Positions 1 through 64,000 of a DNA stretch of 64,000 bases are shown in pieces. The translations under genes were made by a program, and so were the position numbers. The stretch lies in NCBI RefSeq assembly GCF_002812705.1, contig NZ_CP025030.1, positions 5,580,001-5,644,000 on the forward strand, read 5' to 3'. Origin of the DNA: Achromobacter spanius. Its GTDB lineage: Bacteria; Pseudomonadota; Gammaproteobacteria; Burkholderiales; Burkholderiaceae_B. Each line of letters opens with the position of its first letter. Positions within the stretch are counted from its first letter, which is position 1. The notes beneath the pieces were generated by a model. The model searched no databases. It was not told where the DNA came from and saw only the letters and a program-made list of their open reading frames with translations.

Positions 1-2
1 AT

Positions 3-1415
3 CTGTCCACCCTGGTGGCCTGGGACGCGGACCTGGGTTCGCACGTCTATATCGAAAACGCCGATCTGGTGATGCGCGGCAACACCGTCATCCACGCCGG
101 CACCGGCTATACGGGCCCGGCCGACAGCGTCGTGCCGGGTAGCGGCCTGATGGCCATGCCGGGCCTGGTCAACGTCCACACCCATCCGTCATCCGAACCC
201 GGCAACCGCGGCCTGCTGGAAGAGTTGGGCAGCGACAAGCTCGGCCAAAGCTCGCTGTACGAATACATGCCCGTGTTCCGCATGGGTATTGAAACCGCGC
301 AATATTCCAACCAGGTCGCCGTGTCCGAGATGCTGCTGTCGGGCGTGACCACCTTTGTCGATATGTCGCTGCCGCGTCCGGGCTGGGCCGACGTGGTGGC
401 GGGCACCGGCATCCGGGGCGTGCTGGGCCCGATGTTCCGCTCGGCCGCCTGGCGCACCACCGACGGCCACTCGGTGGAATACACCTGGGACGAGGCCGCC
501 GCCGTCAAATCCTTTGAAGCCGCGCTGGACGTGGTGGACAGCGCCGTCAAGCACCCCAGCGGCCGCCTGTCCGCCATGCTGTGCCCGTCGCAGGTGGATA
601 CCTGCTCGCCCGAACTCTTGAAAGAGGCGCACGCCGCCGCGCGGCGCCTGGGCATACCCATGCAGATCCACGCCGCGCAAAGCGTGGTGGAATTTTCCGA
701 GATGACGCGCCGCCACGGCCGCACGCCCATCGAATGGCTGGACGACCAGGGCCTGCTTGACCCGGACCTGATCATCGGCCACGGCATTTTCCTGAACGAC
801 CATCGCACGCTGTACTGGCCGCATGCCGATGACTTCGGCCTGCTGCAACGCTCGGGCGCGCATGTGGCGCACTGTCCCACCGTGTTCGTGCGCCGTGGCA
901 TCGCGCTGACATTCCTGGGCCGTTACCTGCGTGCCGGCATCAACGTGGGCCTGGGCACCGACACCTTCCCGCACAACATGCTGGATGAGATGCGCCTGGC
1001 CTGCTATGTGGCTCGCCTGCAAGCCGGCCATTTCCGCGCGGCGTCCACCGAAGAGGTGTTCAACGCCGCCACGGTGAATGGCGCCAAGATGCTGGGCCGC
1101 GACGACATCGGTCGCATCGCGGTGGGCGGCAAAGCCGACTTTTCGCTGGTCGACCTGTCGCACCCCTACATGCGCCCCGGCCGCGAGCCGCTGCGCAGCC
1201 TGATCTATTCGGCCGGTGACCGCGCCATTCGCGATGTGTATGTGGACGGCGAACAAGTGGTCAAGAACGGCCAACTGCTGACCATCGATATCGAACACTG
1301 CATGCAGGAAGTGGAACGCGCCCAGGCGCAGACCATTGCAACAGTGTCGCAGCGCGACTATGCGGGCCGCGACATCGACGCCATGTCGCCGCGCGTGTTC
1401 CCCAGCCGCGCCTAA
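3..1415 (+). CDS. Amidohydrolase (AtzA/TrzN/SsnA-type), 5' end outside window
   Basis: The reading frame is open from the first bases of the window, so the true start lies upstream; a GTG at 15 is only an internal candidate. It reads as a metal-dependent amidohydrolase of the ATZ/TRZ/cytosine-deaminase type: a small beta-sandwich start, the metal-binding NVHTHP motif early (H55/H57 counted from the GTG), then [15 protein letters not shown] and GTDTFPHN, which supply the remaining His and Asp metal/catalytic ligands. Such enzymes hydrolyse C-N or C-halogen bonds on N-heterocycles or amidines; the substrate cannot be told from sequence. The stop lies 12 bp before a peptide-type ABC ATPase start, so the two are probably co-transcribed. 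With the hydantoin genes nearby, a role in scavenging nitrogen from cyclic amides is plausible but inferred. Confidence 0.85.
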
Positions 1416-1427
1416 CGGAGAGTTTTG

Positions 1428-3188
<1,761 letters not shown>

Positions 3189-3231
3189 TGGTTGCGCGCG
3201 ATAGAAGGCGTGGTTCTTGTCATCGCCTTGC

Positions 3232-3274
3232 CGCGCTACACCCATCCTACAAAGCGTAGGATGGGTGTAGCGCG
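3232..3274. terminator. Perfect 19-bp hairpin between convergent genes
   Basis: Two 19-bp arms (3232-3250 and 3256-3274) are exact reverse complements around the 5-base loop AAAGC. The arm sequence CGCGCTACACCCATCCTAC is the end of a dispersed repeat found elsewhere in the window. It lies between the ABC ATPase (+) and the racemase (-), so a bidirectional terminator role is likely. There is no T-run, so termination itself is inferred. Confidence 0.6.
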
Positions 3275-3319
3275 AGAAACCCTTCAAAAGGACGAGCCCC
3301 CCAACGCGCAAACCCATCA
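3256..3319 (+). repeat. Dispersed ~66-bp palindromic element, copy A
   Basis: It begins GTAGGATGGGTGTAGCGCG and ends CGCAAACCCATCA. The two ends are imperfect inverted repeats of each other (GATGGGT..CGCG versus CGCG..ACCCATC). Three further copies of 64-67 bp occur at 3330, 7900 (inverted) and 25065. This copy has an extra perfect inverted arm on its left, forming the hairpin at 3232-3274. Confidence 0.7.
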
Positions 3320-3329
3320 CCCACCCCCC

Positions 3330-3396
3330 GTAGGATGGGTGAAGCGCGCACGATTCGGCATCCGTAAACCGCCCGCCAATCGCGCGTAACCCATCA
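3330..3396 (+). repeat. Dispersed ~66-bp palindromic element, copy B
   Basis: It starts GTAGGATGGGTGAAGCGCG and ends CGCGCGTAACCCATCA, 67 bp, in tandem with copy A only 10 bp away. The middle is unrelated to the other copies; only the ends are conserved. It fills the space just downstream of the racemase gene stop. Confidence 0.7.
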
Positions 3397-3405
3397 CCCC
3401 CCCAA

Positions 3406-4059
3406 TCACACCAAAACCCGCCCCGCCGCCATTCCCACCGCCGCCTGCGTCGGCTCCACCACCGGCAACCGGCAAGCGTCTTCCAGCCGGCCACGCAGGT
3501 CGGCCATGCCGGCGCAGCCCATGATCAGCACCTCGGCGCCGTGCGCATCGCGCAGCGTCTTGCCCACTGTCACCATGCGCGCAAAGGCCAGCTCGGCGTC
3601 GGCCAACTCGCTGACTTTCATATCCAGCGACAACTCCGCGCAAATGCGATCCGCCACCCCCATCGACCTGAAATACCGAAGATGCCTGGGAATCGACGCC
3701 CTCGCAATCGCAATAACTCCGATGCGGGTCGCCATGCTCATGGCCGTCAGCACCGAACACTCACCAATACCCAGCACCGGCGCCGGCACCAGATCCCGCA
3801 GTCCATGCAGGCCGGGGTCGCTGAAGCACGCGACGATGAATGCGTCGGTGGCAGCCGCCTCTTGCACAAACAACCGCGCCATCGGCGCAATGCAGGCGTC
3901 GGCTTCGGCCTGCGTCTGGATGCCGGCCGGGCCGCCCGTGGAAGTCAGGCAGCGAAACGCCAACGGCAGGCGTTGGAACGGTGCGACCGCGCGTTCGATA
4001 GCTTCCGTCACACCGGTCAAGGAGTTCGGGTTAACGAGAGTGATGCGAGCGTTGGACAT
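3406..4059 (-). CDS. Asp/Glu/hydantoin racemase family protein
   Basis: A protein of 217 residues with the family hallmarks: N-terminal ITLVNPNS, a first catalytic-cysteine segment VACFSDPG and a second one, MGCAGMADL. These two cysteines act as the acid/base pair in aspartate/glutamate and hydantoin racemases. The ATG at 4059 (protein starts MSNARIT) is preferred over an upstream in-frame start at 4107, because the extra 16 residues look non-coding and the family starts with this strand. In a locus that also encodes a D-hydantoinase and a D-carbamoylase, it most likely racemises 5-substituted hydantoins so both enantiomers can be used. It is divergent from the LysR gene at 4136, and the 76-bp gap is the likely shared control region. 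Allantoin or aspartate racemase are alternatives. Confidence 0.85.
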   Translation of the reverse strand: MSNARITLVNPNSLTGVTEAIERAVAPFQRLPLAFRCLTSTGGPAGIQTQAEADACIAPMARLFVQEAAATDAFIVACFSDPGLHGLRDLVPAPVLGIGECSVLTAMSMATRIGVIAIARASIPRHLRYFRSMGVADRICAELSLDMKVSELADAELAFARMVTVGKTLRDAHGAEVLIMGCAGMADLRGRLEDACRLPVVEPTQAAVGMAAGRVLV

Positions 4060-4135
4060 GATTGAGTAGAATCCCTGCAAAGAAGCGGACACGCGCTGTG
4101 CGCGCACCGCTCAGGTCAAGAGGAAAGAAAGCAGC

Positions 4136-5083
4136 ATGTCGGAATTACCCCGGAATGTCCGGTCTGGCCCACTAAACCTGCGGCAGATCGAGGTGTTTCA
4201 CGCCATCATGATCACGGGATCGCTCAGCGCCGCGGGGCGGCTGCTGCATGTGACGCAACCCGCCATCAGCCGAGTACTGGCGTCGATAGAACTGCGTCTG
4301 GGATACGCGCTGTTTGAACGGTTCAAAGGCCGTCTGCATCCCACCAAGGAAGCGCGCAAACTTTTCCAGGAAGTGGAATCCATTCAGGCTGGCGTCAACC
4401 GCTTGAACGACATGGCCGCCGGTTTGGCGGGCCATGGCGGTGGCCTGGTCAGCGTGGTGTCCAGCCCCAGCTTCGGCGAATGGCTGATTCCAGCGGCCAC
4501 CGCAAAGTTCTGCGCCCGCAATCCCGGCGTGCGCATCCGCTACCGGCCGCTGGGCATGGACGCGCTGCTGCCCCAACTGCTGCTGGGGCATGCGGACATT
4601 GCCATCTCCACGTTCAAGCCCGAACACCCCAACCTGATCACCAGCGAACTCGCGCAAGGCGAAATCGTCTGCGTGCTGCGCGCCGGCCATCGGCTGGCGC
4701 GAGAAAGCGTCATCAAGCCGGCAATGCTGGCGGGCGAGATGCTGGTGGGCTACGGCCGCGACACGCCACTGGGCGAAACCCTGCACAACTACCTGGGTCC
4801 GCAAATCACCCCGGCCATCGAGGTGCGCTCGTCCCAGACGGCGTGCTCGTTCGTGCGCCAGGGCGTCGGCGTGGCCCTGGTGGATTCTTACGGCCTCACG
4901 GATACGCTGATGCACGGCATCGTGGTGCGTCGTATCGAGCCAGCGATTTCGCTCTCGGTGCACGTGTCCCATTCCCGGATTGAACCTCCGCCATCCATTG
5001 CCAAGGCCTTCCTGGCGCAGTTTTCCCAGATCGTAAAAAAAGAATTGCCTGCAATGACGCAGGCAATCATCAACCGGGCTTAA
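4136..5083 (+). CDS. LysR-type transcriptional regulator (hydantoin locus)
   Basis: A regulator of 315 residues. The N-terminal winged HTH is clear (about residues 15-75: LRQIEVFHAIMITGSLSAAG, then TQPAISRVLASIE), followed by a periplasmic-binding-like effector domain. AGGAAAG precedes the ATG. It is transcribed away from the racemase and toward the carbamoylase; its last 4 bp overlap the end of the leftward carbamoylase gene at 5080. This position, between racemase and carbamoylase/hydantoinase, makes it the natural regulator of the hydantoin genes, with the D-amino acid, carbamoyl compound or hydantoin as possible inducer. The target is inferred from position only. Confidence 0.9.
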   Translation: MSELPRNVRSGPLNLRQIEVFHAIMITGSLSAAGRLLHVTQPAISRVLASIELRLGYALFERFKGRLHPTKEARKLFQEVESIQAGVNRLNDMAAGLAGHGGGLVSVVSSPSFGEWLIPAATAKFCARNPGVRIRYRPLGMDALLPQLLLGHADIAISTFKPEHPNLITSELAQGEIVCVLRAGHRLARESVIKPAMLAGEMLVGYGRDTPLGETLHNYLGPQITPAIEVRSSQTACSFVRQGVGVALVDSYGLTDTLMHGIVVRRIEPAISLSVHVSHSRIEPPPSIAKAFLAQFSQIVKKELPAMTQAIINRA

Positions 5084-6039
5084 ACCACTTCCGGCACGGG
5101 CAGCGGGTCGCCCGCGCCCGTGCGCTCGGTGATCAGCTTGTAGTGATGCGGGCTGCGATGCTTGGCGAAATTGAAGACGTGTTCGCGGAAGGTCTGGCCC
5201 ATGCCCAGATCGATCTTCGCGGTAATGACTTCGTCTTCCTCGCCGCTGGAACGTGCCACGATCTCACCGGACGGCGCCACGATCATCGAACTGCCGATCA
5301 TGTGGTGACCGTCTTCATGGCCGCATTTGGCGGCGGCGCCGACCCACACCGCATTCTGATAGGCGCTGGCCTGCAACACGATCTCGTGCGTGGTGGTGCG
5401 CCAGTGCGCGGGTTCGTCCCAGTGGATATTCAGCGACGGCGTGTTGTAGCCCAGCACGATCAGCTCGGCGCTTTGCAGCGACATCACGCGGTACGTCTCG
5501 GGCCAGCGGCGGTCATTGCACAAGCACATGCCGATCTTGACGTCGTTGGTCTCCCACACGCCAAAGCCCAGATCCCCCACTTCAAAGAACTTCTTCTCCA
5601 GATGCTGGAACGGCGCATCCACCTTGTGGTCCGAATGGCCCGGCAGATGGATCTTGCGGTACTTGCCGATGATCTTCGCGCTGCGGTCCACCAGGATGGC
5701 GGTGTTGAACTGACGGCCTTCCGGCGTCACTTCCGCATAGCCCAGGTAGAAGCCGATGCCCAGCTCGCGCGCCGTGTCGAACAGCGGCTGCACATCGGCA
5801 TTGGGCATGGACTTTTCAAAATAGCGGTCCACGGCTTCGGCGTCTTCCATCCAGTAGCGCGGGAAGAAGGTCGTCAGCGCCAATTCCGGGAACACGACAA
5901 ATTCCGCCTTGCGACCAGCGGCCTCGCGCATCATCTCGACCAGGCGGCGCACGACCACCGCGCGGGTGTCGGCAAGGTTCACGGCGCCCATCTGGGCGAC
6001 CGCCAGGCCCATCTTGCGGGCGGGGGATGCGTTACTCAC
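5080..6039 (-). CDS. N-carbamoyl-D-amino-acid hydrolase (nitrilase superfamily)
   Basis: A protein of 319 residues with strong resemblance to Agrobacterium-type D-carbamoylases: FPELALTTFFPRYW with catalytic Glu (about E52), YRKIHLPGH with catalytic Lys (about K129) and CNDRRWPETYRVM with the nucleophile Cys (about C174), plus the NTPS and EHVFNFAKHR segments of this subfamily. It hydrolyses N-carbamoyl-D-amino acids to the D-amino acid, CO2 and ammonia in the cytoplasm. The start is a GTG at 6039 (GTG AGT AAC GCA) with GGAG upstream. It lies 68 bp downstream of the hydantoinase gene on the same strand, so the two steps (ring opening, then decarbamoylation) are probably one operon. Its 3' end overlaps the convergent LysR gene by 4 bp. 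Beta-ureidopropionase is less likely given the D-carbamoylase-specific motifs. Confidence 0.9.
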   Translation of the reverse strand: MSNASPARKMGLAVAQMGAVNLADTRAVVVRRLVEMMREAAGRKAEFVVFPELALTTFFPRYWMEDAEAVDRYFEKSMPNADVQPLFDTARELGIGFYLGYAEVTPEGRQFNTAILVDRSAKIIGKYRKIHLPGHSDHKVDAPFQHLEKKFFEVGDLGFGVWETNDVKIGMCLCNDRRWPETYRVMSLQSAELIVLGYNTPSLNIHWDEPAHWRTTTHEIVLQASAYQNAVWVGAAAKCGHEDGHHMIGSSMIVAPSGEIVARSSGEEDEVITAKIDLGMGQTFREHVFNFAKHRSPHHYKLITERTGAGDPLPVPEVV

Positions 6040-6107
6040 GATGTCAATCTCCAGGAGTTCTTATCGAATGGTGTTCAAGTGCAATGCGCCGGGGATCACA
6101 GCTCGAT

Positions 6108-7577
6108 CTACGGCTCAACCATGTTGGGAAAAATCTTGCGCAGCAAGGCGGCGCGCGGCGAGATCTCACGCGCTTTTTGCAGCGGGGCAGGCAAGCCGCG
6201 CGCAATGAAACGCCCGCGTCCACGTTCGGCGTGCAGCACGCCGTCGTCCACAATCACTTCGCCCCGGCTGATCACGGTGGTGGGCCAACCGGTCACCGTG
6301 CGCCCTTCATACGGCGTATAGCCCACGTTGTCGTGCAGACCATCAGCGGTCAACGCGACAACACGCTCGGGGTCCCAGATGGCGATGTCGGCATCCGCGC
6401 CGACGGAAATCGTGCCCTTCTTCGGATACAGACCGTACATGCGGGCGTGGTTGGTAGATGTCAGTTGCACGAATTGCTGCAAGCTCAGCCGGCCGCTGCG
6501 CACGCCTTCGGAAAACAGCAACGGCATGCGCACTTCCAACCCCGGCAGGCCGTTGGCGATCTGCTTGAAGGTGGTGGCGTCGCCGGCGGGCAGCTTGCCC
6601 GACTCGTCGTAGCGGTACGGCGCATGGTCGGACGACAACAGCGCCAGCGTGCCGCTGTCCAGGCTTTGCCACAGCGCCTGCTGCGACACCGGATCGCGCG
6701 GCGGCGGACTGCAGCAGAACTTGGCGCCTTCGACGCCGGGAATATCAATATCTTCCGCCGTCAGCAGCAGGTAGTGCGGGCAAGTCTCGCCGTACACCGG
6801 CGCACCCAGCGTCTGCGCGGCATGGATCGCCTGCGCCCCGCCCTGGGTCGACACGTGCACGATCAGCACCGGCACTTCCAGCACGGACGCCAGGCTGATG
6901 GCGCGCTGCGTGGCTTCGTTCTCGGCAATAGGGTCGTGACTGACCGCGTGGTACTTCGGCGCCGTGTGGCCCGCGGCCAGCAGATGACGCGCAATCCAGC
7001 TGATCACGTCATTGTTCTCGGCGTGCACCATCGGCAAGGCGCCTTCGCGCGCGGCGATGGCGAACACATCCAGCAACTGCTTGTCGTCCAGCTTCAGCTT
7101 GTCGTAGGTCATGAAGACCTTGAACGACGTGATGCCGGCGCGGATGAGTTCGGGCAGATCGTGGTTGAGCGTCTGCGGCGTGGGGTCGGAGATGATCAGG
7201 TGATAGCTGAAGTCGATGACCGACTTCGCGGCGGCCGAGGCGGCATAGTCATCCGCCACCTGGCGCAGCGACTGGCCCCGGTGCTGGGCAGCGAACGGAA
7301 CGATAGTGGTGTTGCCACCATGGGCCGCGGACACGGATGCGCTGTACCAGTCATCGGCGCACAGCACGCCCATGCTGGACAGTTGTTCAACGTGGCAGTG
7401 GCTATCGATGCCACCGGGCATGACCAGTCGACCGGCGACGTCGATGGCGCGTTTGCCTGGCGGCAGCGTCGTGGAAATCGCGGTGATAACGCCGTCGACA
7501 ATGCCGATATCACCCATGAAATCGGCTTCCGCCGTGATGATGCGGCCGTTGTGCAGAGTCAGATCGAAGTCGGTCAT
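6108..7577 (-). CDS. D-hydantoinase / dihydropyrimidinase
   Basis: A cyclic-amide hydrolase of 489 residues. Metal-binding GGIDSHCHVEQ lies near residue 60, the carboxylated lysine segment is SFKVFMTYDK, further ligands lie in VLIVHVS and GETCPHYLLL, and the aspartate is in SSDHAPY. The protein is read from the ATG at 7577 (MTDFDLTLHNG); an upstream in-frame start at 7652 would add 25 residues that do not fit the family. No strong Shine-Dalgarno is visible. The enzyme opens 5-substituted hydantoins or dihydropyrimidines to N-carbamoyl acids, which the downstream carbamoylase then cleaves. Because the partner is of the D-carbamoylase type, D-hydantoinase is favoured over uracil-catabolic dihydropyrimidinase. 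Confidence 0.92.
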   Translation of the reverse strand: MTDFDLTLHNGRIITAEADFMGDIGIVDGVITAISTTLPPGKRAIDVAGRLVMPGGIDSHCHVEQLSSMGVLCADDWYSASVSAAHGGNTTIVPFAAQHRGQSLRQVADDYAASAAAKSVIDFSYHLIISDPTPQTLNHDLPELIRAGITSFKVFMTYDKLKLDDKQLLDVFAIAAREGALPMVHAENNDVISWIARHLLAAGHTAPKYHAVSHDPIAENEATQRAISLASVLEVPVLIVHVSTQGGAQAIHAAQTLGAPVYGETCPHYLLLTAEDIDIPGVEGAKFCCSPPPRDPVSQQALWQSLDSGTLALLSSDHAPYRYDESGKLPAGDATTFKQIANGLPGLEVRMPLLFSEGVRSGRLSLQQFVQLTSTNHARMYGLYPKKGTISVGADADIAIWDPERVVALTADGLHDNVGYTPYEGRTVTGWPTTVISRGEVIVDDGVLHAERGRGRFIARGLPAPLQKAREISPRAALLRKIFPNMVEP

Positions 7578-7899
7578 GTGGGGAAGGGACACAAGGATTG
7601 CATGCCGTGACGCGCCGGATGGCGGGCACGGCTTAAGGTAGGAAGCATGCATGCGTCCGGAAAAATCCGATACCGCAAGGAAACGCTGCGCGTTGGGCGC
7701 CGGCGGGGGTGGGCGTTGTGGCTAAGGGGTTGATTGGATTGATGTTTCGAGGGTGGGCGGGGATGGCGACAGCGGCCACGCATAACCGTGGATCATGGGC
7801 GCTGTGCAAAGTTTTATATCGGGTTTCCCCTCGATATCGGGGCATGTGCCGTTCGACCGGCGCGTCGTAGTGGCGTTGGTGTTGGTGTTGGGGGGATGG

Positions 7900-7965
7900 T
7901 GATGGGTTGCGCGCGTTGCGCAGCCGATTTCGCGTGGCGGGTGTGCCGCGCTTCACCCATCCTAC
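7900..7965 (-). repeat. Dispersed ~66-bp palindromic element, copy C (inverted)
   Basis: On the plus strand it reads TGATGGGTTGCGCG at the left and CGCGCTTCACCCATCCTAC at the right, the exact reverse of copies B and D. It is 66 bp long, with an unrelated centre. Confidence 0.7.
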
Positions 7966-8208
7966 AAAGTACCGTCGGACGCGATGCCAAAAGAGGCCGC
8001 CCGCGCGGCCGGCTTTGGCGGCCCTGCACACTCTTCCAATCCAACACCAGCCCCCAGAAGCATGCCAAGCACACCACCCGCCCCAGCGACCGACAAGTTT
8101 CCGTGGCGCAGCTCGGGGTGGTGGCGGCCTGGTGGCGCGGGGAGTCGATAAGCCCGAGGGAATCCGAAGGCAGCCGCCGCAGGCGGCAACGAGGATGACA
8201 AGGGGGCA

Positions 8209-8230
8209 GTCCGGAGCGAAGGCTCCGGAC
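8209..8230. other. 9-bp stem-loop (GAAG loop)
   Basis: GTCCGGAGC pairs perfectly with GCTCCGGAC around GAAG. There is no following T-run, so it may be a weak terminator, part of a repeat family or an RNA structure. A second small hairpin (GCCGCC/GGCGGC) sits 21 bp to the left. Confidence 0.5.
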
Positions 8231-8270
8231 CGCAATCGTTGACCCGCGCCGCCAGGACGCCGCCGCCCCG

Positions 8271-8396
8271 GGCGTCTAAAGAACCACGCCCAGGCATATC
8301 AAGAACCACGCCGCGTGCATCTCTAGAATCACACCCCGGGCGTCTCAAGAACCACACCCCCGTGCGCCCCAAGAACCACGTCCCAAGCATTTCAAG
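8271..8396. repeat. Degenerate ~23-bp tandem repeat upstream of the sensor kinase
   Basis: Five copies of a unit beginning AAGAACCAC (one is TAGAATCAC) start at 8279, 8301, 8324, 8347 and 8371, with a partial sixth at 8394; spacing is 22-24 bp. Between them lie variable GC-rich segments of the type GCCCAGGCATATC. The array ends about 95 bp before the kinase ATG. Confidence 0.6.
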
Positions 8397-8490
8397 CCCC
8401 CCGCACACCAAGGGCATTCCCTCACGCCCTCCACACCAAGCCTCCCGTACACTCCCCAAAAATCCGCCCCGCGCCGCAATAAACCCCACC

Positions 8491-9633
8491 ATGTTCGCCG
8501 ACCTGAACCATCTATCCCATCACGCCGCCTGGCGTCGCCAGTTGGAAATGCTGCTGGAATCCGCTGGCGAAGGCATTTACGGGATTGATCTGCGTGGCCG
8601 TTGCATCTTCATCAACGGCGCCGGCGCCACCTTGCTGGGCTACACCCCCGACGAAGTCGTTGGCCGCAACATGCACTACCTCATCCATCACTCCCACGCC
8701 AACCGCGCCCTGATGCCCGTGCATGACTGCCGCATCTTCCAGGCCTTTCGCGAAGGCCGCGGCGTGCGCGTGGACGACGAAGTGCTCTGGCGCCGCGACG
8801 GTTCCTGCTTTGATGCCCAATACGCCTCCTACCCCATCCGCAACGAACAGGAAGTTGTCGGCGCCGTCGTCACGTTTTCAGACATCACCGACCGCAAGCG
8901 CATCGAACGTGAACTGCACAGCACCCAGGCCCTGCTGGAACGCCGCGTCGGCGAACGCACCGCCGAACTCAGCAACGCCCATGATTCCCTGCGGCGCCTG
9001 TCCTCCCACCTATCCACCCTGCGCGAAGAAGAACGCACCCACATCGCCCGCAACATCCATGACGACCTGGGCGCCTCCTTCACCGCCCTGCAACTGGACC
9101 TGAACTGGCTGCGCCGCCAACTCGGCGCCACGCCCGCCCTGCAAACCCACGTCGACCGCATGCTGGAAGTCACCCAGACCGCCATGGGCGCCACCCGCCG
9201 CATCCTCAGCGACCTGCGCCCCGTCGTCCTTGACCATCTGGGCCTGTGGGCCGCCCTGGAAACCCTGCTGCAAGACCTGCAAACCCGCACCGGCCTGCAA
9301 TGCCGCTACCTGTGCCCGCCCGACACCGAACGCCGCCGCCTTGACCGCAACGCCGAGATCGCCGTCTACCGCATCGTCCAGGAACTGCTGACCAACGTGC
9401 AGCGTCACGCCTGCGCCCGCAGCGTCAGCGTCAGCGCCGTCTGGAGCGACGACGGCCTGCTGCTTACCGTGGAAGACGACGGCATCGGCATGCAACTGCC
9501 CGAAGCCCGCCACACCTTCGGCATCCTTGGCATGCGCGAACGTGCCCGCGGCATCGGCGGAGACCTTGCCCTGGACAGCGCCCCCGGCGCCGGCATGCGC
9601 GCCCGCCTGCGCCTGAATCCTACCCGCGCCTGA
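8491..9633 (+). CDS. PAS-domain sensor histidine kinase (NarX/DegS-type, soluble)
   Basis: A kinase of 380 residues when read from the ATG at 8491 (MFADLNHL). The frame is open to 8239, but that stretch overlaps the tandem repeat and is low-complexity Pro/Arg, so it is not included. PAS/PAC domain at about 18-135, coiled coil at about 135-180, HisKA_3 H-box EERTHIARNIHDDLG with phospho-acceptor near H190, and HATPase with VEDDGIGM and FGILGMRERARGIGG. There is no membrane segment, so it senses something in the cytoplasm. The gene for a NarL-type response regulator follows 36 bp downstream, and the two should form one two-component system. The adjacent cyanate transporter/cyanase genes are the likely target; the signal is unknown. 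Confidence 0.88.
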   Translation: MFADLNHLSHHAAWRRQLEMLLESAGEGIYGIDLRGRCIFINGAGATLLGYTPDEVVGRNMHYLIHHSHANRALMPVHDCRIFQAFREGRGVRVDDEVLWRRDGSCFDAQYASYPIRNEQEVVGAVVTFSDITDRKRIERELHSTQALLERRVGERTAELSNAHDSLRRLSSHLSTLREEERTHIARNIHDDLGASFTALQLDLNWLRRQLGATPALQTHVDRMLEVTQTAMGATRRILSDLRPVVLDHLGLWAALETLLQDLQTRTGLQCRYLCPPDTERRRLDRNAEIAVYRIVQELLTNVQRHACARSVSVSAVWSDDGLLLTVEDDGIGMQLPEARHTFGILGMRERARGIGGDLALDSAPGAGMRARLRLNPTRA

Positions 9634-9669
9634 ATCCCGCCTGCGCCTGAACCCTACTTGTCCCGCCCC

Positions 9670-10308
9670 ATGGCCCTGAACCTGCTCATCGTCGACGACC
9701 ACCTCATCATCCGCCGTGGCCTGGCCCGCATCCTGGAAGAAGACCCGCGCGTCGCCCTCGTACACGAAGCCGCCGACGCCCCTTCCGCCCTGCGCGCCCT
9801 GCGCCAGACCCGTTACGACGCCATGGTGCTGGACGTGGCCCTGGGCGAACGCGACGGGCTCGACGTCCTGAAAACCGTGCGCGCCGACTACCCCGCCCTG
9901 GGCGTCGTCATGCTGTCCGTCTACCCCGAAACCCAGTTCGCCGTGCGCGCCCTGCGCACCGGCGCCCACGCCTACCTGAACAAAGGCTGCGACCCCGACG
10001 AACTGCTGTCCGCCCTGATCAACGCCGCCGCCGGCAAGCTCTACGTCACCCCCACCGTGGCCGAACTGCTGGCCCACACCGTGCGCCAAGACAGCACCCG
10101 CCCCCCGCACGAACAACTGTCCAACCGCGAATTCCAGGTCTTGCAATTGCTGGTGGCCGGCCGTTCGGTATCCGCCATCGGCGAACAGCTGGCCCTGTCG
10201 GTCAACACCATCTCCACCTACCGCAGCCGCATCTTCGAAAAGCTCGGCGTGCGCACGCTCGTGGAACTGGTGGCCTACGCCAACACGCACCACCTGGGTG
10301 CGCTGTAG
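9670..10308 (+). CDS. NarL/FixJ-family response regulator
   Basis: A regulator of 212 residues from the ATG at 9670 (an in-frame TTG at 9658 would add four residues). Receiver domain: acidic pair VDDH at about 9-11, phospho-acceptor D55 in MVLDVALGERDG, conserved Lys in AYLNKGC. C-terminal LuxR-type HTH: LSNREFQVLQLLVAGRSVSA then LALSVNTISTYRSRIFEKLG. Partner of the kinase just upstream. It ends 136 bp before the cyanate-transporter binding protein gene on the same strand, so it may activate that cluster; E. coli instead uses the LysR protein CynR. Confidence 0.9.
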   Translation: MALNLLIVDDHLIIRRGLARILEEDPRVALVHEAADAPSALRALRQTRYDAMVLDVALGERDGLDVLKTVRADYPALGVVMLSVYPETQFAVRALRTGAHAYLNKGCDPDELLSALINAAAGKLYVTPTVAELLAHTVRQDSTRPPHEQLSNREFQVLQLLVAGRSVSAIGEQLALSVNTISTYRSRIFEKLGVRTLVELVAYANTHHLGAL

Positions 10309-10343
10309 CCACCTTGCGCACCAGCACGGCGCAGCGTCGCACC

Positions 10344-10365
10344 GCGTAGTAGACCCCCTACACGC
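10344..10365. promoter_or_regulatory. Imperfect dyad upstream of cyanate cluster, candidate operator
   Basis: GCGTAGTAGACC is followed by CCCTACACGC, with GCGT/ACGC outer arms and GTAG/CTAC inner arms. It is the only dyad seen in the 136-bp gap between the response regulator and the ABC binding-protein gene. Its use by the NarL-type regulator is a guess from position. Confidence 0.25.
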
Positions 10366-10444
10366 ATATCGTCGAACCGGGGATACCGGCCCCGCGCACC
10401 CGGCCCCATGATGGCTCCAATCCCCCTCTGGCCGGAGCCATCCC

Positions 10445-11791
10445 ATGTCCCTATTCAGCAATCCGTTCGACGCCAACAGCCGTCTTGCCTGCGGCTGCGG
10501 TCGCCACGCCTCGCAAGCCGAACACGAACGCGCCGTGCAATCCGTCACGGACAACGCCGTCGACCAGGCGGTGATGCGCGCCCTGTTCCCGGAAGACGGC
10601 CTGCGCCGCCGCTTCCTGCGCGCGGTGGGCGGCGGCACCGCCATGGCCGCCATTGCGTCGATCTTTCCGCTGGCCGCCGCCCGCGAAGCCTTCGCGCAAT
10701 CCACCGGCCCGCTGGAAAAACAAAAGCTGAAGGTCGGCTTCATTCCCATCACCTGCGCCACGCCCATCATCATGGCGCACCCCATGGGCTTCTACGCCAA
10801 GCAAGGGCTTGACGTGGAAGTGGTCAAGACCGCCGGCTGGGCGCTGGTGCGTGACAAGGCCATGTCCGGCGAATACGACGCCGCCCACATGTTGTCCCCC
10901 ATGCCGCTGGCCATCTCGCTGGGCGTCGGCGCCAGCCGCGCCGTGCCGTGGACCATGCCCGCCGTGGAAAACATCAACGGCCAGGCCATCACGCTGTCCA
11001 TGAAACACAAGGACCGCCGCGACCCCAAGGACTGGAAGGGCTTCAAGTTTGCCGTGCCGTTCGACTATTCCATGCACAACTACCTGTTGCGCTACTACCT
11101 GGCCGAACACGGCCTGGACCCCGACACCGACGTGCAGATCCGTTCCGTGCCGCCCCCTGAAATGGTGGCCAACCTGCGCGCCGACAACATCGACGGCTTC
11201 CTGGCTCCTGACCCGGTCAACCAGCGCGCGGTCTACGACGGCGTGGGCTTCATCCACACCCTGTCCAAGAACATCTGGGACGGTCACCCCTGCTGCGCCT
11301 TCGCCGCCAGCCAGGAATTCGTGAAGACCATGCCCAACACCTACCAGGCCTTGTTGAAGTCCATCATCGAAGCCACCGCCTACGCCCGCAACCCAGCGCA
11401 TCGCAAGGAAATCGCCGCCGCCATCGCCGCGCCCAACTACCTGAACCAGCCCGTCACCGTGGTCGAACAAGTGCTGACCGGCACCTACGCCGACGGCCTG
11501 GGCAAAGTGCTGACCGACCCCAACCGCATCGACTTCGATCCCATGCCGTGGCAGTCGTTCGCCGTGTGGATCCTGACGCAGATGAAGCGCTGGGGCCAGG
11601 TCAAGGGTGACATCGACTACCAGAAGGTCGCCAGCGAGGTCTTCCTGGCGACCGACGCCGTGCGCCTGATGCGCGAGGCCGGCCTGACCCCGCCCGCCGA
11701 AACAGCCAAGACCTTCAGCGTCATGGGCAAGCCGTTTGACCCCGCCCAGCCCGAGGCCTACCTGGCCAGCTTCAAGATCCGGAGAGCCTGA
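10445..11791 (+). CDS. ABC transporter substrate-binding protein, NrtA/CynA family, Tat-exported
   Basis: A periplasmic binding protein of 448 residues of the nitrate/cyanate/bicarbonate (NrtA/CmpA/CynA) family: LKVGFIPITCATPIIMAHPM, later SPMPLAISLG and DIDGFLAPDPVNQRAVYDGV. Export is by a twin-arginine signal, GLRRRFLRAVGGG (about residues 52-64), with likely cleavage after AFA near residue 84. Unusually, about 50 residues precede the Tat motif, including a CGCGRH segment at about 16-21. The stop overlaps the permease start (TGATG). It lies first in a four-gene set with permease, ATPase and cyanase, so cyanate is the favoured substrate, although nitrate-type proteins look very similar. Confidence 0.88.
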   Translation: MSLFSNPFDANSRLACGCGRHASQAEHERAVQSVTDNAVDQAVMRALFPEDGLRRRFLRAVGGGTAMAAIASIFPLAAAREAFAQSTGPLEKQKLKVGFIPITCATPIIMAHPMGFYAKQGLDVEVVKTAGWALVRDKAMSGEYDAAHMLSPMPLAISLGVGASRAVPWTMPAVENINGQAITLSMKHKDRRDPKDWKGFKFAVPFDYSMHNYLLRYYLAEHGLDPDTDVQIRSVPPPEMVANLRADNIDGFLAPDPVNQRAVYDGVGFIHTLSKNIWDGHPCCAFAASQEFVKTMPNTYQALLKSIIEATAYARNPAHRKEIAAAIAAPNYLNQPVTVVEQVLTGTYADGLGKVLTDPNRIDFDPMPWQSFAVWILTQMKRWGQVKGDIDYQKVASEVFLATDAVRLMREAGLTPPAETAKTFSVMGKPFDPAQPEAYLASFKIRRA

Positions 11792-12633
11792 TGCGGTCAG
11801 TGCAATATTGGCGGGCGACGTTCCTGTCCGTCGCGCTGTTCCTGGCGTTCCTGCTGCTGTGGCACGCCGCCACGCGCCCCGATGCGGGCGACGTGACGGT
11901 GGACCCGGCCTACGCCGCGCTGGTCGGCAATGCCGCGGCCAGCGGCTCCAAGACGCCGTTTCCCGGCCCGGCCGACGTTGGCGAAAAACTGTGGCAACAC
12001 CTGAAAGACCCGTTCTACGACCGTGGCCCCAACGACAAGGGCATCGGCGTGCAACTGGGCTATTCGATAGCGCGCGTGCTGGCCGGCTTCAGCCTGGCCG
12101 CGCTGGTGGCGATACCGCTGGGCTTTCTGATCGGCATGTCCAAGACCGTCTACCGCGCCTTTGACCCCTTCATCCAGGTGCTCAAACCAATTTCACCGCT
12201 GGCCTGGATGCCGCTGGCGCTCTACACCATCAAGGACGCCGACACGTCCGCCATCTTCGTGATCTTCATCTGCTCGCTGTGGCCGATGCTGGTGAATACC
12301 GCCTTCGGCGTAGGCGCCGTGCGGCAAGATTGGCTGAACGTGGCGCGCACGCTGGAAGTGTCACGCCTGCGCACCGCCTTGCAGGTGATCTTGCCCGCCG
12401 CCGCGCCCACCATCATGACCGGCATGCGCATATCCGTAGGCATCGCCTGGCTGGTGATCGTGGCCGCCGAAATGCTGATCGGCGGCACGGGCATCGGCTA
12501 CTTCGTGTGGAATGAATGGAACAACCTGTCGATTGCCAACATCATCTGCGCCATCTTTTTCATCGGCCTGATCGGCATGCTGCTGGACACCGCGCTGGCT
12601 CGCGTCGCGCGGCTGGTCAGCTATCGGGAGTAA
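11791..12633 (+). CDS. ABC transporter permease, NrtB/CynB family
   Basis: An inner-membrane protein of 280 residues. A first hydrophobic helix lies at about 8-28, and several more follow residue 80 (YSIARVLAGFSLAALVAIPL). The EAA coupling loop is LEVSRLRTALQVILPAAAPT (about 188-207), as in the nitrate/sulfonate/taurine permease family. Its ATG overlaps the binding-protein stop by one base, and the ATPase starts 4 bp after its stop, so the three are one operon. It forms the membrane channel for the anion delivered by the Tat-exported binding protein. Confidence 0.88.
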   Translation: MRSVQYWRATFLSVALFLAFLLLWHAATRPDAGDVTVDPAYAALVGNAAASGSKTPFPGPADVGEKLWQHLKDPFYDRGPNDKGIGVQLGYSIARVLAGFSLAALVAIPLGFLIGMSKTVYRAFDPFIQVLKPISPLAWMPLALYTIKDADTSAIFVIFICSLWPMLVNTAFGVGAVRQDWLNVARTLEVSRLRTALQVILPAAAPTIMTGMRISVGIAWLVIVAAEMLIGGTGIGYFVWNEWNNLSIANIICAIFFIGLIGMLLDTALARVARLVSYRE

Positions 12634-12637
12634 CGCC

Positions 12638-13432
12638 ATGAGCCATGCATTCCTGCAAGTCCAAGGCCTTGGCAAACGCTACCCGGGGCGCAACGGCCAG
12701 CCCCAGCCGCCCGTCTTCGAGAACGTTGACTTCGACATCGAGCAAGGCCAGTTCGTCTGCGTGATCGGCCATTCCGGCTGCGGCAAGACCACCATCCTGA
12801 ACGTGCTGGCCGGCATCGACGACACCAACGAAGGCGTCGTCATCATGGACGGCCGCCAGATCTCGGGCCCGTCGCTCGAACGCGGCGTGGTGTTCCAGGC
12901 GCATGCGCTGCTGCCCTGGCTGACCGCGCTGCAAAACGTGGAATTCGGCGTGCGTTCGCGCTGGCCCGCCTATACCCTCGAGCAAGTGCGCGAACACAGC
13001 CTGCGCTACCTGGACATGGTGGGCCTGGCGCAGGCGGCGGGCAAGAAGCCCAGCGAACTGTCGGGCGGCATGAAGCAGCGCGTGGGTATTGCACGCGCCT
13101 TCGCCATCCAGCCCAAAATGCTGTTGCTGGACGAGCCTTTCGGCGCGCTGGACGCGTTGACGCGCGGCACCATCCAGGACGAGCTGCGCGGCATCGTGCA
13201 GCAAACCCGCCAGACCGTATTCATGATCACGCACGACGTGGACGAAGCCATTCTGCTGTCGGACCGCATCCTGCTCATGAGCGCGGGCCCATACGCCCGC
13301 ATTGCCGAGTCCGTCAGCGTCGATCTGCCGCGCGACCGGACCCGCGCCAGCCTGCATCACGAACCCCGCTATTACGATATCCGCAACCATCTCGTCGACT
13401 TCCTGGTCGACAAGGCATCCCACAAGGAGTGA
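12638..13432 (+). CDS. ABC transporter ATP-binding protein, NrtD/CynD family
   Basis: An ATPase of 264 residues: Walker A GHSGCGKTT, Q-loop in GVVFQAHALLPWL, signature LSGGMKQRVGIARAFA, Walker B MLLLDEPFGALDA and switch His in MITHDVDEA. These are typical of nitrate/taurine/cyanate importers. It energises the permease encoded 4 bp upstream. The cyanase gene follows after 8 bp, with AAGGAG inside the ATPase 3' end serving as the cyanase ribosome-binding site. Confidence 0.9.
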   Translation: MSHAFLQVQGLGKRYPGRNGQPQPPVFENVDFDIEQGQFVCVIGHSGCGKTTILNVLAGIDDTNEGVVIMDGRQISGPSLERGVVFQAHALLPWLTALQNVEFGVRSRWPAYTLEQVREHSLRYLDMVGLAQAAGKKPSELSGGMKQRVGIARAFAIQPKMLLLDEPFGALDALTRGTIQDELRGIVQQTRQTVFMITHDVDEAILLSDRILLMSAGPYARIAESVSVDLPRDRTRASLHHEPRYYDIRNHLVDFLVDKASHKE

Positions 13433-13440
13433 CACCCATC

Positions 13441-13887
13441 ATGATGTCCCGCGCTGAAGTGACCGAACTGGTCGTTACCCGCAAACTGGAAAAAAAGCTG
13501 TCCTGGAGCGCCATCGCTGAAGCCGTTGGCCAAAGCAAGGAATGGACCACCGCCGCGCTGCTGGGCCAGATGACGCTGACCGAGGAACAAGCCCTGGCCG
13601 CCGCCCGCATCCTGGACCTGCCCGACGACGCCGTGGTGCAGTTGCAAGTGGTGCCCTACAAGGGCTCGCTGCCCACCACGGTGCCCACCGACCCGCTGAT
13701 CTACCGCTTCTATGAGCTGATCAACGTCTACGGCACCACGTTCAAGGCCTTGATCAATGAAGAATTCGGCGACGGCATCATGAGCGCCATCGATTTCAAG
13801 ATGGACTTGCAGCGCGAAGCCGACCCCAAGGGCGATCGCGTGCAGATCGTGATGAGCGGCAAGTTCCTGCCGTACAAGATGTATTGA
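13441..13887 (+). CDS. cynS: Cyanate hydratase (cyanase)
   Basis: A protein of 148 residues that aligns by eye along the whole length with E. coli CynS: an N-terminal helical domain (TAALLGQMTL) and the catalytic C-terminal part YRFYELINVYGTTFKALINE. The catalytic Arg, Glu and Ser are present (about R89, E92 and S115; the Ser lies in FGDGIMSAIDFK). Cyanase converts cyanate and bicarbonate to carbamate and CO2, releasing ammonia, and works as a decamer. ATGs at 13441 and 13444 are both possible; an in-frame GTG at 13429 is inside the Shine-Dalgarno and less likely. As last gene of the transporter operon it detoxifies imported or internal cyanate and yields nitrogen. A hairpin follows the stop. 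Confidence 0.96.
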   Translation: MMSRAEVTELVVTRKLEKKLSWSAIAEAVGQSKEWTTAALLGQMTLTEEQALAAARILDLPDDAVVQLQVVPYKGSLPTTVPTDPLIYRFYELINVYGTTFKALINEEFGDGIMSAIDFKMDLQREADPKGDRVQIVMSGKFLPYKMY

Positions 13888-13902
13888 TGCGTTGAGCTGG
13901 CA

Positions 13903-13925
13903 CGCCCCGCGTCAAGACCGGGGCG
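13903..13925. terminator. Hairpin between cynS and pdxY (convergent)
   Basis: CGCCCCG pairs with CGGGGCG around a 9-base loop, 15 bp after the cynS stop. cynS and pdxY converge here, so it may serve both strands. No clear T-run follows. Confidence 0.5.
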
Positions 13926-13958
13926 CGCTTGGGTTGCTGATTTTGGCTGAGAGCTGGC

Positions 13959-14822
13959 CTAGCCTTCCACCGCCAGCTCTTCCCAGCCCAGCTCGCGCGT
14001 GCGCTGCAAGGTGGCCGTGACTTGCGCCGCCGCCTCGCGCGCAGCCTCAAGCAGGTCCTGCCCGGTCAACAGCCTGGCCGTCAGGCTGGCCATGAACACG
14101 TCGCCGGTGCCATGCACCGACGGCGGGATGGCGATTTCCGGATGCGTCACAACGTTGAGCGTGTCGCGCGTGACCACCGCCAACTGCAAGGCGCCCGGTT
14201 CCGCTGCCATCGGCGCGGCGCTGGTCACCACAATCCATTGCGGCCCCAGCGCGATCAGTTCACGCGCCGCCGCCGCCACCTCGTCCATCGTCGCCAATGG
14301 CCGGCCCACCAGCATTTCAAGTTCAAAGTGGTTTGGCGTCATGCCGTCGGCCAGCGGCACCAGCAAGCTGCGGTATTGCGCGACCAGGCCCGCGTCCACA
14401 TACAAGCCGTCGTTGCGGTCGCCCATCACGGGGTCGATATGCACGCGCACGTCAGGCCGCGCGGCGCGCAAGGCCGGCAGCCAGCTTGCCAGCAGGTCCG
14501 CCTGCCCCGGCTGCCCCAGATACCCGCAGACCACGGCGCGCGCCACGCGGGTCACGCCGCGCTCGTCCAACCCCTTCAACAAACCGGCGAACCAGTCCAA
14601 GGGCACCGCGCCGCCATGCAGCGTGGGATAGTGCGGCGTGTTGCTCAGCACCACCGTGGGCACGGCGATGGCGCGCAGGCCCGCGCGGCGGAAGATCGGC
14701 ATGGCGGCGTTGTTGCCGACATAGCCGTAGACGACTTGGGATTGGATGGAAATGACGTCCACCTGCGCGGTGAAGGCGGGCAACGCTGCGCCGGGCGTGG
14801 GGGCAGCGGAAATGGCGGTCAT
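13959..14822 (-). CDS. pdxY: Pyridoxal kinase
   Basis: A protein of 287 residues of the PdxK/PdxY ribokinase-like family: ISIQSQVVYGYVGNNAAMP at the N-terminus, the substrate lid region NTPHYPTLHGG, MGDRNDGLYV, MTPNHFELEMLVGR and the catalytic GTGDVFMASLTARLL near the C-terminus. It phosphorylates pyridoxal to PLP in the salvage pathway. ATG at 14822 is preceded by CAGGAG at a good distance; the frame is open to 15005, but that part overlaps the RES gene and does not match the family. It appears to be its own unit, 62 bp after the toxin gene. Confidence 0.92.
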   Translation of the reverse strand: MTAISAAPTPGAALPAFTAQVDVISIQSQVVYGYVGNNAAMPIFRRAGLRAIAVPTVVLSNTPHYPTLHGGAVPLDWFAGLLKGLDERGVTRVARAVVCGYLGQPGQADLLASWLPALRAARPDVRVHIDPVMGDRNDGLYVDAGLVAQYRSLLVPLADGMTPNHFELEMLVGRPLATMDEVAAAARELIALGPQWIVVTSAAPMAAEPGALQLAVVTRDTLNVVTHPEIAIPPSVHGTGDVFMASLTARLLTGQDLLEAAREAAAQVTATLQRTRELGWEELAVEG

Positions 14823-14884
14823 ACGGCGGGCTCCTGACAGGAACTTAAGGTTGCATGCCGGCAAGCGGCCGGCTGCGCCACATT

Positions 14885-15382
14885 CTAGTCCGCCGTGGCG
14901 CCCTCGCATGCCGCGGCCAGCCAGGCGGCGCCGTCCCGCACCGCGCGGACAACGCCGCCGAGGTGCGGCGCGTAGGGATAGGCCACCGATGACACGACCG
15001 TGCATTGCCCCATTTGTGGATGCGTAGTGTTCATCAAGTACTGGACGCCGCCCGTGGCGGTCGGCACGCGCAGCAGCAGGGTGTCACCGCCCGCCAGCCA
15101 GGCGTCGCCCACGGCCCGCGTGGCGCGCAGATCGGTCTGCCAATGCAGCGGTGGCTCGGCCACGCCCACCGCGCGGCCGGGCGCCCGTACCTCCAGCAGC
15201 CGGTAATCGCGTGGCAAGGCGCCTGGATGCGCCACCTCGGCCAACGCCAGTCGCGCGAGCACCGCGGCGGCCGGGCTTGCGTCCAACACGGTCACCGGGG
15301 CGCCCGCCTCGTGCCAACGGCCCGCCGGCCGCGCGCGCGGCTGCAGGTCCTGGGCATTGCTCAAGCGCCACAGCGCAATCAT
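14885..15382 (-). CDS. RES-domain toxin
   Basis: A protein of 165 residues matching the RES family: MIALWRLSNAQD near the start with the conserved Arg, a middle AVGDAWLAGGDTLLLRVPTA segment (the W...S/G.LLRVPS pattern) and YLMNTTHPQM (the N..HP motif). RES toxins (ParT/MbcT group) modify an essential metabolite or enzyme; known members degrade NAD+ or ADP-ribosylate a target. The gene overlaps the upstream antitoxin gene by 4 bp, the usual layout for this toxin-antitoxin type. The short arginine-poor N-terminus and the whole RES core look intact. The target cannot be told. Confidence 0.82.
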   Translation of the reverse strand: MIALWRLSNAQDLQPRARPAGRWHEAGAPVTVLDASPAAAVLARLALAEVAHPGALPRDYRLLEVRAPGRAVGVAEPPLHWQTDLRATRAVGDAWLAGGDTLLLRVPTATGGVQYLMNTTHPQMGQCTVVSSVAYPYAPHLGGVVRAVRDGAAWLAAACEGATAD

Positions 15383-15921
15383 GGGCCGTTTCCTTCGTCA
15401 ATATCCACTAGCCATTCTTCGATCAGGGCGGCATAGCGCCCGTGCTGGCACACCCGCAACGGTACCCGTCCAAGCAGCCGCCGCTTGGGTGTGCCAAGCC
15501 AGCGAACCGCCTGTTCACGGTCGCCGAACACCAGCTCGGCCAACCACACCACGCGGATCGCGCGATGCAACACCCGCAGGTCGGCCAGGTCCAGCCCCCA
15601 CGCGGGCGGTGACTGCGCGGCCGCGGATTCTGGAATTCCCGGCATTCCCTGTGGCATGCCCGCAGGCATCAACGGAAACCAGCGCGCAAGATCATCCGGG
15701 AACGCCTGGCGCAGCGCCTGCAATAACACCGCCGCGCCTCGCAAGCTGGCGGGCGGCTGCGCGTGGCCCAGCACCCGCGTCAGGCGTTCGTCCAGCGCCA
15801 GCGTGACGGCGCTTGCCGCGTCACGGGGCGCGGGCAACGGACGGCGCGCTGGCCTGGGTAACCGCGTTTTGTTCAAACGCGGCATTGAGGGCAGCGCCAT
15901 CGATGCTGACGGTTCCGGCAT
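15379..15921 (-). CDS. Xre/MbcA/ParS-type antitoxin (DUF2384)
   Basis: The C-terminal part carries the ParS/MbcA toxin-binding signature: AELVFGDREQAVRWLGTPK, then LLGRVPLRVCQHGRY and IEEWLVDIDEG. The N-terminal half is Pro/Arg-rich and only loosely helix-turn-helix-like. The start is uncertain: candidate Met codons at 15921, 15900 and 15885 all lie inside the 3' end of the PPIase gene (which ends at 15821), so the antitoxin is either translationally coupled or begins at a non-standard downstream codon. It overlaps the RES toxin by 4 bp. It should neutralise the toxin and may autorepress. Confidence 0.75.
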   Translation of the reverse strand: MPEPSASMALPSMPRLNKTRLPRPARRPLPAPRDAASAVTLALDERLTRVLGHAQPPASLRGAAVLLQALRQAFPDDLARWFPLMPAGMPQGMPGIPESAAAQSPPAWGLDLADLRVLHRAIRVVWLAELVFGDREQAVRWLGTPKRRLLGRVPLRVCQHGRYAALIEEWLVDIDEGNGP

Positions 15922-16930
15922 TCAGCAAACCCTCCATATAGGCCCGCGCGGCCAGTTCCTGACGTTGGTTACGCAGGGCGGCACGCAGCGCCGGCCTGAC
16001 TTGGTCGAACGGTGTCACGCTGGCCGGCCGCTGCGCCGCCAGCTTCAGGATGTGGAAACCGGCGGCAGACTGCACCGGGGCGGACACGTCGCCCGCTTTC
16101 ATCTGCTGCACCACCGGACGCATTTCCGGCGTCAACTGCGTCAACGGCACATAGCCGATATCGCCGCCCTGCGCGCGCGTGGTCTCGTCGCGTGAATTGG
16201 CCTGCGCCAGCGCCGCGAAGTCGGCCTTGGGCGCCTGCGCCCGCTTGGCCAGGTCCAGCGCCTGCTTACGCGCCGCCGCCACCGCATCGGCATCACCCAA
16301 CGGCGCGGGCAGGAAAATCTGGCTGACGCGGTACTGCGCCGGCTCGGTCAGTTGCGGTTTGGCGCGTTCGTAAGCCGCTTGCAGCTCCGCGTCGCCGGGA
16401 TAATCGTCCGGTGCGCGGCTGACGGATTCCAGATAGCTTTGCACCACGATGCGTTCCTGCGCAGCCTGGACTGCCTGTTTGATCTCGGGCTTGTCCTGCC
16501 AGCCCTGCGCGCGCGCCTGCTCGATCAGCGCCTTCTCGGCCAGACGCCCGCGCAGCCACTGGTCCAGGCCCGCGCGGTTGTCCTGCAATTGCTGACGCGC
16601 CTGCGGCGGCAAGGCCTGCAATTGGCGCATCAGTTCATCGCGTTCGACACGCACGGCGCCCAAGGTGGCGATGGCCGGCACTTGGGGAGCCGGAGCCGCC
16701 GCCGCGACCTTGGTCGCCGTGGCGCCGGGCGGTGAAGTAACGGGCGGTGAAGCAACGGGCGGTGAGGCGACGGGCGCGGCGGACGGCACGGCTTTGGCCA
16801 GTGCCGGAGCGGGCTCGCTGCTTTGGGCATCGTTGCCGCGCATCAACGCCACCGCGCCCGCCAGCACGGCGATAAGCAGCACGGCAGCCGTCACGCGCAG
16901 TTGCTTGTTGGAAGTCAGAGTCTTGGTCAT
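15821..16930 (-). CDS. Parvulin-type peptidyl-prolyl isomerase, membrane-anchored
   Basis: 369 residues from the ATG at 16930 (a GTG at 16939 would add three). An N-terminal hydrophobic anchor (about 14-32, VTAAVLLIAVLAGAVALMRG) is followed by an Ala/Pro linker with a VASPP repeat, a SurA/PrsA-like helical region (about 90-180) and a parvulin domain (about 200-300: YRVSQIFLPAPLGD, ANSRDETTRAQGGDIGYVPL, FHILKLAAQRP). It works in the periplasm, probably helping fold outer-membrane or secreted proteins. It is the last gene of the exoprotein operon, 29 bp after the YbjN gene; as I recall, the P. aeruginosa pdt region also contains a PpiC-type gene. The linker is encoded by a 15-bp tandem repeat (16727-16771). 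Confidence 0.85.
   Translation of the reverse strand: MTKTLTSNKQLRVTAAVLLIAVLAGAVALMRGNDAQSSEPAPALAKAVPSAAPVASPPVASPPVTSPPGATATKVAAAAPAPQVPAIATLGAVRVERDELMRQLQALPPQARQQLQDNRAGLDQWLRGRLAEKALIEQARAQGWQDKPEIKQAVQAAQERIVVQSYLESVSRAPDDYPGDAELQAAYERAKPQLTEPAQYRVSQIFLPAPLGDADAVAAARKQALDLAKRAQAPKADFAALAQANSRDETTRAQGGDIGYVPLTQLTPEMRPVVQQMKAGDVSAPVQSAAGFHILKLAAQRPASVTPFDQVRPALRAALRNQRQELAARAYMEGLLNAGTVSIDGAALNAAFEQNAVTQASAPSVARAP
16727..16771. repeat. 15-bp tandem repeat in PPIase linker
   Basis: Three units of GGGCGGTGAAGTAAC (then variants with AAGCAAC and AGGCGAC) encode the VASPP/VTSPP linker between membrane anchor and folded domain. Unit length is a multiple of three, so copy-number change would keep the frame. 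Confidence 0.7.
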
Positions 16931-16959
16931 GGATCGCACCCTTTGCCAGGCAAGCCGCG

Positions 16960-17490
16960 TTACGCCGCCGCCGTTGTCTCGGCTGCGTCGGCCTCGTCGG
17001 CTTGCTGCTGGGCTTGCTGTTCGGTGTGCTGTTCGGCCTGCGCCTCAGCTTGCGCCGCCTCGCCGTGCTCGGCCGACGCATTCGCGCGCAAGAACAACAG
17101 AAACTCTTGCAGCAAGCGGTCCCACAGTTCGGTCGTGGCGCGCAAGTAAGATTCCGACACGCCGCCGGCCACGATCACGTCCAGTTCCAGCACCAGGAAC
17201 ACACCCTGCACCGACAGGCGGGCAAAGCGCTTTTCCACGTTCCATCGGTCGGCCAGACCGGCCGGCAGGTCCCCTTGCACACGCAACGCGCAGCTCAGCG
17301 TGTAGTCCAGATAATGGCCTTCCTGCTGGGCCGGGTTGCCCATGCGGGCGGCAAAGCCCACGCCCTGGCTGGCGCTCAACAGTTGCACCATGCCGTTCTG
17401 CTCGGACAGCGTCACGCGGTAGCCAACGGATTGCAGCAGGGCTTGCAGGCGTTCGGCGTTCACATCAAGAATCAGGTTCGATTCGGTCAT
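16960..17490 (-). CDS. YbjN-domain protein
   Basis: A soluble protein of 176 residues. ESNLILDVNAERLQALLQSV followed by GYRVTLSE and, later, LDYTLSCALRV resembles the YbjN fold (related to type III secretion chaperones). The C-terminal ~35 residues are a Gln/Ala/Glu-rich tail (QAEQHTEQQAQQQADE). Read from the ATG at 17490; an open frame up to 17736 runs antisense over the neighbour's repeat and is not supported. Lies between the coiled-coil protein and PPIase genes in the exoprotein operon. No signal peptide, so probably cytoplasmic; a chaperone-like role is possible but unproven. Confidence 0.75.
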   Translation of the reverse strand: MTESNLILDVNAERLQALLQSVGYRVTLSEQNGMVQLLSASQGVGFAARMGNPAQQEGHYLDYTLSCALRVQGDLPAGLADRWNVEKRFARLSVQGVFLVLELDVIVAGGVSESYLRATTELWDRLLQEFLLFLRANASAEHGEAAQAEAQAEQHTEQQAQQQADEADAAETTAAA

Positions 17491-17530
17491 TTCATATTTC
17501 CAGGAATAAGGAGGGGGCAATCGGGGAAGG

Positions 17531-18274
17531 CTACGGCCTGGACGTTGCAGCGGCTTGACTCTGGGGCGCTTGACTTTGGGGCGCTTGACTTTGGGGCGCT
17601 TGACTCTGGGGCGCTTGCGCGTCGTAGAGCTTGTCGCCGTAGGCCTGCGCCTGCTCTTCGAACTGCACGCGCGCCTTGCCCGCGAACGGTTGTTTGAGCG
17701 CCAGAATGTCGCCCGTGCTGATGCGTTCATAGGCATTCAGAATGTCTTTGCCGGCCTGGTACATCTCGCGGTTCTTCGCCAGGCACACCTTGACCTCTTC
17801 CTCGCGCTGCGCCAGGTTGCGGGCCAGCGCCACGCGCTCCGTTTCCTTGGTGCGCGCCAGGGTCAACAGTTCGTCGTAGGCGCCCTTGAACTTGCCCAGT
17901 TGCGCATGGCTGGCGGCCACTTGGGCCTGGGCGCTTTCCGTCAGCGCGTCTTGCTGCGCCGCCAGCTTTTCGGCCTGCCCACGGCTCTTGGCCAACTGCG
18001 CGCGCAGCGACTCCAGCTCCTTCTGCGCGGCGTCAAGCTGCGCTTGGGTGGCCGCCTTGGCCGCGTTGATCTGCGCCTGCTCGCTTTGCAGCTGCTGCAA
18101 CTGCTGCGTGGTGCTGCGCAACTGGGCGCGCAGGCGCTCTTCCATGGTTTCGGCCTGGGCGCCGCCAGACAGGCTGAGGCCTGCCGCGCACAGCGCCACG
18201 GCGGCGGCCAGGCGCCGGCCGCGCCCGGCCGTGGGGAAATGGCGGGATGCATCCCATACGATGTGCATGTCCAT
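17531..18274 (-). CDS. Periplasmic coiled-coil protein with C-terminal APQSQ repeats
   Basis: A protein of 247 residues from the ATG at 18274, five bases after the porin stop (TAAGGCCATG), suggesting coupling; M at 18268 is an alternative. A signal peptide ends near SGGAQA. Then follows a long helical region rich in Gln, Ala and Glu (LRSTTQQLQQLQSEQAQINA), predicted coiled coil to about residue 165. The C-terminus has four APQSQ units. No enzyme motif. Related small periplasmic helical proteins accompany TonB/ExbBD-linked clusters; a structural link between envelope layers is possible but inferred. Confidence 0.7.
   Translation of the reverse strand: MDMHIVWDASRHFPTAGRGRRLAAAVALCAAGLSLSGGAQAETMEERLRAQLRSTTQQLQQLQSEQAQINAAKAATQAQLDAAQKELESLRAQLAKSRGQAEKLAAQQDALTESAQAQVAASHAQLGKFKGAYDELLTLARTKETERVALARNLAQREEEVKVCLAKNREMYQAGKDILNAYERISTGDILALKQPFAGKARVQFEEQAQAYGDKLYDAQAPQSQAPQSQAPQSQAPQSQAAATSRP
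17555..17614. repeat. 15-bp tandem repeat encoding APQSQ
   Basis: Four units of TTGACTCTGGGGCGC (two have TTGACTTTGGGGCGC) encode the tail of the coiled-coil protein. Unit length is 15 bp, so expansion or loss keeps the frame. The near-identity of units suggests recent slippage. Confidence 0.8.
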
Positions 18275-18278
18275 GGCC

Positions 18279-19976
18279 TTAGAACCTGGCATTGATTTCG
18301 AACTGCATGGTGTCGATGGCCAGGGGTTCACCATAGATCTCCTTGGTGCTCATCCAGCGGAACACGCCATACACGTTCTTCTCGAAGGCATAGCCCGCGC
18401 CGATGTAGTAGCCGCGCGCGTTGGTGCCGCCCTGGTGGAACGACGAATCGTTGAAGGCATCGGGCAGCGCATCCGGCTGGATGTACTTGTAGCCAACGAA
18501 GGCCAGCCAGTCGCCCTTCTCTTTCAGGTCATACGAACGGCCCAACGTGGCTTGCAGCATCCAGGCGTTGGGGCCGCTTTCGACGTTGCCGTTGTCGTCG
18601 AAGTTGTTGACGATATAGCCCTGCGAGCGGCTCGCCATCTTGCCCTTGCTGTAGGCCAGGTTGTGGATGAAGTTGCCGTTCACGCGCAGGCCCAGCCCAT
18701 CGAACACGCGGGTATCCCAACGCAGGTTCAAGTCCAGCAAGTCAAACTTCGAAGCCAGGCCCACGTATTGCGGCTGCGGCGTGTTGGCCGGGTCGAGCGG
18801 GTTGGGGGCAATGTTACGCAAGAGGAACAGCGTGTTGCCCTTTTGCATGAAGGCGGGCCGCGACCAGTCGGTGTCGCAGTTTTCGTCGCCCGCCCACGGC
18901 GAGCACGCGCTTGAGCGCTTGCCGGCGATGTTGTCGAAGTGGTAGTACGCCAGCGCGCCGCGCAGGCTGTTCTGGTTATTGACCTTCCAGTCGGCGCCCA
19001 CCTGCGCGCCCAGCAGCCACTTGTTTTCGCTTGCGCCTTCCGTCATGGAAGACGCATTCCAGCCGTTGTTCGCGTACTCGGTCGCAAACGCGCCCAGCGT
19101 GCCGAACAAGGTCACATCGCGGCCTTGCAGAGGCTGCTTGAAAATGGCCGCGATACCGTCGAAATTCAGATCGTTGGAGAACAGCGTATCGGTGGATTCG
19201 AACGGGTTGGCGATGCGGCCGCCGGTTACCGTGGCCCACGTGGCGGGACGATAGGTCAGGTAGGCCTGGTCAAGCCAGATTTCCTTCTTGCCCATGCCGC
19301 CGCCCAGCGTCTGCGAGGTGGATACCGGGCTGTCGTCGCTGCCGGTGGCCAGCCGAATGCCCGCCGTCCAGGCTTCGGAAATATCGGCGCGCACCCCAAG
19401 ACGGGCACGGATGCGCAACTGGTTGCGGCGGTCTTCGCGCGTGTTCAGCATGGGCGGATAGCCGCCGTTGGTGTTCTGGTTGACGTCGTACGGCCCGTTG
19501 GCGTTGAGCTTGGCGAAATTGACAATCTCGTTGCTGTTGCCGCCGTTGTAGAAGCGCGATTCGTCGCGCACGCGAACGTCGCCTTCCACGGTGATGCGCG
19601 ACACCCAATCCGGGAAGGTATTGGGCTGCGCCCAGTTCTCTTCCTTGGCCTGCACCATGACTTCAGCCTTGACCTCGTCGCGAATCTGGTCACGCACGGT
19701 CTGCGGAATGTAGGGCACGCGCACGTCGCCCGCTTGCGCCACGGCGGCGCCGCGGTCGGCGGGCGGAGCGTTGCGCGCGGCCTGGGCTTCGGCCTCGGCC
19801 TGCGCCACCAGCGCGTTGGCCTGTTCGGGCTTGAGCACGCCTTGCTGCACCAGCAGGCGGATCAGGTTGATGGTGGCGTTCTCGGACGGCGCGGGCGCGC
19901 TGTGCGCCGGCAGCGAGGCGGCGCCCGCCACGGCCAGCGCCAGCGATGCCGCCAACCGGTTCAATGGGAACTTCAT
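18279..19976 (-). CDS. Putative outer-membrane porin
   Basis: A protein of 565 residues. A signal peptide (LAASLALAVAGAASLPAHSA, about residues 8-27) is followed by a helical segment (LIRLLVQQGVLKPEQANALV, about 38-57) typical of the putative porin family, then a long beta-barrel with alternating polar/aromatic strands (RITVEGDVRVRDESRFYNGG, LRIRARLGVRADISEAWTAG) ending in the outer-membrane signature IDTMQFEINARF (C-terminal Phe). It probably forms a diffusion channel. Start ATG at 19976 has GGAGTGA upstream. It sits between tonB and the coiled-coil protein in the operon. As no TonB-dependent receptor lies in this locus, this barrel and TpsB are the only local outer-membrane candidates for contact with TonB. 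Confidence 0.82.
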   Translation of the reverse strand: MKFPLNRLAASLALAVAGAASLPAHSAPAPSENATINLIRLLVQQGVLKPEQANALVAQAEAEAQAARNAPPADRGAAVAQAGDVRVPYIPQTVRDQIRDEVKAEVMVQAKEENWAQPNTFPDWVSRITVEGDVRVRDESRFYNGGNSNEIVNFAKLNANGPYDVNQNTNGGYPPMLNTREDRRNQLRIRARLGVRADISEAWTAGIRLATGSDDSPVSTSQTLGGGMGKKEIWLDQAYLTYRPATWATVTGGRIANPFESTDTLFSNDLNFDGIAAIFKQPLQGRDVTLFGTLGAFATEYANNGWNASSMTEGASENKWLLGAQVGADWKVNNQNSLRGALAYYHFDNIAGKRSSACSPWAGDENCDTDWSRPAFMQKGNTLFLLRNIAPNPLDPANTPQPQYVGLASKFDLLDLNLRWDTRVFDGLGLRVNGNFIHNLAYSKGKMASRSQGYIVNNFDDNGNVESGPNAWMLQATLGRSYDLKEKGDWLAFVGYKYIQPDALPDAFNDSSFHQGGTNARGYYIGAGYAFEKNVYGVFRWMSTKEIYGEPLAIDTMQFEINARF

Positions 19977-20012
19977 GCTCTTGTCACTCCAGGATCAATT
20001 CAATGTGAGACA

Positions 20013-20726
20013 TCAAGACGGGCGGCGGCCAGTCAGCGAGGCACGGATGGGCATGCTGGCCGAGGCCGGCGGGCGTTCGTCCAGGCCCGGCACGGCGCGC
20101 AGCGCGGCGATCACGCGGGCGTCGACGTCGGCGTCGCCGCTGCCACGGGTCAATTCAACGCGGGTGACCTGGCCCGACGCCGTGAGCCAGATGTTGGCTT
20201 GCAGGCGGAAAGTCAGATTGCGAGTGCGTTCGTCTTCGCGCAGGATCTTCTGCAGCGCATAGGCCAGGTATTGGCTATAGGTGGCGTTGCCCGCGCGGCC
20301 CCCTCCCCCGCCCGACATGCCCTTGCCCTGCCCCGCGCCGATGTTGAAGGCGTCGCCGCCGGCTTGGGCGTCGCCGTCGATCTGCATCGGGTTGGCCAGG
20401 TCGTCGGCCGGGCGCGGCGGCGCCTCGTCCTGCGGCTTGGGCGGTTCGGGCGTGGGCTGCGGTTCGGGCTCGGGCGTGGCCACGGGCTCTTCCTTGGGCT
20501 GCTCGGGTTCCGGCGGCTTCTCGGGCTCGGGTGGCGGCGGCGGAGGCGGCGGCAGCGGGATGATGGCCGTGACCTTGGGCGCATCGCGCCGGACGCCGGA
20601 CATATCGTTGGCCCAGCGCCAAAGCGCGTAGGCCGCCACGATCGCCGCCACCACCACGGCCGCCAGCTTCAGCCAGCGGCGCGCCGGATGCGGATCGCGC
20701 GAAGAATCGGATGCATGTTGCGGCAT
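20013..20726 (-). CDS. tonB: TonB-family energy transducer
   Basis: A protein of 237 residues: short cytoplasmic tail, one membrane helix (about 18-37, WLKLAAVVVAAIVAAYALWR), a long Pro/Glu linker (PPPPPPPPEPEKPPEPEQPK) and a C-terminal TonB-like domain (YSQYLAYALQKILREDE, then FRLQANIWLTASGQVTRVEL). It lies directly downstream of exbD (17 bp), so the ExbB-ExbD-TonB motor is encoded as a unit. It would transmit proton-motive force to the outer membrane. Its partner is unclear because no TonB-dependent receptor is encoded here. Confidence 0.88.
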   Translation of the reverse strand: MPQHASDSSRDPHPARRWLKLAAVVVAAIVAAYALWRWANDMSGVRRDAPKVTAIIPLPPPPPPPPEPEKPPEPEQPKEEPVATPEPEPQPTPEPPKPQDEAPPRPADDLANPMQIDGDAQAGGDAFNIGAGQGKGMSGGGGGRAGNATYSQYLAYALQKILREDERTRNLTFRLQANIWLTASGQVTRVELTRGSGDADVDARVIAALRAVPGLDERPPASASMPIRASLTGRRPS

Positions 20727-20743
20727 GACGTCGGTTCCGGCCT

Positions 20744-21163
20744 CTATTGCGGCTTGCCGGTAACCAGGCCGACCTGTGCAAGTTCCAGGCGGCGCAACAG
20801 ATCCAGCACTTCCACGACCTTCTGGTACTGCACGGCGGCGTCGCCGCGCACAATGACCGGGAAGTCGGGGTTCAGTGCCTTCTCCGTGCGCAGCCGGTCT
20901 TCCAGCTCGGGCAAGGTAACCGGGTAAGCGTCCAGGAAAACCTGGCCGGCGTCGTTGACGGAGATCGCCTTGGTTTTCGGCTGCGACAAGGCCACGGTGG
21001 AACTGGCCTTGGGCAGGTTGACCTTGATGCCGGCGATCTGTGCGGTGGCCGTCAGAATGAACATGACCAGCACGACCATCAGCACGTCGACCAGCGGCGT
21101 GATGTTGATGCCGTCGACGGGCGCGTCGTCATCATCGTCCTGGGAGGTGGATACGGAAGCCAT
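20744..21163 (-). CDS. exbD: ExbD/TolR-family biopolymer transport protein
   Basis: A protein of 139 residues with a single N-terminal membrane helix and the essential intramembrane aspartate in INITPLVDVLMVVLVMFI (D26, equivalent to E. coli ExbD D25). The periplasmic part ends YQKVVEVLDLLRRLELAQVG as in the family. An acidic stretch DDDDD precedes the helix. Lies 9 bp after exbB and 17 bp before tonB. It forms the stator/proton pathway with ExbB. Confidence 0.92.
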   Translation of the reverse strand: MASVSTSQDDDDDAPVDGINITPLVDVLMVVLVMFILTATAQIAGIKVNLPKASSTVALSQPKTKAISVNDAGQVFLDAYPVTLPELEDRLRTEKALNPDFPVIVRGDAAVQYQKVVEVLDLLRRLELAQVGLVTGKPQ

Positions 21164-21172
21164 GGCTGCTCC

Positions 21173-23089
21173 TTACGCTTCGGCGGACGCGGGTTGCACG
21201 TCGCGCACGGCCGGGCGGCTGGCCGCCGGGGCGCGCACTGCCTGCTGATGGGCGGCTTCCTGCGCTTGCGTTTCGCCGTGCACTTCGGCCAGGCGCGTGA
21301 CGAACTCATCGACGAACACGCGCATGTCGGCGCTGACTTCCTTGTTGCGCGACACCAGACGGTTGTAGCCAAACAGCGCGGGGATCGCGACAAACAGGCC
21401 CATCGCGGTGGCCAGCAAGGCGGCCGCCATGCCGGGCGCGATGGCGTTGATGTTGACGTCACCCGCCATGGCCGTGCCCAGGAACACCACCATGATGCCC
21501 AGCACCGTGCCCAGCAGGCCGATGTAGGGGCCGCCCGCAATGGCGTTTGACAGCGAACCCAGCTTCGAACCCAGCGCCAGGTTTTCCTTGGTGCGCACGG
21601 CATCCATCGACGCGCGTATGGCTTCGATGGTGGCCGTGGAAATCGACGTGGTGTCGGCGCCCTGCGCGCGGCGCGTGCGGATCTCGTTGATGGCGACGCG
21701 GTACAGGCGCCACAGCGAGGCCTGCTCAACGCGCGTGGCCAGCGCCTTGTCGTCCGCCAGCAATTCCAGGCGCTGGCCGACCGTGGCGAAGGCCTCGCGG
21801 AACGATTCGTTGGCGCGCGCCACGCGAGCCACGTTGCGGCTCTTCTTGAACATGATGATCCAGGACTGCACCATCATCAGCACCAGCACGCCAATGATGA
21901 TCCAGGCGTCGATCGGCACGGCGTTAAGCAGAAAGCCCAGTCCGCCAAAGCCAAAACCGGATTGCTCTTCATCGGCGCCGTAGGCCACCAGGCGCGACTC
22001 GGCGCCTTGCGAGGCCGCGTCGGCGTAGATCAGCGCGGCGGGACGCGCAACCTTGGACAGGCGCACTTCGTCAATCGCACCCACGAACGGCGCGTACGTC
22101 GGCTGCGGCGCCGGAGCGGCTTCGACGGGCGTCGTGCCGTCCGCCGCGGGGGGCGCGGGGGTTGCGGCGGACACCGGCGGCGTCGGCACGTCGCCGCCCA
22201 GCGCGGCGGTAGTGCCAAGCGGCGGCAGGCTGGCCGCCAAGGATGCGGTAGCGCGGCCATTCACATACAGGTGAACCTGGCTGCCATCGGCCGTTACGGC
22301 AAGGTGCTGCCAGGCGGCGGGCGTCAGCGGTTGGCCGGGCTGGCTGCGCTGGCCGTTCACTTCCACAAAGGGCACGCCCTGGTTGATGCCGATCAGCAAG
22401 GCGTTGCCGGCGTCGCGACGCGCGTAGATCAGTTGTTCGCCGGCCGGTTGGTCGGCACGCACCCAGGCGCTGAACGTGAAGGCGCCCGCGGCGGGAATGG
22501 CCAATGAGGGGCTGGCCGGCAGCATCAGCGGCGCGGCGCCCGTGAACTGCGCGGCGCGGCCGATGACGCCGTCCACCATCGCAGCGGTCGGCGTCTGGCC
22601 GTGGTTGCTGTAGGCCGTGGTGTCGCGGGGCGGCGCGCCGGCCGCGCCGTCAAAGTGGTAGACCAGGGTGTAGTTGGGGTCGAAACTCAGTTGGCCGTTG
22701 GCCGAGGCGGGCGCCTTCTGGTTGCCGTAGTACATCCAGATGTCCTGACGCTGGCCGTCGGCCACTTCCGGCACATCCACCCACACCAGCGCCATCCCCA
22801 GCAAGGGGTCGAACGATTCCAACTGGTGGTTCAGCACGGTCTGGTCGTCGGCCGCCACAAAACGGATGTCGGCGCCCTTCTCGTTGATGCCATCGAAGGT
22901 GAAGTTGCCCGTATGCAGGCGCACCAGCAGCGGCGTGCGGCCGGCGGGGCCGCCCAGCGGCATGCCTTGCGCGGTGCTGTCGACGGTGATTTGCTTGCGG
23001 TACTGCCAGTCTGGTTGCCACCAGGCGTTGGCGGCGGACGGCAGTACGCCGGCCAGCACGGTTAGCAGGAGCATCAATAGGCGTTGCAT
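21173..23089 (-). CDS. ExbB/TolQ-type proton channel fused to a periplasmic DUF2341 and LamG-like region
   Basis: 638 residues, far longer than usual ExbB (~240). A signal peptide (LLMLLLTVLAGVLPSAANA, about 4-22) precedes a DUF2341-type region (WWQPDWQYRKQITVD to DIWMYYGNQKAP, about 23-130) and a concanavalin/LamG-like fold (about 160-355: AFTFSAWVRADQPAGEQLIY, VHLYVNGRATASL, FVGAIDEVRLS). The ExbB core follows with three membrane helices (AWIIIGVLVLMMVQSWIIMF; PYIGLLGTVLGIMVVFLGTA; AALLATAMGLFVAIPALFGY). The N-terminal part would project into the periplasm and could bind a glycan or protein. Lies between tpsB and exbD. The fusion runs through one uninterrupted frame, so it is not an assembly artefact of two genes. 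Confidence 0.88.
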   Translation of the reverse strand: MQRLLMLLLTVLAGVLPSAANAWWQPDWQYRKQITVDSTAQGMPLGGPAGRTPLLVRLHTGNFTFDGINEKGADIRFVAADDQTVLNHQLESFDPLLGMALVWVDVPEVADGQRQDIWMYYGNQKAPASANGQLSFDPNYTLVYHFDGAAGAPPRDTTAYSNHGQTPTAAMVDGVIGRAAQFTGAAPLMLPASPSLAIPAAGAFTFSAWVRADQPAGEQLIYARRDAGNALLIGINQGVPFVEVNGQRSQPGQPLTPAAWQHLAVTADGSQVHLYVNGRATASLAASLPPLGTTAALGGDVPTPPVSAATPAPPAADGTTPVEAAPAPQPTYAPFVGAIDEVRLSKVARPAALIYADAASQGAESRLVAYGADEEQSGFGFGGLGFLLNAVPIDAWIIIGVLVLMMVQSWIIMFKKSRNVARVARANESFREAFATVGQRLELLADDKALATRVEQASLWRLYRVAINEIRTRRAQGADTTSISTATIEAIRASMDAVRTKENLALGSKLGSLSNAIAGGPYIGLLGTVLGIMVVFLGTAMAGDVNINAIAPGMAAALLATAMGLFVAIPALFGYNRLVSRNKEVSADMRVFVDEFVTRLAEVHGETQAQEAAHQQAVRAPAASRPAVRDVQPASAEA

Positions 23090-23128
23090 GAGTAAGACTC
23101 CGGGGGTGAATGGGGTAAGCGCGTGCGC

Positions 23129-24751
23129 TCAGAAGTTGGCGCGGACGCTGAAGTTCAGACGGGGATCGTGTTTGCGGGTATTGGGGCCGTCCTTGAGCGG
23201 GTAGCCCCAGTCCAGCGAGCCGGACAACCAATCCAGCACTTGCAGGCGGGTGCCCAGGCCCAGGCTGGCCAGTGAATAGCTGGCGTCCTGCTCGGGCAGC
23301 GGGTCACGCAAGCGCAAAGTGGCGGCGTCGGCAAAGGCGTAGAAGCGCCATTCATTGACGTTCGCGCCCAGCCAGCGAGCCAATGACGGCGTGCGCCATT
23401 CGACCGAAGCCAGCACGCCGTCGTCGCCCGTGCGTTCGGCGGCCAGGTAGCCGCGCACACTGGTCGCGCCGCCGGCCGAGAATTGCTCGTTGGACACCAG
23501 CGCGCCCGAGGCCAGCTGGAACGAGCCGCGCAGGCCCAATTGCCAGTCGCCGAAAAGGTTCTGCGTGTGCGTGCCGTCGCCGCGCAGCAAGGCAAAGCTG
23601 GGGCTGGCCTGATAGCGCTTGTCGTCAAACTCCTGCCAGTCGCTGCCCTGGTTGAAGAAGGAGCCGCTGGCGCCCACCACCGACAAGCCCAGGCTGCTTT
23701 GCGATGACTCGGAATAGCGGTAGCCGTTGTAGGCCAGCGTGAACGGCAGGTACTTGATGGGGATCTGGTCTTCGTTGTCGCCGAAGCGGGTCGACTCATC
23801 GAACTTCTTGTAGTCCAGGCCGATGGACAACGAATTGCTCCAGTCGCCTTGCGGGTCCATCGTGTAGATGGCGGAAAGCCCGAAAGAATAGCCCTTGCCC
23901 AGCACGTTGGTGCCGCCGATGGTGGCGACGTTGCTGTCGCTCTTGTAGCCCGAGAATTGCAGGCCCCAGCGCGGCGTCAGCGGCATGGAGTACGAGCCCG
24001 ACCACACCTTGGCGTTGTCGGTTTCCTGCGGGGCGGTGAAGAAGGTCAGGCTGACGGAATGGCCCAGTTGCCACAGGTTGTCATAGCCCAGCGATGCCGT
24101 GCTGCGCAGGCGCGAGGTGTCGGCGCTGTAATCATTGTTCAGGCCCAGGCTGGCGTGCCAGGGGCTCTTGTCTTCCACCTTCAGGTCCACATCCATCGTG
24201 CCGGGGATGCGCCCTTCCTTCACCAGCGGCACCACCTGGCGGCTGGCGCCCTTGTTCAGTTGCGTCAGCTCGGCCTGCGCGCGATTGAAGTTGGGCACCT
24301 GCCCTTCCTGCAACGCGGGCACATCGTCGCGGATCGCCAGGGGCGAATAGTGCTGCGCCCCCACCACTCGCACGCGGCCGACCTTGGTTTCCGACACCTG
24401 CAGGAAGACGATGCCGTCGGCCACCTGCTGTTCGGGCAAGTCCACGTAGACCGACTGGTAGCCCTTGTCCTGATAGATCGTCTGCAAGGCTTCGCGCGCC
24501 GATTCAATGTCGGCCAGGGAGCGGTCCGGTCCCAGATAGGGATAGACGGCGCGCTCGATGTCACGGGCTTCAAGCACGGTGTTGCCGCGCACGATGTACT
24601 CATTGATATTCACGCGGCGGCCGGAGGTGGCGTCAGCCCCGGCCGCGCCCTGCGCCCAGGCCGCGTTCATCGCGACGATCAGCACAAGCGCCTGCGGCGC
24701 GCGGCGCAAGATGGCGCGCAACGCGCGGCCCCTACTTTCGAAATCATGCAT
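23129..24751 (-). CDS. TpsB-type outer-membrane transporter (FhaC/ShlB/HecB family)
   Basis: A protein of 540 residues. A signal peptide ends near AAWAQG (about residue 35). Two POTRA domains follow (about 45-205: NEYIVRGNTVLEARDIERAV, LADIESAREALQTIYQDKGY, VRVVGAQHYSPLAIRD), then a 16-strand-type barrel ending DPRLNFSVRANF. The FhaC-family barrel motif appears in GLRGSFQLASGALVSNEQFS and GATSVRGYLAAERTGDDG (loop 6 VRGY). It secretes the giant TpsA encoded just upstream. A strong terminator separates it from tpsA, so it likely has its own promoter. It is followed by the exbB fusion after 39 bp. Confidence 0.92.
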   Translation of the reverse strand: MHDFESRGRALRAILRRAPQALVLIVAMNAAWAQGAAGADATSGRRVNINEYIVRGNTVLEARDIERAVYPYLGPDRSLADIESAREALQTIYQDKGYQSVYVDLPEQQVADGIVFLQVSETKVGRVRVVGAQHYSPLAIRDDVPALQEGQVPNFNRAQAELTQLNKGASRQVVPLVKEGRIPGTMDVDLKVEDKSPWHASLGLNNDYSADTSRLRSTASLGYDNLWQLGHSVSLTFFTAPQETDNAKVWSGSYSMPLTPRWGLQFSGYKSDSNVATIGGTNVLGKGYSFGLSAIYTMDPQGDWSNSLSIGLDYKKFDESTRFGDNEDQIPIKYLPFTLAYNGYRYSESSQSSLGLSVVGASGSFFNQGSDWQEFDDKRYQASPSFALLRGDGTHTQNLFGDWQLGLRGSFQLASGALVSNEQFSAGGATSVRGYLAAERTGDDGVLASVEWRTPSLARWLGANVNEWRFYAFADAATLRLRDPLPEQDASYSLASLGLGTRLQVLDWLSGSLDWGYPLKDGPNTRKHDPRLNFSVRANF

Positions 24752-25005
24752 AGCGATGCACTCAGTTCCTTGTGTGAAAACCGGTCTGGTACCGGCCGCT
24801 ACCGTGCAGCGCGCATCGCGACAATCCCGTTACGGTTTTCGCCCACAACCCCGCGTCTACAACTTCTGCTTGTTACTAGACGTACTGGCAGGCCCAAGAC
24901 CGCGCGTTGTAAGAAAAACTTCACGAAAAAAAACCGGGCGTCGACCGGGCCGAACGGTCTCGCGGGGATTCTGGCGACGCCACATGACGGCGCCAGCGGC
25001 GCAAC

Positions 25006-25036
25006 AAAAAAAAAGCGGCCAGTAGCAACTGGCCGC
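25006..25036 (-). terminator. Rho-independent terminator after tpsA
   Basis: On the minus strand a perfect 9-bp stem (GCGGCCAGT/ACTGGCCGC, loop TGCT) is followed by nine consecutive T. It lies about 170 bp past the tpsA stop and 255 bp before tpsB, so most tpsA transcripts should end here. Confidence 0.88.
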
Positions 25037-25042
25037 CCATAC

Positions 25043-25062
25043 GCAGGATGGGTAAAGCGCAT
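25043..25062 (+). repeat. Partial dispersed-element end next to copy D
   Basis: GCAGGATGGGTAAAGCGC repeats the left end of the 66-bp element in tandem, directly before full copy D. Confidence 0.6.
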
Positions 25063-25064
25063 GC

Positions 25065-25130
25065 GTAGGATGGGTGAAGCGCGCAAACCCCACGGCAAGA
25101 ACCCCGGCGCCGAACGCGCGCAACCCATCA
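25065..25130 (+). repeat. Dispersed ~66-bp palindromic element, copy D
   Basis: It starts GTAGGATGGGTGAAGCGCG and ends CGCGCAACCCATCA, 66 bp, between the tpsA stop and the terminator. The centre is unrelated to the other copies. Confidence 0.72.
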
Positions 25131-25208
25131 ACCGCCGCCTGCACGTCTCCGCCCCGGTTCAAAACCATCGCGTTCCTCACGCCCCGGTTCCGCCCCCGCC
25201 CCCCCTCT

Positions 25209-28200
25209 TCACAGCATCAGCTTGCGCCGCTCCTCCGCCGTCAACGATGCCGTCTCGCCGGCGTCCAACGCCCCCGCCCCCAACACCTGCACCGCGCTGG
25301 CCGCGTCATACTTCGGCGCAACCGAAGCCGCACCCGCCGACGGCACAACCGGCGTGGCGCCCGCCACCGGCTCTTCCCCATACCCCAGGATCTGCACGTT
25401 GATCACCGAAGGTTGGTTCTGACGCGCCTCGGCCTGCGCGCGCTGGGCGGAATCCTGCGCCGCATTGACTGCCGAGCTTGCCGCCGCGCTGGCCGACGAC
25501 AGCGCACCGGTGTTGACCCCGGCCGTTACCGGCACGCCCGCGCTATCGCCCTGCGCCTGGATGTTGGCCGCGTTCACCACTTGCAAGGCCGCGATGTTCA
25601 CGTTGCCCGATACGCGGATGCCGGCCTCGCCCGCGTCAATCGTGCCCAGCGGCGCGTACAGGTCCACATCGCCCGCCGGCACTTCCGGCAGCGGCGCCAG
25701 CGTGGCGATGCCCGCGCCGGTGCTGGGCGCGTTGGGCGACAGGGTCACGTTGCCGACGGCGTCGTAGACGCGCTTGGGCGGCGTGTACAGCACGGTCGTC
25801 TTCGAGCCCCGGCCCGCGTTGATATCGCCTTGCGCCGACCACGCGGTAATCCCCCCGCCGAAGGTCGTCATCACTCGGCTCTGACCCAGCAGGATGCTGC
25901 CCTGTGCGTACAACTGGATGTTGCCCTCGCCCTGCGTGATGATGCCGGCGGTGGCGGGCGGCGCCACGCCTTCCACGCCGAACACCTGCTGCCCGCCCGG
26001 CGTCAGCAACTGGATGTCGCCGCCGAAGGTGCTGCGGATGCCCGCCGCGCCGTACAGCGTGATGTCCCCCTCGTAGGCGCCCGGCGCGGTTTCCGGGAAC
26101 AGCGCGGCGATTGCCTGGCGGCCACGCAGATAGCTGCCGTTGCGCGGGCTGGCCAGGTCGTTGTATTCGCGTCCGCCGGAACGCAGCTCGGCAAAATAAA
26201 CCTGCCGCGCAAAGATCCGTTGCTGTTCGGCGGGCAAGGCGGCAAAGGCCGCGCGCGCGTCGTCCGTGCTGCCGGCAAAGCCATAGCGTTGCGTCATCCA
26301 CAACAGCAATTCGGCTTCGTAGGTCTTGAAGGCCAGGCCCTGGTCCACCAACGGGCGGCTGGGGTCGGCCGCCATGGCCGGGTCCAGATAGCGCGCCAGG
26401 AACGCCGCGTAGTCCGGCCCCTTGGCGCCCACGCCCGCCAACACGGCGATCGACGCGCCAGGACGTTGGTCGCCCGGCATCACCGCGCCCAGGCTCGTGA
26501 TGGAAGCCTTGTCCGCCATCAGCACGTGACGGCCGGCCGACACTTCCAGTGCGCCGGGGCCCGCCACCTGGAACGAGCTGTACAGGATGTCGCGACCCGC
26601 CGACACCCGCGACACATCCAGCGCGTCGCGATGCAGGAACAGGTTGCCGGTCGAGGTCACCGACGTCCCGCTTGCGCCAAAGTTCATGCCATTGGTTGAG
26701 GGTACGTCGGTCGACGTCCCCGTGTTCGTGCCCGAGGCCACGATGTCGCGGCCCGCCAGCATCCAGACGGGGCCCGATGCCTCATACCAGGTTTGGCCCA
26801 GGTTCGGGCCCTGCGTGATGGACAGCGCCTCGCCCGTGCGCAGCCCGACGATGTCGCCATTGCGGGCATAAAAGCGCGTCACGTCATTGGAACCCGCCGT
26901 GCTGGCGGTCAGCGCGTTGAAGTAGAACAAGGGGAAATGGGTGTACCGGTCGCCGGCCAGGCCATTGGCCCCCTGGTTGCTCAAGGCCACATTCGTATTG
27001 GCCTCGGACAAGTAACCAGCAAAGGCCGGCGCCAACACGTTGGCGACGCTGGCCGGGTCGGCTCCCGAGCGGTTGATGGCGTAGCCGCCCGCGTAGATGG
27101 AATCCCCCGCCAGCATTTCCAGTTGCCCGCGCGCACCCGGCGCCAGCGTCAGCGAATACGGCAGGCCCGTTGCTTCGTTGTTCAGGTATCCCGCCGACAC
27201 GCCCGCATAAATACTGCCGTCATAGGCCGTGGCGCGCAGAATCGACGGGTACAGATAGCGCCCGTCGGACGGCGAGGTGTTGCGCCCCGCCTGCACCGCC
27301 AGACCCTGCGCGCTATGCGAGGTCTGCCGGCTGGGCGTCAGGTTGCCGCCCGCGCTGGACAGCTCAATGGCCGTATTCTCCGTCCACATCGAGAACCAGC
27401 TATAGCCGCCGCCCGTGCGCATAGTGCCGTCCGGCATGCGATAAGGCGTGCTGTTGGGCAAGACGACACGACCCGGATCGCTGGCGCCGCTTACCACGAG
27501 GTCTCCGCGCGTATCCAGGCGGATCACCGCGTCGCCCGGAATCAGCACCAGGCCGCCCGTGGCGCTGGCCATCGTGGACACGTAGGGGTCGTAGCCACGG
27601 CTTTCCTTCACGTCTTGCTCGCGGGCTTCGTTGCCGTATTGCAGATCCAGCCCGCCCACCGCGCCGCCCGCCAATTGGGCATGGCCGCGCAGGTTGATCA
27701 GCGCGCCCTGCAAGTCCAGCGCGGGTTCGCCGTAATAGGGGGTTGGCCCCACGGTCGAGGACACCAGACCGCGCGCGCTTTGCGTCGGGTTCAAGCCGCC
27801 TCCGACACGGATGTCGATATCGCCGCCCCCCGTCAACGTCATGCCTCCGTCGCCCGCAATGCGGCCGGTGCTGCCCACGGCCACGATCAGGCCCTGGCTG
27901 CGCGGATTGTTGATGGATCCGCGCGACTCGATGTTGCCCGCGTCGCCGTCCACGCGCAGGCTGACGTTGCCGCCGCCCAATGCCCCGAAGCCGGTGAAGC
28001 CCACTAACAGCGGCGTGTTGTCCTTGAACGCCGAGGGCGCGCGCGTGTAGCTGCCGAAGTTGATCCACCACGCAGTAGGCGTATCGCCGCCATTGGCGCT
28101 GCCGGTACCTTGGCGCCACAACCAGTTGCCGATACCCACGCTGGGATCTATGACGCGCGCCTCGAAATTGCCGCCCGTGGTCTTGCCCCACACATCGCCG

Positions 28201-31200
28201 CGCAAGGCGCCACCCGTGTACAGGCTCAGGTTGCCGCCTGCTTCCGGGTACCACGCCTGATACCCGGCGCCGGCGGACACGAAGGGTTCATACGTGGTCG
28301 AGTGAGCGTCGCCCAGCACCGTGGTCTCGTAACGGCCACGGGGCAATTGGAAGGCGGCATCCACGTTTGCCGCTTGCGTGCCGGCCGTGTAGACGCCATA
28401 GGCCGACATCAGGCTGAAGTCGCCGCCCGCCGCCAGATCCAGGTCGCCCGTACCCGTGCGCAACACGCTGAAATTCTGCGTATGCGTCACCACCGACGTC
28501 GATGCCTTGTTCTCGATGCACTGATCGGCCGACAGCTCGCATAGTCCGATATCCGCCTCGGCCACCGGCGTGCCGGCGGGATATCCGAACCAGTTGTCCG
28601 GCCCCCACGTAAAGCGCGGAGGCGGCATGCACAAGCCTTCGACCGCGTCGCACAGCCACAGCAGATCTTCCGGCACCGGTGTGCCGGGTTCAAAGCCGGA
28701 CGGGCCGGCGTCAGGCCCCCAGACCAGGCTTGCGCCCTTGACCAGGCTGGCGTTGTAGTGGGTATCGGCCAGCGTCAGCTTGCCCGCGTCCGGTCCGCGT
28801 ACGACGCGCAGCGGATCCGCCGCGTCCAGGTCCGCGCCCGCCACCAACTGCATCGACCACGACTGACTACCGGCCGGCAGCATCTGGGCCACCGCCCAGT
28901 TGCGCCGCTGATCCGCCGCCGTGCCCGGGCGCAGCTCAACATAGTCGACCCCTTCAGGGAACACCAGCTTGGTCTGCGACGGGATCAGCGCGCCCTGCTT
29001 GAGCGTGATGGTGCCCGCCATCAACAACACGTTGCGCTCATAGCCTTGCGTCGTGTAGAGATTGGGCAGGGCCACGTTGGCCGGCCACGTGAACGCCTGC
29101 AGCGCCGTGCCGGCCGTGAGCATCGTGCCCGCGCCCAAGCGCGTGCCGACGGGCAAGTTCACCGCTTGGTCAAGAATGCTGCCGGCGGCGTACAGCAACT
29201 GCCCGGAGGCATCGCGCACGTCGCCCGACAGCACCATGCCGGCGGCCAGCGACAGTTCCTGGTTCAGCGCGGCCTCGACCGGCAGGCGGGTGCCCGCGGC
29301 CAGCGTGGTGGCTTGCAAGGGCAAGGCGTAGTTCAGCGTCTTGCCGCCCGGAAATTCCGTGCCCTCGGCCAGTTCCACACCGCCACGCGGCAACACCACA
29401 TCGCCCCCGAACGCTTGCGCGCCCGGCGTCAGGATCCAGCCATTCTCGTCATCCGGCGTGGCCGAGGGCGGCGCAAAGCCGTCGTTGATACTGCCGTAGA
29501 CGTCCAGGTTGCCCTTGGCGCGCAGCGTCAGCGCGCCCGCTTCGCCCGAGCCATAGACGGAAGTCATGGCCGAGTGCGGATTCAGGCTGGCGTAGCGATA
29601 GCGGGACAGGTCCAGGTCACCTTGCACGACCAGATCGCCATCGCCCGTCTTGCTGACGATTTCCACGCCAGGCCGCAGATGGAAGACATCGCGGTAGGTG
29701 GCGTTGTTCAAGCCGGCCAGCTTGGTATTCAAGAGATAGCCGTTGGCCAGCGCGTGGCCGATGAACGTTGCGCTGTCGCCGTGCAGCGTGTCCAGGTACG
29801 CCTGGTCAATGATCTGATATTCGCGGCCGCTCGTGCGATCGGCGGCAACGCCATCCCGGGCGTCGTCATAGCGTTGGGTGGCGATCAGCGAGATGGCCTT
29901 GGCGCCGGCTATCGTGACCGGGCCGCGCGCCTCGATGGCGATGTCGCCATAAGTGGCGGCGGAACCCACCACCCCGCTGCCGTTGTTGGCCGCATTGCCG
30001 GCGGCGTCTATGCGCGGCGCAAACAGGTCCAGGGTGCCGCGCGACACACCGTCGTGCTGCCCCGCGCCCGTTCCACGCGTGGCCGCCGTGCCGTGGCGCA
30101 AATCCATGCGCGCGCCACTGGCAAGCGTCAGCACGCCGCGACCCGAATTCAGTTGCACCACCGCGCGATTGGGCGCGTCAATGATCTTGCCGTAGCTATC
30201 CACGCGCAGCACGGTTCCATGCGCGTCCAGCACCGCATTCGACGCCAGGGTCAGGCCATCACGCGCGGCCAGGCGGATTCGGCCCACGCGCTCGCCGCTG
30301 GCGTCCACCCGGCCGGCCACGGTCAGGCTGCCGCCGTCGATCGACAGGTTGATGTCGTTGGCGCGCAGCGTATCGCCCAGCGTCAGGCTGCCTTGCTTGA
30401 TCTGGAAACTGCGCGCGCCGGTGACGCCGCCGTCGTTCAGGCGCTGATTCAGCGTGTCGAAATCCGCGTTCAAGGCACCCGGCGCGCCCAGACGCTGCGC
30501 GCTGATATCGATGCTGCCCGCGCGGTAGGGCACGGCCGTGCCGCCCGCATCATAGGCGCCCGAACTTGTGCCCAGGATGCGGCCTTGCAGGTCCACCACG
30601 CCGGCCGAGGCCGACAGCGCGTCGGCCCGCAGATTGCCCGCATTGTTCTGCTGCGCCGACAGATCGATCAGCGATCCGCCTTCCTGCCGGATGCTGCCCT
30701 GGCTGCTTGCCAGAATGACGTCGCCGCCCCAGCTATAGCGCAGCACGTCGTTGAAGGCGATGGCCCGGCCCGACACGTCCAACTGCGAGGCCGACGTCAG
30801 CAACACGCTGTCGCGGCCTTCCAATGTCAGCTTGCCGCTGGGCAGCACGATCCGGCCATCGACCCGAACATTCGCCCCGGCCAGGCTGATTTCCGCGCCC
30901 AGGTCCTGCACCGCCGCGGCTTGCAACGCCGGCAAACCCGGCGCGCCCGTCACCCGCACATCGCCACCCGCCGTCATGCGGTTGACGGAACCCGCCCCGC
31001 CGGTCAGCAACGGCGCGTTCAAGTTGAGGTTGCCGCCCACGTAGGCGTAGCGGCCCGTGGCGCTGTCGAACGCGCCCTGCGATTCGTACACCGACAAGCT
31101 GCCCCGGTGGTTGGCGGTGATGCGGTCACTGGCATTCAGATTGACGCTGGAAAAGCCCAGCGCCAGCCTGGCGTTGTCTTCCAGCCCGTTGGGTTGCGCC

Positions 31201-34200
31201 CCTTGCCCATAACCGAACTCAATCCGTTCGGCATCGATGCGCAGCGTGCCCTGGCCCGTTCCGGCCCCGCCCGCCGCCACCGCGCCAGGCGCTTGGGTTG
31301 CCCCATTCCAGACCAGATTCTGCGTGCGGATGCTGGCCTCGTCGCCCGCGTCGCCGTAGCCATAGATGGCCGGCGTGCCCAGCGCCAGCGTGGCCAGACT
31401 GTACTTGCCGGTCAGGGGATCGCGCGTGTCCAGCGCCACCGTGCCATAGAAGTTAAGGGCATCGCGCGCGGTCAGCGTCAGGGTTTCCAGCGCCGGTGCG
31501 CCCATGCTGGTGTCACCGCGCAGCAGGCGGCCCAGGATGTCCTGGTTCAGCGTCAGGCCGTTGGGCAAGACGCCGCGCGCGGCGGCTTGCGTCAGCGCCT
31601 CGGTCGTACCGACATTCACCGCGCCCACTGCCAGGGCCAGGTTGCGGGTGCCGTAGCGCACCTGTTCGCCCAGATCGAATACGCCATTGGTGGCGGCGGC
31701 GATGGTGCCCTCGGAATACAGGCGGGTCACGCCCTGGCAGGGCTGCGCCGCGCAGGTGCCGATGCGGATGGCGCCCGCGCCCAGCGCGTCCGGCGCCAGC
31801 ACATCCAGACGGCCATTGGACACCGCAAGCAAACTGGCGGTGCGTGGCTGGAAGGCATAGCCGTTGCTGGAATCCACCGACGGCGCGCCAGCGCCCAGCG
31901 TGGATATGCCCGCGCCGGCTTCAAGTTCGATCGTGCGCGACGAGATCAGCACTTCCGGCCCCGTCAATTGCGCGCCCGCGCGCAGCACAACCTGATTGGC
32001 GGACGCCTGGAAGGTATAGAAGCGGCCGCCCGACCCGTACCACACTACCGGCAGCGCGCCGACGACCAAACGGCTGGCGCCCAGCGCGTTCAAGGCATCC
32101 GCCTGCACCGACGAGCCCTCGAACCCTGCCGTGGGGGCCTGGCCCGCCGCCAGTATCTCTACCGTCGAGCTGCCGCCATTGAGCGCCACGGCGCCGCCGA
32201 AGCCGCCCTTCGCGGCAGTGAAATTCGCCAGCCCTTCAACACTCAGCGCCTGCCCGTCCGTGGAACCCGGATGGATCGCCAGCCGCAAGGTGCGGGCGTC
32301 GGCCGGCAGCATCGCACGCGGCACGCCGCGCGTCACGGCGTCCGCGGCGACAAAGCTGGCGTAGCTCATTTCGTTGTACTGCGACAGCGTGCGCAGCACC
32401 TTGCCCGGCGTCAGGATCACCGCGCTGGCCAGGCTGTTCACCACGTTCGTGCCCGCGGTCGACAAGGTGCCGCTGGCCGCCCAGGATTGATTGCGCATCT
32501 GCATCGGCGCAAGCGCCGCGCCTGCTGAAGCGCCGCCGTTGATCTCGACCCGGAACGCGCCGGGTAGCAAGGCATAGGTGGACGGCATCAAGGTATAGGT
32601 GCCGGCCGGCAGGCCCGGCACACCCGCGCCCAGCGTGATCTGCTGGCCAACGCCGGGCGTGGAGGCCCCCGCCTCGCCGCCCACCGGCGCCACCACCGGC
32701 TGCGCGCCGGGCACGATGGCGTAGACCGGGTTGTTGGCCAGCCCCGGCAGGGTGAAGCCGCCATCGGGATTCATGCGGACCAACGGCGCATAGCGCGCAT
32801 CGGTGGAGCCGCCTCGGCCCGACACAAAACCCGCGCCCGTGAGTTCGCCGCCCCCCGATAGATCCAATACGGACCCCGGCTGCGCGTCCACGTCGCGGAA
32901 CCCCAAGGTGATGCCGGTGCGCAGCATGGCGCCGCCATCCAAGCCTGACGCGCCGCCCACCCCGACCAAGGACACATCCGCGCCGTTGAACTTGTACGAC
33001 ACGCCATCCGTCGTGCCGCCATAAGGCATGACCAGGCCGGCACCGCTGACCGAGGTAACGCTGCCCGGCAACAAGCTCAGGCCCTGCGTGTCCATCCGCT
33101 CGCTCAGGTCGCCCAGCGTGATCGCGCCCAGCGGTGCGCGCAACACGCCGCCCTGTTCCACGGTTGCCGCCGCCAAACGCAAGGAGCCGAATGCCGAATA
33201 GGGCATAGCGGGCAAGGCGCCCGTCGTGCCTTCATGGCGCGCAATCCGCAAGCTGCGGTCCGGGTCGAACACCTGCGTACCGTCTGGCCGACGCGTAAAG
33301 CCCGCCAGCACCTCGGCCTCAACGCCCGTGCCCGGGTAGATCTGCGCGGCGATCAGGTCCAGATCGCCGCGCGTCCACAGGCGTGTGCGCGGTTCGTTGT
33401 CGTTGTGGGCCAGAAAGCGCAGATCACCCGCGCTGTCCAGCGTCACCCGGTCAAAGCCGCTACGCGCCACCGACAGCACGCCACCCACGCTGCGGTTGAT
33501 CGTGCCTTGCGTGCCGAAGGACAGGCTGTTGCCCACTTCCAGCAAGCGGCCCGCGCGCACCGTGAACGTGCCCTCACCCACGTCCTGCGCGTCGCCGAAC
33601 AGGACGCGCGGCCGGATCATGCCATTGGAGGCTGCGTATTCTCCCGGACCCGACAGCCGTACATAGGACGCTGCCAGGTTGACCTGGGCCGGTGCGTGGG
33701 TTTGCATACCGGCCAGCGCATCCCCCTGCGGCGCCAGCGAAAATGCGCCTGCGTACAAGCGCAGGCTTTGTCCCACCGCCACGTTGACGTCACCGTCAAA
33801 CGACATCAGGCCGTTGGACAACAGCCCCAGGTGATCGAAGCCCCCGCCGGCCAACAGCCGCGACGGATCCAGACGCGCCTGGCCGTAACGCAAGCCGTCG
33901 TCGGCTTCGCCCGGCGTCAGGCCTGCGGCAAGCGGCTTTCCCGCGCCCGCCGCCAGCACCATTTCGCGTGGCACCTGCACGGCCTCGCCCGCCAGGCCCT
34001 CGCCCCAGGTGCGGTACAGCGGCGTCTCAAGCGCGATATCCAGCGCGCCGCCCGCCGCGCTCGCGCCACCCGCGCGTGCGATGAACGTGCCGTCCAGATG
34101 CAGCCCGTTGTAGGAACTGAGCGAGATTCGCCCACCGTCGCGGTCCAGCCGCACCGGGCCTACACCATTCACATCCACGGTCGTGCTTGCCCCGGAGGCG

Positions 34201-37200
34201 TCCAAGACGGCGCCCGGACGCACGATGACATACAGGTCGGATGAGGTCGCCGTCGCGCGGTCATGGTCGATCTCGCCGCCCAGCACGATGACGCCGCCCG
34301 CGTCCGCCACGCCGAAGAGGCGGCCCTGCGCATCCACGCCCGTTTCCGAGCGGCCGGCCACGTTCAGCACGGCCTGCTCGCCGATCCAGATAGAGCGGTC
34401 GTGGACCTCGCCTTGCACGACTTCCAGGGACTCGGCCACATCCACGTCACCCACGCGCAGTTGGCGGATATCGATCTTGCCGCCCGCCGCCGTCAAGGCG
34501 CCCAGCACGGTAATCTGCCCCGCCCCGCGCATCTGGATCGATTGTCCCGGGTCCACGTTCAGTTGCGCGCCTTGCCCGACGATCAGCGCGGCGTCCACAT
34601 TCGCGCCGGTCGCGGCAAGGTTGCGGCCGCTTTGCAGCGACAGGCTGGCGCCCTTGCGCTGCGTTACCGTTGCCGCGACCACGTCATGCTGATAGACGGG
34701 CGGCAACCACGTTTGCAGCGCCGACGCGGGGTCCGCGCCCGTCGGCAGGCCGGCCGCGCCGTCGACCGGGCGGTACACCGGCATCAGCACATCGATACGC
34801 GCGCCGTCGGCCACCGTCACGCCGTTGGCGCCTGTGAGCTCGTAGCGCGAATAGCCTTGCTGAAAGAACGGCGCGTCCAGCGTCAGCACGCGCTCGTCGG
34901 CATCGCCGGACGCGCGCCCCAGCACGATCTTGTCTCCCGTCACGGCCAGGGTGCCGCCGCCTTCCACGCCATAGCCGCGCAGCTCGGCGCCCAGGCTCAG
35001 TCGGCCCTCTTGCGTGCCGCCGGCCACCAGCTCCACGGTGGTATTGCCGCCCTTGCCGCCCGTCACGCGCCCGTTTTTGCGCAGCACCGCGCCCGAACTC
35101 ACGTCGATGACGCTGCCGGCGTCCAGCAGTATGTCGCCGCTGCTACGCAGCGCGACCGTGCCGCCGTTCAAGTAAGGCATGGCGCCGATCTGCTCGGGCG
35201 ACATGGCCAGGTTGCTGAATTGCCCCCTGGCGTCCAGCCGCGCGCTCAGCGCCAGCGTGGGCTGGGCGCCGTCCGCACTGGCTCCGGTGGTGGTGTCGGC
35301 CATGCCCGTGGGCGAGGCCTGGTTCAGCACATTGCCCAGGCGGATGCTGCCCGCGCGTGCAGTCAGCGTGGCATCCACGGATACCTTGTTCGCGAACAAG
35401 GTGATGTCGCCCCCCGCCGCCACGCCCAGATCGGATTGCACGGCGATGTCGTTGGCGGCGATCTTGATGGCGCCCAGGTTGGACGCATTCAAGCGCGTGG
35501 TATCCAGATGCAGGATGCCCGCCCGGTCTTCAGGCAGCGCGGTGTTCAGGTCCAGCCCATCCGCAATGGCGTCCACCCGCTCAGACAGCAGCACCTGCTG
35601 AATGGTGTTTTCGGACTTCCCCAGCGCGTACGACATCGAGCCGGTGGCCTTGTTGTAGTAAGGCGTATAGGTGCCCACCACCAACTGCGCACCGCGCGCC
35701 GCCGCGCGTTGCGATTGCTGGTAGCCGTCCAGCGCCGGCTGCGGCGCCGCGTTCTGGCGCTCGCCCTGATAGGTCTGCCCGATCAGGTCGCCTTCCAGCA
35801 CCGCGCTTTTCGTGCCGATAAGCAGCCTGCCCGCGTCACGCCCCACCGTGTAGCCGGTTTCAAAGCGTTCCTTCGGGGCAAGCAGGGGGTTGTAGAAATA
35901 GCGGGTCTGGCCCCAGCGTTCGGATTTCGCCTCGTAGCCCCTGTACAAGCCCGTGTACGCCAGATCGCCCGGCGCGCGCGACACCTCGTAGAGCCGTCCG
36001 TCCACGCCGCGCAGCCAGCTCTGTCTGACCATGCCGTCCTGCACATCCAGCGTGCCGCCCGATACATTGATCTGTGACCCGGCGCGCGTGACCACTTCAC
36101 CGCCCGTGAACTCGACGTTGCCGCCCTGCGCCATCCACTCGTTGACGGCGTGGCCCTGGGTGCCCAGATAGCCGCTGACTTCCAGCAGGCCACCTGCCGT
36201 GTACCAGCGGTCGGTGGCGTAGCCGTTGGTGCCTGCCGGCACCAGGACCAGTTCGCGCGCATCCACCCAGATGTCGCTGTTATTCAGCTTGCCGCTGTCG
36301 CGGTTGACCGCCGCGTCGCGCTGCTCATTGCCCTGTACGTTGATCTTGACGCTGTTGTTCTCCATGGCCACGGGCACGCCCACCGCGCCCGCCACGTCCA
36401 GCACCGCGCCGTCACGCAGCAGGCTGCGTTGGGCTGCCTGCACGGCGATCTGCCCGCCGGTCGCCAAGGTGATGGAGCCCGACGCAAAATCCACCGTGCC
36501 CGAACTGTTGATCTCCACGCGCGACAACTCGCGCCGGTCGCTACCGCCCGGCGCCCATGTCGACTCCGACGCGGCGATGACCGGCGCCCGCAGGCCGTCG
36601 CGCTGACTGTCCAGCGCCAGCGCGCCGCTGCGGTCCAGCAGAATGGCCGTCGTGCTCGCTTCCGCCAGGGTGATCTTGCCGCTCCCGCCCGTGGCGTTCA
36701 GATGCACGGTGCCGCGCGTATCGACCGAGGTGCTGGACAGCGCCACGCCGCCCTGCACCACGTCGCCGCCGGTCAACGTCACATCCCCCAGCGACGCCTG
36801 GATCAAGCCCGTATTCACCACGCGGCCGGGCGTGCCGGCAACGCTGACTTCATTGCCCTTCGTGGTAGACGTGAGATTGCCCGACGTGCCCATCCCGCGC
36901 TTGATCACGAAATTGTCGCCGGCGGCCAGCAGCGCCTGGCCCGAGGGCGTGTCGATAGTGCCCGCGTTGGCGGTTTCCTTGCCCAGCAACAGCACATAGC
37001 CGCCGCTGGTGGTGGACGTGCCGGGCGCGGCGGTCCGGATCATTGCGCCCGCTTGCACGTCGACCTTGCCCAGCGCGTCCTGGAACGTCGGCTGCGCGCC
37101 GTTGTCGGCGTACAGGCCCTTGTCGCGGAATTGCGCGTCGGTGATTGTGGCGGCGGCGGCCACCAGGTTGCGCGCATTCACCTGACTGGTGCCGGTGAAG

Positions 37201-37916
37201 ATGACCCCGTTCTGGTTCACCACCATCACGGTGCCGTCGGCCTTGATCGCGCCCTGGATCTGGCTGGGCTTGACCGATGCGCCCACCACCCGGTTCAGCA
37301 CCGCGTCGTCCGCGCCCTGCTTGAACTGCACCGTGGTGTTGCGCCCGACGTTGAAGCTGTCCCAGTTCAGGATCGCCCGCGACTGCGTCTGTTCAATGGT
37401 GACGATCTGGCGGCCGTTCTCGACGCTGGGCTTGGCAGCCTTGGCGCCTTCCCATTTGGCCTTCTCGCCCGTCGCGGCCCACAGCCCGCCTTCAACCAGC
37501 CCGTCCGGCACGTTGCCACCGTTGGCGGCTGCCGCGGCCGCGCGCGCCGCCGCCTGGGCGGCCTGTTGCGCCGCGACGGCGGCAGCCGTTCGGTTCAGGT
37601 TTTCCAGCGACCGCTGCAACTGCTGCCGCGACTGCGCCTGTTGGCGCGCGCTGCTGCCGATGCCGGCCAAGCTGCCGTCGGGCATGCGGCCCGTACGCTG
37701 CGCCGTCGATTGCACCGCGTTCTTGTCGGAGAACCAGCCCGGGCTGAACGCCCGTTGCTGCGCCTGCGCCGCCCCGCTGGCGCTGCCTGCGATCAACAGC
37801 GCCGTCACGGCCTGGGACAATGGCGTCGGACGCCAATTCGGGCGCACTCGTGCCGGCACGGTCCCCATGTTTCGCTTGCCACCCAACCCCGACATCCGTG
37901 CCTGCATGATCGCCAT
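25209..37916 (-). CDS. Giant TpsA exoprotein, filamentous haemagglutinin family (PdtA-like)
   Basis: About 4,235 residues in one frame. Start uncertain: TTG 37928, ATG 37916 and ATG 37907 are all in frame; the last has AAGGG well placed. An extended signal region ends near GAAQA (about residue 56), then a Gln/Ala-rich spacer and the TPS secretion domain (about 165-330 from the TTG: SRAILNWDSFNVGRNTTVQF, IQGAIKADGTVMVVNQNGVI). The bulk is a beta-helical series of short glycine-rich units (GDITLFANKVSVDA). Two copies of a ~37-residue unit near 28.5-28.7 kb each hold a CX6C pair. The C-terminal ~450 residues carry the region often annotated DUF3739 (QRPGASIAVLAGVGAKGPDY) and end TAEERRKLML. It is secreted by TpsB and either shed or held at the surface. 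Adhesion or nutrient capture are possible roles. Confidence 0.92.
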   Translation of the reverse strand: MAIMQARMSGLGGKRNMGTVPARVRPNWRPTPLSQAVTALLIAGSASGAAQAQQRAFSPGWFSDKNAVQSTAQRTGRMPDGSLAGIGSSARQQAQSRQQLQRSLENLNRTAAAVAAQQAAQAAARAAAAAANGGNVPDGLVEGGLWAATGEKAKWEGAKAAKPSVENGRQIVTIEQTQSRAILNWDSFNVGRNTTVQFKQGADDAVLNRVVGASVKPSQIQGAIKADGTVMVVNQNGVIFTGTSQVNARNLVAAAATITDAQFRDKGLYADNGAQPTFQDALGKVDVQAGAMIRTAAPGTSTTSGGYVLLLGKETANAGTIDTPSGQALLAAGDNFVIKRGMGTSGNLTSTTKGNEVSVAGTPGRVVNTGLIQASLGDVTLTGGDVVQGGVALSSTSVDTRGTVHLNATGGSGKITLAEASTTAILLDRSGALALDSQRDGLRAPVIAASESTWAPGGSDRRELSRVEINSSGTVDFASGSITLATGGQIAVQAAQRSLLRDGAVLDVAGAVGVPVAMENNSVKINVQGNEQRDAAVNRDSGKLNNSDIWVDARELVLVPAGTNGYATDRWYTAGGLLEVSGYLGTQGHAVNEWMAQGGNVEFTGGEVVTRAGSQINVSGGTLDVQDGMVRQSWLRGVDGRLYEVSRAPGDLAYTGLYRGYEAKSERWGQTRYFYNPLLAPKERFETGYTVGRDAGRLLIGTKSAVLEGDLIGQTYQGERQNAAPQPALDGYQQSQRAAARGAQLVVGTYTPYYNKATGSMSYALGKSENTIQQVLLSERVDAIADGLDLNTALPEDRAGILHLDTTRLNASNLGAIKIAANDIAVQSDLGVAAGGDITLFANKVSVDATLTARAGSIRLGNVLNQASPTGMADTTTGASADGAQPTLALSARLDARGQFSNLAMSPEQIGAMPYLNGGTVALRSSGDILLDAGSVIDVSSGAVLRKNGRVTGGKGGNTTVELVAGGTQEGRLSLGAELRGYGVEGGGTLAVTGDKIVLGRASGDADERVLTLDAPFFQQGYSRYELTGANGVTVADGARIDVLMPVYRPVDGAAGLPTGADPASALQTWLPPVYQHDVVAATVTQRKGASLSLQSGRNLAATGANVDAALIVGQGAQLNVDPGQSIQMRGAGQITVLGALTAAGGKIDIRQLRVGDVDVAESLEVVQGEVHDRSIWIGEQAVLNVAGRSETGVDAQGRLFGVADAGGVIVLGGEIDHDRATATSSDLYVIVRPGAVLDASGASTTVDVNGVGPVRLDRDGGRISLSSYNGLHLDGTFIARAGGASAAGGALDIALETPLYRTWGEGLAGEAVQVPREMVLAAGAGKPLAAGLTPGEADDGLRYGQARLDPSRLLAGGGFDHLGLLSNGLMSFDGDVNVAVGQSLRLYAGAFSLAPQGDALAGMQTHAPAQVNLAASYVRLSGPGEYAASNGMIRPRVLFGDAQDVGEGTFTVRAGRLLEVGNSLSFGTQGTINRSVGGVLSVARSGFDRVTLDSAGDLRFLAHNDNEPRTRLWTRGDLDLIAAQIYPGTGVEAEVLAGFTRRPDGTQVFDPDRSLRIARHEGTTGALPAMPYSAFGSLRLAAATVEQGGVLRAPLGAITLGDLSERMDTQGLSLLPGSVTSVSGAGLVMPYGGTTDGVSYKFNGADVSLVGVGGASGLDGGAMLRTGITLGFRDVDAQPGSVLDLSGGGELTGAGFVSGRGGSTDARYAPLVRMNPDGGFTLPGLANNPVYAIVPGAQPVVAPVGGEAGASTPGVGQQITLGAGVPGLPAGTYTLMPSTYALLPGAFRVEINGGASAGAALAPMQMRNQSWAASGTLSTAGTNVVNSLASAVILTPGKVLRTLSQYNEMSYASFVAADAVTRGVPRAMLPADARTLRLAIHPGSTDGQALSVEGLANFTAAKGGFGGAVALNGGSSTVEILAAGQAPTAGFEGSSVQADALNALGASRLVVGALPVVWYGSGGRFYTFQASANQVVLRAGAQLTGPEVLISSRTIELEAGAGISTLGAGAPSVDSSNGYAFQPRTASLLAVSNGRLDVLAPDALGAGAIRIGTCAAQPCQGVTRLYSEGTIAAATNGVFDLGEQVRYGTRNLALAVGAVNVGTTEALTQAAARGVLPNGLTLNQDILGRLLRGDTSMGAPALETLTLTARDALNFYGTVALDTRDPLTGKYSLATLALGTPAIYGYGDAGDEASIRTQNLVWNGATQAPGAVAAGGAGTGQGTLRIDAERIEFGYGQGAQPNGLEDNARLALGFSSVNLNASDRITANHRGSLSVYESQGAFDSATGRYAYVGGNLNLNAPLLTGGAGSVNRMTAGGDVRVTGAPGLPALQAAAVQDLGAEISLAGANVRVDGRIVLPSGKLTLEGRDSVLLTSASQLDVSGRAIAFNDVLRYSWGGDVILASSQGSIRQEGGSLIDLSAQQNNAGNLRADALSASAGVVDLQGRILGTSSGAYDAGGTAVPYRAGSIDISAQRLGAPGALNADFDTLNQRLNDGGVTGARSFQIKQGSLTLGDTLRANDINLSIDGGSLTVAGRVDASGERVGRIRLAARDGLTLASNAVLDAHGTVLRVDSYGKIIDAPNRAVVQLNSGRGVLTLASGARMDLRHGTAATRGTGAGQHDGVSRGTLDLFAPRIDAAGNAANNGSGVVGSAATYGDIAIEARGPVTIAGAKAISLIATQRYDDARDGVAADRTSGREYQIIDQAYLDTLHGDSATFIGHALANGYLLNTKLAGLNNATYRDVFHLRPGVEIVSKTGDGDLVVQGDLDLSRYRYASLNPHSAMTSVYGSGEAGALTLRAKGNLDVYGSINDGFAPPSATPDDENGWILTPGAQAFGGDVVLPRGGVELAEGTEFPGGKTLNYALPLQATTLAAGTRLPVEAALNQELSLAAGMVLSGDVRDASGQLLYAAGSILDQAVNLPVGTRLGAGTMLTAGTALQAFTWPANVALPNLYTTQGYERNVLLMAGTITLKQGALIPSQTKLVFPEGVDYVELRPGTAADQRRNWAVAQMLPAGSQSWSMQLVAGADLDAADPLRVVRGPDAGKLTLADTHYNASLVKGASLVWGPDAGPSGFEPGTPVPEDLLWLCDAVEGLCMPPPRFTWGPDNWFGYPAGTPVAEADIGLCELSADQCIENKASTSVVTHTQNFSVLRTGTGDLDLAAGGDFSLMSAYGVYTAGTQAANVDAAFQLPRGRYETTVLGDAHSTTYEPFVSAGAGYQAWYPEAGGNLSLYTGGALRGDVWGKTTGGNFEARVIDPSVGIGNWLWRQGTGSANGGDTPTAWWINFGSYTRAPSAFKDNTPLLVGFTGFGALGGGNVSLRVDGDAGNIESRGSINNPRSQGLIVAVGSTGRIAGDGGMTLTGGGDIDIRVGGGLNPTQSARGLVSSTVGPTPYYGEPALDLQGALINLRGHAQLAGGAVGGLDLQYGNEAREQDVKESRGYDPYVSTMASATGGLVLIPGDAVIRLDTRGDLVVSGASDPGRVVLPNSTPYRMPDGTMRTGGGYSWFSMWTENTAIELSSAGGNLTPSRQTSHSAQGLAVQAGRNTSPSDGRYLYPSILRATAYDGSIYAGVSAGYLNNEATGLPYSLTLAPGARGQLEMLAGDSIYAGGYAINRSGADPASVANVLAPAFAGYLSEANTNVALSNQGANGLAGDRYTHFPLFYFNALTASTAGSNDVTRFYARNGDIVGLRTGEALSITQGPNLGQTWYEASGPVWMLAGRDIVASGTNTGTSTDVPSTNGMNFGASGTSVTSTGNLFLHRDALDVSRVSAGRDILYSSFQVAGPGALEVSAGRHVLMADKASITSLGAVMPGDQRPGASIAVLAGVGAKGPDYAAFLARYLDPAMAADPSRPLVDQGLAFKTYEAELLLWMTQRYGFAGSTDDARAAFAALPAEQQRIFARQVYFAELRSGGREYNDLASPRNGSYLRGRQAIAALFPETAPGAYEGDITLYGAAGIRSTFGGDIQLLTPGGQQVFGVEGVAPPATAGIITQGEGNIQLYAQGSILLGQSRVMTTFGGGITAWSAQGDINAGRGSKTTVLYTPPKRVYDAVGNVTLSPNAPSTGAGIATLAPLPEVPAGDVDLYAPLGTIDAGEAGIRVSGNVNIAALQVVNAANIQAQGDSAGVPVTAGVNTGALSSASAAASSAVNAAQDSAQRAQAEARQNQPSVINVQILGYGEEPVAGATPVVPSAGAASVAPKYDAASAVQVLGAGALDAGETASLTAEERRKLML

Positions 37917-37986
37917 CCCTTGTTCCAATCGCGCGTGTTCGTCACCTAGAACAAGACAGACGGATTGAAAAATGCAGACCAGAACC

Positions 37987-38004
37987 CTGTCATAAATAAT
38001 TCAT
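37987..38004 (+). promoter_or_regulatory. PHO-box-like sequence upstream of tpsA (reverse orientation)
   Basis: CTGTCAT-AAAT-AATTCAT has the 7-4-7 direct-repeat form of a PhoB site and matches the E. coli consensus at 15 of 18 positions by my count. It lies about 70 bp upstream of the tpsA start but points away from tpsA, which weakens the case. Its TGTCATAA is repeated inverted (TTATGACA) at 38028-38035, across the FecR stop codon. Confidence 0.4.
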
Positions 38005-38026
38005 CGAGCGACGGGTCGCCACGTGC

Positions 38027-38998
38027 TTATGACAACAGGACGACGCCGGCGGGAAGGTGTGTCACACGCGCGCCATACGCATCGCGGATCAGGCGTTCGG
38101 CATCGGCCACCTGCGCCAATGAAAAGCGGGCTTGCACCAAACGCTTGCCCAGTTGCTCATTCATCAGCACCAGGCGGCCGCGCCGGTAACGGTTCAATTC
38201 TTCGACCACCTGCGCCAGCGGCTGCTGGTTGAACACCAGCCAGCCCTGACGCCACGCCGTCACCACGGCGGGATCGACCTGCACGGGCGGCATCACGCGC
38301 GTATCGTCATAGCGCAGCTCACGGTTGGCCACCACGTCGAACACGCCTTGCGCGTGCACCAGACGCAGCGACCCGGACAGGCAGCAAAGCCGCGCCTGCC
38401 CGCCGATGTAACGCAGGTTGAAGGTGGCGTCCCGCGCGGTGATGCGACCCTTGCCGGCCACCACCACCGCAGCCGTCGCGCCGCTGCGGATTTCCGCTTC
38501 GCCATCGGCCAATTCAATGACCGGGCCACTGGCGTCTTGATCAACGTTGATGCGCGTCAGCGTGTTCATGTCCACGTCCAGCGCATTGCCCAGCGACACC
38601 CGGCGTTGCTCGCCCGCCGCCGTGCGGTAGTCCGCCCCCAAGGTATCCACGCCGGGCCACAGGCCCAACGGCGGCTTGAATGCCAGATAGGCCGCCGACG
38701 CAGCCAGCGCGCCACCCAGAAATGCACGACGGCCCGTGAAAGCCGCTTTGCGCGCACGGCCGCGCGCACCCTGCGCAGCCACGTCCTGGATGGCCGGCCC
38801 CAGGCCTTCCCACAACTGCTTCTGATCAGCGAAGGCCGCTTGGTGCCGGGAGTCGGCGCGTAGCCAATCGCGAAACGCTTGTGCGTCGTGCTCGGTGGCG
38901 CGGCCAGAGGTCAGCGCCAACAGCCAGTCCCGCGCCTCGCGGGTGGCGGCGTCATCTTTGTTCTGGTTTCTTCCGGGCATGCTCATCGTCAGCGCCAT
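38027..38998 (-). CDS. FecR-family anti-sigma regulator (VreR-like)
   Basis: A protein of 323 residues from the ATG at 38998 (overlapping the sigma gene by 10 bp; ATG 38986 is possible). Domain order: cytoplasmic DUF4880-type helical region (ATREARDWLLALTSGRATEH), a membrane helix (about 95-112, with RRAFLGGALAASAAYLAF), the periplasmic FecR domain (QRRVSLGNALDVDMNTLTRI, ATFNLRYIGG) and a C-terminal STN-like domain (LVFNQQPLAQVVEELNRYRR). It holds the ECF sigma inactive until a periplasmic signal arrives. The helix is preceded by a twin-arginine motif; E. coli FecR has been reported to need Tat for insertion. The signal should come from the STN protein encoded at the start of the operon. Confidence 0.9.
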   Translation of the reverse strand: MALTMSMPGRNQNKDDAATREARDWLLALTSGRATEHDAQAFRDWLRADSRHQAAFADQKQLWEGLGPAIQDVAAQGARGRARKAAFTGRRAFLGGALAASAAYLAFKPPLGLWPGVDTLGADYRTAAGEQRRVSLGNALDVDMNTLTRINVDQDASGPVIELADGEAEIRSGATAAVVVAGKGRITARDATFNLRYIGGQARLCCLSGSLRLVHAQGVFDVVANRELRYDDTRVMPPVQVDPAVVTAWRQGWLVFNQQPLAQVVEELNRYRRGRLVLMNEQLGKRLVQARFSLAQVADAERLIRDAYGARVTHLPAGVVLLS

Positions 38999-39564
38999 GG
39001 TTCTTCGTCCCGGCACGCGGCACGGGAGGCCGGGGCCGACCCACCCTTTCCACTCCCCGCCACGAGCAGTTCGCGCGCGCAATGTTCCAGCGCGCGCTTG
39101 AGTTCTTTGGATACGATGCGTTCCGACACGCCGTAGCGTCGTGCGATCTCGGCATGCGGCAGATCGTGTACGCGCGCGGCCAGCACCATCTGCTGCGTGC
39201 GCTCGGGCAATTGGCGCAACGCGCGCTGGAAGGCGTCGATCTGGTCGCGGCCTTGCGCAATGCGCGCCGGGTCCGCGGCCTCGTCCGCCAGGTGGATCAG
39301 TTCGCTGATCTCAACCCCGGTCAGCAGCCGGGAGTCGCGCCGCCGCTGATCTTCCGCGATGTTCAACGCCACCCGAAACAGATAGGCCGCGGGCTGCTGA
39401 ATCGACGAACTGGCTGGCAGGTCATTGACCTTCAAGAACGCTTCCTGCATCGCGTCATGCGCAAGGTCATCCGAACCCAAGCGACGCTTGAGCTGACTGC
39501 GAAAGTCGTTGTAGCGCTCCAGAAACAAGGCTCGCAACGAGTTTTCCGGCTTGTTATCCCGCAC
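38989..39564 (-). CDS. FecI-like ECF sigma factor (VreI-like)
   Basis: A protein of 191 residues from a GTG at 39564. Region 2: RSQLKRRLGSDDLAHDAMQE then AAYLFRVALNIAEDQRRR. Region 4: LPERTQQMVLAARVHDLPHA then EIARRYGVSERIVSKELKRA. It belongs to the iron-starvation/cell-surface-signalling sigma group by sequence style. Its start overlaps the STN gene end by 11 bp and its end overlaps the fecR-like gene by 10 bp, so the three are translated together. It probably directs transcription of tpsA and perhaps of the tpsB-exbB operon. Confidence 0.9.
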   Translation of the reverse strand: MRDNKPENSLRALFLERYNDFRSQLKRRLGSDDLAHDAMQEAFLKVNDLPASSSIQQPAAYLFRVALNIAEDQRRRDSRLLTGVEISELIHLADEAADPARIAQGRDQIDAFQRALRQLPERTQQMVLAARVHDLPHAEIARRYGVSERIVSKELKRALEHCARELLVAGSGKGGSAPASRAACRDEEPWR

Positions 39565-40225
39565 TGCCGCCCCCCTGCTCTTTGTCGCATTCCGCCGCGC
39601 TGCGCGGCTGCAACAACACCGTCAGCGGTTGCGGCGTGCCCGCCGGCATGGGGCCGATCACCACGCCGCGCAACGCCGCTTCCAGGCGACCATCCAGACT
39701 GGCCTGGCCGGTGCTTGCCACCCACCCGACGCGGCTGACGCGCCAGGCCTTGTCGAACCACAATTGCACCAGCGCGCGATAACTGCCCGGCTGCGTGCCG
39801 GCCGCCTTGCACAAGGCGCGTTTCAACGCGGTTTGCACCACGGCGGCGTAGGGCGTGTCGCGCAAGCGCCTGCCATAGGCGGACGCTGCGTCATCGTCCT
39901 TGGAAACCAACGTGAACGACTGCGCGCTGGCATAGCGGATGGACAAGGGGGAACCTGCCAGCAGCTTGCGCAACGCCTCGCTGGGTGTGTAGACGCCCAC
40001 CACCGCCGGGGCCTGCCTGCCGGCCGTCAACGTGCTGTCCACCAACACCGTCAGGCCGCTGGCCAGGCTGTATTCAACGAGCGCCTGAGCAAGCGGCTGC
40101 GCCGCGATCTCGAATCGAATGGATGGGGCGGACGGCGCCGCCTGGCCTGCCTGCGCCAGCGCCAACAGGCCACAGGCCAGACAGGCGCGCAGCACTCCGC
40201 CGCGCCCCTTGAAGGCGCCGCTCAT
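39554..40225 (-). CDS. Periplasmic STN-domain plus TonB-C-like signalling protein (VreA-like)
   Basis: A protein of 223 residues. A signal peptide (about 1-28, ACLACGLLALAQAGQA) is followed by an STN domain (about 32-108: IRFEIAAQPLAQALVEYSLA, GVYTPSEALRKLLAG, IRYASAQSFTLVS) and then a TonB-C-like domain (about 120-205: YAAVVQTALKRALCKAAG, LVQLWFDKAWRVSRVGWVAS). There is no receptor barrel. In FecA-type receptors the STN domain passes the signal to FecR; here it is a free protein, exactly the layout of P. aeruginosa VreA. First gene of the operon with the sigma and anti-sigma genes. How it senses the outside without a barrel is unknown; contact with TpsB, porin or the ExbB fusion is possible. 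Confidence 0.88.
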   Translation of the reverse strand: MSGAFKGRGGVLRACLACGLLALAQAGQAAPSAPSIRFEIAAQPLAQALVEYSLASGLTVLVDSTLTAGRQAPAVVGVYTPSEALRKLLAGSPLSIRYASAQSFTLVSKDDDAASAYGRRLRDTPYAAVVQTALKRALCKAAGTQPGSYRALVQLWFDKAWRVSRVGWVASTGQASLDGRLEAALRGVVIGPMPAGTPQPLTVLLQPRSAAECDKEQGGGSAG

Positions 40226-40453
40226 AAACGTGACCGCAAAGGGAAGGTGCCTGACATGGCCGCAACAGAGGACACCGGAATGTCCGCCCTGACAAAAGCC
40301 GCCATGCTAGAGCCGCTGAATGACGCATTCGTGACACAACATGCGCGCGAGCCGCGCCGTCGCCACGCAACGGTCACCTGAGCGCCTGTTGCCGTCCCTA
40401 TACTTCCTGGATTGCTCCGGCCGTATCTGGCCGGGCGTCTTCAAGGAGCGCGC
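40226..40453. other. Divergent intergenic region between STN operon and small secreted protein
   Basis: 228 bp. It contains the PHO-box-like site at 40320-40337 and a TATACT hexamer at 40399-40404 with no clear -35 partner. No gene seen. Confidence 0.6.
40320..40337 (-). promoter_or_regulatory. PHO-box-like direct repeat upstream of STN-sigma-FecR operon
   Basis: On the minus strand GTGTCAC-GAAT-GCGTCAT has the 7-4-7 layout of a PhoB box and matches the E. coli consensus at 13 of 18 positions by my count. It points toward the operon, about 95 bp upstream of its first codon. P. aeruginosa vreAIR is PhoB-dependent, which makes this site worth testing. Confidence 0.5.
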
Positions 40454-40822
40454 ATGCGCACGGTACCCCGGGCCCTTGGCCGGCTGCTTTTATTGTTGTT
40501 GGCCGCCATGCTGATGCATGCGCCCGTGTCGGCCAACGACACCCAAGTCGCGCCCGCCGCCAAGCCGTCCGCCAAGCCAGCAAGCGCCGCCGACGGTGCC
40601 TGCATCGACACCGAGGTCAATGGTTATCGGGCCTTGTCCTACGACTGCCTGAACCAGAAGATGGCGCCGGCCACCACGCCCAGGCCCGCGCCGCAGTTGG
40701 AATCCGAGGCCATCACGCAGCGCCCGCCCAATCAGATGGGCCTGCCCACGCCGGCCACCATCGGCAACCGCATGGGCAATACGTTCGGCACGTCAGCGTA
40801 CCCGCAACGGCCGCCGCGATAG
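40454..40822 (+). CDS. Small secreted protein, unknown function
   Basis: A protein of 122 residues from the ATG at 40454 with AAGGAG 5 bp upstream. The N-terminus is a signal peptide (LGRLLLLLLAAMLMHAPVSA, about 7-26). The mature part has two cysteines in DGACIDTEVNGYRALSYDCL, which could form a disulfide, and a Pro-rich tail. I do not recognise a family. It is divergent from the STN/sigma/anti-sigma operon, so it may share that control region. Confidence 0.72.
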   Translation: MRTVPRALGRLLLLLLAAMLMHAPVSANDTQVAPAAKPSAKPASAADGACIDTEVNGYRALSYDCLNQKMAPATTPRPAPQLESEAITQRPPNQMGLPTPATIGNRMGNTFGTSAYPQRPPR

Positions 40823-40836
40823 CCGCCATCGCGGCT
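40821..40836. terminator. Small hairpin between convergent genes
   Basis: AGCCGC-CATC-GCGGCT begins inside the stop codon of the small secreted protein gene and is followed by TTACCTT. It lies between that gene and the leftward cupin gene. Confidence 0.4.
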
Positions 40837-40841
40837 TACCT

Positions 40842-41207
40842 TCACGCCGTGCGGCTGATGAAGTAAATCTTCTTCACGAACTGGTCCACTTCCCAGCGGC
40901 CCGTATAGCCTTCGGGCATGACAAAAGCCTGGCCCACCGTCAGTTCATGCACCGTGCCGTCGGGGTCCACCAGCCGGGCCGCGCCTTCGATGATGGTGCC
41001 GAATTCGATGTAGCCGGTGGTGTTGGCCTGGAACACGCCTGCGGTGCTTTCCCAGACGCCGGCTTCGGCCTTGCCGGCGTTGCCCTCGAAGAAGGTCTCC
41101 GACAGAAAGGCCGTGTCGCCCGAGATCGGGCGGCGAGGCTTGCCCGGCACCGGGTTCTTCATCGGGCCGGCATCAATGCGGACTAGCCGCGAGGGGGCGT
41201 GTGTCAT
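40842..41207 (-). CDS. Cupin-domain protein (ureidoglycine-aminohydrolase-like cupin)
   Basis: A single-cupin protein of 121 residues from the ATG at 41207 (AAGG upstream). The cupin core runs from about residue 50: VFQANTTGYIEFGTIIEGAA then VDPDGTVHELTVGQAFVMPE and GYTGRWEVDQFVKKIYFISR. This resembles the cupin_3 group. It lies 14 bp downstream of the XRE-cupin regulator gene, so the two are co-transcribed. Substrate unknown; often such cupins accompany amino-acid or polyamine catabolic genes. Confidence 0.8.
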   Translation of the reverse strand: MTHAPSRLVRIDAGPMKNPVPGKPRRPISGDTAFLSETFFEGNAGKAEAGVWESTAGVFQANTTGYIEFGTIIEGAARLVDPDGTVHELTVGQAFVMPEGYTGRWEVDQFVKKIYFISRTA

Positions 41208-41221
41208 GGCTTGCCTTGGGT

Positions 41222-41776
41222 TCAATGCGCCGCCACCACCAGCACTTCAGCCATGGCGCGGCTGACCGTGCGCATGCGGTGCGGCAGTTCGGAATCAAAG
41301 TAGAGGGAATCGCCGGTCTCCAGGCGCAACTGGCGTTCGCCCACATGGACCTCGATGGCGCCCTTGAGCACCAGCAGGAATTCTTCGCCCGGGTGCGGAA
41401 ACACCGCCGTGGCGTCGGGAAACTCGCGCGGCGGATGCACCACGAAGGGCTCCATCGCCTTGACCTTGCGACGTCCGGCCAGCGACTCGTAATGGTATTG
41501 AGAGCCCAGCCCCCCGCGTTGCAGGGCCTCGCGATCGGCCACGCGCACCACGCTGACCACTTCGTCCTGCGCGGCATCATCCGCGCCCACCAGTTGCGAC
41601 ACGCCCACGCCATAGGCTTCGGCCAGGCGCAGCACCGTCGAAATCGACGGTTCGCTCAAGCCACGCTCAAGTTTGGACAAATAGCTTTTGGTCAGCCCGG
41701 TGCGCTGCGCAAGCTGTTCCAGGGACAAAGCTTGCTGACGGCGCAGGGTGCGTAGGCGGTGGGGCAGATCGATCAT
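41222..41776 (-). CDS. XRE-family regulator with C-terminal cupin (PuuR-like)
   Basis: A protein of 184 residues from the ATG at 41776. N-terminal helix-turn-helix (LRRQQALSLEQLAQRTGLTK, then SYLSKLERGLSEPSISTVLR), then a cupin effector domain (FPHPGEEFLLVLKGAIEVHV, LETGDSLYFDSELPHRMRTV). This is the usual layout of cupin-type repressors of catabolic genes. It lies between the class II aldolase and cupin genes and is likely to regulate them; the palindrome at 43806 is a candidate target. Confidence 0.88.
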   Translation of the reverse strand: MIDLPHRLRTLRRQQALSLEQLAQRTGLTKSYLSKLERGLSEPSISTVLRLAEAYGVGVSQLVGADDAAQDEVVSVVRVADREALQRGGLGSQYHYESLAGRRKVKAMEPFVVHPPREFPDATAVFPHPGEEFLLVLKGAIEVHVGERQLRLETGDSLYFDSELPHRMRTVSRAMAEVLVVAAH

Positions 41777-41922
41777 GGGCGGGAGGGCAAAAATCCAGCC
41801 GGTAAGCATGCCCGAAAGCGGCGCCGCCGTCGAGCGCTCTGGGCCTGCACGGTGCTTGCCTTCCCGCGCTTCACCTGGACGTCCTACGCCTGATCGGCCT
41901 TCTCCCCCCCTGCCCCTGTGGC

Positions 41923-42708
41923 TTACGCCAGCACGTCCGGATGCGAACGCAACGCGCGGCGCGCGTAGTAAGAAAACCCGACCTGCGACCGTTTCGGCGT
42001 CAAGATCCAGTCGTGCGCCTCGCGGCCCAGCTCGGGCGGAATGGGTTGGATCTTGCCAGCCGACATAGCCAACAGCTGCATGCGCGCCGCACGTTCAAAC
42101 TGCAAGGCCAGCACGCAAGCCTCTTCCACCGAGCCCGCCGCAATCAGCATGCCGTGATGCGACAGCAGAATGGCGCGCTTGTCGCCCAACGCGGCCGAGA
42201 TGATCTCGCCCTCTTCATTGCCCACCGGCACGCCCGGCCAGTCCTTCAAGAACGCCACATCGTCGTACAGCGTGCAGTTGTCCATGTGCGACACCTCCAG
42301 CGGCACCTCCAGCATCGACAACGACGCCACGTGCAACGGGTGCGTATGGATGATGCAATTCACATCGGGCCGCGCGCGGTAAATCCACGAATGAAAACGG
42401 TTGGCCGGGTTGGGCATGCCGCCGCCCTCTTGCACGCGCAGGTCCTCGTCCACCACCAACAGATTGCTGGCCGTGATCTCGTCAAAGCCCAGGCCCAGGC
42501 GTTGCGTGTAATAGCGGCCCGGCTCCTGCGTGCGCGCGGTGATCTGCCCGGCCAGGCCCGAGTCGTGCCCGCCATCGAACAGAATGCGGCACGTCAGCGC
42601 CAGCCGTTCACGCAGGCTCCATTGCGGGGTGTCGAACTGGCGCTGCATCTCGGCTTGCGCCCGCGCGATCAGTTCGTCTTTTCCCAGGTGCATCGTATCG
42701 TTCATCAT
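41923..42708 (-). CDS. Class II aldolase/adducin-family protein
   Basis: A protein of 261 residues. Zinc ligands are visible in IIHTHPLH and in LLSHHGMLIAAGSVEEA, the signature of class II aldolases and related decarboxylases; the Glu/Asp-containing N-terminal strand ALTCRILFDGGHDSGLAGQI also fits. Start ATG at 42708 with GGAG upstream. It lies 99 bp downstream of a Bug receptor gene on the same strand, so the imported acid may be its substrate or precursor. The exact reaction cannot be assigned. Confidence 0.85.
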   Translation of the reverse strand: MMNDTMHLGKDELIARAQAEMQRQFDTPQWSLRERLALTCRILFDGGHDSGLAGQITARTQEPGRYYTQRLGLGFDEITASNLLVVDEDLRVQEGGGMPNPANRFHSWIYRARPDVNCIIHTHPLHVASLSMLEVPLEVSHMDNCTLYDDVAFLKDWPGVPVGNEEGEIISAALGDKRAILLSHHGMLIAAGSVEEACVLALQFERAARMQLLAMSAGKIQPIPPELGREAHDWILTPKRSQVGFSYYARRALRSHPDVLA

Positions 42709-42807
42709 GTCTCCGTGATGCCGTGTTCAACCACGGCGTAAGTCCTGAATTTCTTGCTGAATTGCCTACGCAATGGCATCCCGGATTGCAGCCCGGGATG
42801 CATGCCA

Positions 42808-43770
42808 TCAATCCATCTTGATATCGGCGCGCTTCACAATGTCGGCCCATTTTGACTTCTCGGCCGTGATGAAGCGTTGGTATTCGTCAGCCGACCCGGT
42901 ATACAACTGCGTGCCCTGGGACGCCAAACGGTCTTTCAGTTGCGGGGACGCCAGCGTCTTTTGCAAGGCGGCGTTCAAGGCGGCTAATACGTCGGGCGGC
43001 GTACCCGCCGGGGCATAAAACGCATTCCAGGAACTGATCTGCAAGGCCGCGTCGCCCACTTCAGCGCTGGAGGGCACAGCCGGCGCCGCCGCTAAACGCT
43101 CGCCCGACGCCACCGCCAGGGCATGCAGCTTGCCCGAGGCCACATGCGGCATGATGACCGAACTGGCGTCCATCACCACATCCACCTGCTCGCCCACCGC
43201 GGCGTTGACCGCTTCGCTACCGCTCTTGAACGGCACATGCACAATGTCCACGCCGGCTGTCAGCTTCAGCAGCTCCAGGCCCAGATGCGGCGAACTGGCG
43301 TTGCCCGCCGACCCGAAGTTCAAGCGTCCGGGATTGGCCTTTGCGTAGGTCACGAAAGCGTCGAACGTGGAGGCGGGCACCCCCGCCCGCACCGCCAGCA
43401 CAAACGGCGAGCCAGACACCAGGCCCACCGGCGCGAACGCATTCGCGTCGTAGCTGAGCTTGCTGTAGATCAACGGGTTCACCACCTGCGTGCCCACCGT
43501 TCCCATGAAGATCGTATAGCCGTCAGGCGCCGCCGTGGCTGCTACCTGAGCAGCGATTACACCACCCGCGCCGGGTCGGTTTTCGATGACAAACGTTTGG
43601 CCCAAGGCATCGCCCATGCCCTTGCCCACCTGCCGCGCGACGATATCGGTAATGCCACCCGCGCCAAACGGCACGATCAGCCGGATGGTGCGTTCCGGAT
43701 ACGCGGCCTGCGCGCCGCCCGTCAAACCCAGCGCTATGGTCAGCGCTGCCACCATGCGAAAAACTTTCAT
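42808..43770 (-). CDS. Bug-family tripartite tricarboxylate receptor
   Basis: A periplasmic binding protein of 320 residues. A signal peptide (about 1-22, VAALTIALGLTGGAQA) is followed by the Bug core: YPERTIRLIVPFGAGGITDI, VIENRPGAGGVIAAQVAATA, DGYTIFMGT and VDIVHVPFKSGSEAVNAAVG. Such proteins bind carboxylates or amides and are very numerous in Bordetella/Achromobacter. No TctA/TctB genes adjoin. First gene of the group with aldolase, regulator and cupin. Confidence 0.92.
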   Translation of the reverse strand: MKVFRMVAALTIALGLTGGAQAAYPERTIRLIVPFGAGGITDIVARQVGKGMGDALGQTFVIENRPGAGGVIAAQVAATAAPDGYTIFMGTVGTQVVNPLIYSKLSYDANAFAPVGLVSGSPFVLAVRAGVPASTFDAFVTYAKANPGRLNFGSAGNASSPHLGLELLKLTAGVDIVHVPFKSGSEAVNAAVGEQVDVVMDASSVIMPHVASGKLHALAVASGERLAAAPAVPSSAEVGDAALQISSWNAFYAPAGTPPDVLAALNAALQKTLASPQLKDRLASQGTQLYTGSADEYQRFITAEKSKWADIVKRADIKMD

Positions 43771-44110
43771 GCCATTCCCCTTGATTGCGCCGTGTCGGCT
43801 CTAATGACACAAAGTGTCCTATAGGGGATTGAGTTTCCGCAAGGAAAATGTGATTGGGGGATACCCTGAGGGGCGGGAATCAAGTTCGCCTTTTGCGCTG
43901 AAGCTCGCCTTTTGGCTTTGGTGGGCAACACCATTCATTGGGGGGGCATCCGCCCCCCCTCGTGTCGCGCGAATAGCGCCCGTCGCTTGCCGGATGCTAT
44001 CTTGCCCTCTAAACGTAGACGCCATTCAGGCACAGTCAGCGTGCGCGCACATCGCACTCCGGGTCGAATGCGATGGCACTACCATCCGGACAAATTAGGG
44101 TTCACCGAAC
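43771..44110. other. Intergenic region at the left edge of the accessory island
   Basis: 340 bp, no gene recognised. The left part holds the GACAC-AAA-GTGTC palindrome (43806-43818), presumably part of the Bug gene promoter. From about 43.85 kb the sequence becomes less GC-rich than the flanks. Confidence 0.5.
43806..43818. promoter_or_regulatory. Palindrome upstream of Bug gene, candidate operator
   Basis: GACAC-AAA-GTGTC is a perfect 5-bp-arm dyad 36 bp upstream of the Bug start codon, where a repressor would block transcription. The XRE-cupin protein is the obvious local candidate to bind it; unproven. Confidence 0.35.
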
Positions 44111-44521
44111 ATGCTTACAGATATCCTGGTTGCCTCGACTGAAGACATCCCCGCGATTCTCTCTGGCGAGTCGGCCAACTGGCCAATCTTGAAGTTCAAA
44201 GCTTTGGACAACATGGTGCTGGCCGGACTATGGTCCGCGCTCGGCGGAACGACCGCGACAGAATTTGAAGGCGAAAAGCACCCTCGTGCGCACACGCAAG
44301 AGCGATGGGTCTTTGAGTTCCCAGAGGACTTTGTGCGCAGGCTTTCAACCGCGCAGTCAGAAGCCATTCCAGGCATATCGGCTGTCTGGGCCCAACACGA
44401 CGAAATGGTGCACATGGGCGCCGATGGTCCGGCCATCGAGCCGGTTGTTGAAGCTTTGACTAAGTTTGCTCGGGAAGCGACGAGCCAAGGGAAGCGTCTC
44501 TTCCTTTCGATGAGCCTCTAA
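44111..44521 (+). CDS. Hypothetical protein in accessory island
   Basis: A protein of 136 residues with no recognised motif (MLTDILVASTEDIPAILSGE at the start; the end is SQGKRLFLSMSL). It is acidic, soluble and without signal peptide. Codon and base use are less GC-rich than in neighbouring genes. It ends 19 bp before the left inverted repeat of the IS1182-type element, so it may be an intact cargo gene or have been separated from a partner by the insertion. Ribosome-binding site weak (TTAGGG). Confidence 0.65.
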   Translation: MLTDILVASTEDIPAILSGESANWPILKFKALDNMVLAGLWSALGGTTATEFEGEKHPRAHTQERWVFEFPEDFVRRLSTAQSEAIPGISAVWAQHDEMVHMGADGPAIEPVVEALTKFAREATSQGKRLFLSMSL

Positions 44522-44540
44522 TCGAATAACTGCTGAGGGT

Positions 44541-44559
44541 CGAGGCTGTGTGGAAACTC
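44541..44559 (+). repeat. Inverted repeat, left end of IS
   Basis: CGAGGCTGTGTGGAAACTC; pairs with 46208-46226 with one mismatch. Confidence 0.88.
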
Positions 44560-44704
44560 ATCTCGCCCTAACGACCACAGCGAATTCACCTGGACCGCAT
44601 CAACTTGAGCGGTCTTCACTTCGATTTTTCGACGCGAGACTCCCTGAAGGCCGTTTGAGCGGCGCGGATACGATATGAAGTGCGTCATTGGTCACATGAA
44701 GGGC

Positions 44705-46150
44705 TCAGCCCCCCATCGACAGTATCGCTTTCATCGTTTGCTGGAAGCCTAGGATGCGCATCACCCGCTTGAGGTTATAGGCCAGTACATTCAAGCTCAT
44801 TTCCGTGCCCACATTGCCCAAGCGACGAGTTAGGAAGTGTGTATAGCCCATCCAATGCTTGAACGTGCCGAACACATGTTCCACTGTGCGCCGCCGCACC
44901 TTCATCGCTTCTGGCATTCGGTCGAGACGGCGCTGCGCCGCCTCAAGCACGGCCTCATGTTCCCATCGACTGATGCGCCGATACGCGCTAGGAGTGCATC
45001 GCTCCTTCATAGCGCATTGTGGGCAGGCACTACTCCAGTAGCGCCGCAATTGAAGACCATTCTCCTCTCGCGTAAACCGGTGGATGGCGCGCTGGCCCGC
45101 AGGGCACTGATACTCGTCGTCCTTCGCGATGTACATGAAGTCCGAACGGTCGAAGCGGCCTTCTGCCTTGGCATTGGAAGTGGTCGGCTTGGGCAAGATC
45201 GCATCAATACCTGTCTCTGCACATGCCTTGATCTGAGGCGCGCTGTAGTAGCCGCGATCGGCAATCGCGCGCAGTCGCTTCTTGCCCATCGCCTCCCGCG
45301 CGGCTTGTGTCATCGATGCCAATGAGTCCCTGTCGTGTCCTCGGTTCGTCACTTCGTGCGCGACGATCAGATGGTGCTTGGCTTCGACAACCATCTGCAC
45401 GTTGTAGCCGACCATCCCCGAGCCCCGGCCACTGGTAGCCATCGAGCGGGCATCCGGGTCAGTCACCGACAACTGACCGTCTGGACTATCTTTGAGCCTT
45501 TCCTTGACGCCATCCAGCGCGCGCATTTGCTTGCGCAGACGTTCGATCTTGTCGTTGAGCCGATCGGTGCGGGCCTCGATCTCGACAGGTTGCGTTCGGT
45601 CCGCAGTGTCGAGCGCCGCCAGATAGCGATGGATGCTCTCCTCAATCTGGTGCTGACGTTTATCAATCTTGGCAGCCGTGAAGTTCTTGTCGCGCGTGTT
45701 GACTGCCTTGAACTTGCTTCCATCAACGGCAACCAGGGCTTGGCTGAATAGCTTGAGATCTCGGCATACGGCAAGAAACCGCCGGCAAACGTTGCGAATG
45801 CCCGAGCCATTGTCACGGCGAAAATCCGCGATGGTCTTGAAGTCTGGCGCCAGACGGCCGACCAACCACATCAGTTCGACATTGCGTTGGCACTCTCGCT
45901 CGAGTCGACGACTGGACTGGACCCGATTTAAGTAGCCGTAGATGTAGATCTTCAGCAGCACGGCCGGGTGGTACGACGGGCGGCCGGTAGCTGCTGGCGC
46001 CGACTTCTCAAATCCGAGCACTGCCAGGTTGAGCTCTTCGACGAATGCGTCGATTATGCGCACCGGGTTGTCGTCGGCGATGAAGTCATCCAGGCATTCC
46101 GGGATCAACGCTACCTGATGCCGGTCCTGACCTTCGATGAAGCGGGGCAT
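44705..46150 (-). CDS. IS1182-family transposase
   Basis: 481 residues, apparently intact. N-terminal DUF772-like region (MPRFIEGQDRHQVALIPECL, AVLLKIYIYGYLNRVQSSRR), a catalytic DDE domain with LVAVDGSKFKAVNTRDKNF, HLIVAHEVTNRGHDRDSL and IADRGYYSAPQI, and a C-terminal DDE/zinc-type end with a cysteine cluster (CPQCAMKERC) and VRRRTVEHVFGTFKHWMGYT carrying the final Glu. Full length for the family, so the element may still be active. Confidence 0.93.
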   Translation of the reverse strand: MPRFIEGQDRHQVALIPECLDDFIADDNPVRIIDAFVEELNLAVLGFEKSAPAATGRPSYHPAVLLKIYIYGYLNRVQSSRRLERECQRNVELMWLVGRLAPDFKTIADFRRDNGSGIRNVCRRFLAVCRDLKLFSQALVAVDGSKFKAVNTRDKNFTAAKIDKRQHQIEESIHRYLAALDTADRTQPVEIEARTDRLNDKIERLRKQMRALDGVKERLKDSPDGQLSVTDPDARSMATSGRGSGMVGYNVQMVVEAKHHLIVAHEVTNRGHDRDSLASMTQAAREAMGKKRLRAIADRGYYSAPQIKACAETGIDAILPKPTTSNAKAEGRFDRSDFMYIAKDDEYQCPAGQRAIHRFTREENGLQLRRYWSSACPQCAMKERCTPSAYRRISRWEHEAVLEAAQRRLDRMPEAMKVRRRTVEHVFGTFKHWMGYTHFLTRRLGNVGTEMSLNVLAYNLKRVMRILGFQQTMKAILSMGG

Positions 46151-46207
46151 GTCGACTCCCGGGATCGAGATACCAAACTCTATCTACATCACCGTAGCGG
46201 CGTCAAA

Positions 46208-46226
46208 GAGTTTTCACACAGCCTCG
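46208..46226 (-). repeat. Inverted repeat, right end of IS
   Basis: Reverse complement is CGAGGCTGTGTGAAAACTC; one mismatch to the left end. Confidence 0.88.
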
Positions 46227-46480
46227 GTCGAAAGCGGCCAGTCGTCGACGACCGCTAGCCCCTCGTTCACTCAGCGCCCAGTCCCTAAAACCGGCGGGAC
46301 AGTGCACGGTGCGCACCGAGCTAATCTGCTGCGCCAAAATTGGGACTCGGAGCGACGCTCCACACTCTAACGACAATGGAATTAACTTAGCCACTCAATC
46401 GGCGACGATAAAGTGCGTTCGACTTGTGACCGACTTTATTTCTGGTTTTCAGGGTGGGCTCCGCCTAACCATCAGCATAT

Positions 46481-47725
46481 TCAAGCCAGTCGTGGCTCCA
46501 GGATTTCAATCGAAACGAGCTTTCTGTCGTCGAGCAGACGAGTGATGCGTGCAAGAACGCGCTGACCAAGAGCAAGGGTACCCGGCTTAGGCAAGCGGGC
46601 ACGGGCCGCGCGCGGCCTCCCCGCTGACTCGCGGTAACCGATGTCGATGAAGAGGCCTTTGTCATTGATGGAGGTGACGCGACCAACTACGGTCATACCG
46701 ACGTGGAAATCCTCGTATCTATATGCAGTCTTCGGCCTGACTTGGTAGCCGAATTGGATCGACTCCATGTTCCGGATTTCATAGTCGGTCGGAGCTTTAT
46801 CGCCCGCGCGGTGAAATTTTAGTTCTGCAGCAGTGGGGACGTTCCAGGTTTTAATGGAAGCATCTCGCCCTTTACCCGTTGCTGAGGCGAAAGGGGAAGG
46901 TGTCTGGAAGATCGACCTAACGATGCTTCGGTCTACGTCGAATTCCACGCTATCCAGTGTCGCGCGATCGAAACTGCTGTCCTCGAGTTGGTCTGGCCGC
47001 TTGCCGCTAATGCTCAGAATGTCTCCGCAAAGGGTCAGGCCGCCATGTAATCGGATCACGTCCCAACCACCCAGTTCTGCCAGCGACTGGCGAAATGCGA
47101 CGATGTCGACCGAGGGAAGAGGGTGCTTTTCTGTCTCAACCTTGAACCCGAAGAAACGCATTAGTGCATGAAGGAGTCGAAGTAGGAATGGCTCAGGCCC
47201 GTTGGGCATGACGTTGCGCAATTCATCAAAGCGGAGCACGTCCGCGCGGGCGACGATCTCATCATTGAGGCGGAGATTGCCATATGGGTCGTAAAAAACA
47301 ACCAGATGCCGCATCCGCACGGGCGCACGCGCTTTACTCAAATGGTGGAGTCGAAGGATCTCCGCGCGCTCTGCGAGGTCTTCAAACAAGCGGCCGTGGT
47401 TGACCAGTTCACCCTTGCGGTTAACCTGGATCACACCACCGCTTTCGTCCAACGTGACGTCACCGGTCCAGTTCTTCAGCTCTACGACGATTGCTTCGGT
47501 AGGGCTGGTGAGAACGAAGTCTAGCTCCCGGCGGCGGCGCGCGGTCGGGTCTGGTACTCGAACCCCGTTGGTCAACTCCCATCCAGTCCCTATCAACCGA
47601 GGTGCCAAAATATTGCACACCTCGTGTTCGGCTTCATGCCCTCGCAGTGATGTGTCGCTCGAATCGTAGGAAAACTCTTCGGCGTTCTTGCTCGCTTCGC
47701 TGATGCGTTTGAACAGATCGATCAT
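46481..47725 (-). CDS. NERD-domain protein with C-terminal S1-like RNA-binding domain
   Basis: A protein of 414 residues from the ATG at 47725 (the open frame upstream to 47803 looks non-coding). N-terminal NERD (nuclease-related) domain at about 25-150: GHEAEHEVCNILAPRLIGTG, then RELDFVLTSPTEAIVVELKN, where D and E-x-K are the restriction-endonuclease-like catalytic pattern. The middle is unassigned. The last ~75 residues read as an S1/OB fold: FHVGMTVVGRVTSINDKGLF, IDIGYRES, LGQRVLARITRLLDDRKLVS. A nuclease-like domain joined to an RNA-binding fold suggests action on RNA or on translation complexes. It lies in the accessory island beside an IS and diverges from an HExxH protein gene, as in many defence islands. 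Function unproven. Confidence 0.75.
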   Translation of the reverse strand: MIDLFKRISEASKNAEEFSYDSSDTSLRGHEAEHEVCNILAPRLIGTGWELTNGVRVPDPTARRRRELDFVLTSPTEAIVVELKNWTGDVTLDESGGVIQVNRKGELVNHGRLFEDLAERAEILRLHHLSKARAPVRMRHLVVFYDPYGNLRLNDEIVARADVLRFDELRNVMPNGPEPFLLRLLHALMRFFGFKVETEKHPLPSVDIVAFRQSLAELGGWDVIRLHGGLTLCGDILSISGKRPDQLEDSSFDRATLDSVEFDVDRSIVRSIFQTPSPFASATGKGRDASIKTWNVPTAAELKFHRAGDKAPTDYEIRNMESIQFGYQVRPKTAYRYEDFHVGMTVVGRVTSINDKGLFIDIGYRESAGRPRAARARLPKPGTLALGQRVLARITRLLDDRKLVSIEILEPRLA

Positions 47726-48175
47726 AGAGGGTGGGTTGATGAGAAGGAGCCCGAATCGTAGCACTGAGTGGATTGCGAAACGGTGTCGCGCTTCTTGGCG
47801 CATGTAGGCCGGCGAAGCCTGGCGCCGTCATCGTGCCCGCTTTCGGCTAGCAACTGCCATTCGTCAGCGGCTGGTTTCGGGTCGTCTACCGCCGATGAGC
47901 GCTCCCGCTGTCGCTGCGGAACCCCCTACGCTGGTGGAACTTGATGGGTTCCCTCCGTCGCCTATCGAACGGACAAGCCGCATCGGTTATCCCTGCTGCG
48001 ATGCTGCAAGTATTTTCTACCTGGCATGCGTCTACAGCACCCGGATGAACTGTTATATTCTTCGCGAAAATTCAAAACTGGCAAACCTGAAGATGGCTGG
48101 CTTAGCGAACGCGAATTTTCCATCGGGAGTGTCAGGCCCGAAGTCACCTCTGTGCAAAATGCAGTTTGAGGCCCA
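47726..48175. other. Divergent intergenic region in the island
   Basis: 450 bp between the NERD/S1 and HExxH genes. It holds a good promoter candidate (48031-48059). An open frame at 47895-48179 overlaps the next start by 4 bp (ATGA) but has no recognised content. Confidence 0.5.
48031..48059 (+). promoter_or_regulatory. Sigma-70-type promoter for the HExxH gene
   Basis: TCTACA (48031-48036), 17-bp spacer, then TATATT (48054-48059) preceded by TG at 48051, an extended -10. It lies about 117 bp upstream of the start codon. Confidence 0.5.
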
Positions 48176-49126
48176 ATGAGTACTTCGAATCTGAAACCCT
48201 CGAAATACCAACTCGAGTCGAATCTTGACCAGTACCGAGTAGGCGCCGGCGCGCATCAGAGCGATCTCGAGTTCGAGGTCCTTCAGACGATCTGCAAGGC
48301 GGCTGATAAGGCTATGCGCTTGGCTGCACGCACGGCCCTCGTTCACGTTCCCGAGCATTTGAAAGATAATCTGTTCCCTACGCTGACGGCTGGCAACAGC
48401 CCGCTACCGATGGCGACTCAGGTAGGCAATGGTGCGGCATATCGAATCTCGATTCCAATCTCCTTCGTCGACAAGCTACTTTCGATCACACCAACTCGAG
48501 GTGGGCGGCCGCCGAGAGAAGCTTCTGACTACTTTATCTCGTCGGCCATCGTCGCAGTGCTAGCCGCGTACGGGCATGAGATGAATCACGTCTTTGCTGG
48601 ACATCTGGGGATGCCATCGTCGAAAGGACAGGAGACGCACTCGGACTACATTGGTGGGGGTCTGCTCTGGGCATGGCTTCACGATGAAGAGATTGCTGCG
48701 TTATGCCGAATTCCAAATGGCAAACAAGTCTCAATGTGTGCATATGGGTTCTTGCATCTGATCTCTGTCTTGGGCGATTCGGATCACGACCGGAGTCTGT
48801 ACCTTCCTCGTTGCCTGCGGCTCAATGTTTTCTTTGGCGGTGCCGGGTTCTGTGCTGAGCAAAGAGGAGGAAGAGCCCAGGGCGATCTGGTTGGAGACGC
48901 CTTTCAGGCTATGCCAGCATGCCCAGATAGTGACTTTGAGTCGTCGGCAATCCGAAGCCAACACGTCAGCCTGATGGTACAGATGAAGCAACCTCAGATG
49001 ATGACCAGGCTGCAGACAGCCCTTCAAGATATGCGCCAAGAAAAGAGCGACTGGTACACCTCGTCAAAACACTTGAGTCCGATTAAGAAGGATCTTCGCC
49101 GCGCTCTCAAACGAGACTCATCATGA
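48176..49126 (+). CDS. Putative zinc metallopeptidase (HExxH) in accessory island
   Basis: A protein of 316 residues. The key motif is AAYGHEMNHVFAGHLGM (about 140-156), an HEMNH zinc-binding pair, followed ~20 residues later by ETHSDYIGGGLLWAWLHDEE, where E/H/D could give the third ligand, as in gluzincin-like enzymes (E..x..D). The rest shows no known domain; the C-terminus is basic (IKKDLRRALKRDSS). No signal peptide or membrane helix, so cytoplasmic. Less GC-rich than the genome core. It is divergent from the NERD/S1 gene. A regulatory or toxin-like protease, possibly cleaving a repressor, is a guess from the motif. Confidence 0.7.
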   Translation: MSTSNLKPSKYQLESNLDQYRVGAGAHQSDLEFEVLQTICKAADKAMRLAARTALVHVPEHLKDNLFPTLTAGNSPLPMATQVGNGAAYRISIPISFVDKLLSITPTRGGRPPREASDYFISSAIVAVLAAYGHEMNHVFAGHLGMPSSKGQETHSDYIGGGLLWAWLHDEEIAALCRIPNGKQVSMCAYGFLHLISVLGDSDHDRSLYLPRCLRLNVFFGGAGFCAEQRGGRAQGDLVGDAFQAMPACPDSDFESSAIRSQHVSLMVQMKQPQMMTRLQTALQDMRQEKSDWYTSSKHLSPIKKDLRRALKRDSS

Positions 49127-49314
49127 AGCGGTTCCAAGGGCACATAAGGCAGAGCACAATGAGGCAGATCGCAGACGATGTGAGGCCGATTTCCAACCGA
49201 CCGCTCATGGCCGAAAGGCGAACTCTATCCCGGCTACTCACACCCTGTGAGATCGCGGAATATACTTCGCCCACGGCAAGACGCCTCCCCGACGTCCGCC
49301 GCCCCGGCCTCGCC
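49123..49314 (+). pseudogene. Possible coupled gene truncated at island boundary
   Basis: An ATG at 49123 overlaps the stop of the HExxH gene (ATGA). The frame stays open to 49434, but the last 120 bp run antisense through the Bug gene at 49315. The first ~64 residues (MKRFQGHIRQSTMRQIADDV) may be the start of a gene cut off where the island meets core sequence. Equally it could be a chance frame. Confidence 0.25.
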
Positions 49315-50322
49315 TCAATCGATGACAATATTCTCCCGCTTCACCACAAGAGAAAGTTGATCGACCTCATGCCCGATGCGCGTGGACAATTCCTTCGGAT
49401 TGCTCATGACGACGCTACCCTGCGCACTGAGTGAGGTCTTGGCGGCGGGTTGCTCCATCGCGCGCTTGGACTGCTCGTACAAGGTGTCGACGATCTGGGC
49501 AGGCGTGCCTGCCGGGGCGAACAGGCCCAGCCAGAAAGTGACATCGATGTTCGGATAGCCTGCCTCGGCCATCGTGGGGATATCCGGCATTTGGGAAATT
49601 CGTTGCTTCTGCGTGACGGCCAGGGCTTTCAACTTGCCGGCCGCCACTTGCGGTGCGCTGGCCAGCGTATCGAAAGACGTGTTCACCTCGCCCGCCATGA
49701 CCGCCATGCTTGCTTGCGAGGCCGACTTGTAGGGGATATGGGTTGCCTTGAACTGGGTGTCATTGCTCAGTTGTGCAAACGCCAGATGGGCCAGGTTGCC
49801 TTGGCCTCCCGAGCCATAAGTGAGCTCGCCCGGATTCTTCCTGGCGTACTCAACCAGATCCTTGACCGACTTGATGGCGTGCTTCTTGGCCCATTCGGGG
49901 TTGACGTTCAGAATGAACGGCGCGTCCAGAACCAGGGCGATGGGAGCGAAATCCTTGGTCTTGTACTGGGAGTTCTTGTAGATCAAGGGGTTGACCGTGA
50001 TGCTGCTGCTGTTGGTGGCCAGCAGCGTGTAGCCATCCGGCGCCGAACGGGCCACCTCGGCCGCCCCGATCGACCCATTGGCGCCGCCCTTGTTCTCCAC
50101 GATGACGGGCTGCTTGAGCGTCTTGGACAACGAATCCGACAGCAGGCGAGCCATCGTGTCCGTGATCGAACCGGCCGGGAACGGCACGATGATCTTGATG
50201 GCTTTAGTGGGCCATGCGTTGTCCTGCGCGAACGCGGCAGGTGCCCCCAACCCCAATGCCGAAGCCACGGCAAGGTGCGCGGAAGTGATGAGGAAGTTAC
50301 GGCGGGAATGGGATGTAGTCAT
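49315..50322 (-). CDS. Bug-family tripartite tricarboxylate receptor, Tat-type signal
   Basis: 335 residues. Twin-arginine signal SRRNFLITSAHLAVASALGL then cleavage near AFAQ (about residue 33). Bug core: IKIIVPFPAGSITDTMARLL, PVIVENKGGANGSIGAAEVA, DGYTLLATNSSSITVNPLIY, FKATHIPYKSASQASMAVMA. It is in line with the CoA-transferase and carboxylase genes upstream of it on the same strand (55 bp gap), so it probably imports the acid that they process. Confidence 0.92.
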   Translation of the reverse strand: MTTSHSRRNFLITSAHLAVASALGLGAPAAFAQDNAWPTKAIKIIVPFPAGSITDTMARLLSDSLSKTLKQPVIVENKGGANGSIGAAEVARSAPDGYTLLATNSSSITVNPLIYKNSQYKTKDFAPIALVLDAPFILNVNPEWAKKHAIKSVKDLVEYARKNPGELTYGSGGQGNLAHLAFAQLSNDTQFKATHIPYKSASQASMAVMAGEVNTSFDTLASAPQVAAGKLKALAVTQKQRISQMPDIPTMAEAGYPNIDVTFWLGLFAPAGTPAQIVDTLYEQSKRAMEQPAAKTSLSAQGSVVMSNPKELSTRIGHEVDQLSLVVKRENIVID

Positions 50323-50377
50323 TGTTTGTCTCCACGAAAGTTAGATCTTGTGTATTGCATCGTGCTTGCGCGGCTTG

Positions 50378-52825
50378 TCAGGCCGCCTTCCTGGTTGCGG
50401 TGTTTCCTATGATTCCGTCTCGTTCCAGTGTCTGTTGCTGATCCGCGCTCATGCCCAGCACGCGCGAAAACACTTCGCTGTTGTGCTGCCCGAGCGTAGG
50501 CGCCGGACGCACCGCCGCGACCGTCGCGCCCGGCTCCCTGAACCAGGGCGTGGTTGCCAGAAACTCGCCGATATAAGGGCGGGTAGTCGCCTTGAAAAAC
50601 TCGCGGGCCCTGAGATGCGGGTCATCGAGTACCGTCCAGATCGGCTTGACTTCTCCTGCGCTGATACCGGCCTGCTGCAATTCGGCCATGGCGCTTTGCG
50701 CGGAGCGCGCGCGCGCCCATGCGTTGATCCTGCGGTCTATCTCTTCCTGTCGGGCCCGTCGGCCTGCCGCCTTATCCAGAGCAGAGTCCAGGGCAAGATC
50801 CGCCGCCTGCATGACCGTCAGCAATGCCTGCCATTGCGCATCGCTCGTGATGCTCACCACCACCCAGGCGTCATCGCCCGCGCACTGGTATATCCCCTGC
50901 GGGGCATGGAGAGGATGCGCATTGCCGCTGCGGGGCGTGGTCATGCCGTGCACGGACTGCTCAATCAGGAACGGCGCTGTCATGGGCAGCATGCATTCCA
51001 CCTGAGACAGGTTGACGTGGCGCCCCTTGCCCGAGCGTTGCTGCACGAACAGCGCCAGCAACGCCGCCGCCCCCCCGTTGAAGCCACCCACCGGATCACC
51101 ATAAGCGTAGGAGGTCAGCGCGGGAGGGTCCTGCGGGAAACCGGTGTGTTGCGGCAGGCCGCTAGCCTGCTCCAGCGTGCCGCCGTAGGCCCTGATCGTG
51201 CTCCACTCATTGCCCGACCCGAATGCCGGCATGGATACCATGACCAAGCGCGGATTGACCTGGGACAGCACGGCATAGTCCAGCCCGAGTTTGGGCAACA
51301 CCTCGGTCGAGTAGTTCTCGATGACGATATCGGCCTTGGCCACCAGATCGAACAGGACCGCACGCCCTTCCGCACGGGTCAGATCAAGCGTGATGCCCAA
51401 CTTGTTGCGGTTCATCAGCGCAAAGTTCGAGTTCTTTTCGTATAGCTTTTCCTGATAGAACTCATCGGTGTAATGCGTGCCCCGCCACCAGTCCGGATAG
51501 CCCGTGCTTTCCACCTTGATGACTTCCGCGCCAAAGTCCGCCAGCGTCCTTGCCGCCAATGGCCCGGCCCACCCCATCGTCAGATCCACCACCCGAATTT
51601 TTTGCAAGGGCGGCGCGTCCGGCGCGGCCCTGGCCAAGCCGGCGGCCGGCGTCAGGCTCTGCGCTTCACGGTAGCGGGGGCCGTCAGCATCCAGAAGCGC
51701 TGCCTTACCGCCCGGCAAAGGCCCCGCATCGCCCATAGGCAGCGGAACGACCGGCCCCTCGAATTCGGCTGCCCCCGCCTTGACGGGAACAAAGGCGCCG
51801 CGTTCGCGATGCACGCCTTGTTGAAGCAGTTCTGCCATGGTCGGCACGATGACAGCGGGAAATTTCTGCTTGCGCAGCACATCGAACCATTCCTCGGCTG
51901 TCCTGGCGCGCAGGCTGGGAATCAGGAACGCATCGATTTCGTCCGCATGGACCATACGGGTCGGCCCGCTCGCAAAACGCGGGTCCGCGGCCAGGTCCGG
52001 GTGGCCGATGGCAGCGCACAGCGCTGCCCACTGCGGGCCGGTATGGGCGAACAGCCCAATCCAGCCCTGCTTTGTCTCGTAGATGCCGGCGGGATGCGCT
52101 GTGCAGAACCGGTTGACACCCAGCCGGGCCATGGGATGCCGGCCATCCTGCACCATGCCGGCTTCCATCTCCACCAGCGAAAACGCAACCTCATGGATGC
52201 TCAGCAGATAACGCCGGCTGCCGTCGGATCGTCCTAGCAACGCAGCGGTCGCGCTTGAGAATGCCGCGACACCGGCGGCAATGGCGGTCTGAATGTCGTG
52301 CGGCAGATGGGGCGGGCCCTGCTTCGCGCCACTGCAATACACCGCGCCGGCCAGGGCGCGGCACACGGCTTCGGTGCCTGCGAAACCGCTGTAGGGCCCG
52401 GACTCGCCGAACCAGGTCAGACATACCTCGATAGGCGCCTTGCCCTGGCCGTCATTCCCATCGCCAGCGTACGCGGGGCGCTTCAGAACCTCCAAGCCTT
52501 CGTCCAGGGCCCGGGCGTCAAGAATCACATCGCATGTCCGGGCGAGCCCCGACAGCCACGCGGGTTCCGCGCCTGTCTTTCCGCGAAGGGCCACGCTGCG
52601 CTTGTTGGTATTAAGCCAGGCATGCAAGGCGCTTGCGGGCTCGCCATTGGCCTCGTTCAAAAGGGGCGGCAGGCGGCGCAACGTGTCGCCGTCGGCGTCC
52701 TCCAGCTTGATGACCTCGGCGCCAAAATCCGCAAAGAGCTTCCCGGCATAAGCCACTGCCGCTCCGCAGCCGATTTCCAGCACGCGCAACCCGGAGAAGG
52801 CGAGCCGGCTTTCAGATGTATGCAT
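50378..52825 (-). CDS. Two-domain class III CoA-transferase (CaiB/BaiF), DddD-like layout
   Basis: 815 residues from the ATG at 52825; a TTG at 52843 with AAGGTGAAG in front is an alternative. Both halves carry a complete CaiB/BaiF fold. First: LRVLEIGCGAAVAYAGKLFA, ADFGAEVIKLED, with the active-site region LPHDIQTAIAAG. Second: IRVVDLTMGWAGPLAARTLA, ADFGAEVIKVES, with YAYGDPVGGFNGGAA, where the Asp fits the catalytic residue of formyl-CoA transferase. Class III enzymes move CoA from an acyl-CoA donor to a free acid. The double-domain layout recalls DddD (DMSP CoA-transferase/lyase), but no reaction is claimed. The fused carboxylase gene lies upstream (33 bp), so a CoA ester made here may be carboxylated next. 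Confidence 0.88.
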   Translation of the reverse strand: MHTSESRLAFSGLRVLEIGCGAAVAYAGKLFADFGAEVIKLEDADGDTLRRLPPLLNEANGEPASALHAWLNTNKRSVALRGKTGAEPAWLSGLARTCDVILDARALDEGLEVLKRPAYAGDGNDGQGKAPIEVCLTWFGESGPYSGFAGTEAVCRALAGAVYCSGAKQGPPHLPHDIQTAIAAGVAAFSSATAALLGRSDGSRRYLLSIHEVAFSLVEMEAGMVQDGRHPMARLGVNRFCTAHPAGIYETKQGWIGLFAHTGPQWAALCAAIGHPDLAADPRFASGPTRMVHADEIDAFLIPSLRARTAEEWFDVLRKQKFPAVIVPTMAELLQQGVHRERGAFVPVKAGAAEFEGPVVPLPMGDAGPLPGGKAALLDADGPRYREAQSLTPAAGLARAAPDAPPLQKIRVVDLTMGWAGPLAARTLADFGAEVIKVESTGYPDWWRGTHYTDEFYQEKLYEKNSNFALMNRNKLGITLDLTRAEGRAVLFDLVAKADIVIENYSTEVLPKLGLDYAVLSQVNPRLVMVSMPAFGSGNEWSTIRAYGGTLEQASGLPQHTGFPQDPPALTSYAYGDPVGGFNGGAAALLALFVQQRSGKGRHVNLSQVECMLPMTAPFLIEQSVHGMTTPRSGNAHPLHAPQGIYQCAGDDAWVVVSITSDAQWQALLTVMQAADLALDSALDKAAGRRARQEEIDRRINAWARARSAQSAMAELQQAGISAGEVKPIWTVLDDPHLRAREFFKATTRPYIGEFLATTPWFREPGATVAAVRPAPTLGQHNSEVFSRVLGMSADQQQTLERDGIIGNTATRKAA

Positions 52826-52858
52826 AGTCGCAACCTGTTCCAACAGACTTCACCTTGA

Positions 52859-55800
52859 TCACCAGGTATCGACAAAGGCGCGGCGGGCACGGCCGGCGCG
52901 CAAAGGTGCCGACGCGATGCCTTGGCGTATCCACGTGCGGGTCTGCGCGGGATCGATGACTGCGTCGATCTCCGTCGTGGACGCGACATTGATGGCATGC
53001 CCGCGCTCGTAAGCGCGAGCCACCAACTGGTCGTAAAGCGCCTGGCGCTCAGGCCCCTCGGGGACGTTCTCGAGTTCCTTCTTGAAGCCCAGCCGGATGG
53101 ACCCTTCCAGGCCCATGGGGCCGAATTCGCCCGTTGGCCACGACACCGCGCAACTGGCCGAGCGAAAGCCCCCGCCGGCCATGGCCATGGCGCCCAGGCC
53201 GTAGCCCTTGCGCAAGGCAATTGCCAAGATGGCGACCCGCAGCTTGGCCGCGACCACGAACATGCGCGACACATGCCGGACTTGCGCCTTGGCCTCTTGC
53301 TCTGGCCCGACCATGAATCCCGGCGTATCGATCAACGAAATGATGGGCAGGCCGTGGATATCGCAAAGATTCATGAAGCGTGCCGCCTTGTCGGCCGCAT
53401 CGGCATCGATGGCGCCTCCCAGGTGATGCGGATTGTTGGCGATGATCCCCACAGGCTGCCCTTCCACGCGAGCCAGGGCGGTGTGCATTCCCAGTCCGAA
53501 CCCCGAGCGCAGCATCAATACGCTGCCTACGTCTGCAATACCTTCGATGACCTTGCGGCTGTCGTAGACACGCAAGCGATTCTCCGGCACCACATGACGA
53601 AGGTGGCGCGGGTCGGGCGCCACCCAGTCCTTGGTGCGGCCCTGGAACATGGACAGATAGTGCTTGGCCGCCACGACGGCCTGCGCCTCGTTGTCGACCA
53701 GGATGTCGATGACGCCGTTGGCGAACTGCACCGGCGCGGGGCCGACGTCCTCCGGCCGGAAGATGCCCAGCCCTCCGCCTTCGATCATCGCCGGGCCGGC
53801 CATGCCGATGTTGGCGCTCTTGTCCGCGATGATGACATCGCAGACCCCCAGAAAGGCGGCGTTGCCCGCGAAACAGCGTCCGGAAACAATGCCCAGCAAA
53901 GGCACTTCGCCACTGAGTTCGGCCAGCGCGGCGAACGACGGCTGATACAGCCCGGATACGAACGGAAAATCGACATCGCCCGGCCGACCGCCTCCGCCTT
54001 CGGCGAACAACACCATCGGCATTTCGTCGCGGCGAGCACGTTCCACCAGCCTGTCGGTCTTGATGTGGTTGCGTTTGCCCTGCGTGCCCGCCAGCACCGT
54101 CGCGTCATAGGCCATCACGGCGGTCAGCGACCCGTCGTAGCCGAATGCGTCGCCGTTGATGTTGCCAATGCCGGTGACAATGCCGTCCGCGGGCGTGTTG
54201 GCGATCAGGTCTTCCTTGCTGCGGCGGCTAGCCTGCGCGGCAATGACCAATGCGCCAAACTCCACGAACGAGCCTTCATCGCACAGATCGTCCACGTTCT
54301 CCCGTGCGGTGCGCTGCCCTCGCGAACGGCGCTTTGCCACGGCCTGCGGGCGCGCGTCATCATAAAGCGACGCATGGCGGTCGAGCACGGCTTGCAGGTC
54401 AGGGCGCACGGCATCCAGATCGATCTCGTCTGTCACGACCTCGGTGTCGACACCGCTCGATTCCTGTTCCAGCAAGACCAGGATCTCGCCTTCGAGCACA
54501 TTGCCGCCACTGGCGGCCGGCACCTCGACGACCCTGCCATTGAAATCGGCGACGACGCTGTACTCCATTTTCATCGCTTCGATCACGGCAATGGGTTGGC
54601 CCTTGAGCACAAGATCGCCAGCGCTTACGGACACCTCGACCAGGCGGCCGCTCAACGGCGCGCGCGATGCCGAAATCCCTTCCGGCACCTCGGCCTGCGC
54701 TGCCTGCGGCAGCTTGGCCGCCGACGCGCCGCGCCCCCCCGAATCCCCGATCAGGCTGTCCTTGGCCTGCTGCGCTTGCGCGTACTGCTCGGCCGCTGCA
54801 AGCAGTTCCCCAAGGATGGACTCGATGTAGCGCGTATGGTTGCGCTGCAACAGGAAGTCCTCCCGAGCCACAAGCGCCTGCAAAAGATGGATGTTCGTGG
54901 CTACGCCGGCAATCCGGAACTCGGCCAGGCAGCGGCGCAACCGCCGCACCACTCCCGCGAAATCGTCACTGCCGCTGAACACGATCAGCTTGGCCAGCAG
55001 CGTATCGAACGCCGGGGCGGGCGAGTACCCGCCGTAGGCATGGGTGTCGACGCGCACTTCGGGGCCGGCGGGCGGCTCGAAACGCTCCAGCCTGCCGTGT
55101 GCCGGGCGCGCCATGCCCGTGGCATCGGTCGATTCTGCATTGATGCGGACCTGAATGGCATAACCGTTCAGCCCCGGCGGGTTGCTCGGGTCCACGCCCA
55201 GTTCGGCCAGGCGCTTTCCCTGCGCAACACCGATCTGCAAGGCCACCAGATCCACACCCGTGACCTGCTCGGTAATCGTATGTTCAACCTGTAGCCGGGG
55301 GTTGGCTTCGATAAATACAAAGTCCGTCTGCACCCCGTGCTCGTTTTCTTCGACCAGGAATTCAAAGGTTCCCAGGCTGCGGTACTCCACCCTGGCCGCC
55401 ATTTTCTTTGCCGCGGCAAGAATGGCGGCGCGCAGCGTGGCGCTCAGCACCGGGCTGGGCGCGATCTCGACCACTTTCTGAAAGCGGCGCTGCAGCGTGC
55501 AATCCCGATCGCCAAGCGCGACCACCGACGCCCCATCGCCGGCGATCTGCACTTCGATATGACGCGCGCGATTGACCAGACGCTCCGCGTACAGCGCGTC
55601 CACGCCAAAGGCCGACATGGCTTCCGACCGGCAGCGGGCATAGAGCTCGGCGATATCGGCTTTGGACTTGACGACGCGCATCCCGCGTCCGCCGCCTCCG
55701 CCAACCGCCTTGATGACAATCCCGACCCCGCCCTGCTCGTCGAAGAACTGTTCGACGTCCGCAAGTGTTGCACCGCCCGGCGTGGCGGGCATGACGGGCA

Positions 55801-56176
55801 CGCCGCATTCGCGGGCCAGTTGCAACGCGCGGCCTTTGTCTCCGAACAGAGCCAGGTGATCGGCGTTCGGGCCGATGAACGTGATTCCCGCCGCATCGCA
55901 AGCCAGGGCGAAATCCGCCCTTTCACTCAAGAAGCCATACCCCGGATGGATGGCATCGCAATGCTCGGCCGTGGCGGCGGCAACGATGGCGTCGATATCG
56001 ATATAAGCCGCCGGACCGGAGCCGGTCAGCGCAACCGAGGTATCCGCCAGAATTCGATGCCTTGAGTTTGAATCGTCCTGGGAATACACCGCGACGCTTT
56101 CCAACCCCAGGTCGCGCACGGCGCGCATGACTCGCACGGCGATTTCGCCACGATTGGCAACCAACACTCTCTTCAT
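52859..56176 (-). CDS. Single-chain acyl-CoA carboxylase (BC-BCCP-CT)
   Basis: A protein of 1105 residues. Biotin carboxylase (about 1-450): KRVLVANRGEIAVRVMRAVR, ATP-grasp loop AVGGGGGRGMRVV (about 157-169), FIEANPRLQVEHTITEQVTG. Biotinyl domain near 500-575 with EAMKMEY, biotinylated K536. Carboxyltransferase (about 600-1100) with beta-like and alpha-like halves: ARENVDDLCDEGSFVEFGAL, SGRCFAGNAAFLGVCDVIIA, GLGMHTALARVEGQPVGIIA, LPIISLIDTPGFMVGPEQEA. All activities in one chain match the ~1,100-residue single-chain (LCC-type) carboxylases known from actinobacteria and some proteobacteria. Substrate unknown; the associated CoA-transferase, thiolase-like and dehydrogenase genes suggest a dedicated catabolic route. 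Start ATG at 56176, divergent from LysR. Confidence 0.92.
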   Translation of the reverse strand: MKRVLVANRGEIAVRVMRAVRDLGLESVAVYSQDDSNSRHRILADTSVALTGSGPAAYIDIDAIVAAATAEHCDAIHPGYGFLSERADFALACDAAGITFIGPNADHLALFGDKGRALQLARECGVPVMPATPGGATLADVEQFFDEQGGVGIVIKAVGGGGGRGMRVVKSKADIAELYARCRSEAMSAFGVDALYAERLVNRARHIEVQIAGDGASVVALGDRDCTLQRRFQKVVEIAPSPVLSATLRAAILAAAKKMAARVEYRSLGTFEFLVEENEHGVQTDFVFIEANPRLQVEHTITEQVTGVDLVALQIGVAQGKRLAELGVDPSNPPGLNGYAIQVRINAESTDATGMARPAHGRLERFEPPAGPEVRVDTHAYGGYSPAPAFDTLLAKLIVFSGSDDFAGVVRRLRRCLAEFRIAGVATNIHLLQALVAREDFLLQRNHTRYIESILGELLAAAEQYAQAQQAKDSLIGDSGGRGASAAKLPQAAQAEVPEGISASRAPLSGRLVEVSVSAGDLVLKGQPIAVIEAMKMEYSVVADFNGRVVEVPAASGGNVLEGEILVLLEQESSGVDTEVVTDEIDLDAVRPDLQAVLDRHASLYDDARPQAVAKRRSRGQRTARENVDDLCDEGSFVEFGALVIAAQASRRSKEDLIANTPADGIVTGIGNINGDAFGYDGSLTAVMAYDATVLAGTQGKRNHIKTDRLVERARRDEMPMVLFAEGGGGRPGDVDFPFVSGLYQPSFAALAELSGEVPLLGIVSGRCFAGNAAFLGVCDVIIADKSANIGMAGPAMIEGGGLGIFRPEDVGPAPVQFANGVIDILVDNEAQAVVAAKHYLSMFQGRTKDWVAPDPRHLRHVVPENRLRVYDSRKVIEGIADVGSVLMLRSGFGLGMHTALARVEGQPVGIIANNPHHLGGAIDADAADKAARFMNLCDIHGLPIISLIDTPGFMVGPEQEAKAQVRHVSRMFVVAAKLRVAILAIALRKGYGLGAMAMAGGGFRSASCAVSWPTGEFGPMGLEGSIRLGFKKELENVPEGPERQALYDQLVARAYERGHAINVASTTEIDAVIDPAQTRTWIRQGIASAPLRAGRARRAFVDTW

Positions 56177-56448
56177 GGTGATCCTATGTCTCTGCTCTGA
56201 CTCTTATGCTCAAGTTCTTAAGCTGCTGCCCGTAGCCCTTGCATGTTCCTGCCAGACGAGGCGCGCCCGCGGGCAGGCGCCGAAAAGCACTAACATGCAA
56301 ACGGATACGCGCAATCGCAGCCCAGCTTGATCCGGCGGTTGTCGTTAACTTGGTGAGGATGGTAGGAGTCGTGCCACAGCCGCACAATTCACATTTTTCT
56401 CTGACCCCTATAGCCGTTCGGCATGTGTCTCGATAAAAGCAGGCGGAA
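56177..56448. other. Divergent control region, carboxylase/LysR
   Basis: 272 bp with no gene. The LysR protein should bind here to control the leftward carboxylase/CoA-transferase/Bug genes. No operator could be fixed by eye. Confidence 0.5.
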
Positions 56449-57378
56449 ATGGAACTCAGGCAGTTAAGAACGGTTCTGGCGATCGCGGAAACCGGCAGCC
56501 TCACCAAGGCGGCGGAACTGCTGCACGTTGTGCAGCCCGCCCTGTCCCGACAACTGAAACAACTGGAAGACGAACTGGGCACGCCGCTTTTCGAGCGCAA
56601 CCGGCTCGGGATGGTGCTGACCGTGCCAGGCCGCCGGTTTGTCGATCAGGTGCGGCTTTCCCTTAAGGGGCTTAATGAAGCCCGGGCCGACATCGGCGCC
56701 GCAAAAACGGATCTGCTTGGCACGGTGTCCATCGGCATGCTGCCCAGCCTTGCGGCCGCGCTTGCCGGCCCGCTCGTCATCGCGCTGCAGCAGCAGTATC
56801 CCAATCTGCGCGTGCGCATCGCCACCGGCTTCTCGGATTTCCTGCAAGAGGGCCTGGAGGGCGGCAAGCTTGATATCTGCCTCATGGGCGACTATCTGCA
56901 ATCCGAACTCCTGCAGACCTCGCCCGTTTATTCCGAGCCCATATACGTCTTTGGCATGCCGGGATCCGGATTGTCCGAAGACACCCCAATGACGCTCGAG
57001 GCCGTCTCCAGAATGCCCATGGTGGTTCCGGAAGCGCGCAGCTTGCGCAACGTGATAGACCGGGCCTGCACCATCCTCGGCGTCAACCTGAATCTGGTTG
57101 CCGAGTCGGACAGCACTACGGTCATTCTGGATCTGGTGTTACGCGGCGTCGGCTACACCATCCTGCCAGCCATGCCCATCATGACGATGCTGGCCGAAAA
57201 GCGCATCGAAGGCGCTCCCATCATCAGCCCCACGCTGCAACGCACCGTGATCATCGGCACCGCCGTCCTGAACCGCAACCCCCGCCTCGTCAATGCGCTG
57301 CATGCCGAGCTGATCCGCCTGCTCGAGCCCTACATCAAACAGTTCGACCACGTCGGCGCACGCTGGCTGGCTGACTGA
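56449..57378 (+). CDS. LysR-type regulator of the CoA-linked catabolic cluster
   Basis: A protein of 309 residues. HTH at about 1-60 (MELRQLRTVLAIAETGSLTK, VVQPALSRQLKQLEDELGTP). The effector domain is of the Nac/Cbl type with VSIGMLPSLAAALAGPLVIA. Divergent from the carboxylase gene and in line with the DUF35/thiolase/dehydrogenase genes, so placed between the two halves of the cluster. Likely inducer: the substrate or a CoA intermediate. Confidence 0.9.
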   Translation: MELRQLRTVLAIAETGSLTKAAELLHVVQPALSRQLKQLEDELGTPLFERNRLGMVLTVPGRRFVDQVRLSLKGLNEARADIGAAKTDLLGTVSIGMLPSLAAALAGPLVIALQQQYPNLRVRIATGFSDFLQEGLEGGKLDICLMGDYLQSELLQTSPVYSEPIYVFGMPGSGLSEDTPMTLEAVSRMPMVVPEARSLRNVIDRACTILGVNLNLVAESDSTTVILDLVLRGVGYTILPAMPIMTMLAEKRIEGAPIISPTLQRTVIIGTAVLNRNPRLVNALHAELIRLLEPYIKQFDHVGARWLAD

Positions 57379-57616
57379 CTAAGTACACCCTCTGCGTGCC
57401 CCCTCCGCGCGCGAACCCGGCACGCAACGAGCCACGGCCCAGCTATGCTCAATCGCTATGCCCCTCGTCAAAATTAGTTAATTGTCCCGAGACGGATCGC
57501 CCCCCTAACATCATTCAAGCGTCGCGGCATCGCCAGCAGACAAGCCATGCACCCAACGGGTGTGTGTCCCGTCCGCCTGCCGGCCGGCCGCGGCCAACGA
57601 ATCTTGGGAGGCGAAT

Positions 57617-58024
57617 GTGCAGAATTCCTCTAACAGCACAAACATAGCGGGCGACGAGGCAGTCGGCCCGGAGCAGTACTTCCAGCGCATGCTCGAACAA
57701 GGGCAGTTCATGATTCAGCGCTGCGAAACAACCGGCCGCGCCGTTTTCTATCCTCGAGCCATCTCCCCTTATGGCGGCGGACGCTTGCGCTGGGAAGCCG
57801 CCAGTGGCGACGGCACTATCTATTCGACCACCGTCGTGCGCCAACGCCCCGAACGGGGTGGGGACTATTGCGTCGTCCTGGTGGACCTTGAAGAAGGACC
57901 GCGCCTGATGAGCACCGTTGTCGATATGGAGCCCCTGGCGGTGACGATCGGCATGCGAGTCCGTGCAGAAGTGCGCCGCCAGCCCTCTGGCTTGCCGCGC
58001 GTGGTGTTTGTGCGCGCGGACTGA
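57617..58024 (+). CDS. DUF35/OB-fold thiolase-partner protein
   Basis: A protein of 135 residues from a GTG at 57617 with GGGAGG 5 bp upstream; the open frame extends to 57560, but that part does not look coding. Pattern of DUF35 (ChsH2-like) proteins: QYFQRMLEQGQFMIQRCETT, then an OB fold IYSTTVVRQRP, VVLVDLEEGPRLMSTVVD, IGMRVRAEVRRQP, PRVVFVRAD. The usual N-terminal zinc ribbon is degenerate, with only one cysteine left. Such proteins complex with SCP2-thiolase-like enzymes, as the next gene suggests. The 3' end lies in a 30-bp tandem duplication. Confidence 0.82.
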   Translation: MQNSSNSTNIAGDEAVGPEQYFQRMLEQGQFMIQRCETTGRAVFYPRAISPYGGGRLRWEAASGDGTIYSTTVVRQRPERGGDYCVVLVDLEEGPRLMSTVVDMEPLAVTIGMRVRAEVRRQPSGLPRVVFVRAD

Positions 58025-58052
58025 CCGCGTGTGGTGTTTGTGCGCGCGGACT
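57995..58052. repeat. 30-bp tandem duplication across the DUF35 stop codon
   Basis: CGTGGTGTTTGTGCGCGCGG occurs twice exactly 30 bp apart; the repeat unit is 28 bp with one mismatch, 57995-58022 and 58025-58052. It duplicates the codons for PRVVFVRAD; the first copy ends in TGA. The second copy is in frame with the thiolase gene. Confidence 0.85.
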
Positions 58053-58084
58053 ATCGCGCGACCCATGATTATTGGAACGATTTG

Positions 58085-59236
58085 ATGGCTACTAGTACTA
58101 GAGGGGCCTCGGCGATTGTCGGGATCGGCACCACGCCTGGCTGGAACAGCCCCGGGTTCTCGGCGTTGGATCAACTTGGCATCGCCGTTCAGGTGGCTGC
58201 GGCCGATGCCGGCATCGGCGTTGACCAGATCGACGGCTTGTTCACGTCCACCCTGACGCATTTCATGCCCGCCCTGTCCGTGGCGGAGTATCTCGGCATT
58301 CATCCGACCTATATGGATGGCACCAACATCGGCGGATCCTCATTTCTGGGCCACCTGTTGTCGGCCACGCTTGCCCTGCAAGCCGGGCTGTGCAAAGTGG
58401 CCTGCATTTGCTATGGGTCGAACCAACTGTCGGCGGGCGGCAAGCTCACCACCCTGACCGAACCCGCGCCATGGGAGGCGATGTATTCGCCGCGCAACCC
58501 CATCAGTGGCTACGCCTTGGCTACCGCGCGCCACATGCACCAGTACGGAACCACGCGCGAGCAGTTGGCCAGCGTCGCAGTCGCCGCGCGCCAGTGGGCG
58601 CGGCTCAATCCTGCCGCGCACGAGCGCGGCCCCCTGAGCATCGCCGAGGTTCTGGATTCCCGGCCCATATCCGATCCGCTCACGCTGCGGGACTGCTGCC
58701 TGGTGACCGACGGCGGCGGAGCGATGATTCTCGTCGCGGCGCAGCGCGTGCCGGAATTTGCCAACACGCCGGCCTATGTTCTGGGTGTCGGCGAGGCCAC
58801 CACGCATCGCCAGATTTCGAGCATGGAAGACCTTACGGTTACCGGGGCCGTGCAATCCGGCCAACGCGCCTTCGAGATGGCGCGCGTCGCGCCACAAGAG
58901 ATCGACGTCTTGCAGCTCTATGACGCATTCACCATCAACCCGATTCTGTTTCTTGAGGACCTGGGTTACTGCGCCAAGGGCGAAGGTGGCGCGTTCGTGG
59001 CCTCAGGCGTGACCGCGCCCGGTGGCGCACTGCCGGTCAACACCAACGGCGGCGGCCTGTCCTGCAATCACCCGGGCATGTATGGCATTTTCGCGGCCAT
59101 CGAGGCGGTGCACCAGATCCGCCGCTCCGCAGGCGCCAGACAGGTTGACGGCGTCGATCTGGCCCTGGCCCACGGCAATGGCGGCCAGTTGGCCAGCCAG
59201 GTCACGGCGATTCTCGGATCGCGCACCACCCTGTAA
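58085..59236 (+). CDS. Thiolase-family (SCP2/lipid-transfer-like) protein
   Basis: A protein of 383 residues from the ATG at 58085 (GGAACG upstream); the frame is open back to 58031 through the duplicated DUF35 tail, not used as start. Features: SAIVGIGTTPGWNSPGFSAL, GLFTSTLTHFMP, GSSFLGHLLSATLALQAGLC, DVLQLYDAFTINPILFLEDL, LPVNTNGGGLSCNHPGMYGI and ALAHGNGGQLASQ. Histidines in NHPG and HGNGG are kept, but the N-terminal nucleophile cysteine of true thiolases is replaced by Ser in the GSS segment. Together with DUF35 this resembles Ltp2/ChsH2-type retro-aldolase pairs, so C-C cleavage of a hydroxyacyl-CoA is possible. First codons (ACT AGT ACT AGA) are unusual for this genome. Confidence 0.85.
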   Translation: MATSTRGASAIVGIGTTPGWNSPGFSALDQLGIAVQVAAADAGIGVDQIDGLFTSTLTHFMPALSVAEYLGIHPTYMDGTNIGGSSFLGHLLSATLALQAGLCKVACICYGSNQLSAGGKLTTLTEPAPWEAMYSPRNPISGYALATARHMHQYGTTREQLASVAVAARQWARLNPAAHERGPLSIAEVLDSRPISDPLTLRDCCLVTDGGGAMILVAAQRVPEFANTPAYVLGVGEATTHRQISSMEDLTVTGAVQSGQRAFEMARVAPQEIDVLQLYDAFTINPILFLEDLGYCAKGEGGAFVASGVTAPGGALPVNTNGGGLSCNHPGMYGIFAAIEAVHQIRRSAGARQVDGVDLALAHGNGGQLASQVTAILGSRTTL

Positions 59237-59259
59237 ACGCTACAACCGCGGACACCATC

Positions 59260-60573
59260 ATGAGCAGCACCACCAGCACGCCAGTCGTCACCTACCATCC
59301 CTTCGTGGCCGAGCCTCAATTGCACAAGCTGCCGTTGGCGGCCAAGGCCAGGTCCGTCAACCGGGCGGCGGTGATAGGCGCCGGCACGATGGGCGGCGGC
59401 ATTGCGATGTGTTTCGCCAATGCAGGCATACCCGTGGTGCTGCTGGAGAAAGGCGCCGAGCACCTCAGCCAGGGCATGGCGCGCATCGAAGAAAACTACG
59501 CCAACTCCGCGCGGCGCGGCCGGCTCAGCGCAGGCGACGTCGCGCAGCGTCTCGCATGCATACAGGGCAGCACACGCTTCGAGGATCTGGCCGACGTAGA
59601 TCTGGTCATTGAGGCGGTGTTCGAGGAAATCGGGCTCAAACACGAGATCTTCAAGACGCTTGATCGGGTCTGCAAACCCGGCGCCATCCTGGCCTCAAAC
59701 ACCTCTTTCCTGGACATCGACAATATCGCGAGCGCCACCCGGCGGCCCCAGGACGTGGTCGGGATGCACTTTTTCAGTCCTGCCAACGTCATGCAGTTGC
59801 TGGAGAACGTGCGCGGCTCCGCCACATCTGATGACGTGTGCGCCACCGTCATGGACGTGGGCCGCCGCCTGGGCAAGGTCGCCGTGCTGGTGCGGTCCTG
59901 CGACGGATTCGTCGGCAACCGCATGTTGGCCAAGCGCACGCGCGAAAGCCATTTCCTGCTTCAGGAAGGCGCCTCGCCCTTTCAGATCGACCGTGTCCTG
60001 CGCGACTTCGGCCTGCCGATGGGGCCGTTCGCCATGGCGGATCTGGCAGGTTTGGACGTGGGCTGGCGCAATCGCCAGAGCCGCCTGCCGAACCTGACAC
60101 CGCGCGAGCGCGAGTGCGACATGCTGGACCGCATGGTCGCTGCGGGTCGGCTGGGCCAGAAGACCCAGGGCGGCTTCTACGACTATGACAGTGACCGCAA
60201 GGCCACCCCGTCACCGGCTGCCGAAGCACTGGTCGCGGCACACCGCGCCGCCTCCGGCCGACAAGCGCGGCAGATCTCGGACCAGGAAATTCTGGAGCGC
60301 TGCCTGTACTCCATGATCAACGAAGCCGCCTATATCCTGGAAGAGAACATCGTCGAACGCGCGTCCGACATCGACGTCGTCTGGCTCAAAGGTTATGGCT
60401 TTCCCGCCTATCGGGGCGGCCCGCTGTGCTACGCGGACCAGATCGGCCTGCCTGCCATCCTGGCGGGGCTGCGCAAGTACGAAGCCGAGCACGGCTCCCA
60501 ATACTGGAAGCCGGCCGATCTCATCGTCAAGCTCGCTCGGGAGGGGCGAGGTTTTCACGATGGTCCTGCCTGA
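59260..60573 (+). CDS. 3-hydroxyacyl-CoA dehydrogenase
   Basis: A protein of 437 residues. The NAD-binding Rossmann start AAVIGAGTMGGGIAMCFANA lies at about 37-56; then DLVIEAVFEEIGLKHEIFKT, ASNTSFLDIDNIA, GMHFFSPANVMQLLENVRGS (catalytic His), DGFVGNRMLAKRTRE and a second C-terminal HCDH domain with LKGYGFPAYRGGPLCYADQI. It resembles the dehydrogenase half of FadB without the crotonase half. Oxidises a 3-hydroxyacyl-CoA to 3-ketoacyl-CoA. 23 bp after the thiolase gene; the next gene is a Bug receptor. Confidence 0.93.
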   Translation: MSSTTSTPVVTYHPFVAEPQLHKLPLAAKARSVNRAAVIGAGTMGGGIAMCFANAGIPVVLLEKGAEHLSQGMARIEENYANSARRGRLSAGDVAQRLACIQGSTRFEDLADVDLVIEAVFEEIGLKHEIFKTLDRVCKPGAILASNTSFLDIDNIASATRRPQDVVGMHFFSPANVMQLLENVRGSATSDDVCATVMDVGRRLGKVAVLVRSCDGFVGNRMLAKRTRESHFLLQEGASPFQIDRVLRDFGLPMGPFAMADLAGLDVGWRNRQSRLPNLTPRERECDMLDRMVAAGRLGQKTQGGFYDYDSDRKATPSPAAEALVAAHRAASGRQARQISDQEILERCLYSMINEAAYILEENIVERASDIDVVWLKGYGFPAYRGGPLCYADQIGLPAILAGLRKYEAEHGSQYWKPADLIVKLAREGRGFHDGPA

Positions 60574-60650
60574 AGCGCGCACACGCAATAAGAAGCAGCG
60601 GAGCTGGCGAATAAAGAGGTTTTGATAACTACAACAAACTGGAGACAAGC

Positions 60651-61655
60651 GTGTCTGACAAGCAACTGCATCACACAACTTTGGGCCGCCATCTGGCCGC
60701 CATCATCATCTGCGGCAGCAGCGCCCTGCTCGCGCCTGGCGTCGCGGCAGCCGCCGATTGGCCCGACGGCAAACCCATCACCATCGTCGTCCCGTTTTCG
60801 CCTGGCGGTTTCACGGATCTGGTTGCGCGCCGCTTCGCTCAGGACCTGGGCAATGAGCTGAAGACGACCATCGTGGTTCAGAACAAGCCCGGCGCCAGCG
60901 GCCAGATCGGCACCGCGCTCGTCGCGCGCGAGAAACCGGATGGCTACAACCTGCTTGTCACGGCCACGCAGCACGTGATCTATCCCGGCCTGCAGCCCAA
61001 CCTGCCCTACGACCCGAAGAAAAGCTTCTCCAACGTGGCCATTCTGGCTTACGCGCCTAACGTCCTGCTGGTTCCCGCCAAATCTCCCATCTCCAACGCC
61101 AAGGAATTCACGGCCTACGCCAACAAACAGCCTGGCGGTCTGGCTTTCGGCTCCAGCAGCGTGGGCGGTTCGGCGCACATGTCCGGCGAACTCTACAAAA
61201 TGGTCACCGGCGCCAATCTGCGCCATATCCCTTACAAGGGCGCCGCGCCCGCCGTCACCGACCTGATAGGCGCGCAGATCCCGGCGGCATTCCTGGACGC
61301 AACATCGGCAGCCGCCTTCATCCGCTCGGGCGACGTCAAAGCCCTGGCCGTCACGTCAAAAAGCCGCCTGCCCAGCTTGCCCGATGTTCCCACCGTCGCC
61401 GAATCCGGCTATCCGAGCTATGAATCGCAGGCATGGATAGGCCTCTTCGGCCCCGCCGGCATGCCGACAGCCATCGTGCAGAAAATGAACCAGATCGCCA
61501 TCGACAGCGCCAACACCGAAGCCAACATCAAATGGCTCAACGACAACAATGCCACGCCGGCCAAGCTCTCGCCGACACAGGTCACGGGCTTCGTCGACGC
61601 CGAGCTCAACAAATGGAAGACCGTCATCGACCAGGCGCACGTCACGGTCCAATAG
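60651..61655 (+). CDS. Bug-family tripartite tricarboxylate receptor
   Basis: 334 residues from a GTG at 60651 with GGAGAC upstream. Signal peptide about 1-34 (AAIIICGSSALLAPGVAAAA). Core: ITIVVPFSPGGFTDLVARRF, TTIVVQNKPGASGQIGTALV, DGYNLLVTATQHVIYPGLQP, LRHIPYKGAAPAVTDLIGAQ. Second Bug gene of the CoA-linked cluster, here on the rightward arm. Its product is clearly different from the leftward one, so the pathway may take up two related acids. Confidence 0.92.
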   Translation: MSDKQLHHTTLGRHLAAIIICGSSALLAPGVAAAADWPDGKPITIVVPFSPGGFTDLVARRFAQDLGNELKTTIVVQNKPGASGQIGTALVAREKPDGYNLLVTATQHVIYPGLQPNLPYDPKKSFSNVAILAYAPNVLLVPAKSPISNAKEFTAYANKQPGGLAFGSSSVGGSAHMSGELYKMVTGANLRHIPYKGAAPAVTDLIGAQIPAAFLDATSAAAFIRSGDVKALAVTSKSRLPSLPDVPTVAESGYPSYESQAWIGLFGPAGMPTAIVQKMNQIAIDSANTEANIKWLNDNNATPAKLSPTQVTGFVDAELNKWKTVIDQAHVTVQ

Positions 61656-61702
61656 CACGGTGAGGCGCTCGCAAACGGGCGCCGTAACCCCGAAGCGGCC
61701 CG

Positions 61703-61725
61703 GGGCCGGCCGCAAGGGCCGGCCC
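61703..61725 (+). terminator. Strong GC hairpin after the Bug gene
   Basis: GGGCCGGCC pairs with GGCCGGCCC around GCAAG, followed by TTCTG. It lies 47 bp after the Bug stop and closes the catabolic operon. Confidence 0.75.
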
Positions 61726-61819
61726 TTCTGACCTGCCCCCACCCCGATTTAGAACGGGACGAAAAACCAGGGTAGAGTCAACCGTGCAAGCCACGTTCGA
61801 TTGCGATGGTCCCCAGTCG

Positions 61820-61960
61820 TCAGGGCGCTTGCATCAGCTGGTGCGTCCAATGCGCAATTCCTTCGTCCAGCTCTTCACGGGACGGCTGCGGCCCTGAAGC
61901 CCGGTAGTTGACTTTGATCAATTGGCGGGCGCCCTGAAGGACTAAGCTGCCAGAAGTTCC
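61820..61960 (-). pseudogene. C-terminal remnant, probably of a PLP-dependent aminotransferase/MocR-type gene
   Basis: The minus strand translates without stop over 46 codons as LVLQGARQLIKVNYRASG, then PSREELDEGIAHWTHQLMQ and a TGA. The pattern I-K-V-N-Y...EEL-x-EGI is like the C-terminal end of PLP-dependent aminotransferases. There is no start codon and an in-frame TAG precedes it at 61961-61963. Likely a degraded gene end. Confidence 0.35.
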
Positions 61961-62023
61961 CTATGCCATGCGGTGCTGGTTGTGGACGTACACGCCATCG
62001 GCGCCGCCTCCGTGGAGACCAGT

Positions 62024-63124
62024 ATGCCTGCCATGATGAAAGCCGCCGTATTCGCGGGCCCCAACCGTGTCGAGATACGTGAAAAGCCCATTCCCGACGT
62101 GGGGCCGAACGACGCCTTGATGCGGATTACCACCACCACCATCTGCGGCACAGATATTCACATCGTCAAGGGTGAATATCCGGTGAATAACGGTCTGACG
62201 ATTGGTCACGAGCCCGTCGGCGTCATCGAAAAGCTCGGGACCGCGGTACGAGGCTACACCGAAGGCCAGCGCGTGATTGCCGGCGCGATCTGCCCAAGCT
62301 TCAATTCCTATGCGGCTCAAGACGGCGCGCCCTCGCAGGACGGCACCTACCTGGTCGGTATGGGCATGTGCGGATGCCACGGGTACCGCGCCACTGCGGG
62401 ATGGCGATTTGGCAACATGATAGATGGCGCCCAGGCGGAGTACCTGTTGGTTCCGGATGCGGAAGCCAACCTTGCACCGGTGCCGGATGCACTGAGCGAC
62501 GAGCAGGTGCTCATGTGTCCGGACATCATGTCCACGGGCTTCAAAGGCGCCGAGAACGCCAACATCCGAATCGGCGATACGGTGGCGGTGTTTGCGCAGG
62601 GGCCGATAGGACTCTGCGCCACGGCCGGCGCCAGGTTGTTGGGCGCCACCACCATCATTGGGGTCGATGGAAACCCGCAGCGCTTGGCGATGGCGCAGGC
62701 CTGGGGCGCCGATGTCGTGCTGAATTTTCACGAGTGCGATGTGGTTGAGGAAATCTTGCGGCTGACAGGCGGCAAGGGCGTCGACTCCGCGATTGAAGCC
62801 CTGGGGCAGCAGAGCACATTCGAATCGGCGTTGCGTATCCTGAAACCCGGGGGCACCTTGTCCAGCCTCGGCGTCTATTCAAGCGACCTGACGATACCGG
62901 TTTCGGCTTTCGCCGCGGGCTTGGGCGATCACAAGATAAACACGGCGCTTTGCCCTGGCGGCAAGGAGCGCATGCGACGCCTGATGAATGTTCTGCAGTC
63001 GGGACGGCTGGACCTGACGAAGATGGTCACGCACCGCTACAGCCTGGACGACATCGCGCAGGCCTACGACCTGTTCGCGAACCAGCGAGACAACGTATTG
63101 AAAGTGGCCATCCGGCCGTTCTGA
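62024..63124 (+). CDS. Zinc-dependent alcohol dehydrogenase (secondary-alcohol/isopropanol type)
   Basis: 366 residues from the ATG at 62024 (GGAG upstream; ATGs at 62033 and 62036 also possible). MDR family: catalytic zinc ligands in TTTICGTDIHIVKG and GHEPVG, NAD(P) motif VFAQGPIGLCATAGARLLGA, and GWRFGNMIDGAQAEY/CPDIMSTGFKGAENA, which match the isopropanol-dehydrogenase type (TBADH-like) rather than liver ADH; the four-cysteine structural zinc loop is absent. Reduces ketones or oxidises secondary alcohols. Stop overlaps the next start (TGATG). Confidence 0.9.
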   Translation: MPAMMKAAVFAGPNRVEIREKPIPDVGPNDALMRITTTTICGTDIHIVKGEYPVNNGLTIGHEPVGVIEKLGTAVRGYTEGQRVIAGAICPSFNSYAAQDGAPSQDGTYLVGMGMCGCHGYRATAGWRFGNMIDGAQAEYLLVPDAEANLAPVPDALSDEQVLMCPDIMSTGFKGAENANIRIGDTVAVFAQGPIGLCATAGARLLGATTIIGVDGNPQRLAMAQAWGADVVLNFHECDVVEEILRLTGGKGVDSAIEALGQQSTFESALRILKPGGTLSSLGVYSSDLTIPVSAFAAGLGDHKINTALCPGGKERMRRLMNVLQSGRLDLTKMVTHRYSLDDIAQAYDLFANQRDNVLKVAIRPF

Positions 63125-63981
63125 TGCAACGTGGCCGAACGTTTTTCTCCGGCGTTGCGGCTCTTCCCAGACGGCAGCGCAAACATCACGCCATCTTCAC
63201 GATGGCCTGGCTTTTCCTTGCCGCGCTGGCGCACGGCCAGGGGGCACTGCAACCGGCCGACGTAGCGTCCGCGTACAGCCGCGAAGTGTCCCCAAGGCTT
63301 GCGTTGCCGGATGACGAACGCGTCCGTTACGGTGACCTGGCCAGCCATGCGCTGGTATCCGCCGGTATCTCCTTATTGGCGCCTCAGTATGTCGTCATCG
63401 CCGACCGAAACATCTACGTGCAGGCGGTATTCGTCTATTGGTTGCACCCCGTTGCGCCGCCCCTGTATATCGGGGCATCCCCGGCCTCTACCGGGCAAGT
63501 CGGCACGTTCGACCATTTTGAGACGCCGACCGGCGTGTTTCCCCATACCTTGGCTAACCCGGACTACCGCGCCGAGGGCATAAAAAATGCGAACGGAATC
63601 CTCGGCTATGGCGTGAAGGGCATGCGTGTCTACGACTTCGGTTGGCAGAACGCCCGCCAAGGCTGGGGCACGGAACGCATCGCCACCATGCGTTTGCAAA
63701 TGCACGCGACCGACCCCTATTTGCTCGAGCCAAGGCTGGGCACCCCGCAGTCCAAGGGCTGCCTTCGTATTCCGGCGACGCTAAATGAATTTATTGACCG
63801 TCTCGGCTTGCTGGATGCTGAGTACGAACTCGCCGCCGATTTAGGCTTCCAGCCCTGGGTATTGCGCTCTCAAAGGACACCGGCATATGGCGCGGGACGG
63901 TATCTGATCGTCGTCGACACGGAGCGCCGCGCCCGACCAGGCTGGTCGCCTCAACCTTGGATCAATCCGAAGAATCCATGA
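63124..63981 (+). CDS. L,D-transpeptidase-like secreted protein (YkuD-type)
   Basis: A protein of 285 residues from the ATG at 63124, which overlaps the dehydrogenase stop by one base. The N-terminal part is a signal peptide or anchor (HAIFTMAWLFLAALAHGQGA, about 22-41). The catalytic motif of L,D-transpeptidases appears as LGTPQSKGCLRIPA (S-x-G-C-x-R) with a preceding MHATDP histidine; the first part has VASAYSREVSPRLALPDDER. Such enzymes crosslink peptidoglycan or attach proteins to it. The pairing with an alcohol dehydrogenase in one transcript looks accidental. The frame is complete at 63981. Confidence 0.82.
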   Translation: MQRGRTFFSGVAALPRRQRKHHAIFTMAWLFLAALAHGQGALQPADVASAYSREVSPRLALPDDERVRYGDLASHALVSAGISLLAPQYVVIADRNIYVQAVFVYWLHPVAPPLYIGASPASTGQVGTFDHFETPTGVFPHTLANPDYRAEGIKNANGILGYGVKGMRVYDFGWQNARQGWGTERIATMRLQMHATDPYLLEPRLGTPQSKGCLRIPATLNEFIDRLGLLDAEYELAADLGFQPWVLRSQRTPAYGAGRYLIVVDTERRARPGWSPQPWINPKNP

Positions 63982-64000
63982 CATCCCTGCTACCGCATGA

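Follow-up and report, generated by a model that had tools for sequence, protein, structure and literature searches.

The window, i.e. the whole stretch of 64,000 nucleotides of Achromobacter spanius DNA that was analysed, carries twelve leftward genes, and Pfam and NCBIfam profile searches recovered all 12 ORFs in the order, and with the families and domains, that a first-pass annotation had given them. The genes and the elements that accompany them are:

40320..40337, minus strand: pho-box-like repeat GTGTCAC-GAAT-GCGTCAT upstream of vreA, with TAGCAT 10 bases downstream of the repeat (TGTCACGAWTRCGTCAYTC and CTAGCATGGCG in 15/15 Achromobacter)
39554..40225, minus strand: VreA-like periplasmic protein with signal peptide, STN domain (Pfam E 7.8e-9) and TonB-like C-terminal domain (against the cassette TonB profile, E 3e-12)
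38989..39564, minus strand: ECF sigma factor, VreI-like (Sigma70_r2 and r4_2)
38027..39082, minus strand: FecR-family anti-sigma factor, VreR-like (DUF4880 and FecR; NCBIfam FecR E 1e-21, under its cut-off)
37958..38004, minus strand: tpsA promoter-like block GGTC-N14-CGTCT (37958-37980) and upstream TGACAG element (37987-38004), in 15/15 Achromobacter
25209..37928, minus strand: tpsA, pdtA-like (TPS domain and DUF3739)
25527..25859, minus strand: DUF3739 near the TpsA C-terminus, residues 4024-4134 in TTG numbering (PF12545, E 1e-38)
25377..25409, minus strand: TpsA tail motif 1 (SVINVQILGYG), proposed docking strand
25212..25310, minus strand: TpsA tail module 2 (YDAASAVQVLGAG...LTAEERRKL), proposed VreA-linked docking module
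24878..24901, minus strand: tpsB promoter-like block GGTC-N15-CGTCT (CGTCTAGTAACAAGCAGAAG in 11/11 and GGTC in 8/11 aligned Achromobacter)
23129..24751, minus strand: tpsB, pdtB-like Omp85 transporter (POTRA_2 and ShlB) with a short N-terminal spacer, judged by eye, ahead of POTRA1
21173..23089, minus strand: DUF2341-LamG-ExbB fusion, exbB2-like (PF10102, PF13385, PF01618; 69% identity to P. aeruginosa protein P0101)
20744..21163, minus strand: ExbD/TolR, exbD2-like (PF02472; proton-path Asp kept)
20013..20726, minus strand: TonB, tonB4-like (TonB_2; tonB_Cterm just below the NCBIfam cut-off)
18279..19976, minus strand: Porin_5 outer-membrane protein, PA0696-like, 16 predicted strands (PF16930, E 4e-202; modest-confidence model)
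19659..19730, minus strand: conserved segment GDVRVPYIPQTVRDQIRDEVKAEV in the porin N-terminal extension, a candidate rival TonB-contact site (core Vx(Y/F)(V/I)P in 28 porins; 77/78 named porins)
17531..18334, minus strand: coiled-coil secreted protein, PA0697-like (by synteny; without a Pfam family, named from its look)
16960..17490, minus strand: YbjN-family protein, PA0698-like (PF10722; ORF 16960-17736)
15821..16939, minus strand: PpiC-type parvulin, PA0699-like (PF00639)

The size of about 4,235 aa first given for TpsA was confirmed, since there are 4,239 codons from TTG and 4,235 aa from the ATG at 37916. In the YbjN ORF the family match begins at residue 94, and the ATG at 17490 is the likelier start. 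The secretion pair is of type Vb, with a TPS domain in TpsA and POTRA and a ShlB-type barrel in TpsB; the exporter here is thus TpsB and not a type I ABC exporter as in the SiiAB/SiiE system. The Ton/Tol-type motor consists of ExbB/TolQ, ExbD/TolR and TonB/TolA with proton-path residues. Scored by alignment, as a regular expression missed variants, the proton-path Asp and both Thr are intact in 21/21 copies of the ExbD/ExbB motor. As the annotation had it, Pfam searches found no TonB-dependent receptor among the twelve genes, including a cognate one for nutrient uptake.

Judged by sequence, P. aeruginosa vreAIR (PUMA3) and pdtA-pdtB-exbB2-exbD2-tonB4-PA0696-PA0699 have their Achromobacter orthologue here, and the description of the locus as a complete Vre/Pdt-type one agrees with the PAO1 counterparts PA0674-76 and PA0690-99, in which these genes recur in unchanged order. 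The vreA-vreI-vreR order is present, VreA has STN and TonB-like domains without a barrel, and linked TpsA/TpsB, ExbB2D2-TonB4 and PA0696-0699 homologues follow in order, the PA0697 match being by position and product size only. The P. aeruginosa ExbB protein shares the DUF2341-LamG-ExbB layout, and promoter-like blocks lie at the three PAO1 promoter places, with the pho-box-like element at vreA. With a fusion protein named as from A. spanius, the ExbB fusion of the window shows 99% identity, which marks the stretch as Achromobacter. Unlike PAO1, the Achromobacter locus has no hxc type II genes between the trio and tpsA, which abut directly, and no phdA/PA0691 between tpsA and tpsB. In comparison to the classical FecA-FecR-FecI system, the STN domain, FecR-type anti-sigma factor and ECF sigma factor are shared, whereas the receptor barrel is missing and the STN domain is fused to a TonB-like one. 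The eight-gene order from tpsB to parvulin was seen in 76 of 80 named related loci, which is far beyond chance. The novelty of the arrangement had been overrated, because Llamas et al. 2009, in the passages dealing with PUMA3, already linked it to TPS, ExbBD and PA0696 homologues in Burkholderia vietnamiensis, Janthinobacterium, Rhodopseudomonas palustris and pseudomonads.

It was assumed earlier that the set forms one regulon, and this gains some support from the conservation of sequence blocks resembling promoters at vreA, tpsA and tpsB. Those upstream of vreA and tpsA are kept in 15/15 Achromobacter sequences with small changes. In PAO1 the VreI regulon consists mostly of PA0674-76 and PA0690-99, as stated in parts of two reports (PMC2729926, PMC7035377). 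The pattern GGTC-N14/15-CGTCT is no more than suggestive: it occurs three times in the window against 0.8 expected, 5 of 100 shuffles reach three, and one match falls inside tpsA on the opposite strand. Transcription of vreA may start from a PhoB-type promoter, as it does in PAO1, where the set is described, in sections of the published work, as being under PhoB control; the TGACAG element upstream of tpsA reads CTGTCAT-AAAT-AATTCAT on the opposite strand. The pho box by consensus alone was rejected as proof, its 7 matches in the window being below the chance expectation of 12.7, and genome-wide, with up to 2 mismatches, 56 matches were counted against 32 for the reversed pattern. An ECF-promoter search upstream of tpsB took in 79 named loci, and its best pattern, AAC-N17-CGTC (43/79), was dropped because it falls within a stretch of Pseudomonas that encodes a DUF772 transposase domain. 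After tpsA a hairpin with a T run (25038-25013; 1 site against 1.2 in shuffles of that stretch) is a weak terminator candidate. Because of this hairpin and the promoter-like blocks upstream of vreA, tpsA and tpsB, the twelve genes probably make up more than one transcript.

The view of the twelve genes as one unit did not survive a survey of 397 Pseudomonadota genomes. A DUF3739 TpsA, the DUF2341-LamG-ExbB fusion and full-length Porin_5 were found in an identical set of 19 genomes, any TPS domain being present in 159 of the 397. Beside these three stand ExbD, TonB and TpsB; ExbB-ExbD-TonB-porin is contiguous in 18/19 though the position of tpsA shuffles, and the TpsA to ExbB distance is within ~20 kb in 16/19. 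Full-length VreA is absent from 7 of the 19 genomes and from 20 of 44 DUF3739 genomes overall; the co-occurrence of motor and porin covers the 19, and 13 further VreA-negative DUF3739 genomes lie outside the motor search. Trio and cassette as one obligate unit must be rejected, since VreA-negative genomes keep motor and porin. By this comparison of sequences the core is TpsA, TpsB, fused ExbB, ExbD, TonB and Porin_5, frequently accompanied by the coiled-coil protein, and the Vre trio, YbjN and parvulin are accessory. Between lineages the gene order is reshuffled, accessory genes are variable and extra TpsA-Vre units occur elsewhere in the genome; despite the reshuffled order the core is complete in 19/19 genomes. 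The genome comparison suggests that a proton-driven motor and a porin of its own go with the DUF3739-type exporter, and that the sigma-factor switch is an add-on to it.

TpsA ends in a linker and a strand-like motif. This motif 1, near the C-terminus, was found in some form in all 68 TpsA tails read (44 genomes), and in 15/16 VreA-negative genomes belonging to the window's class the TpsA sequence stops 1-6 residues past it. The second, C-terminal module 2 occurs in 18/24 VreA-positive and 0/20 VreA-negative genomes, related genomes not being independent; the six VreA-positive genomes without a clear module 2 are G134, G286 and G375 (degenerate, one genus), G185, G561 and G606. Five tails were read with the VreA state already known, of which three agreed with what was predicted; the other two, G561 and G606, did not. 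Copy numbers of VreA and TpsA correlate with r 0.96 over the 44 genomes, which again are not independent where related. For the TonB-like domain at the C-terminus of the STN protein no Pfam match was found, and in a profile comparison it aligns with the cassette TonB (97.6%, E 3e-12); the two domains are, as judged from this alignment, homologous. The sigma-factor switch may be one that senses the tail of the exported protein. Structure models of the porin and the TpsA tail carried little weight, and with a mean pLDDT of 55.9 the tail model is of low confidence, so that strand docking is argued from sequence only. According to portions of the PAO1 literature neither VreI activity under low phosphate nor virulence in zebrafish embryos requires VreA, and the roles of VreA and of the exbB2-exbD2-tonB4 system are called unknown or uncharacterised in parts of the 2009-2020 literature; the TpsA tail offers a concrete, peptide-sized candidate partner for both.

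It is somewhat more probable than not that the DUF3739 TpsA marks a TPS subclass in which a private proton-driven motor is coupled to export or surface display. TpsA would pass TpsB with its tail last, and the TonB C-terminal domain would grip the tail strand, or the porin N-terminal segment, through strand addition; the motor would then finish export, or release or hold the giant protein, with coiled coil, parvulin and porin as helpers. In Vre-bearing lineages VreA, via its TonB-related second domain, would dock on the second tail module, its STN domain would report the presence of the tail to the FecR-type anti-sigma factor, and the sigma factor would set transcription of tpsA and the cassette. 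The full version, in which DUF3739 TPS is proton-driven type V secretion, the tail a TonB dock and VreA a tail sensor informing the anti-sigma factor of the cognate TpsA's export state, is put forward tentatively and is less probable than its denial. Release, processing or signal sensing had been offered as roles of the energy module: sensing as the sole role is excluded by the 7/19 motor and porin genomes that have no VreA, and release or processing of TpsA is favoured. The Salmonella SiiAB/SiiE system is not known to include a TonB-like protein or a porin. Proton-driven motor proteins are likewise tied there to a giant surface protein, the adhesin SiiE, according to portions of the literature, and type I secretion takes the place of the TpsB exporter. 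Passages of a TPS review describe type V translocation as powered by no energy source or gradient, which counts against motor-coupled export; as the DUF3739 subclass was never without motor and porin among the 397 genomes, it makes a natural test case, with Pseudomonas and Achromobacter relatives as easily handled hosts for testing energised type V secretion.

Energised uptake, by which TpsA would capture a ligand at the surface, as HxuA does for haemopexin, and the private Ton motor would open Porin_5 to import a nutrient, is a rather unlikely explanation. The nutrient would perhaps be a phosphorus compound, given the PhoB control of the PAO1 set, and that control, together with pho-box-like elements here, speaks for uptake. 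Porin_5 accompanies the motor in 19/19 genomes and adjoins tonB in 18/19, and the porin N-terminal extension keeps the Vx(Y/F)(V/I)P segment, while weaker porin matches in 8 other genomes begin at about profile position 154, beyond the extension. A precedent is the Haemophilus influenzae HxuCBA system, where, in the excerpts describing it, a TPS pair works with a Ton-dependent outer-membrane protein; HxuC is however a TonB-dependent transporter, and haemopexin is bound by HxuA, in place of the porin and private motor here. Against uptake, the porin is modelled (mean pLDDT 60.7) with an ordinary porin fold of 16 strands, most similar to OmpM1, an attachment porin, and no plug domain was seen in it; an inner-membrane transporter was not found among the twelve genes, and the conserved TpsA tail is left unexplained.

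Less probable again is that the co-occurrence reflects one mobile gene cluster inherited whole, with motor and TpsA not mechanically coupled: neighbours that move as a block yield perfect presence patterns, as the TpsA-ExbB distances would allow, yet the core is whole in 19/19 genomes although order is reshuffled, the accessory genes vary and further TpsA-Vre units are found at other places in the genome. That Vre cell-surface signalling is the motor's only task, in the manner of Ton with the classical transducers, draws on the STN and TonB-like domains of VreA and on the nearness of the trio to the cassette in many loci, but is very improbable, being largely refuted by the 7/19 motor and porin genomes without full-length VreA, with the 13 further VreA-less DUF3739 genomes, of unsearched motors, beside them.

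Motor-coupled export remains the preferred reading, and one feature of its exporter may be added. In FhaC a plug helix H1 and a linker of about 30 residues precede POTRA1, an arrangement predicted in 'most TpsB'. By eye, the spacer from signal peptide to POTRA1 is ~13 residues in the window, 5-8 in G059 and G286, 20-40 in others, and long in G416 and G399.

All twelve genes that the first-pass annotation had assigned to this locus were recovered in the window by ORF and domain searches with the domains stated for them, the coiled-coil gene being without a Pfam family. The host genome is a single 6.43-Mb contig, of which the window covers positions 5,580,001-5,644,000, and the ExbB fusion shares 99% identity with a protein assigned by name to Achromobacter spanius. 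The gene complement is shared with P. aeruginosa PAO1, where it comprises vreA-vreI-vreR, pdtA, phdA/PA0691, pdtB, exbB2, exbD2, tonB4, PA0696 (putative porin), PA0697, PA0698 (YbjN) and PA0699 (PpiC) (PMC2729926, PMC7035377). The VreI table of 2009 holds this whole set except tonB4 (PMC2729926), which is found on the 2020 list (PMC7035377). The occurrence of such a locus in Betaproteobacteria is in itself no novelty: in 2009 Llamas et al. described PUMA3 homologues, with TPS, ExbBD and PA0696 homologues linked to them, for Burkholderia vietnamiensis, Janthinobacterium, Rhodopseudomonas palustris and pseudomonads (PMC2729926).

With the ExbB fusion as query, 419 GTDB candidates were confirmed, and among the best 80 the order tpsB, exbB fusion, exbD, tonB, porin, coiled coil, ybjN, parvulin is kept in 76, including locus L020 with an extra VreA-like match inside. 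The four exceptions are three loci ending at a contig edge (L019, L033, L065) and one, L052, without a parvulin match. In L020 and L036 (Pollutimonas, Alcaligenes) there is either an additional VreA-like match within the cassette or Vre trios flanking it on both sides. A VreA search close to home covered 41 genomes, 24 of them other Achromobacter, and the 14 strongest matches were fetched; all 14 have the order vreA-ECF-fecR-tpsA, and tpsB follows tpsA in 10. In L141, L142 and L144 a second trio adjoins tpsA (a second tpsA start is visible in one of the three), and L145 is truncated where its contig stops. In 10 of the 24 other Achromobacter genomes no VreA match as strong as in the 14 was found.

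In 60 of the same 80 loci an ORF with a QLxYNLLFRW signature occupies the tpsA-tpsB gap or a position shortly before tpsB, for example:
L028, 7734-8333, QLxYNLLFRW ORF
L029, 7551-8276, QLxYNLLFRW ORF
L023, 338-967, QLxYNLLFRW ORF
The three ORFs tested join a weak Phd/YefM antitoxin match (below the cut-off) to a DUF772 transposase domain. The ORF is probably PA0691 of PAO1, in which case this fusion would explain why PA0691 was first, in 2009, named transposase-like and afterwards phdA. In the window, the 457-bp gap between the two genes showed no such ORF on reading.

Co-occurrence of the twelve families, expected by the first-pass annotation, was followed in 397 Pseudomonadota genomes and holds for the core only. 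DUF3739, the class marker near the TpsA C-terminus, was found in 19 genomes, and the ExbB-fusion profile, at a cut-off of E 1e-60 fixed ahead of the search, returned the identical 19. Porin_5 was detected in 27, namely these 19 (best match each E 1e-142 or better) and eight weak ones (E 7e-4 to 3e-37) covering barrel parts only, from profile position ~154 onward. The general TPS domain occurs in 159 genomes, all 19 included; therefore fused ExbB and full-length Porin_5 track the DUF3739 class and not TPS at large. The coiled-coil gene was found in 13 of the 19 neighbourhoods, and parvulin and YbjN in six each, though weak profile matches may escape. The genes exbB-exbD-tonB-porin form an uninterrupted run in 18 of the 19, the porin of G257 being beside tpsA on another contig; tpsB was observed in 17. 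On the same contig and within ~20 kb of exbB, tpsA was located in 16 (G166, G257 and G268 are split across draft-assembly contigs), and it stands before, after or divergent from the cassette. All 21 aligned copies retain the Asp of the proton path in ExbD and two Thr in ExbB. In G286 and G375 a FecR/ECF pair is placed downstream of the porin gene, adjoining the cassette, with an ORF of 1,064-1,070 aa matching the STN part of VreA alone, probably a true TonB-dependent receptor.

The Vre trio had been regarded as a fixed part of one twelve-gene unit, which must be abandoned: full-length VreA is present in 24 of 44 DUF3739 genomes and was not found in 20 (cut-off 1e-10 in the first set and 1e-20 in the later one, where chiefly a very divergent VreA might escape). 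The trio is thus accessory to DUF3739 TpsA systems. Every full-length match reached E 1.7e-28 or better; the shorter ones come from the STN domains of receptors or from the cassette TonB. The number of VreA copies correlates with that of TpsA (Pearson 0.96 in 44 genomes, 0.98 in the 24 VreA-positive ones), with nine of each in G569 and three of each in G361; VreA exceeds TpsA by one in eight genomes and falls short by one in G185. Several trio-TpsA units but a single ExbB-fusion match per genome are seen in G212 and G361. In one alphaproteobacterial family, that of G399, TpsA and VreA are expanded to 5-9 copies per genome (G569, G600, G588, G616).

The TpsA tails were compared in 68 sequences from the 44 genomes, multi-copy genomes being read in part (3/9 in G569, 3/7 in G600, 3/5 in G588, 3/5 in G616, 3/4 in G609, 5/6 in G496). 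All 68 have a low-complexity or Ala-rich linker after DUF3739 and a strand-like motif, mostly [IVF]xV[QEDR][VIF][LIV]G[FY]G, with a looser form in G185, G248, G307 and G257; this universality is descriptive, because the pattern was widened once the first tails had been seen. Sixteen of the VreA-negative genomes belong to the window's class; in 15 of them TpsA ends 1-6 residues beyond this motif, and in G414 after 15. For a second module at the C-terminus (module 2, YDPxSxVQVLGAGxL...LTxEER), a model was built from 28 named-locus tails and scored on the others, the window and G166 belonging to lineages used for training. At E <1e-3 it was detected in 40 of 47 tails of VreA-positive genomes versus none of 21 in VreA-negative ones, or per genome in 18/24 versus 0/20 (Fisher 1.6e-7, relatedness ignored). 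Inside one alphaproteobacterial family the counts are 9/11 versus 0/3 (p 0.027), and inside one genus the module is absent in two VreA-negative genomes and present in one VreA-positive. The VreA-positive genomes missing it are G134, G286 and G375 (degenerate, E 0.016-0.03), G185, and G561 and G606, in which VreA lies 26-34 kb away from tpsA; tail L181 of G616 (E 0.004) is an additional miss. Among five tails read with the VreA state already known, G587, G549 and G633 fit and G561 and G606 do not.

Composition, linkage, motor residues, tail motifs and correlations are direct observations, and a mechanism may be proposed beside them. The TonB domain would grip the TpsA tail or a porin segment, and the motor would complete export of TpsA, hold it or release it; the main rival is uptake through the porin. 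In the proposed mechanism, VreA would read module 2 and act on the anti-sigma factor via its STN domain. The second domain of VreA and the TonB domain of the cassette are homologous (profile comparison: 97.6%, E 3e-12), and Llamas et al. speculated that this VreA domain may meet an outer-membrane partner (PMC2729926). By analogy to FoxA, which is reported to protect FoxR in the absence of signal (PMC11637429), VreA might perhaps protect the anti-sigma factor until the tail is engaged. VreA was, however, dispensable in PAO1 at low phosphate (PMC7035377), which speaks against this mechanism. Neither a motor-coupled TPS class nor TpsA as VreA partner was proposed in the titles, abstract beginnings or passages of the open-access matches listed. 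A search on DUF3739 and DUF2341 listed no paper on DUF3739; DUF2341 is described as an appendage on motor A subunits, its function being called unknown (PMC12505986).

Upstream of vreA, TGTCACGA(A/T)T(G/A)CGTCA(T/C)TC followed by CTAGCATGGCG was found in 15/15 Achromobacter sequences, with the form GTGTCAC-GAAT-GCGTCAT in the window. A TGACAG element and GGTC-N14-CGTCT precede tpsA in 15/15, and CGTCTAGTAACAAGCAGAAG precedes tpsB in 11/11, with GGTC 15 bases ahead in eight. In PAO1, PhoB binds at vreA, pdtA and phdA, and VreI promoters are located at pdtA and phdA (PMC4971064). The parallel to these sites is only suggestive, because consensus-only counting did not reach significance.

For the window porin (18279-19976), the closest solved fold to a modest model is OmpM1 of Veillonella, titled outer membrane attachment porin. 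Downstream of the parvulin gene two overlapping minus-strand ORFs (14885-15921) are situated; the one at 14885-15382 had no match in a Pfam search and the upstream one, 15379-15921, bears an Xre/MbcA/ParS antitoxin C-terminal domain, so that they are perhaps a toxin-antitoxin pair.
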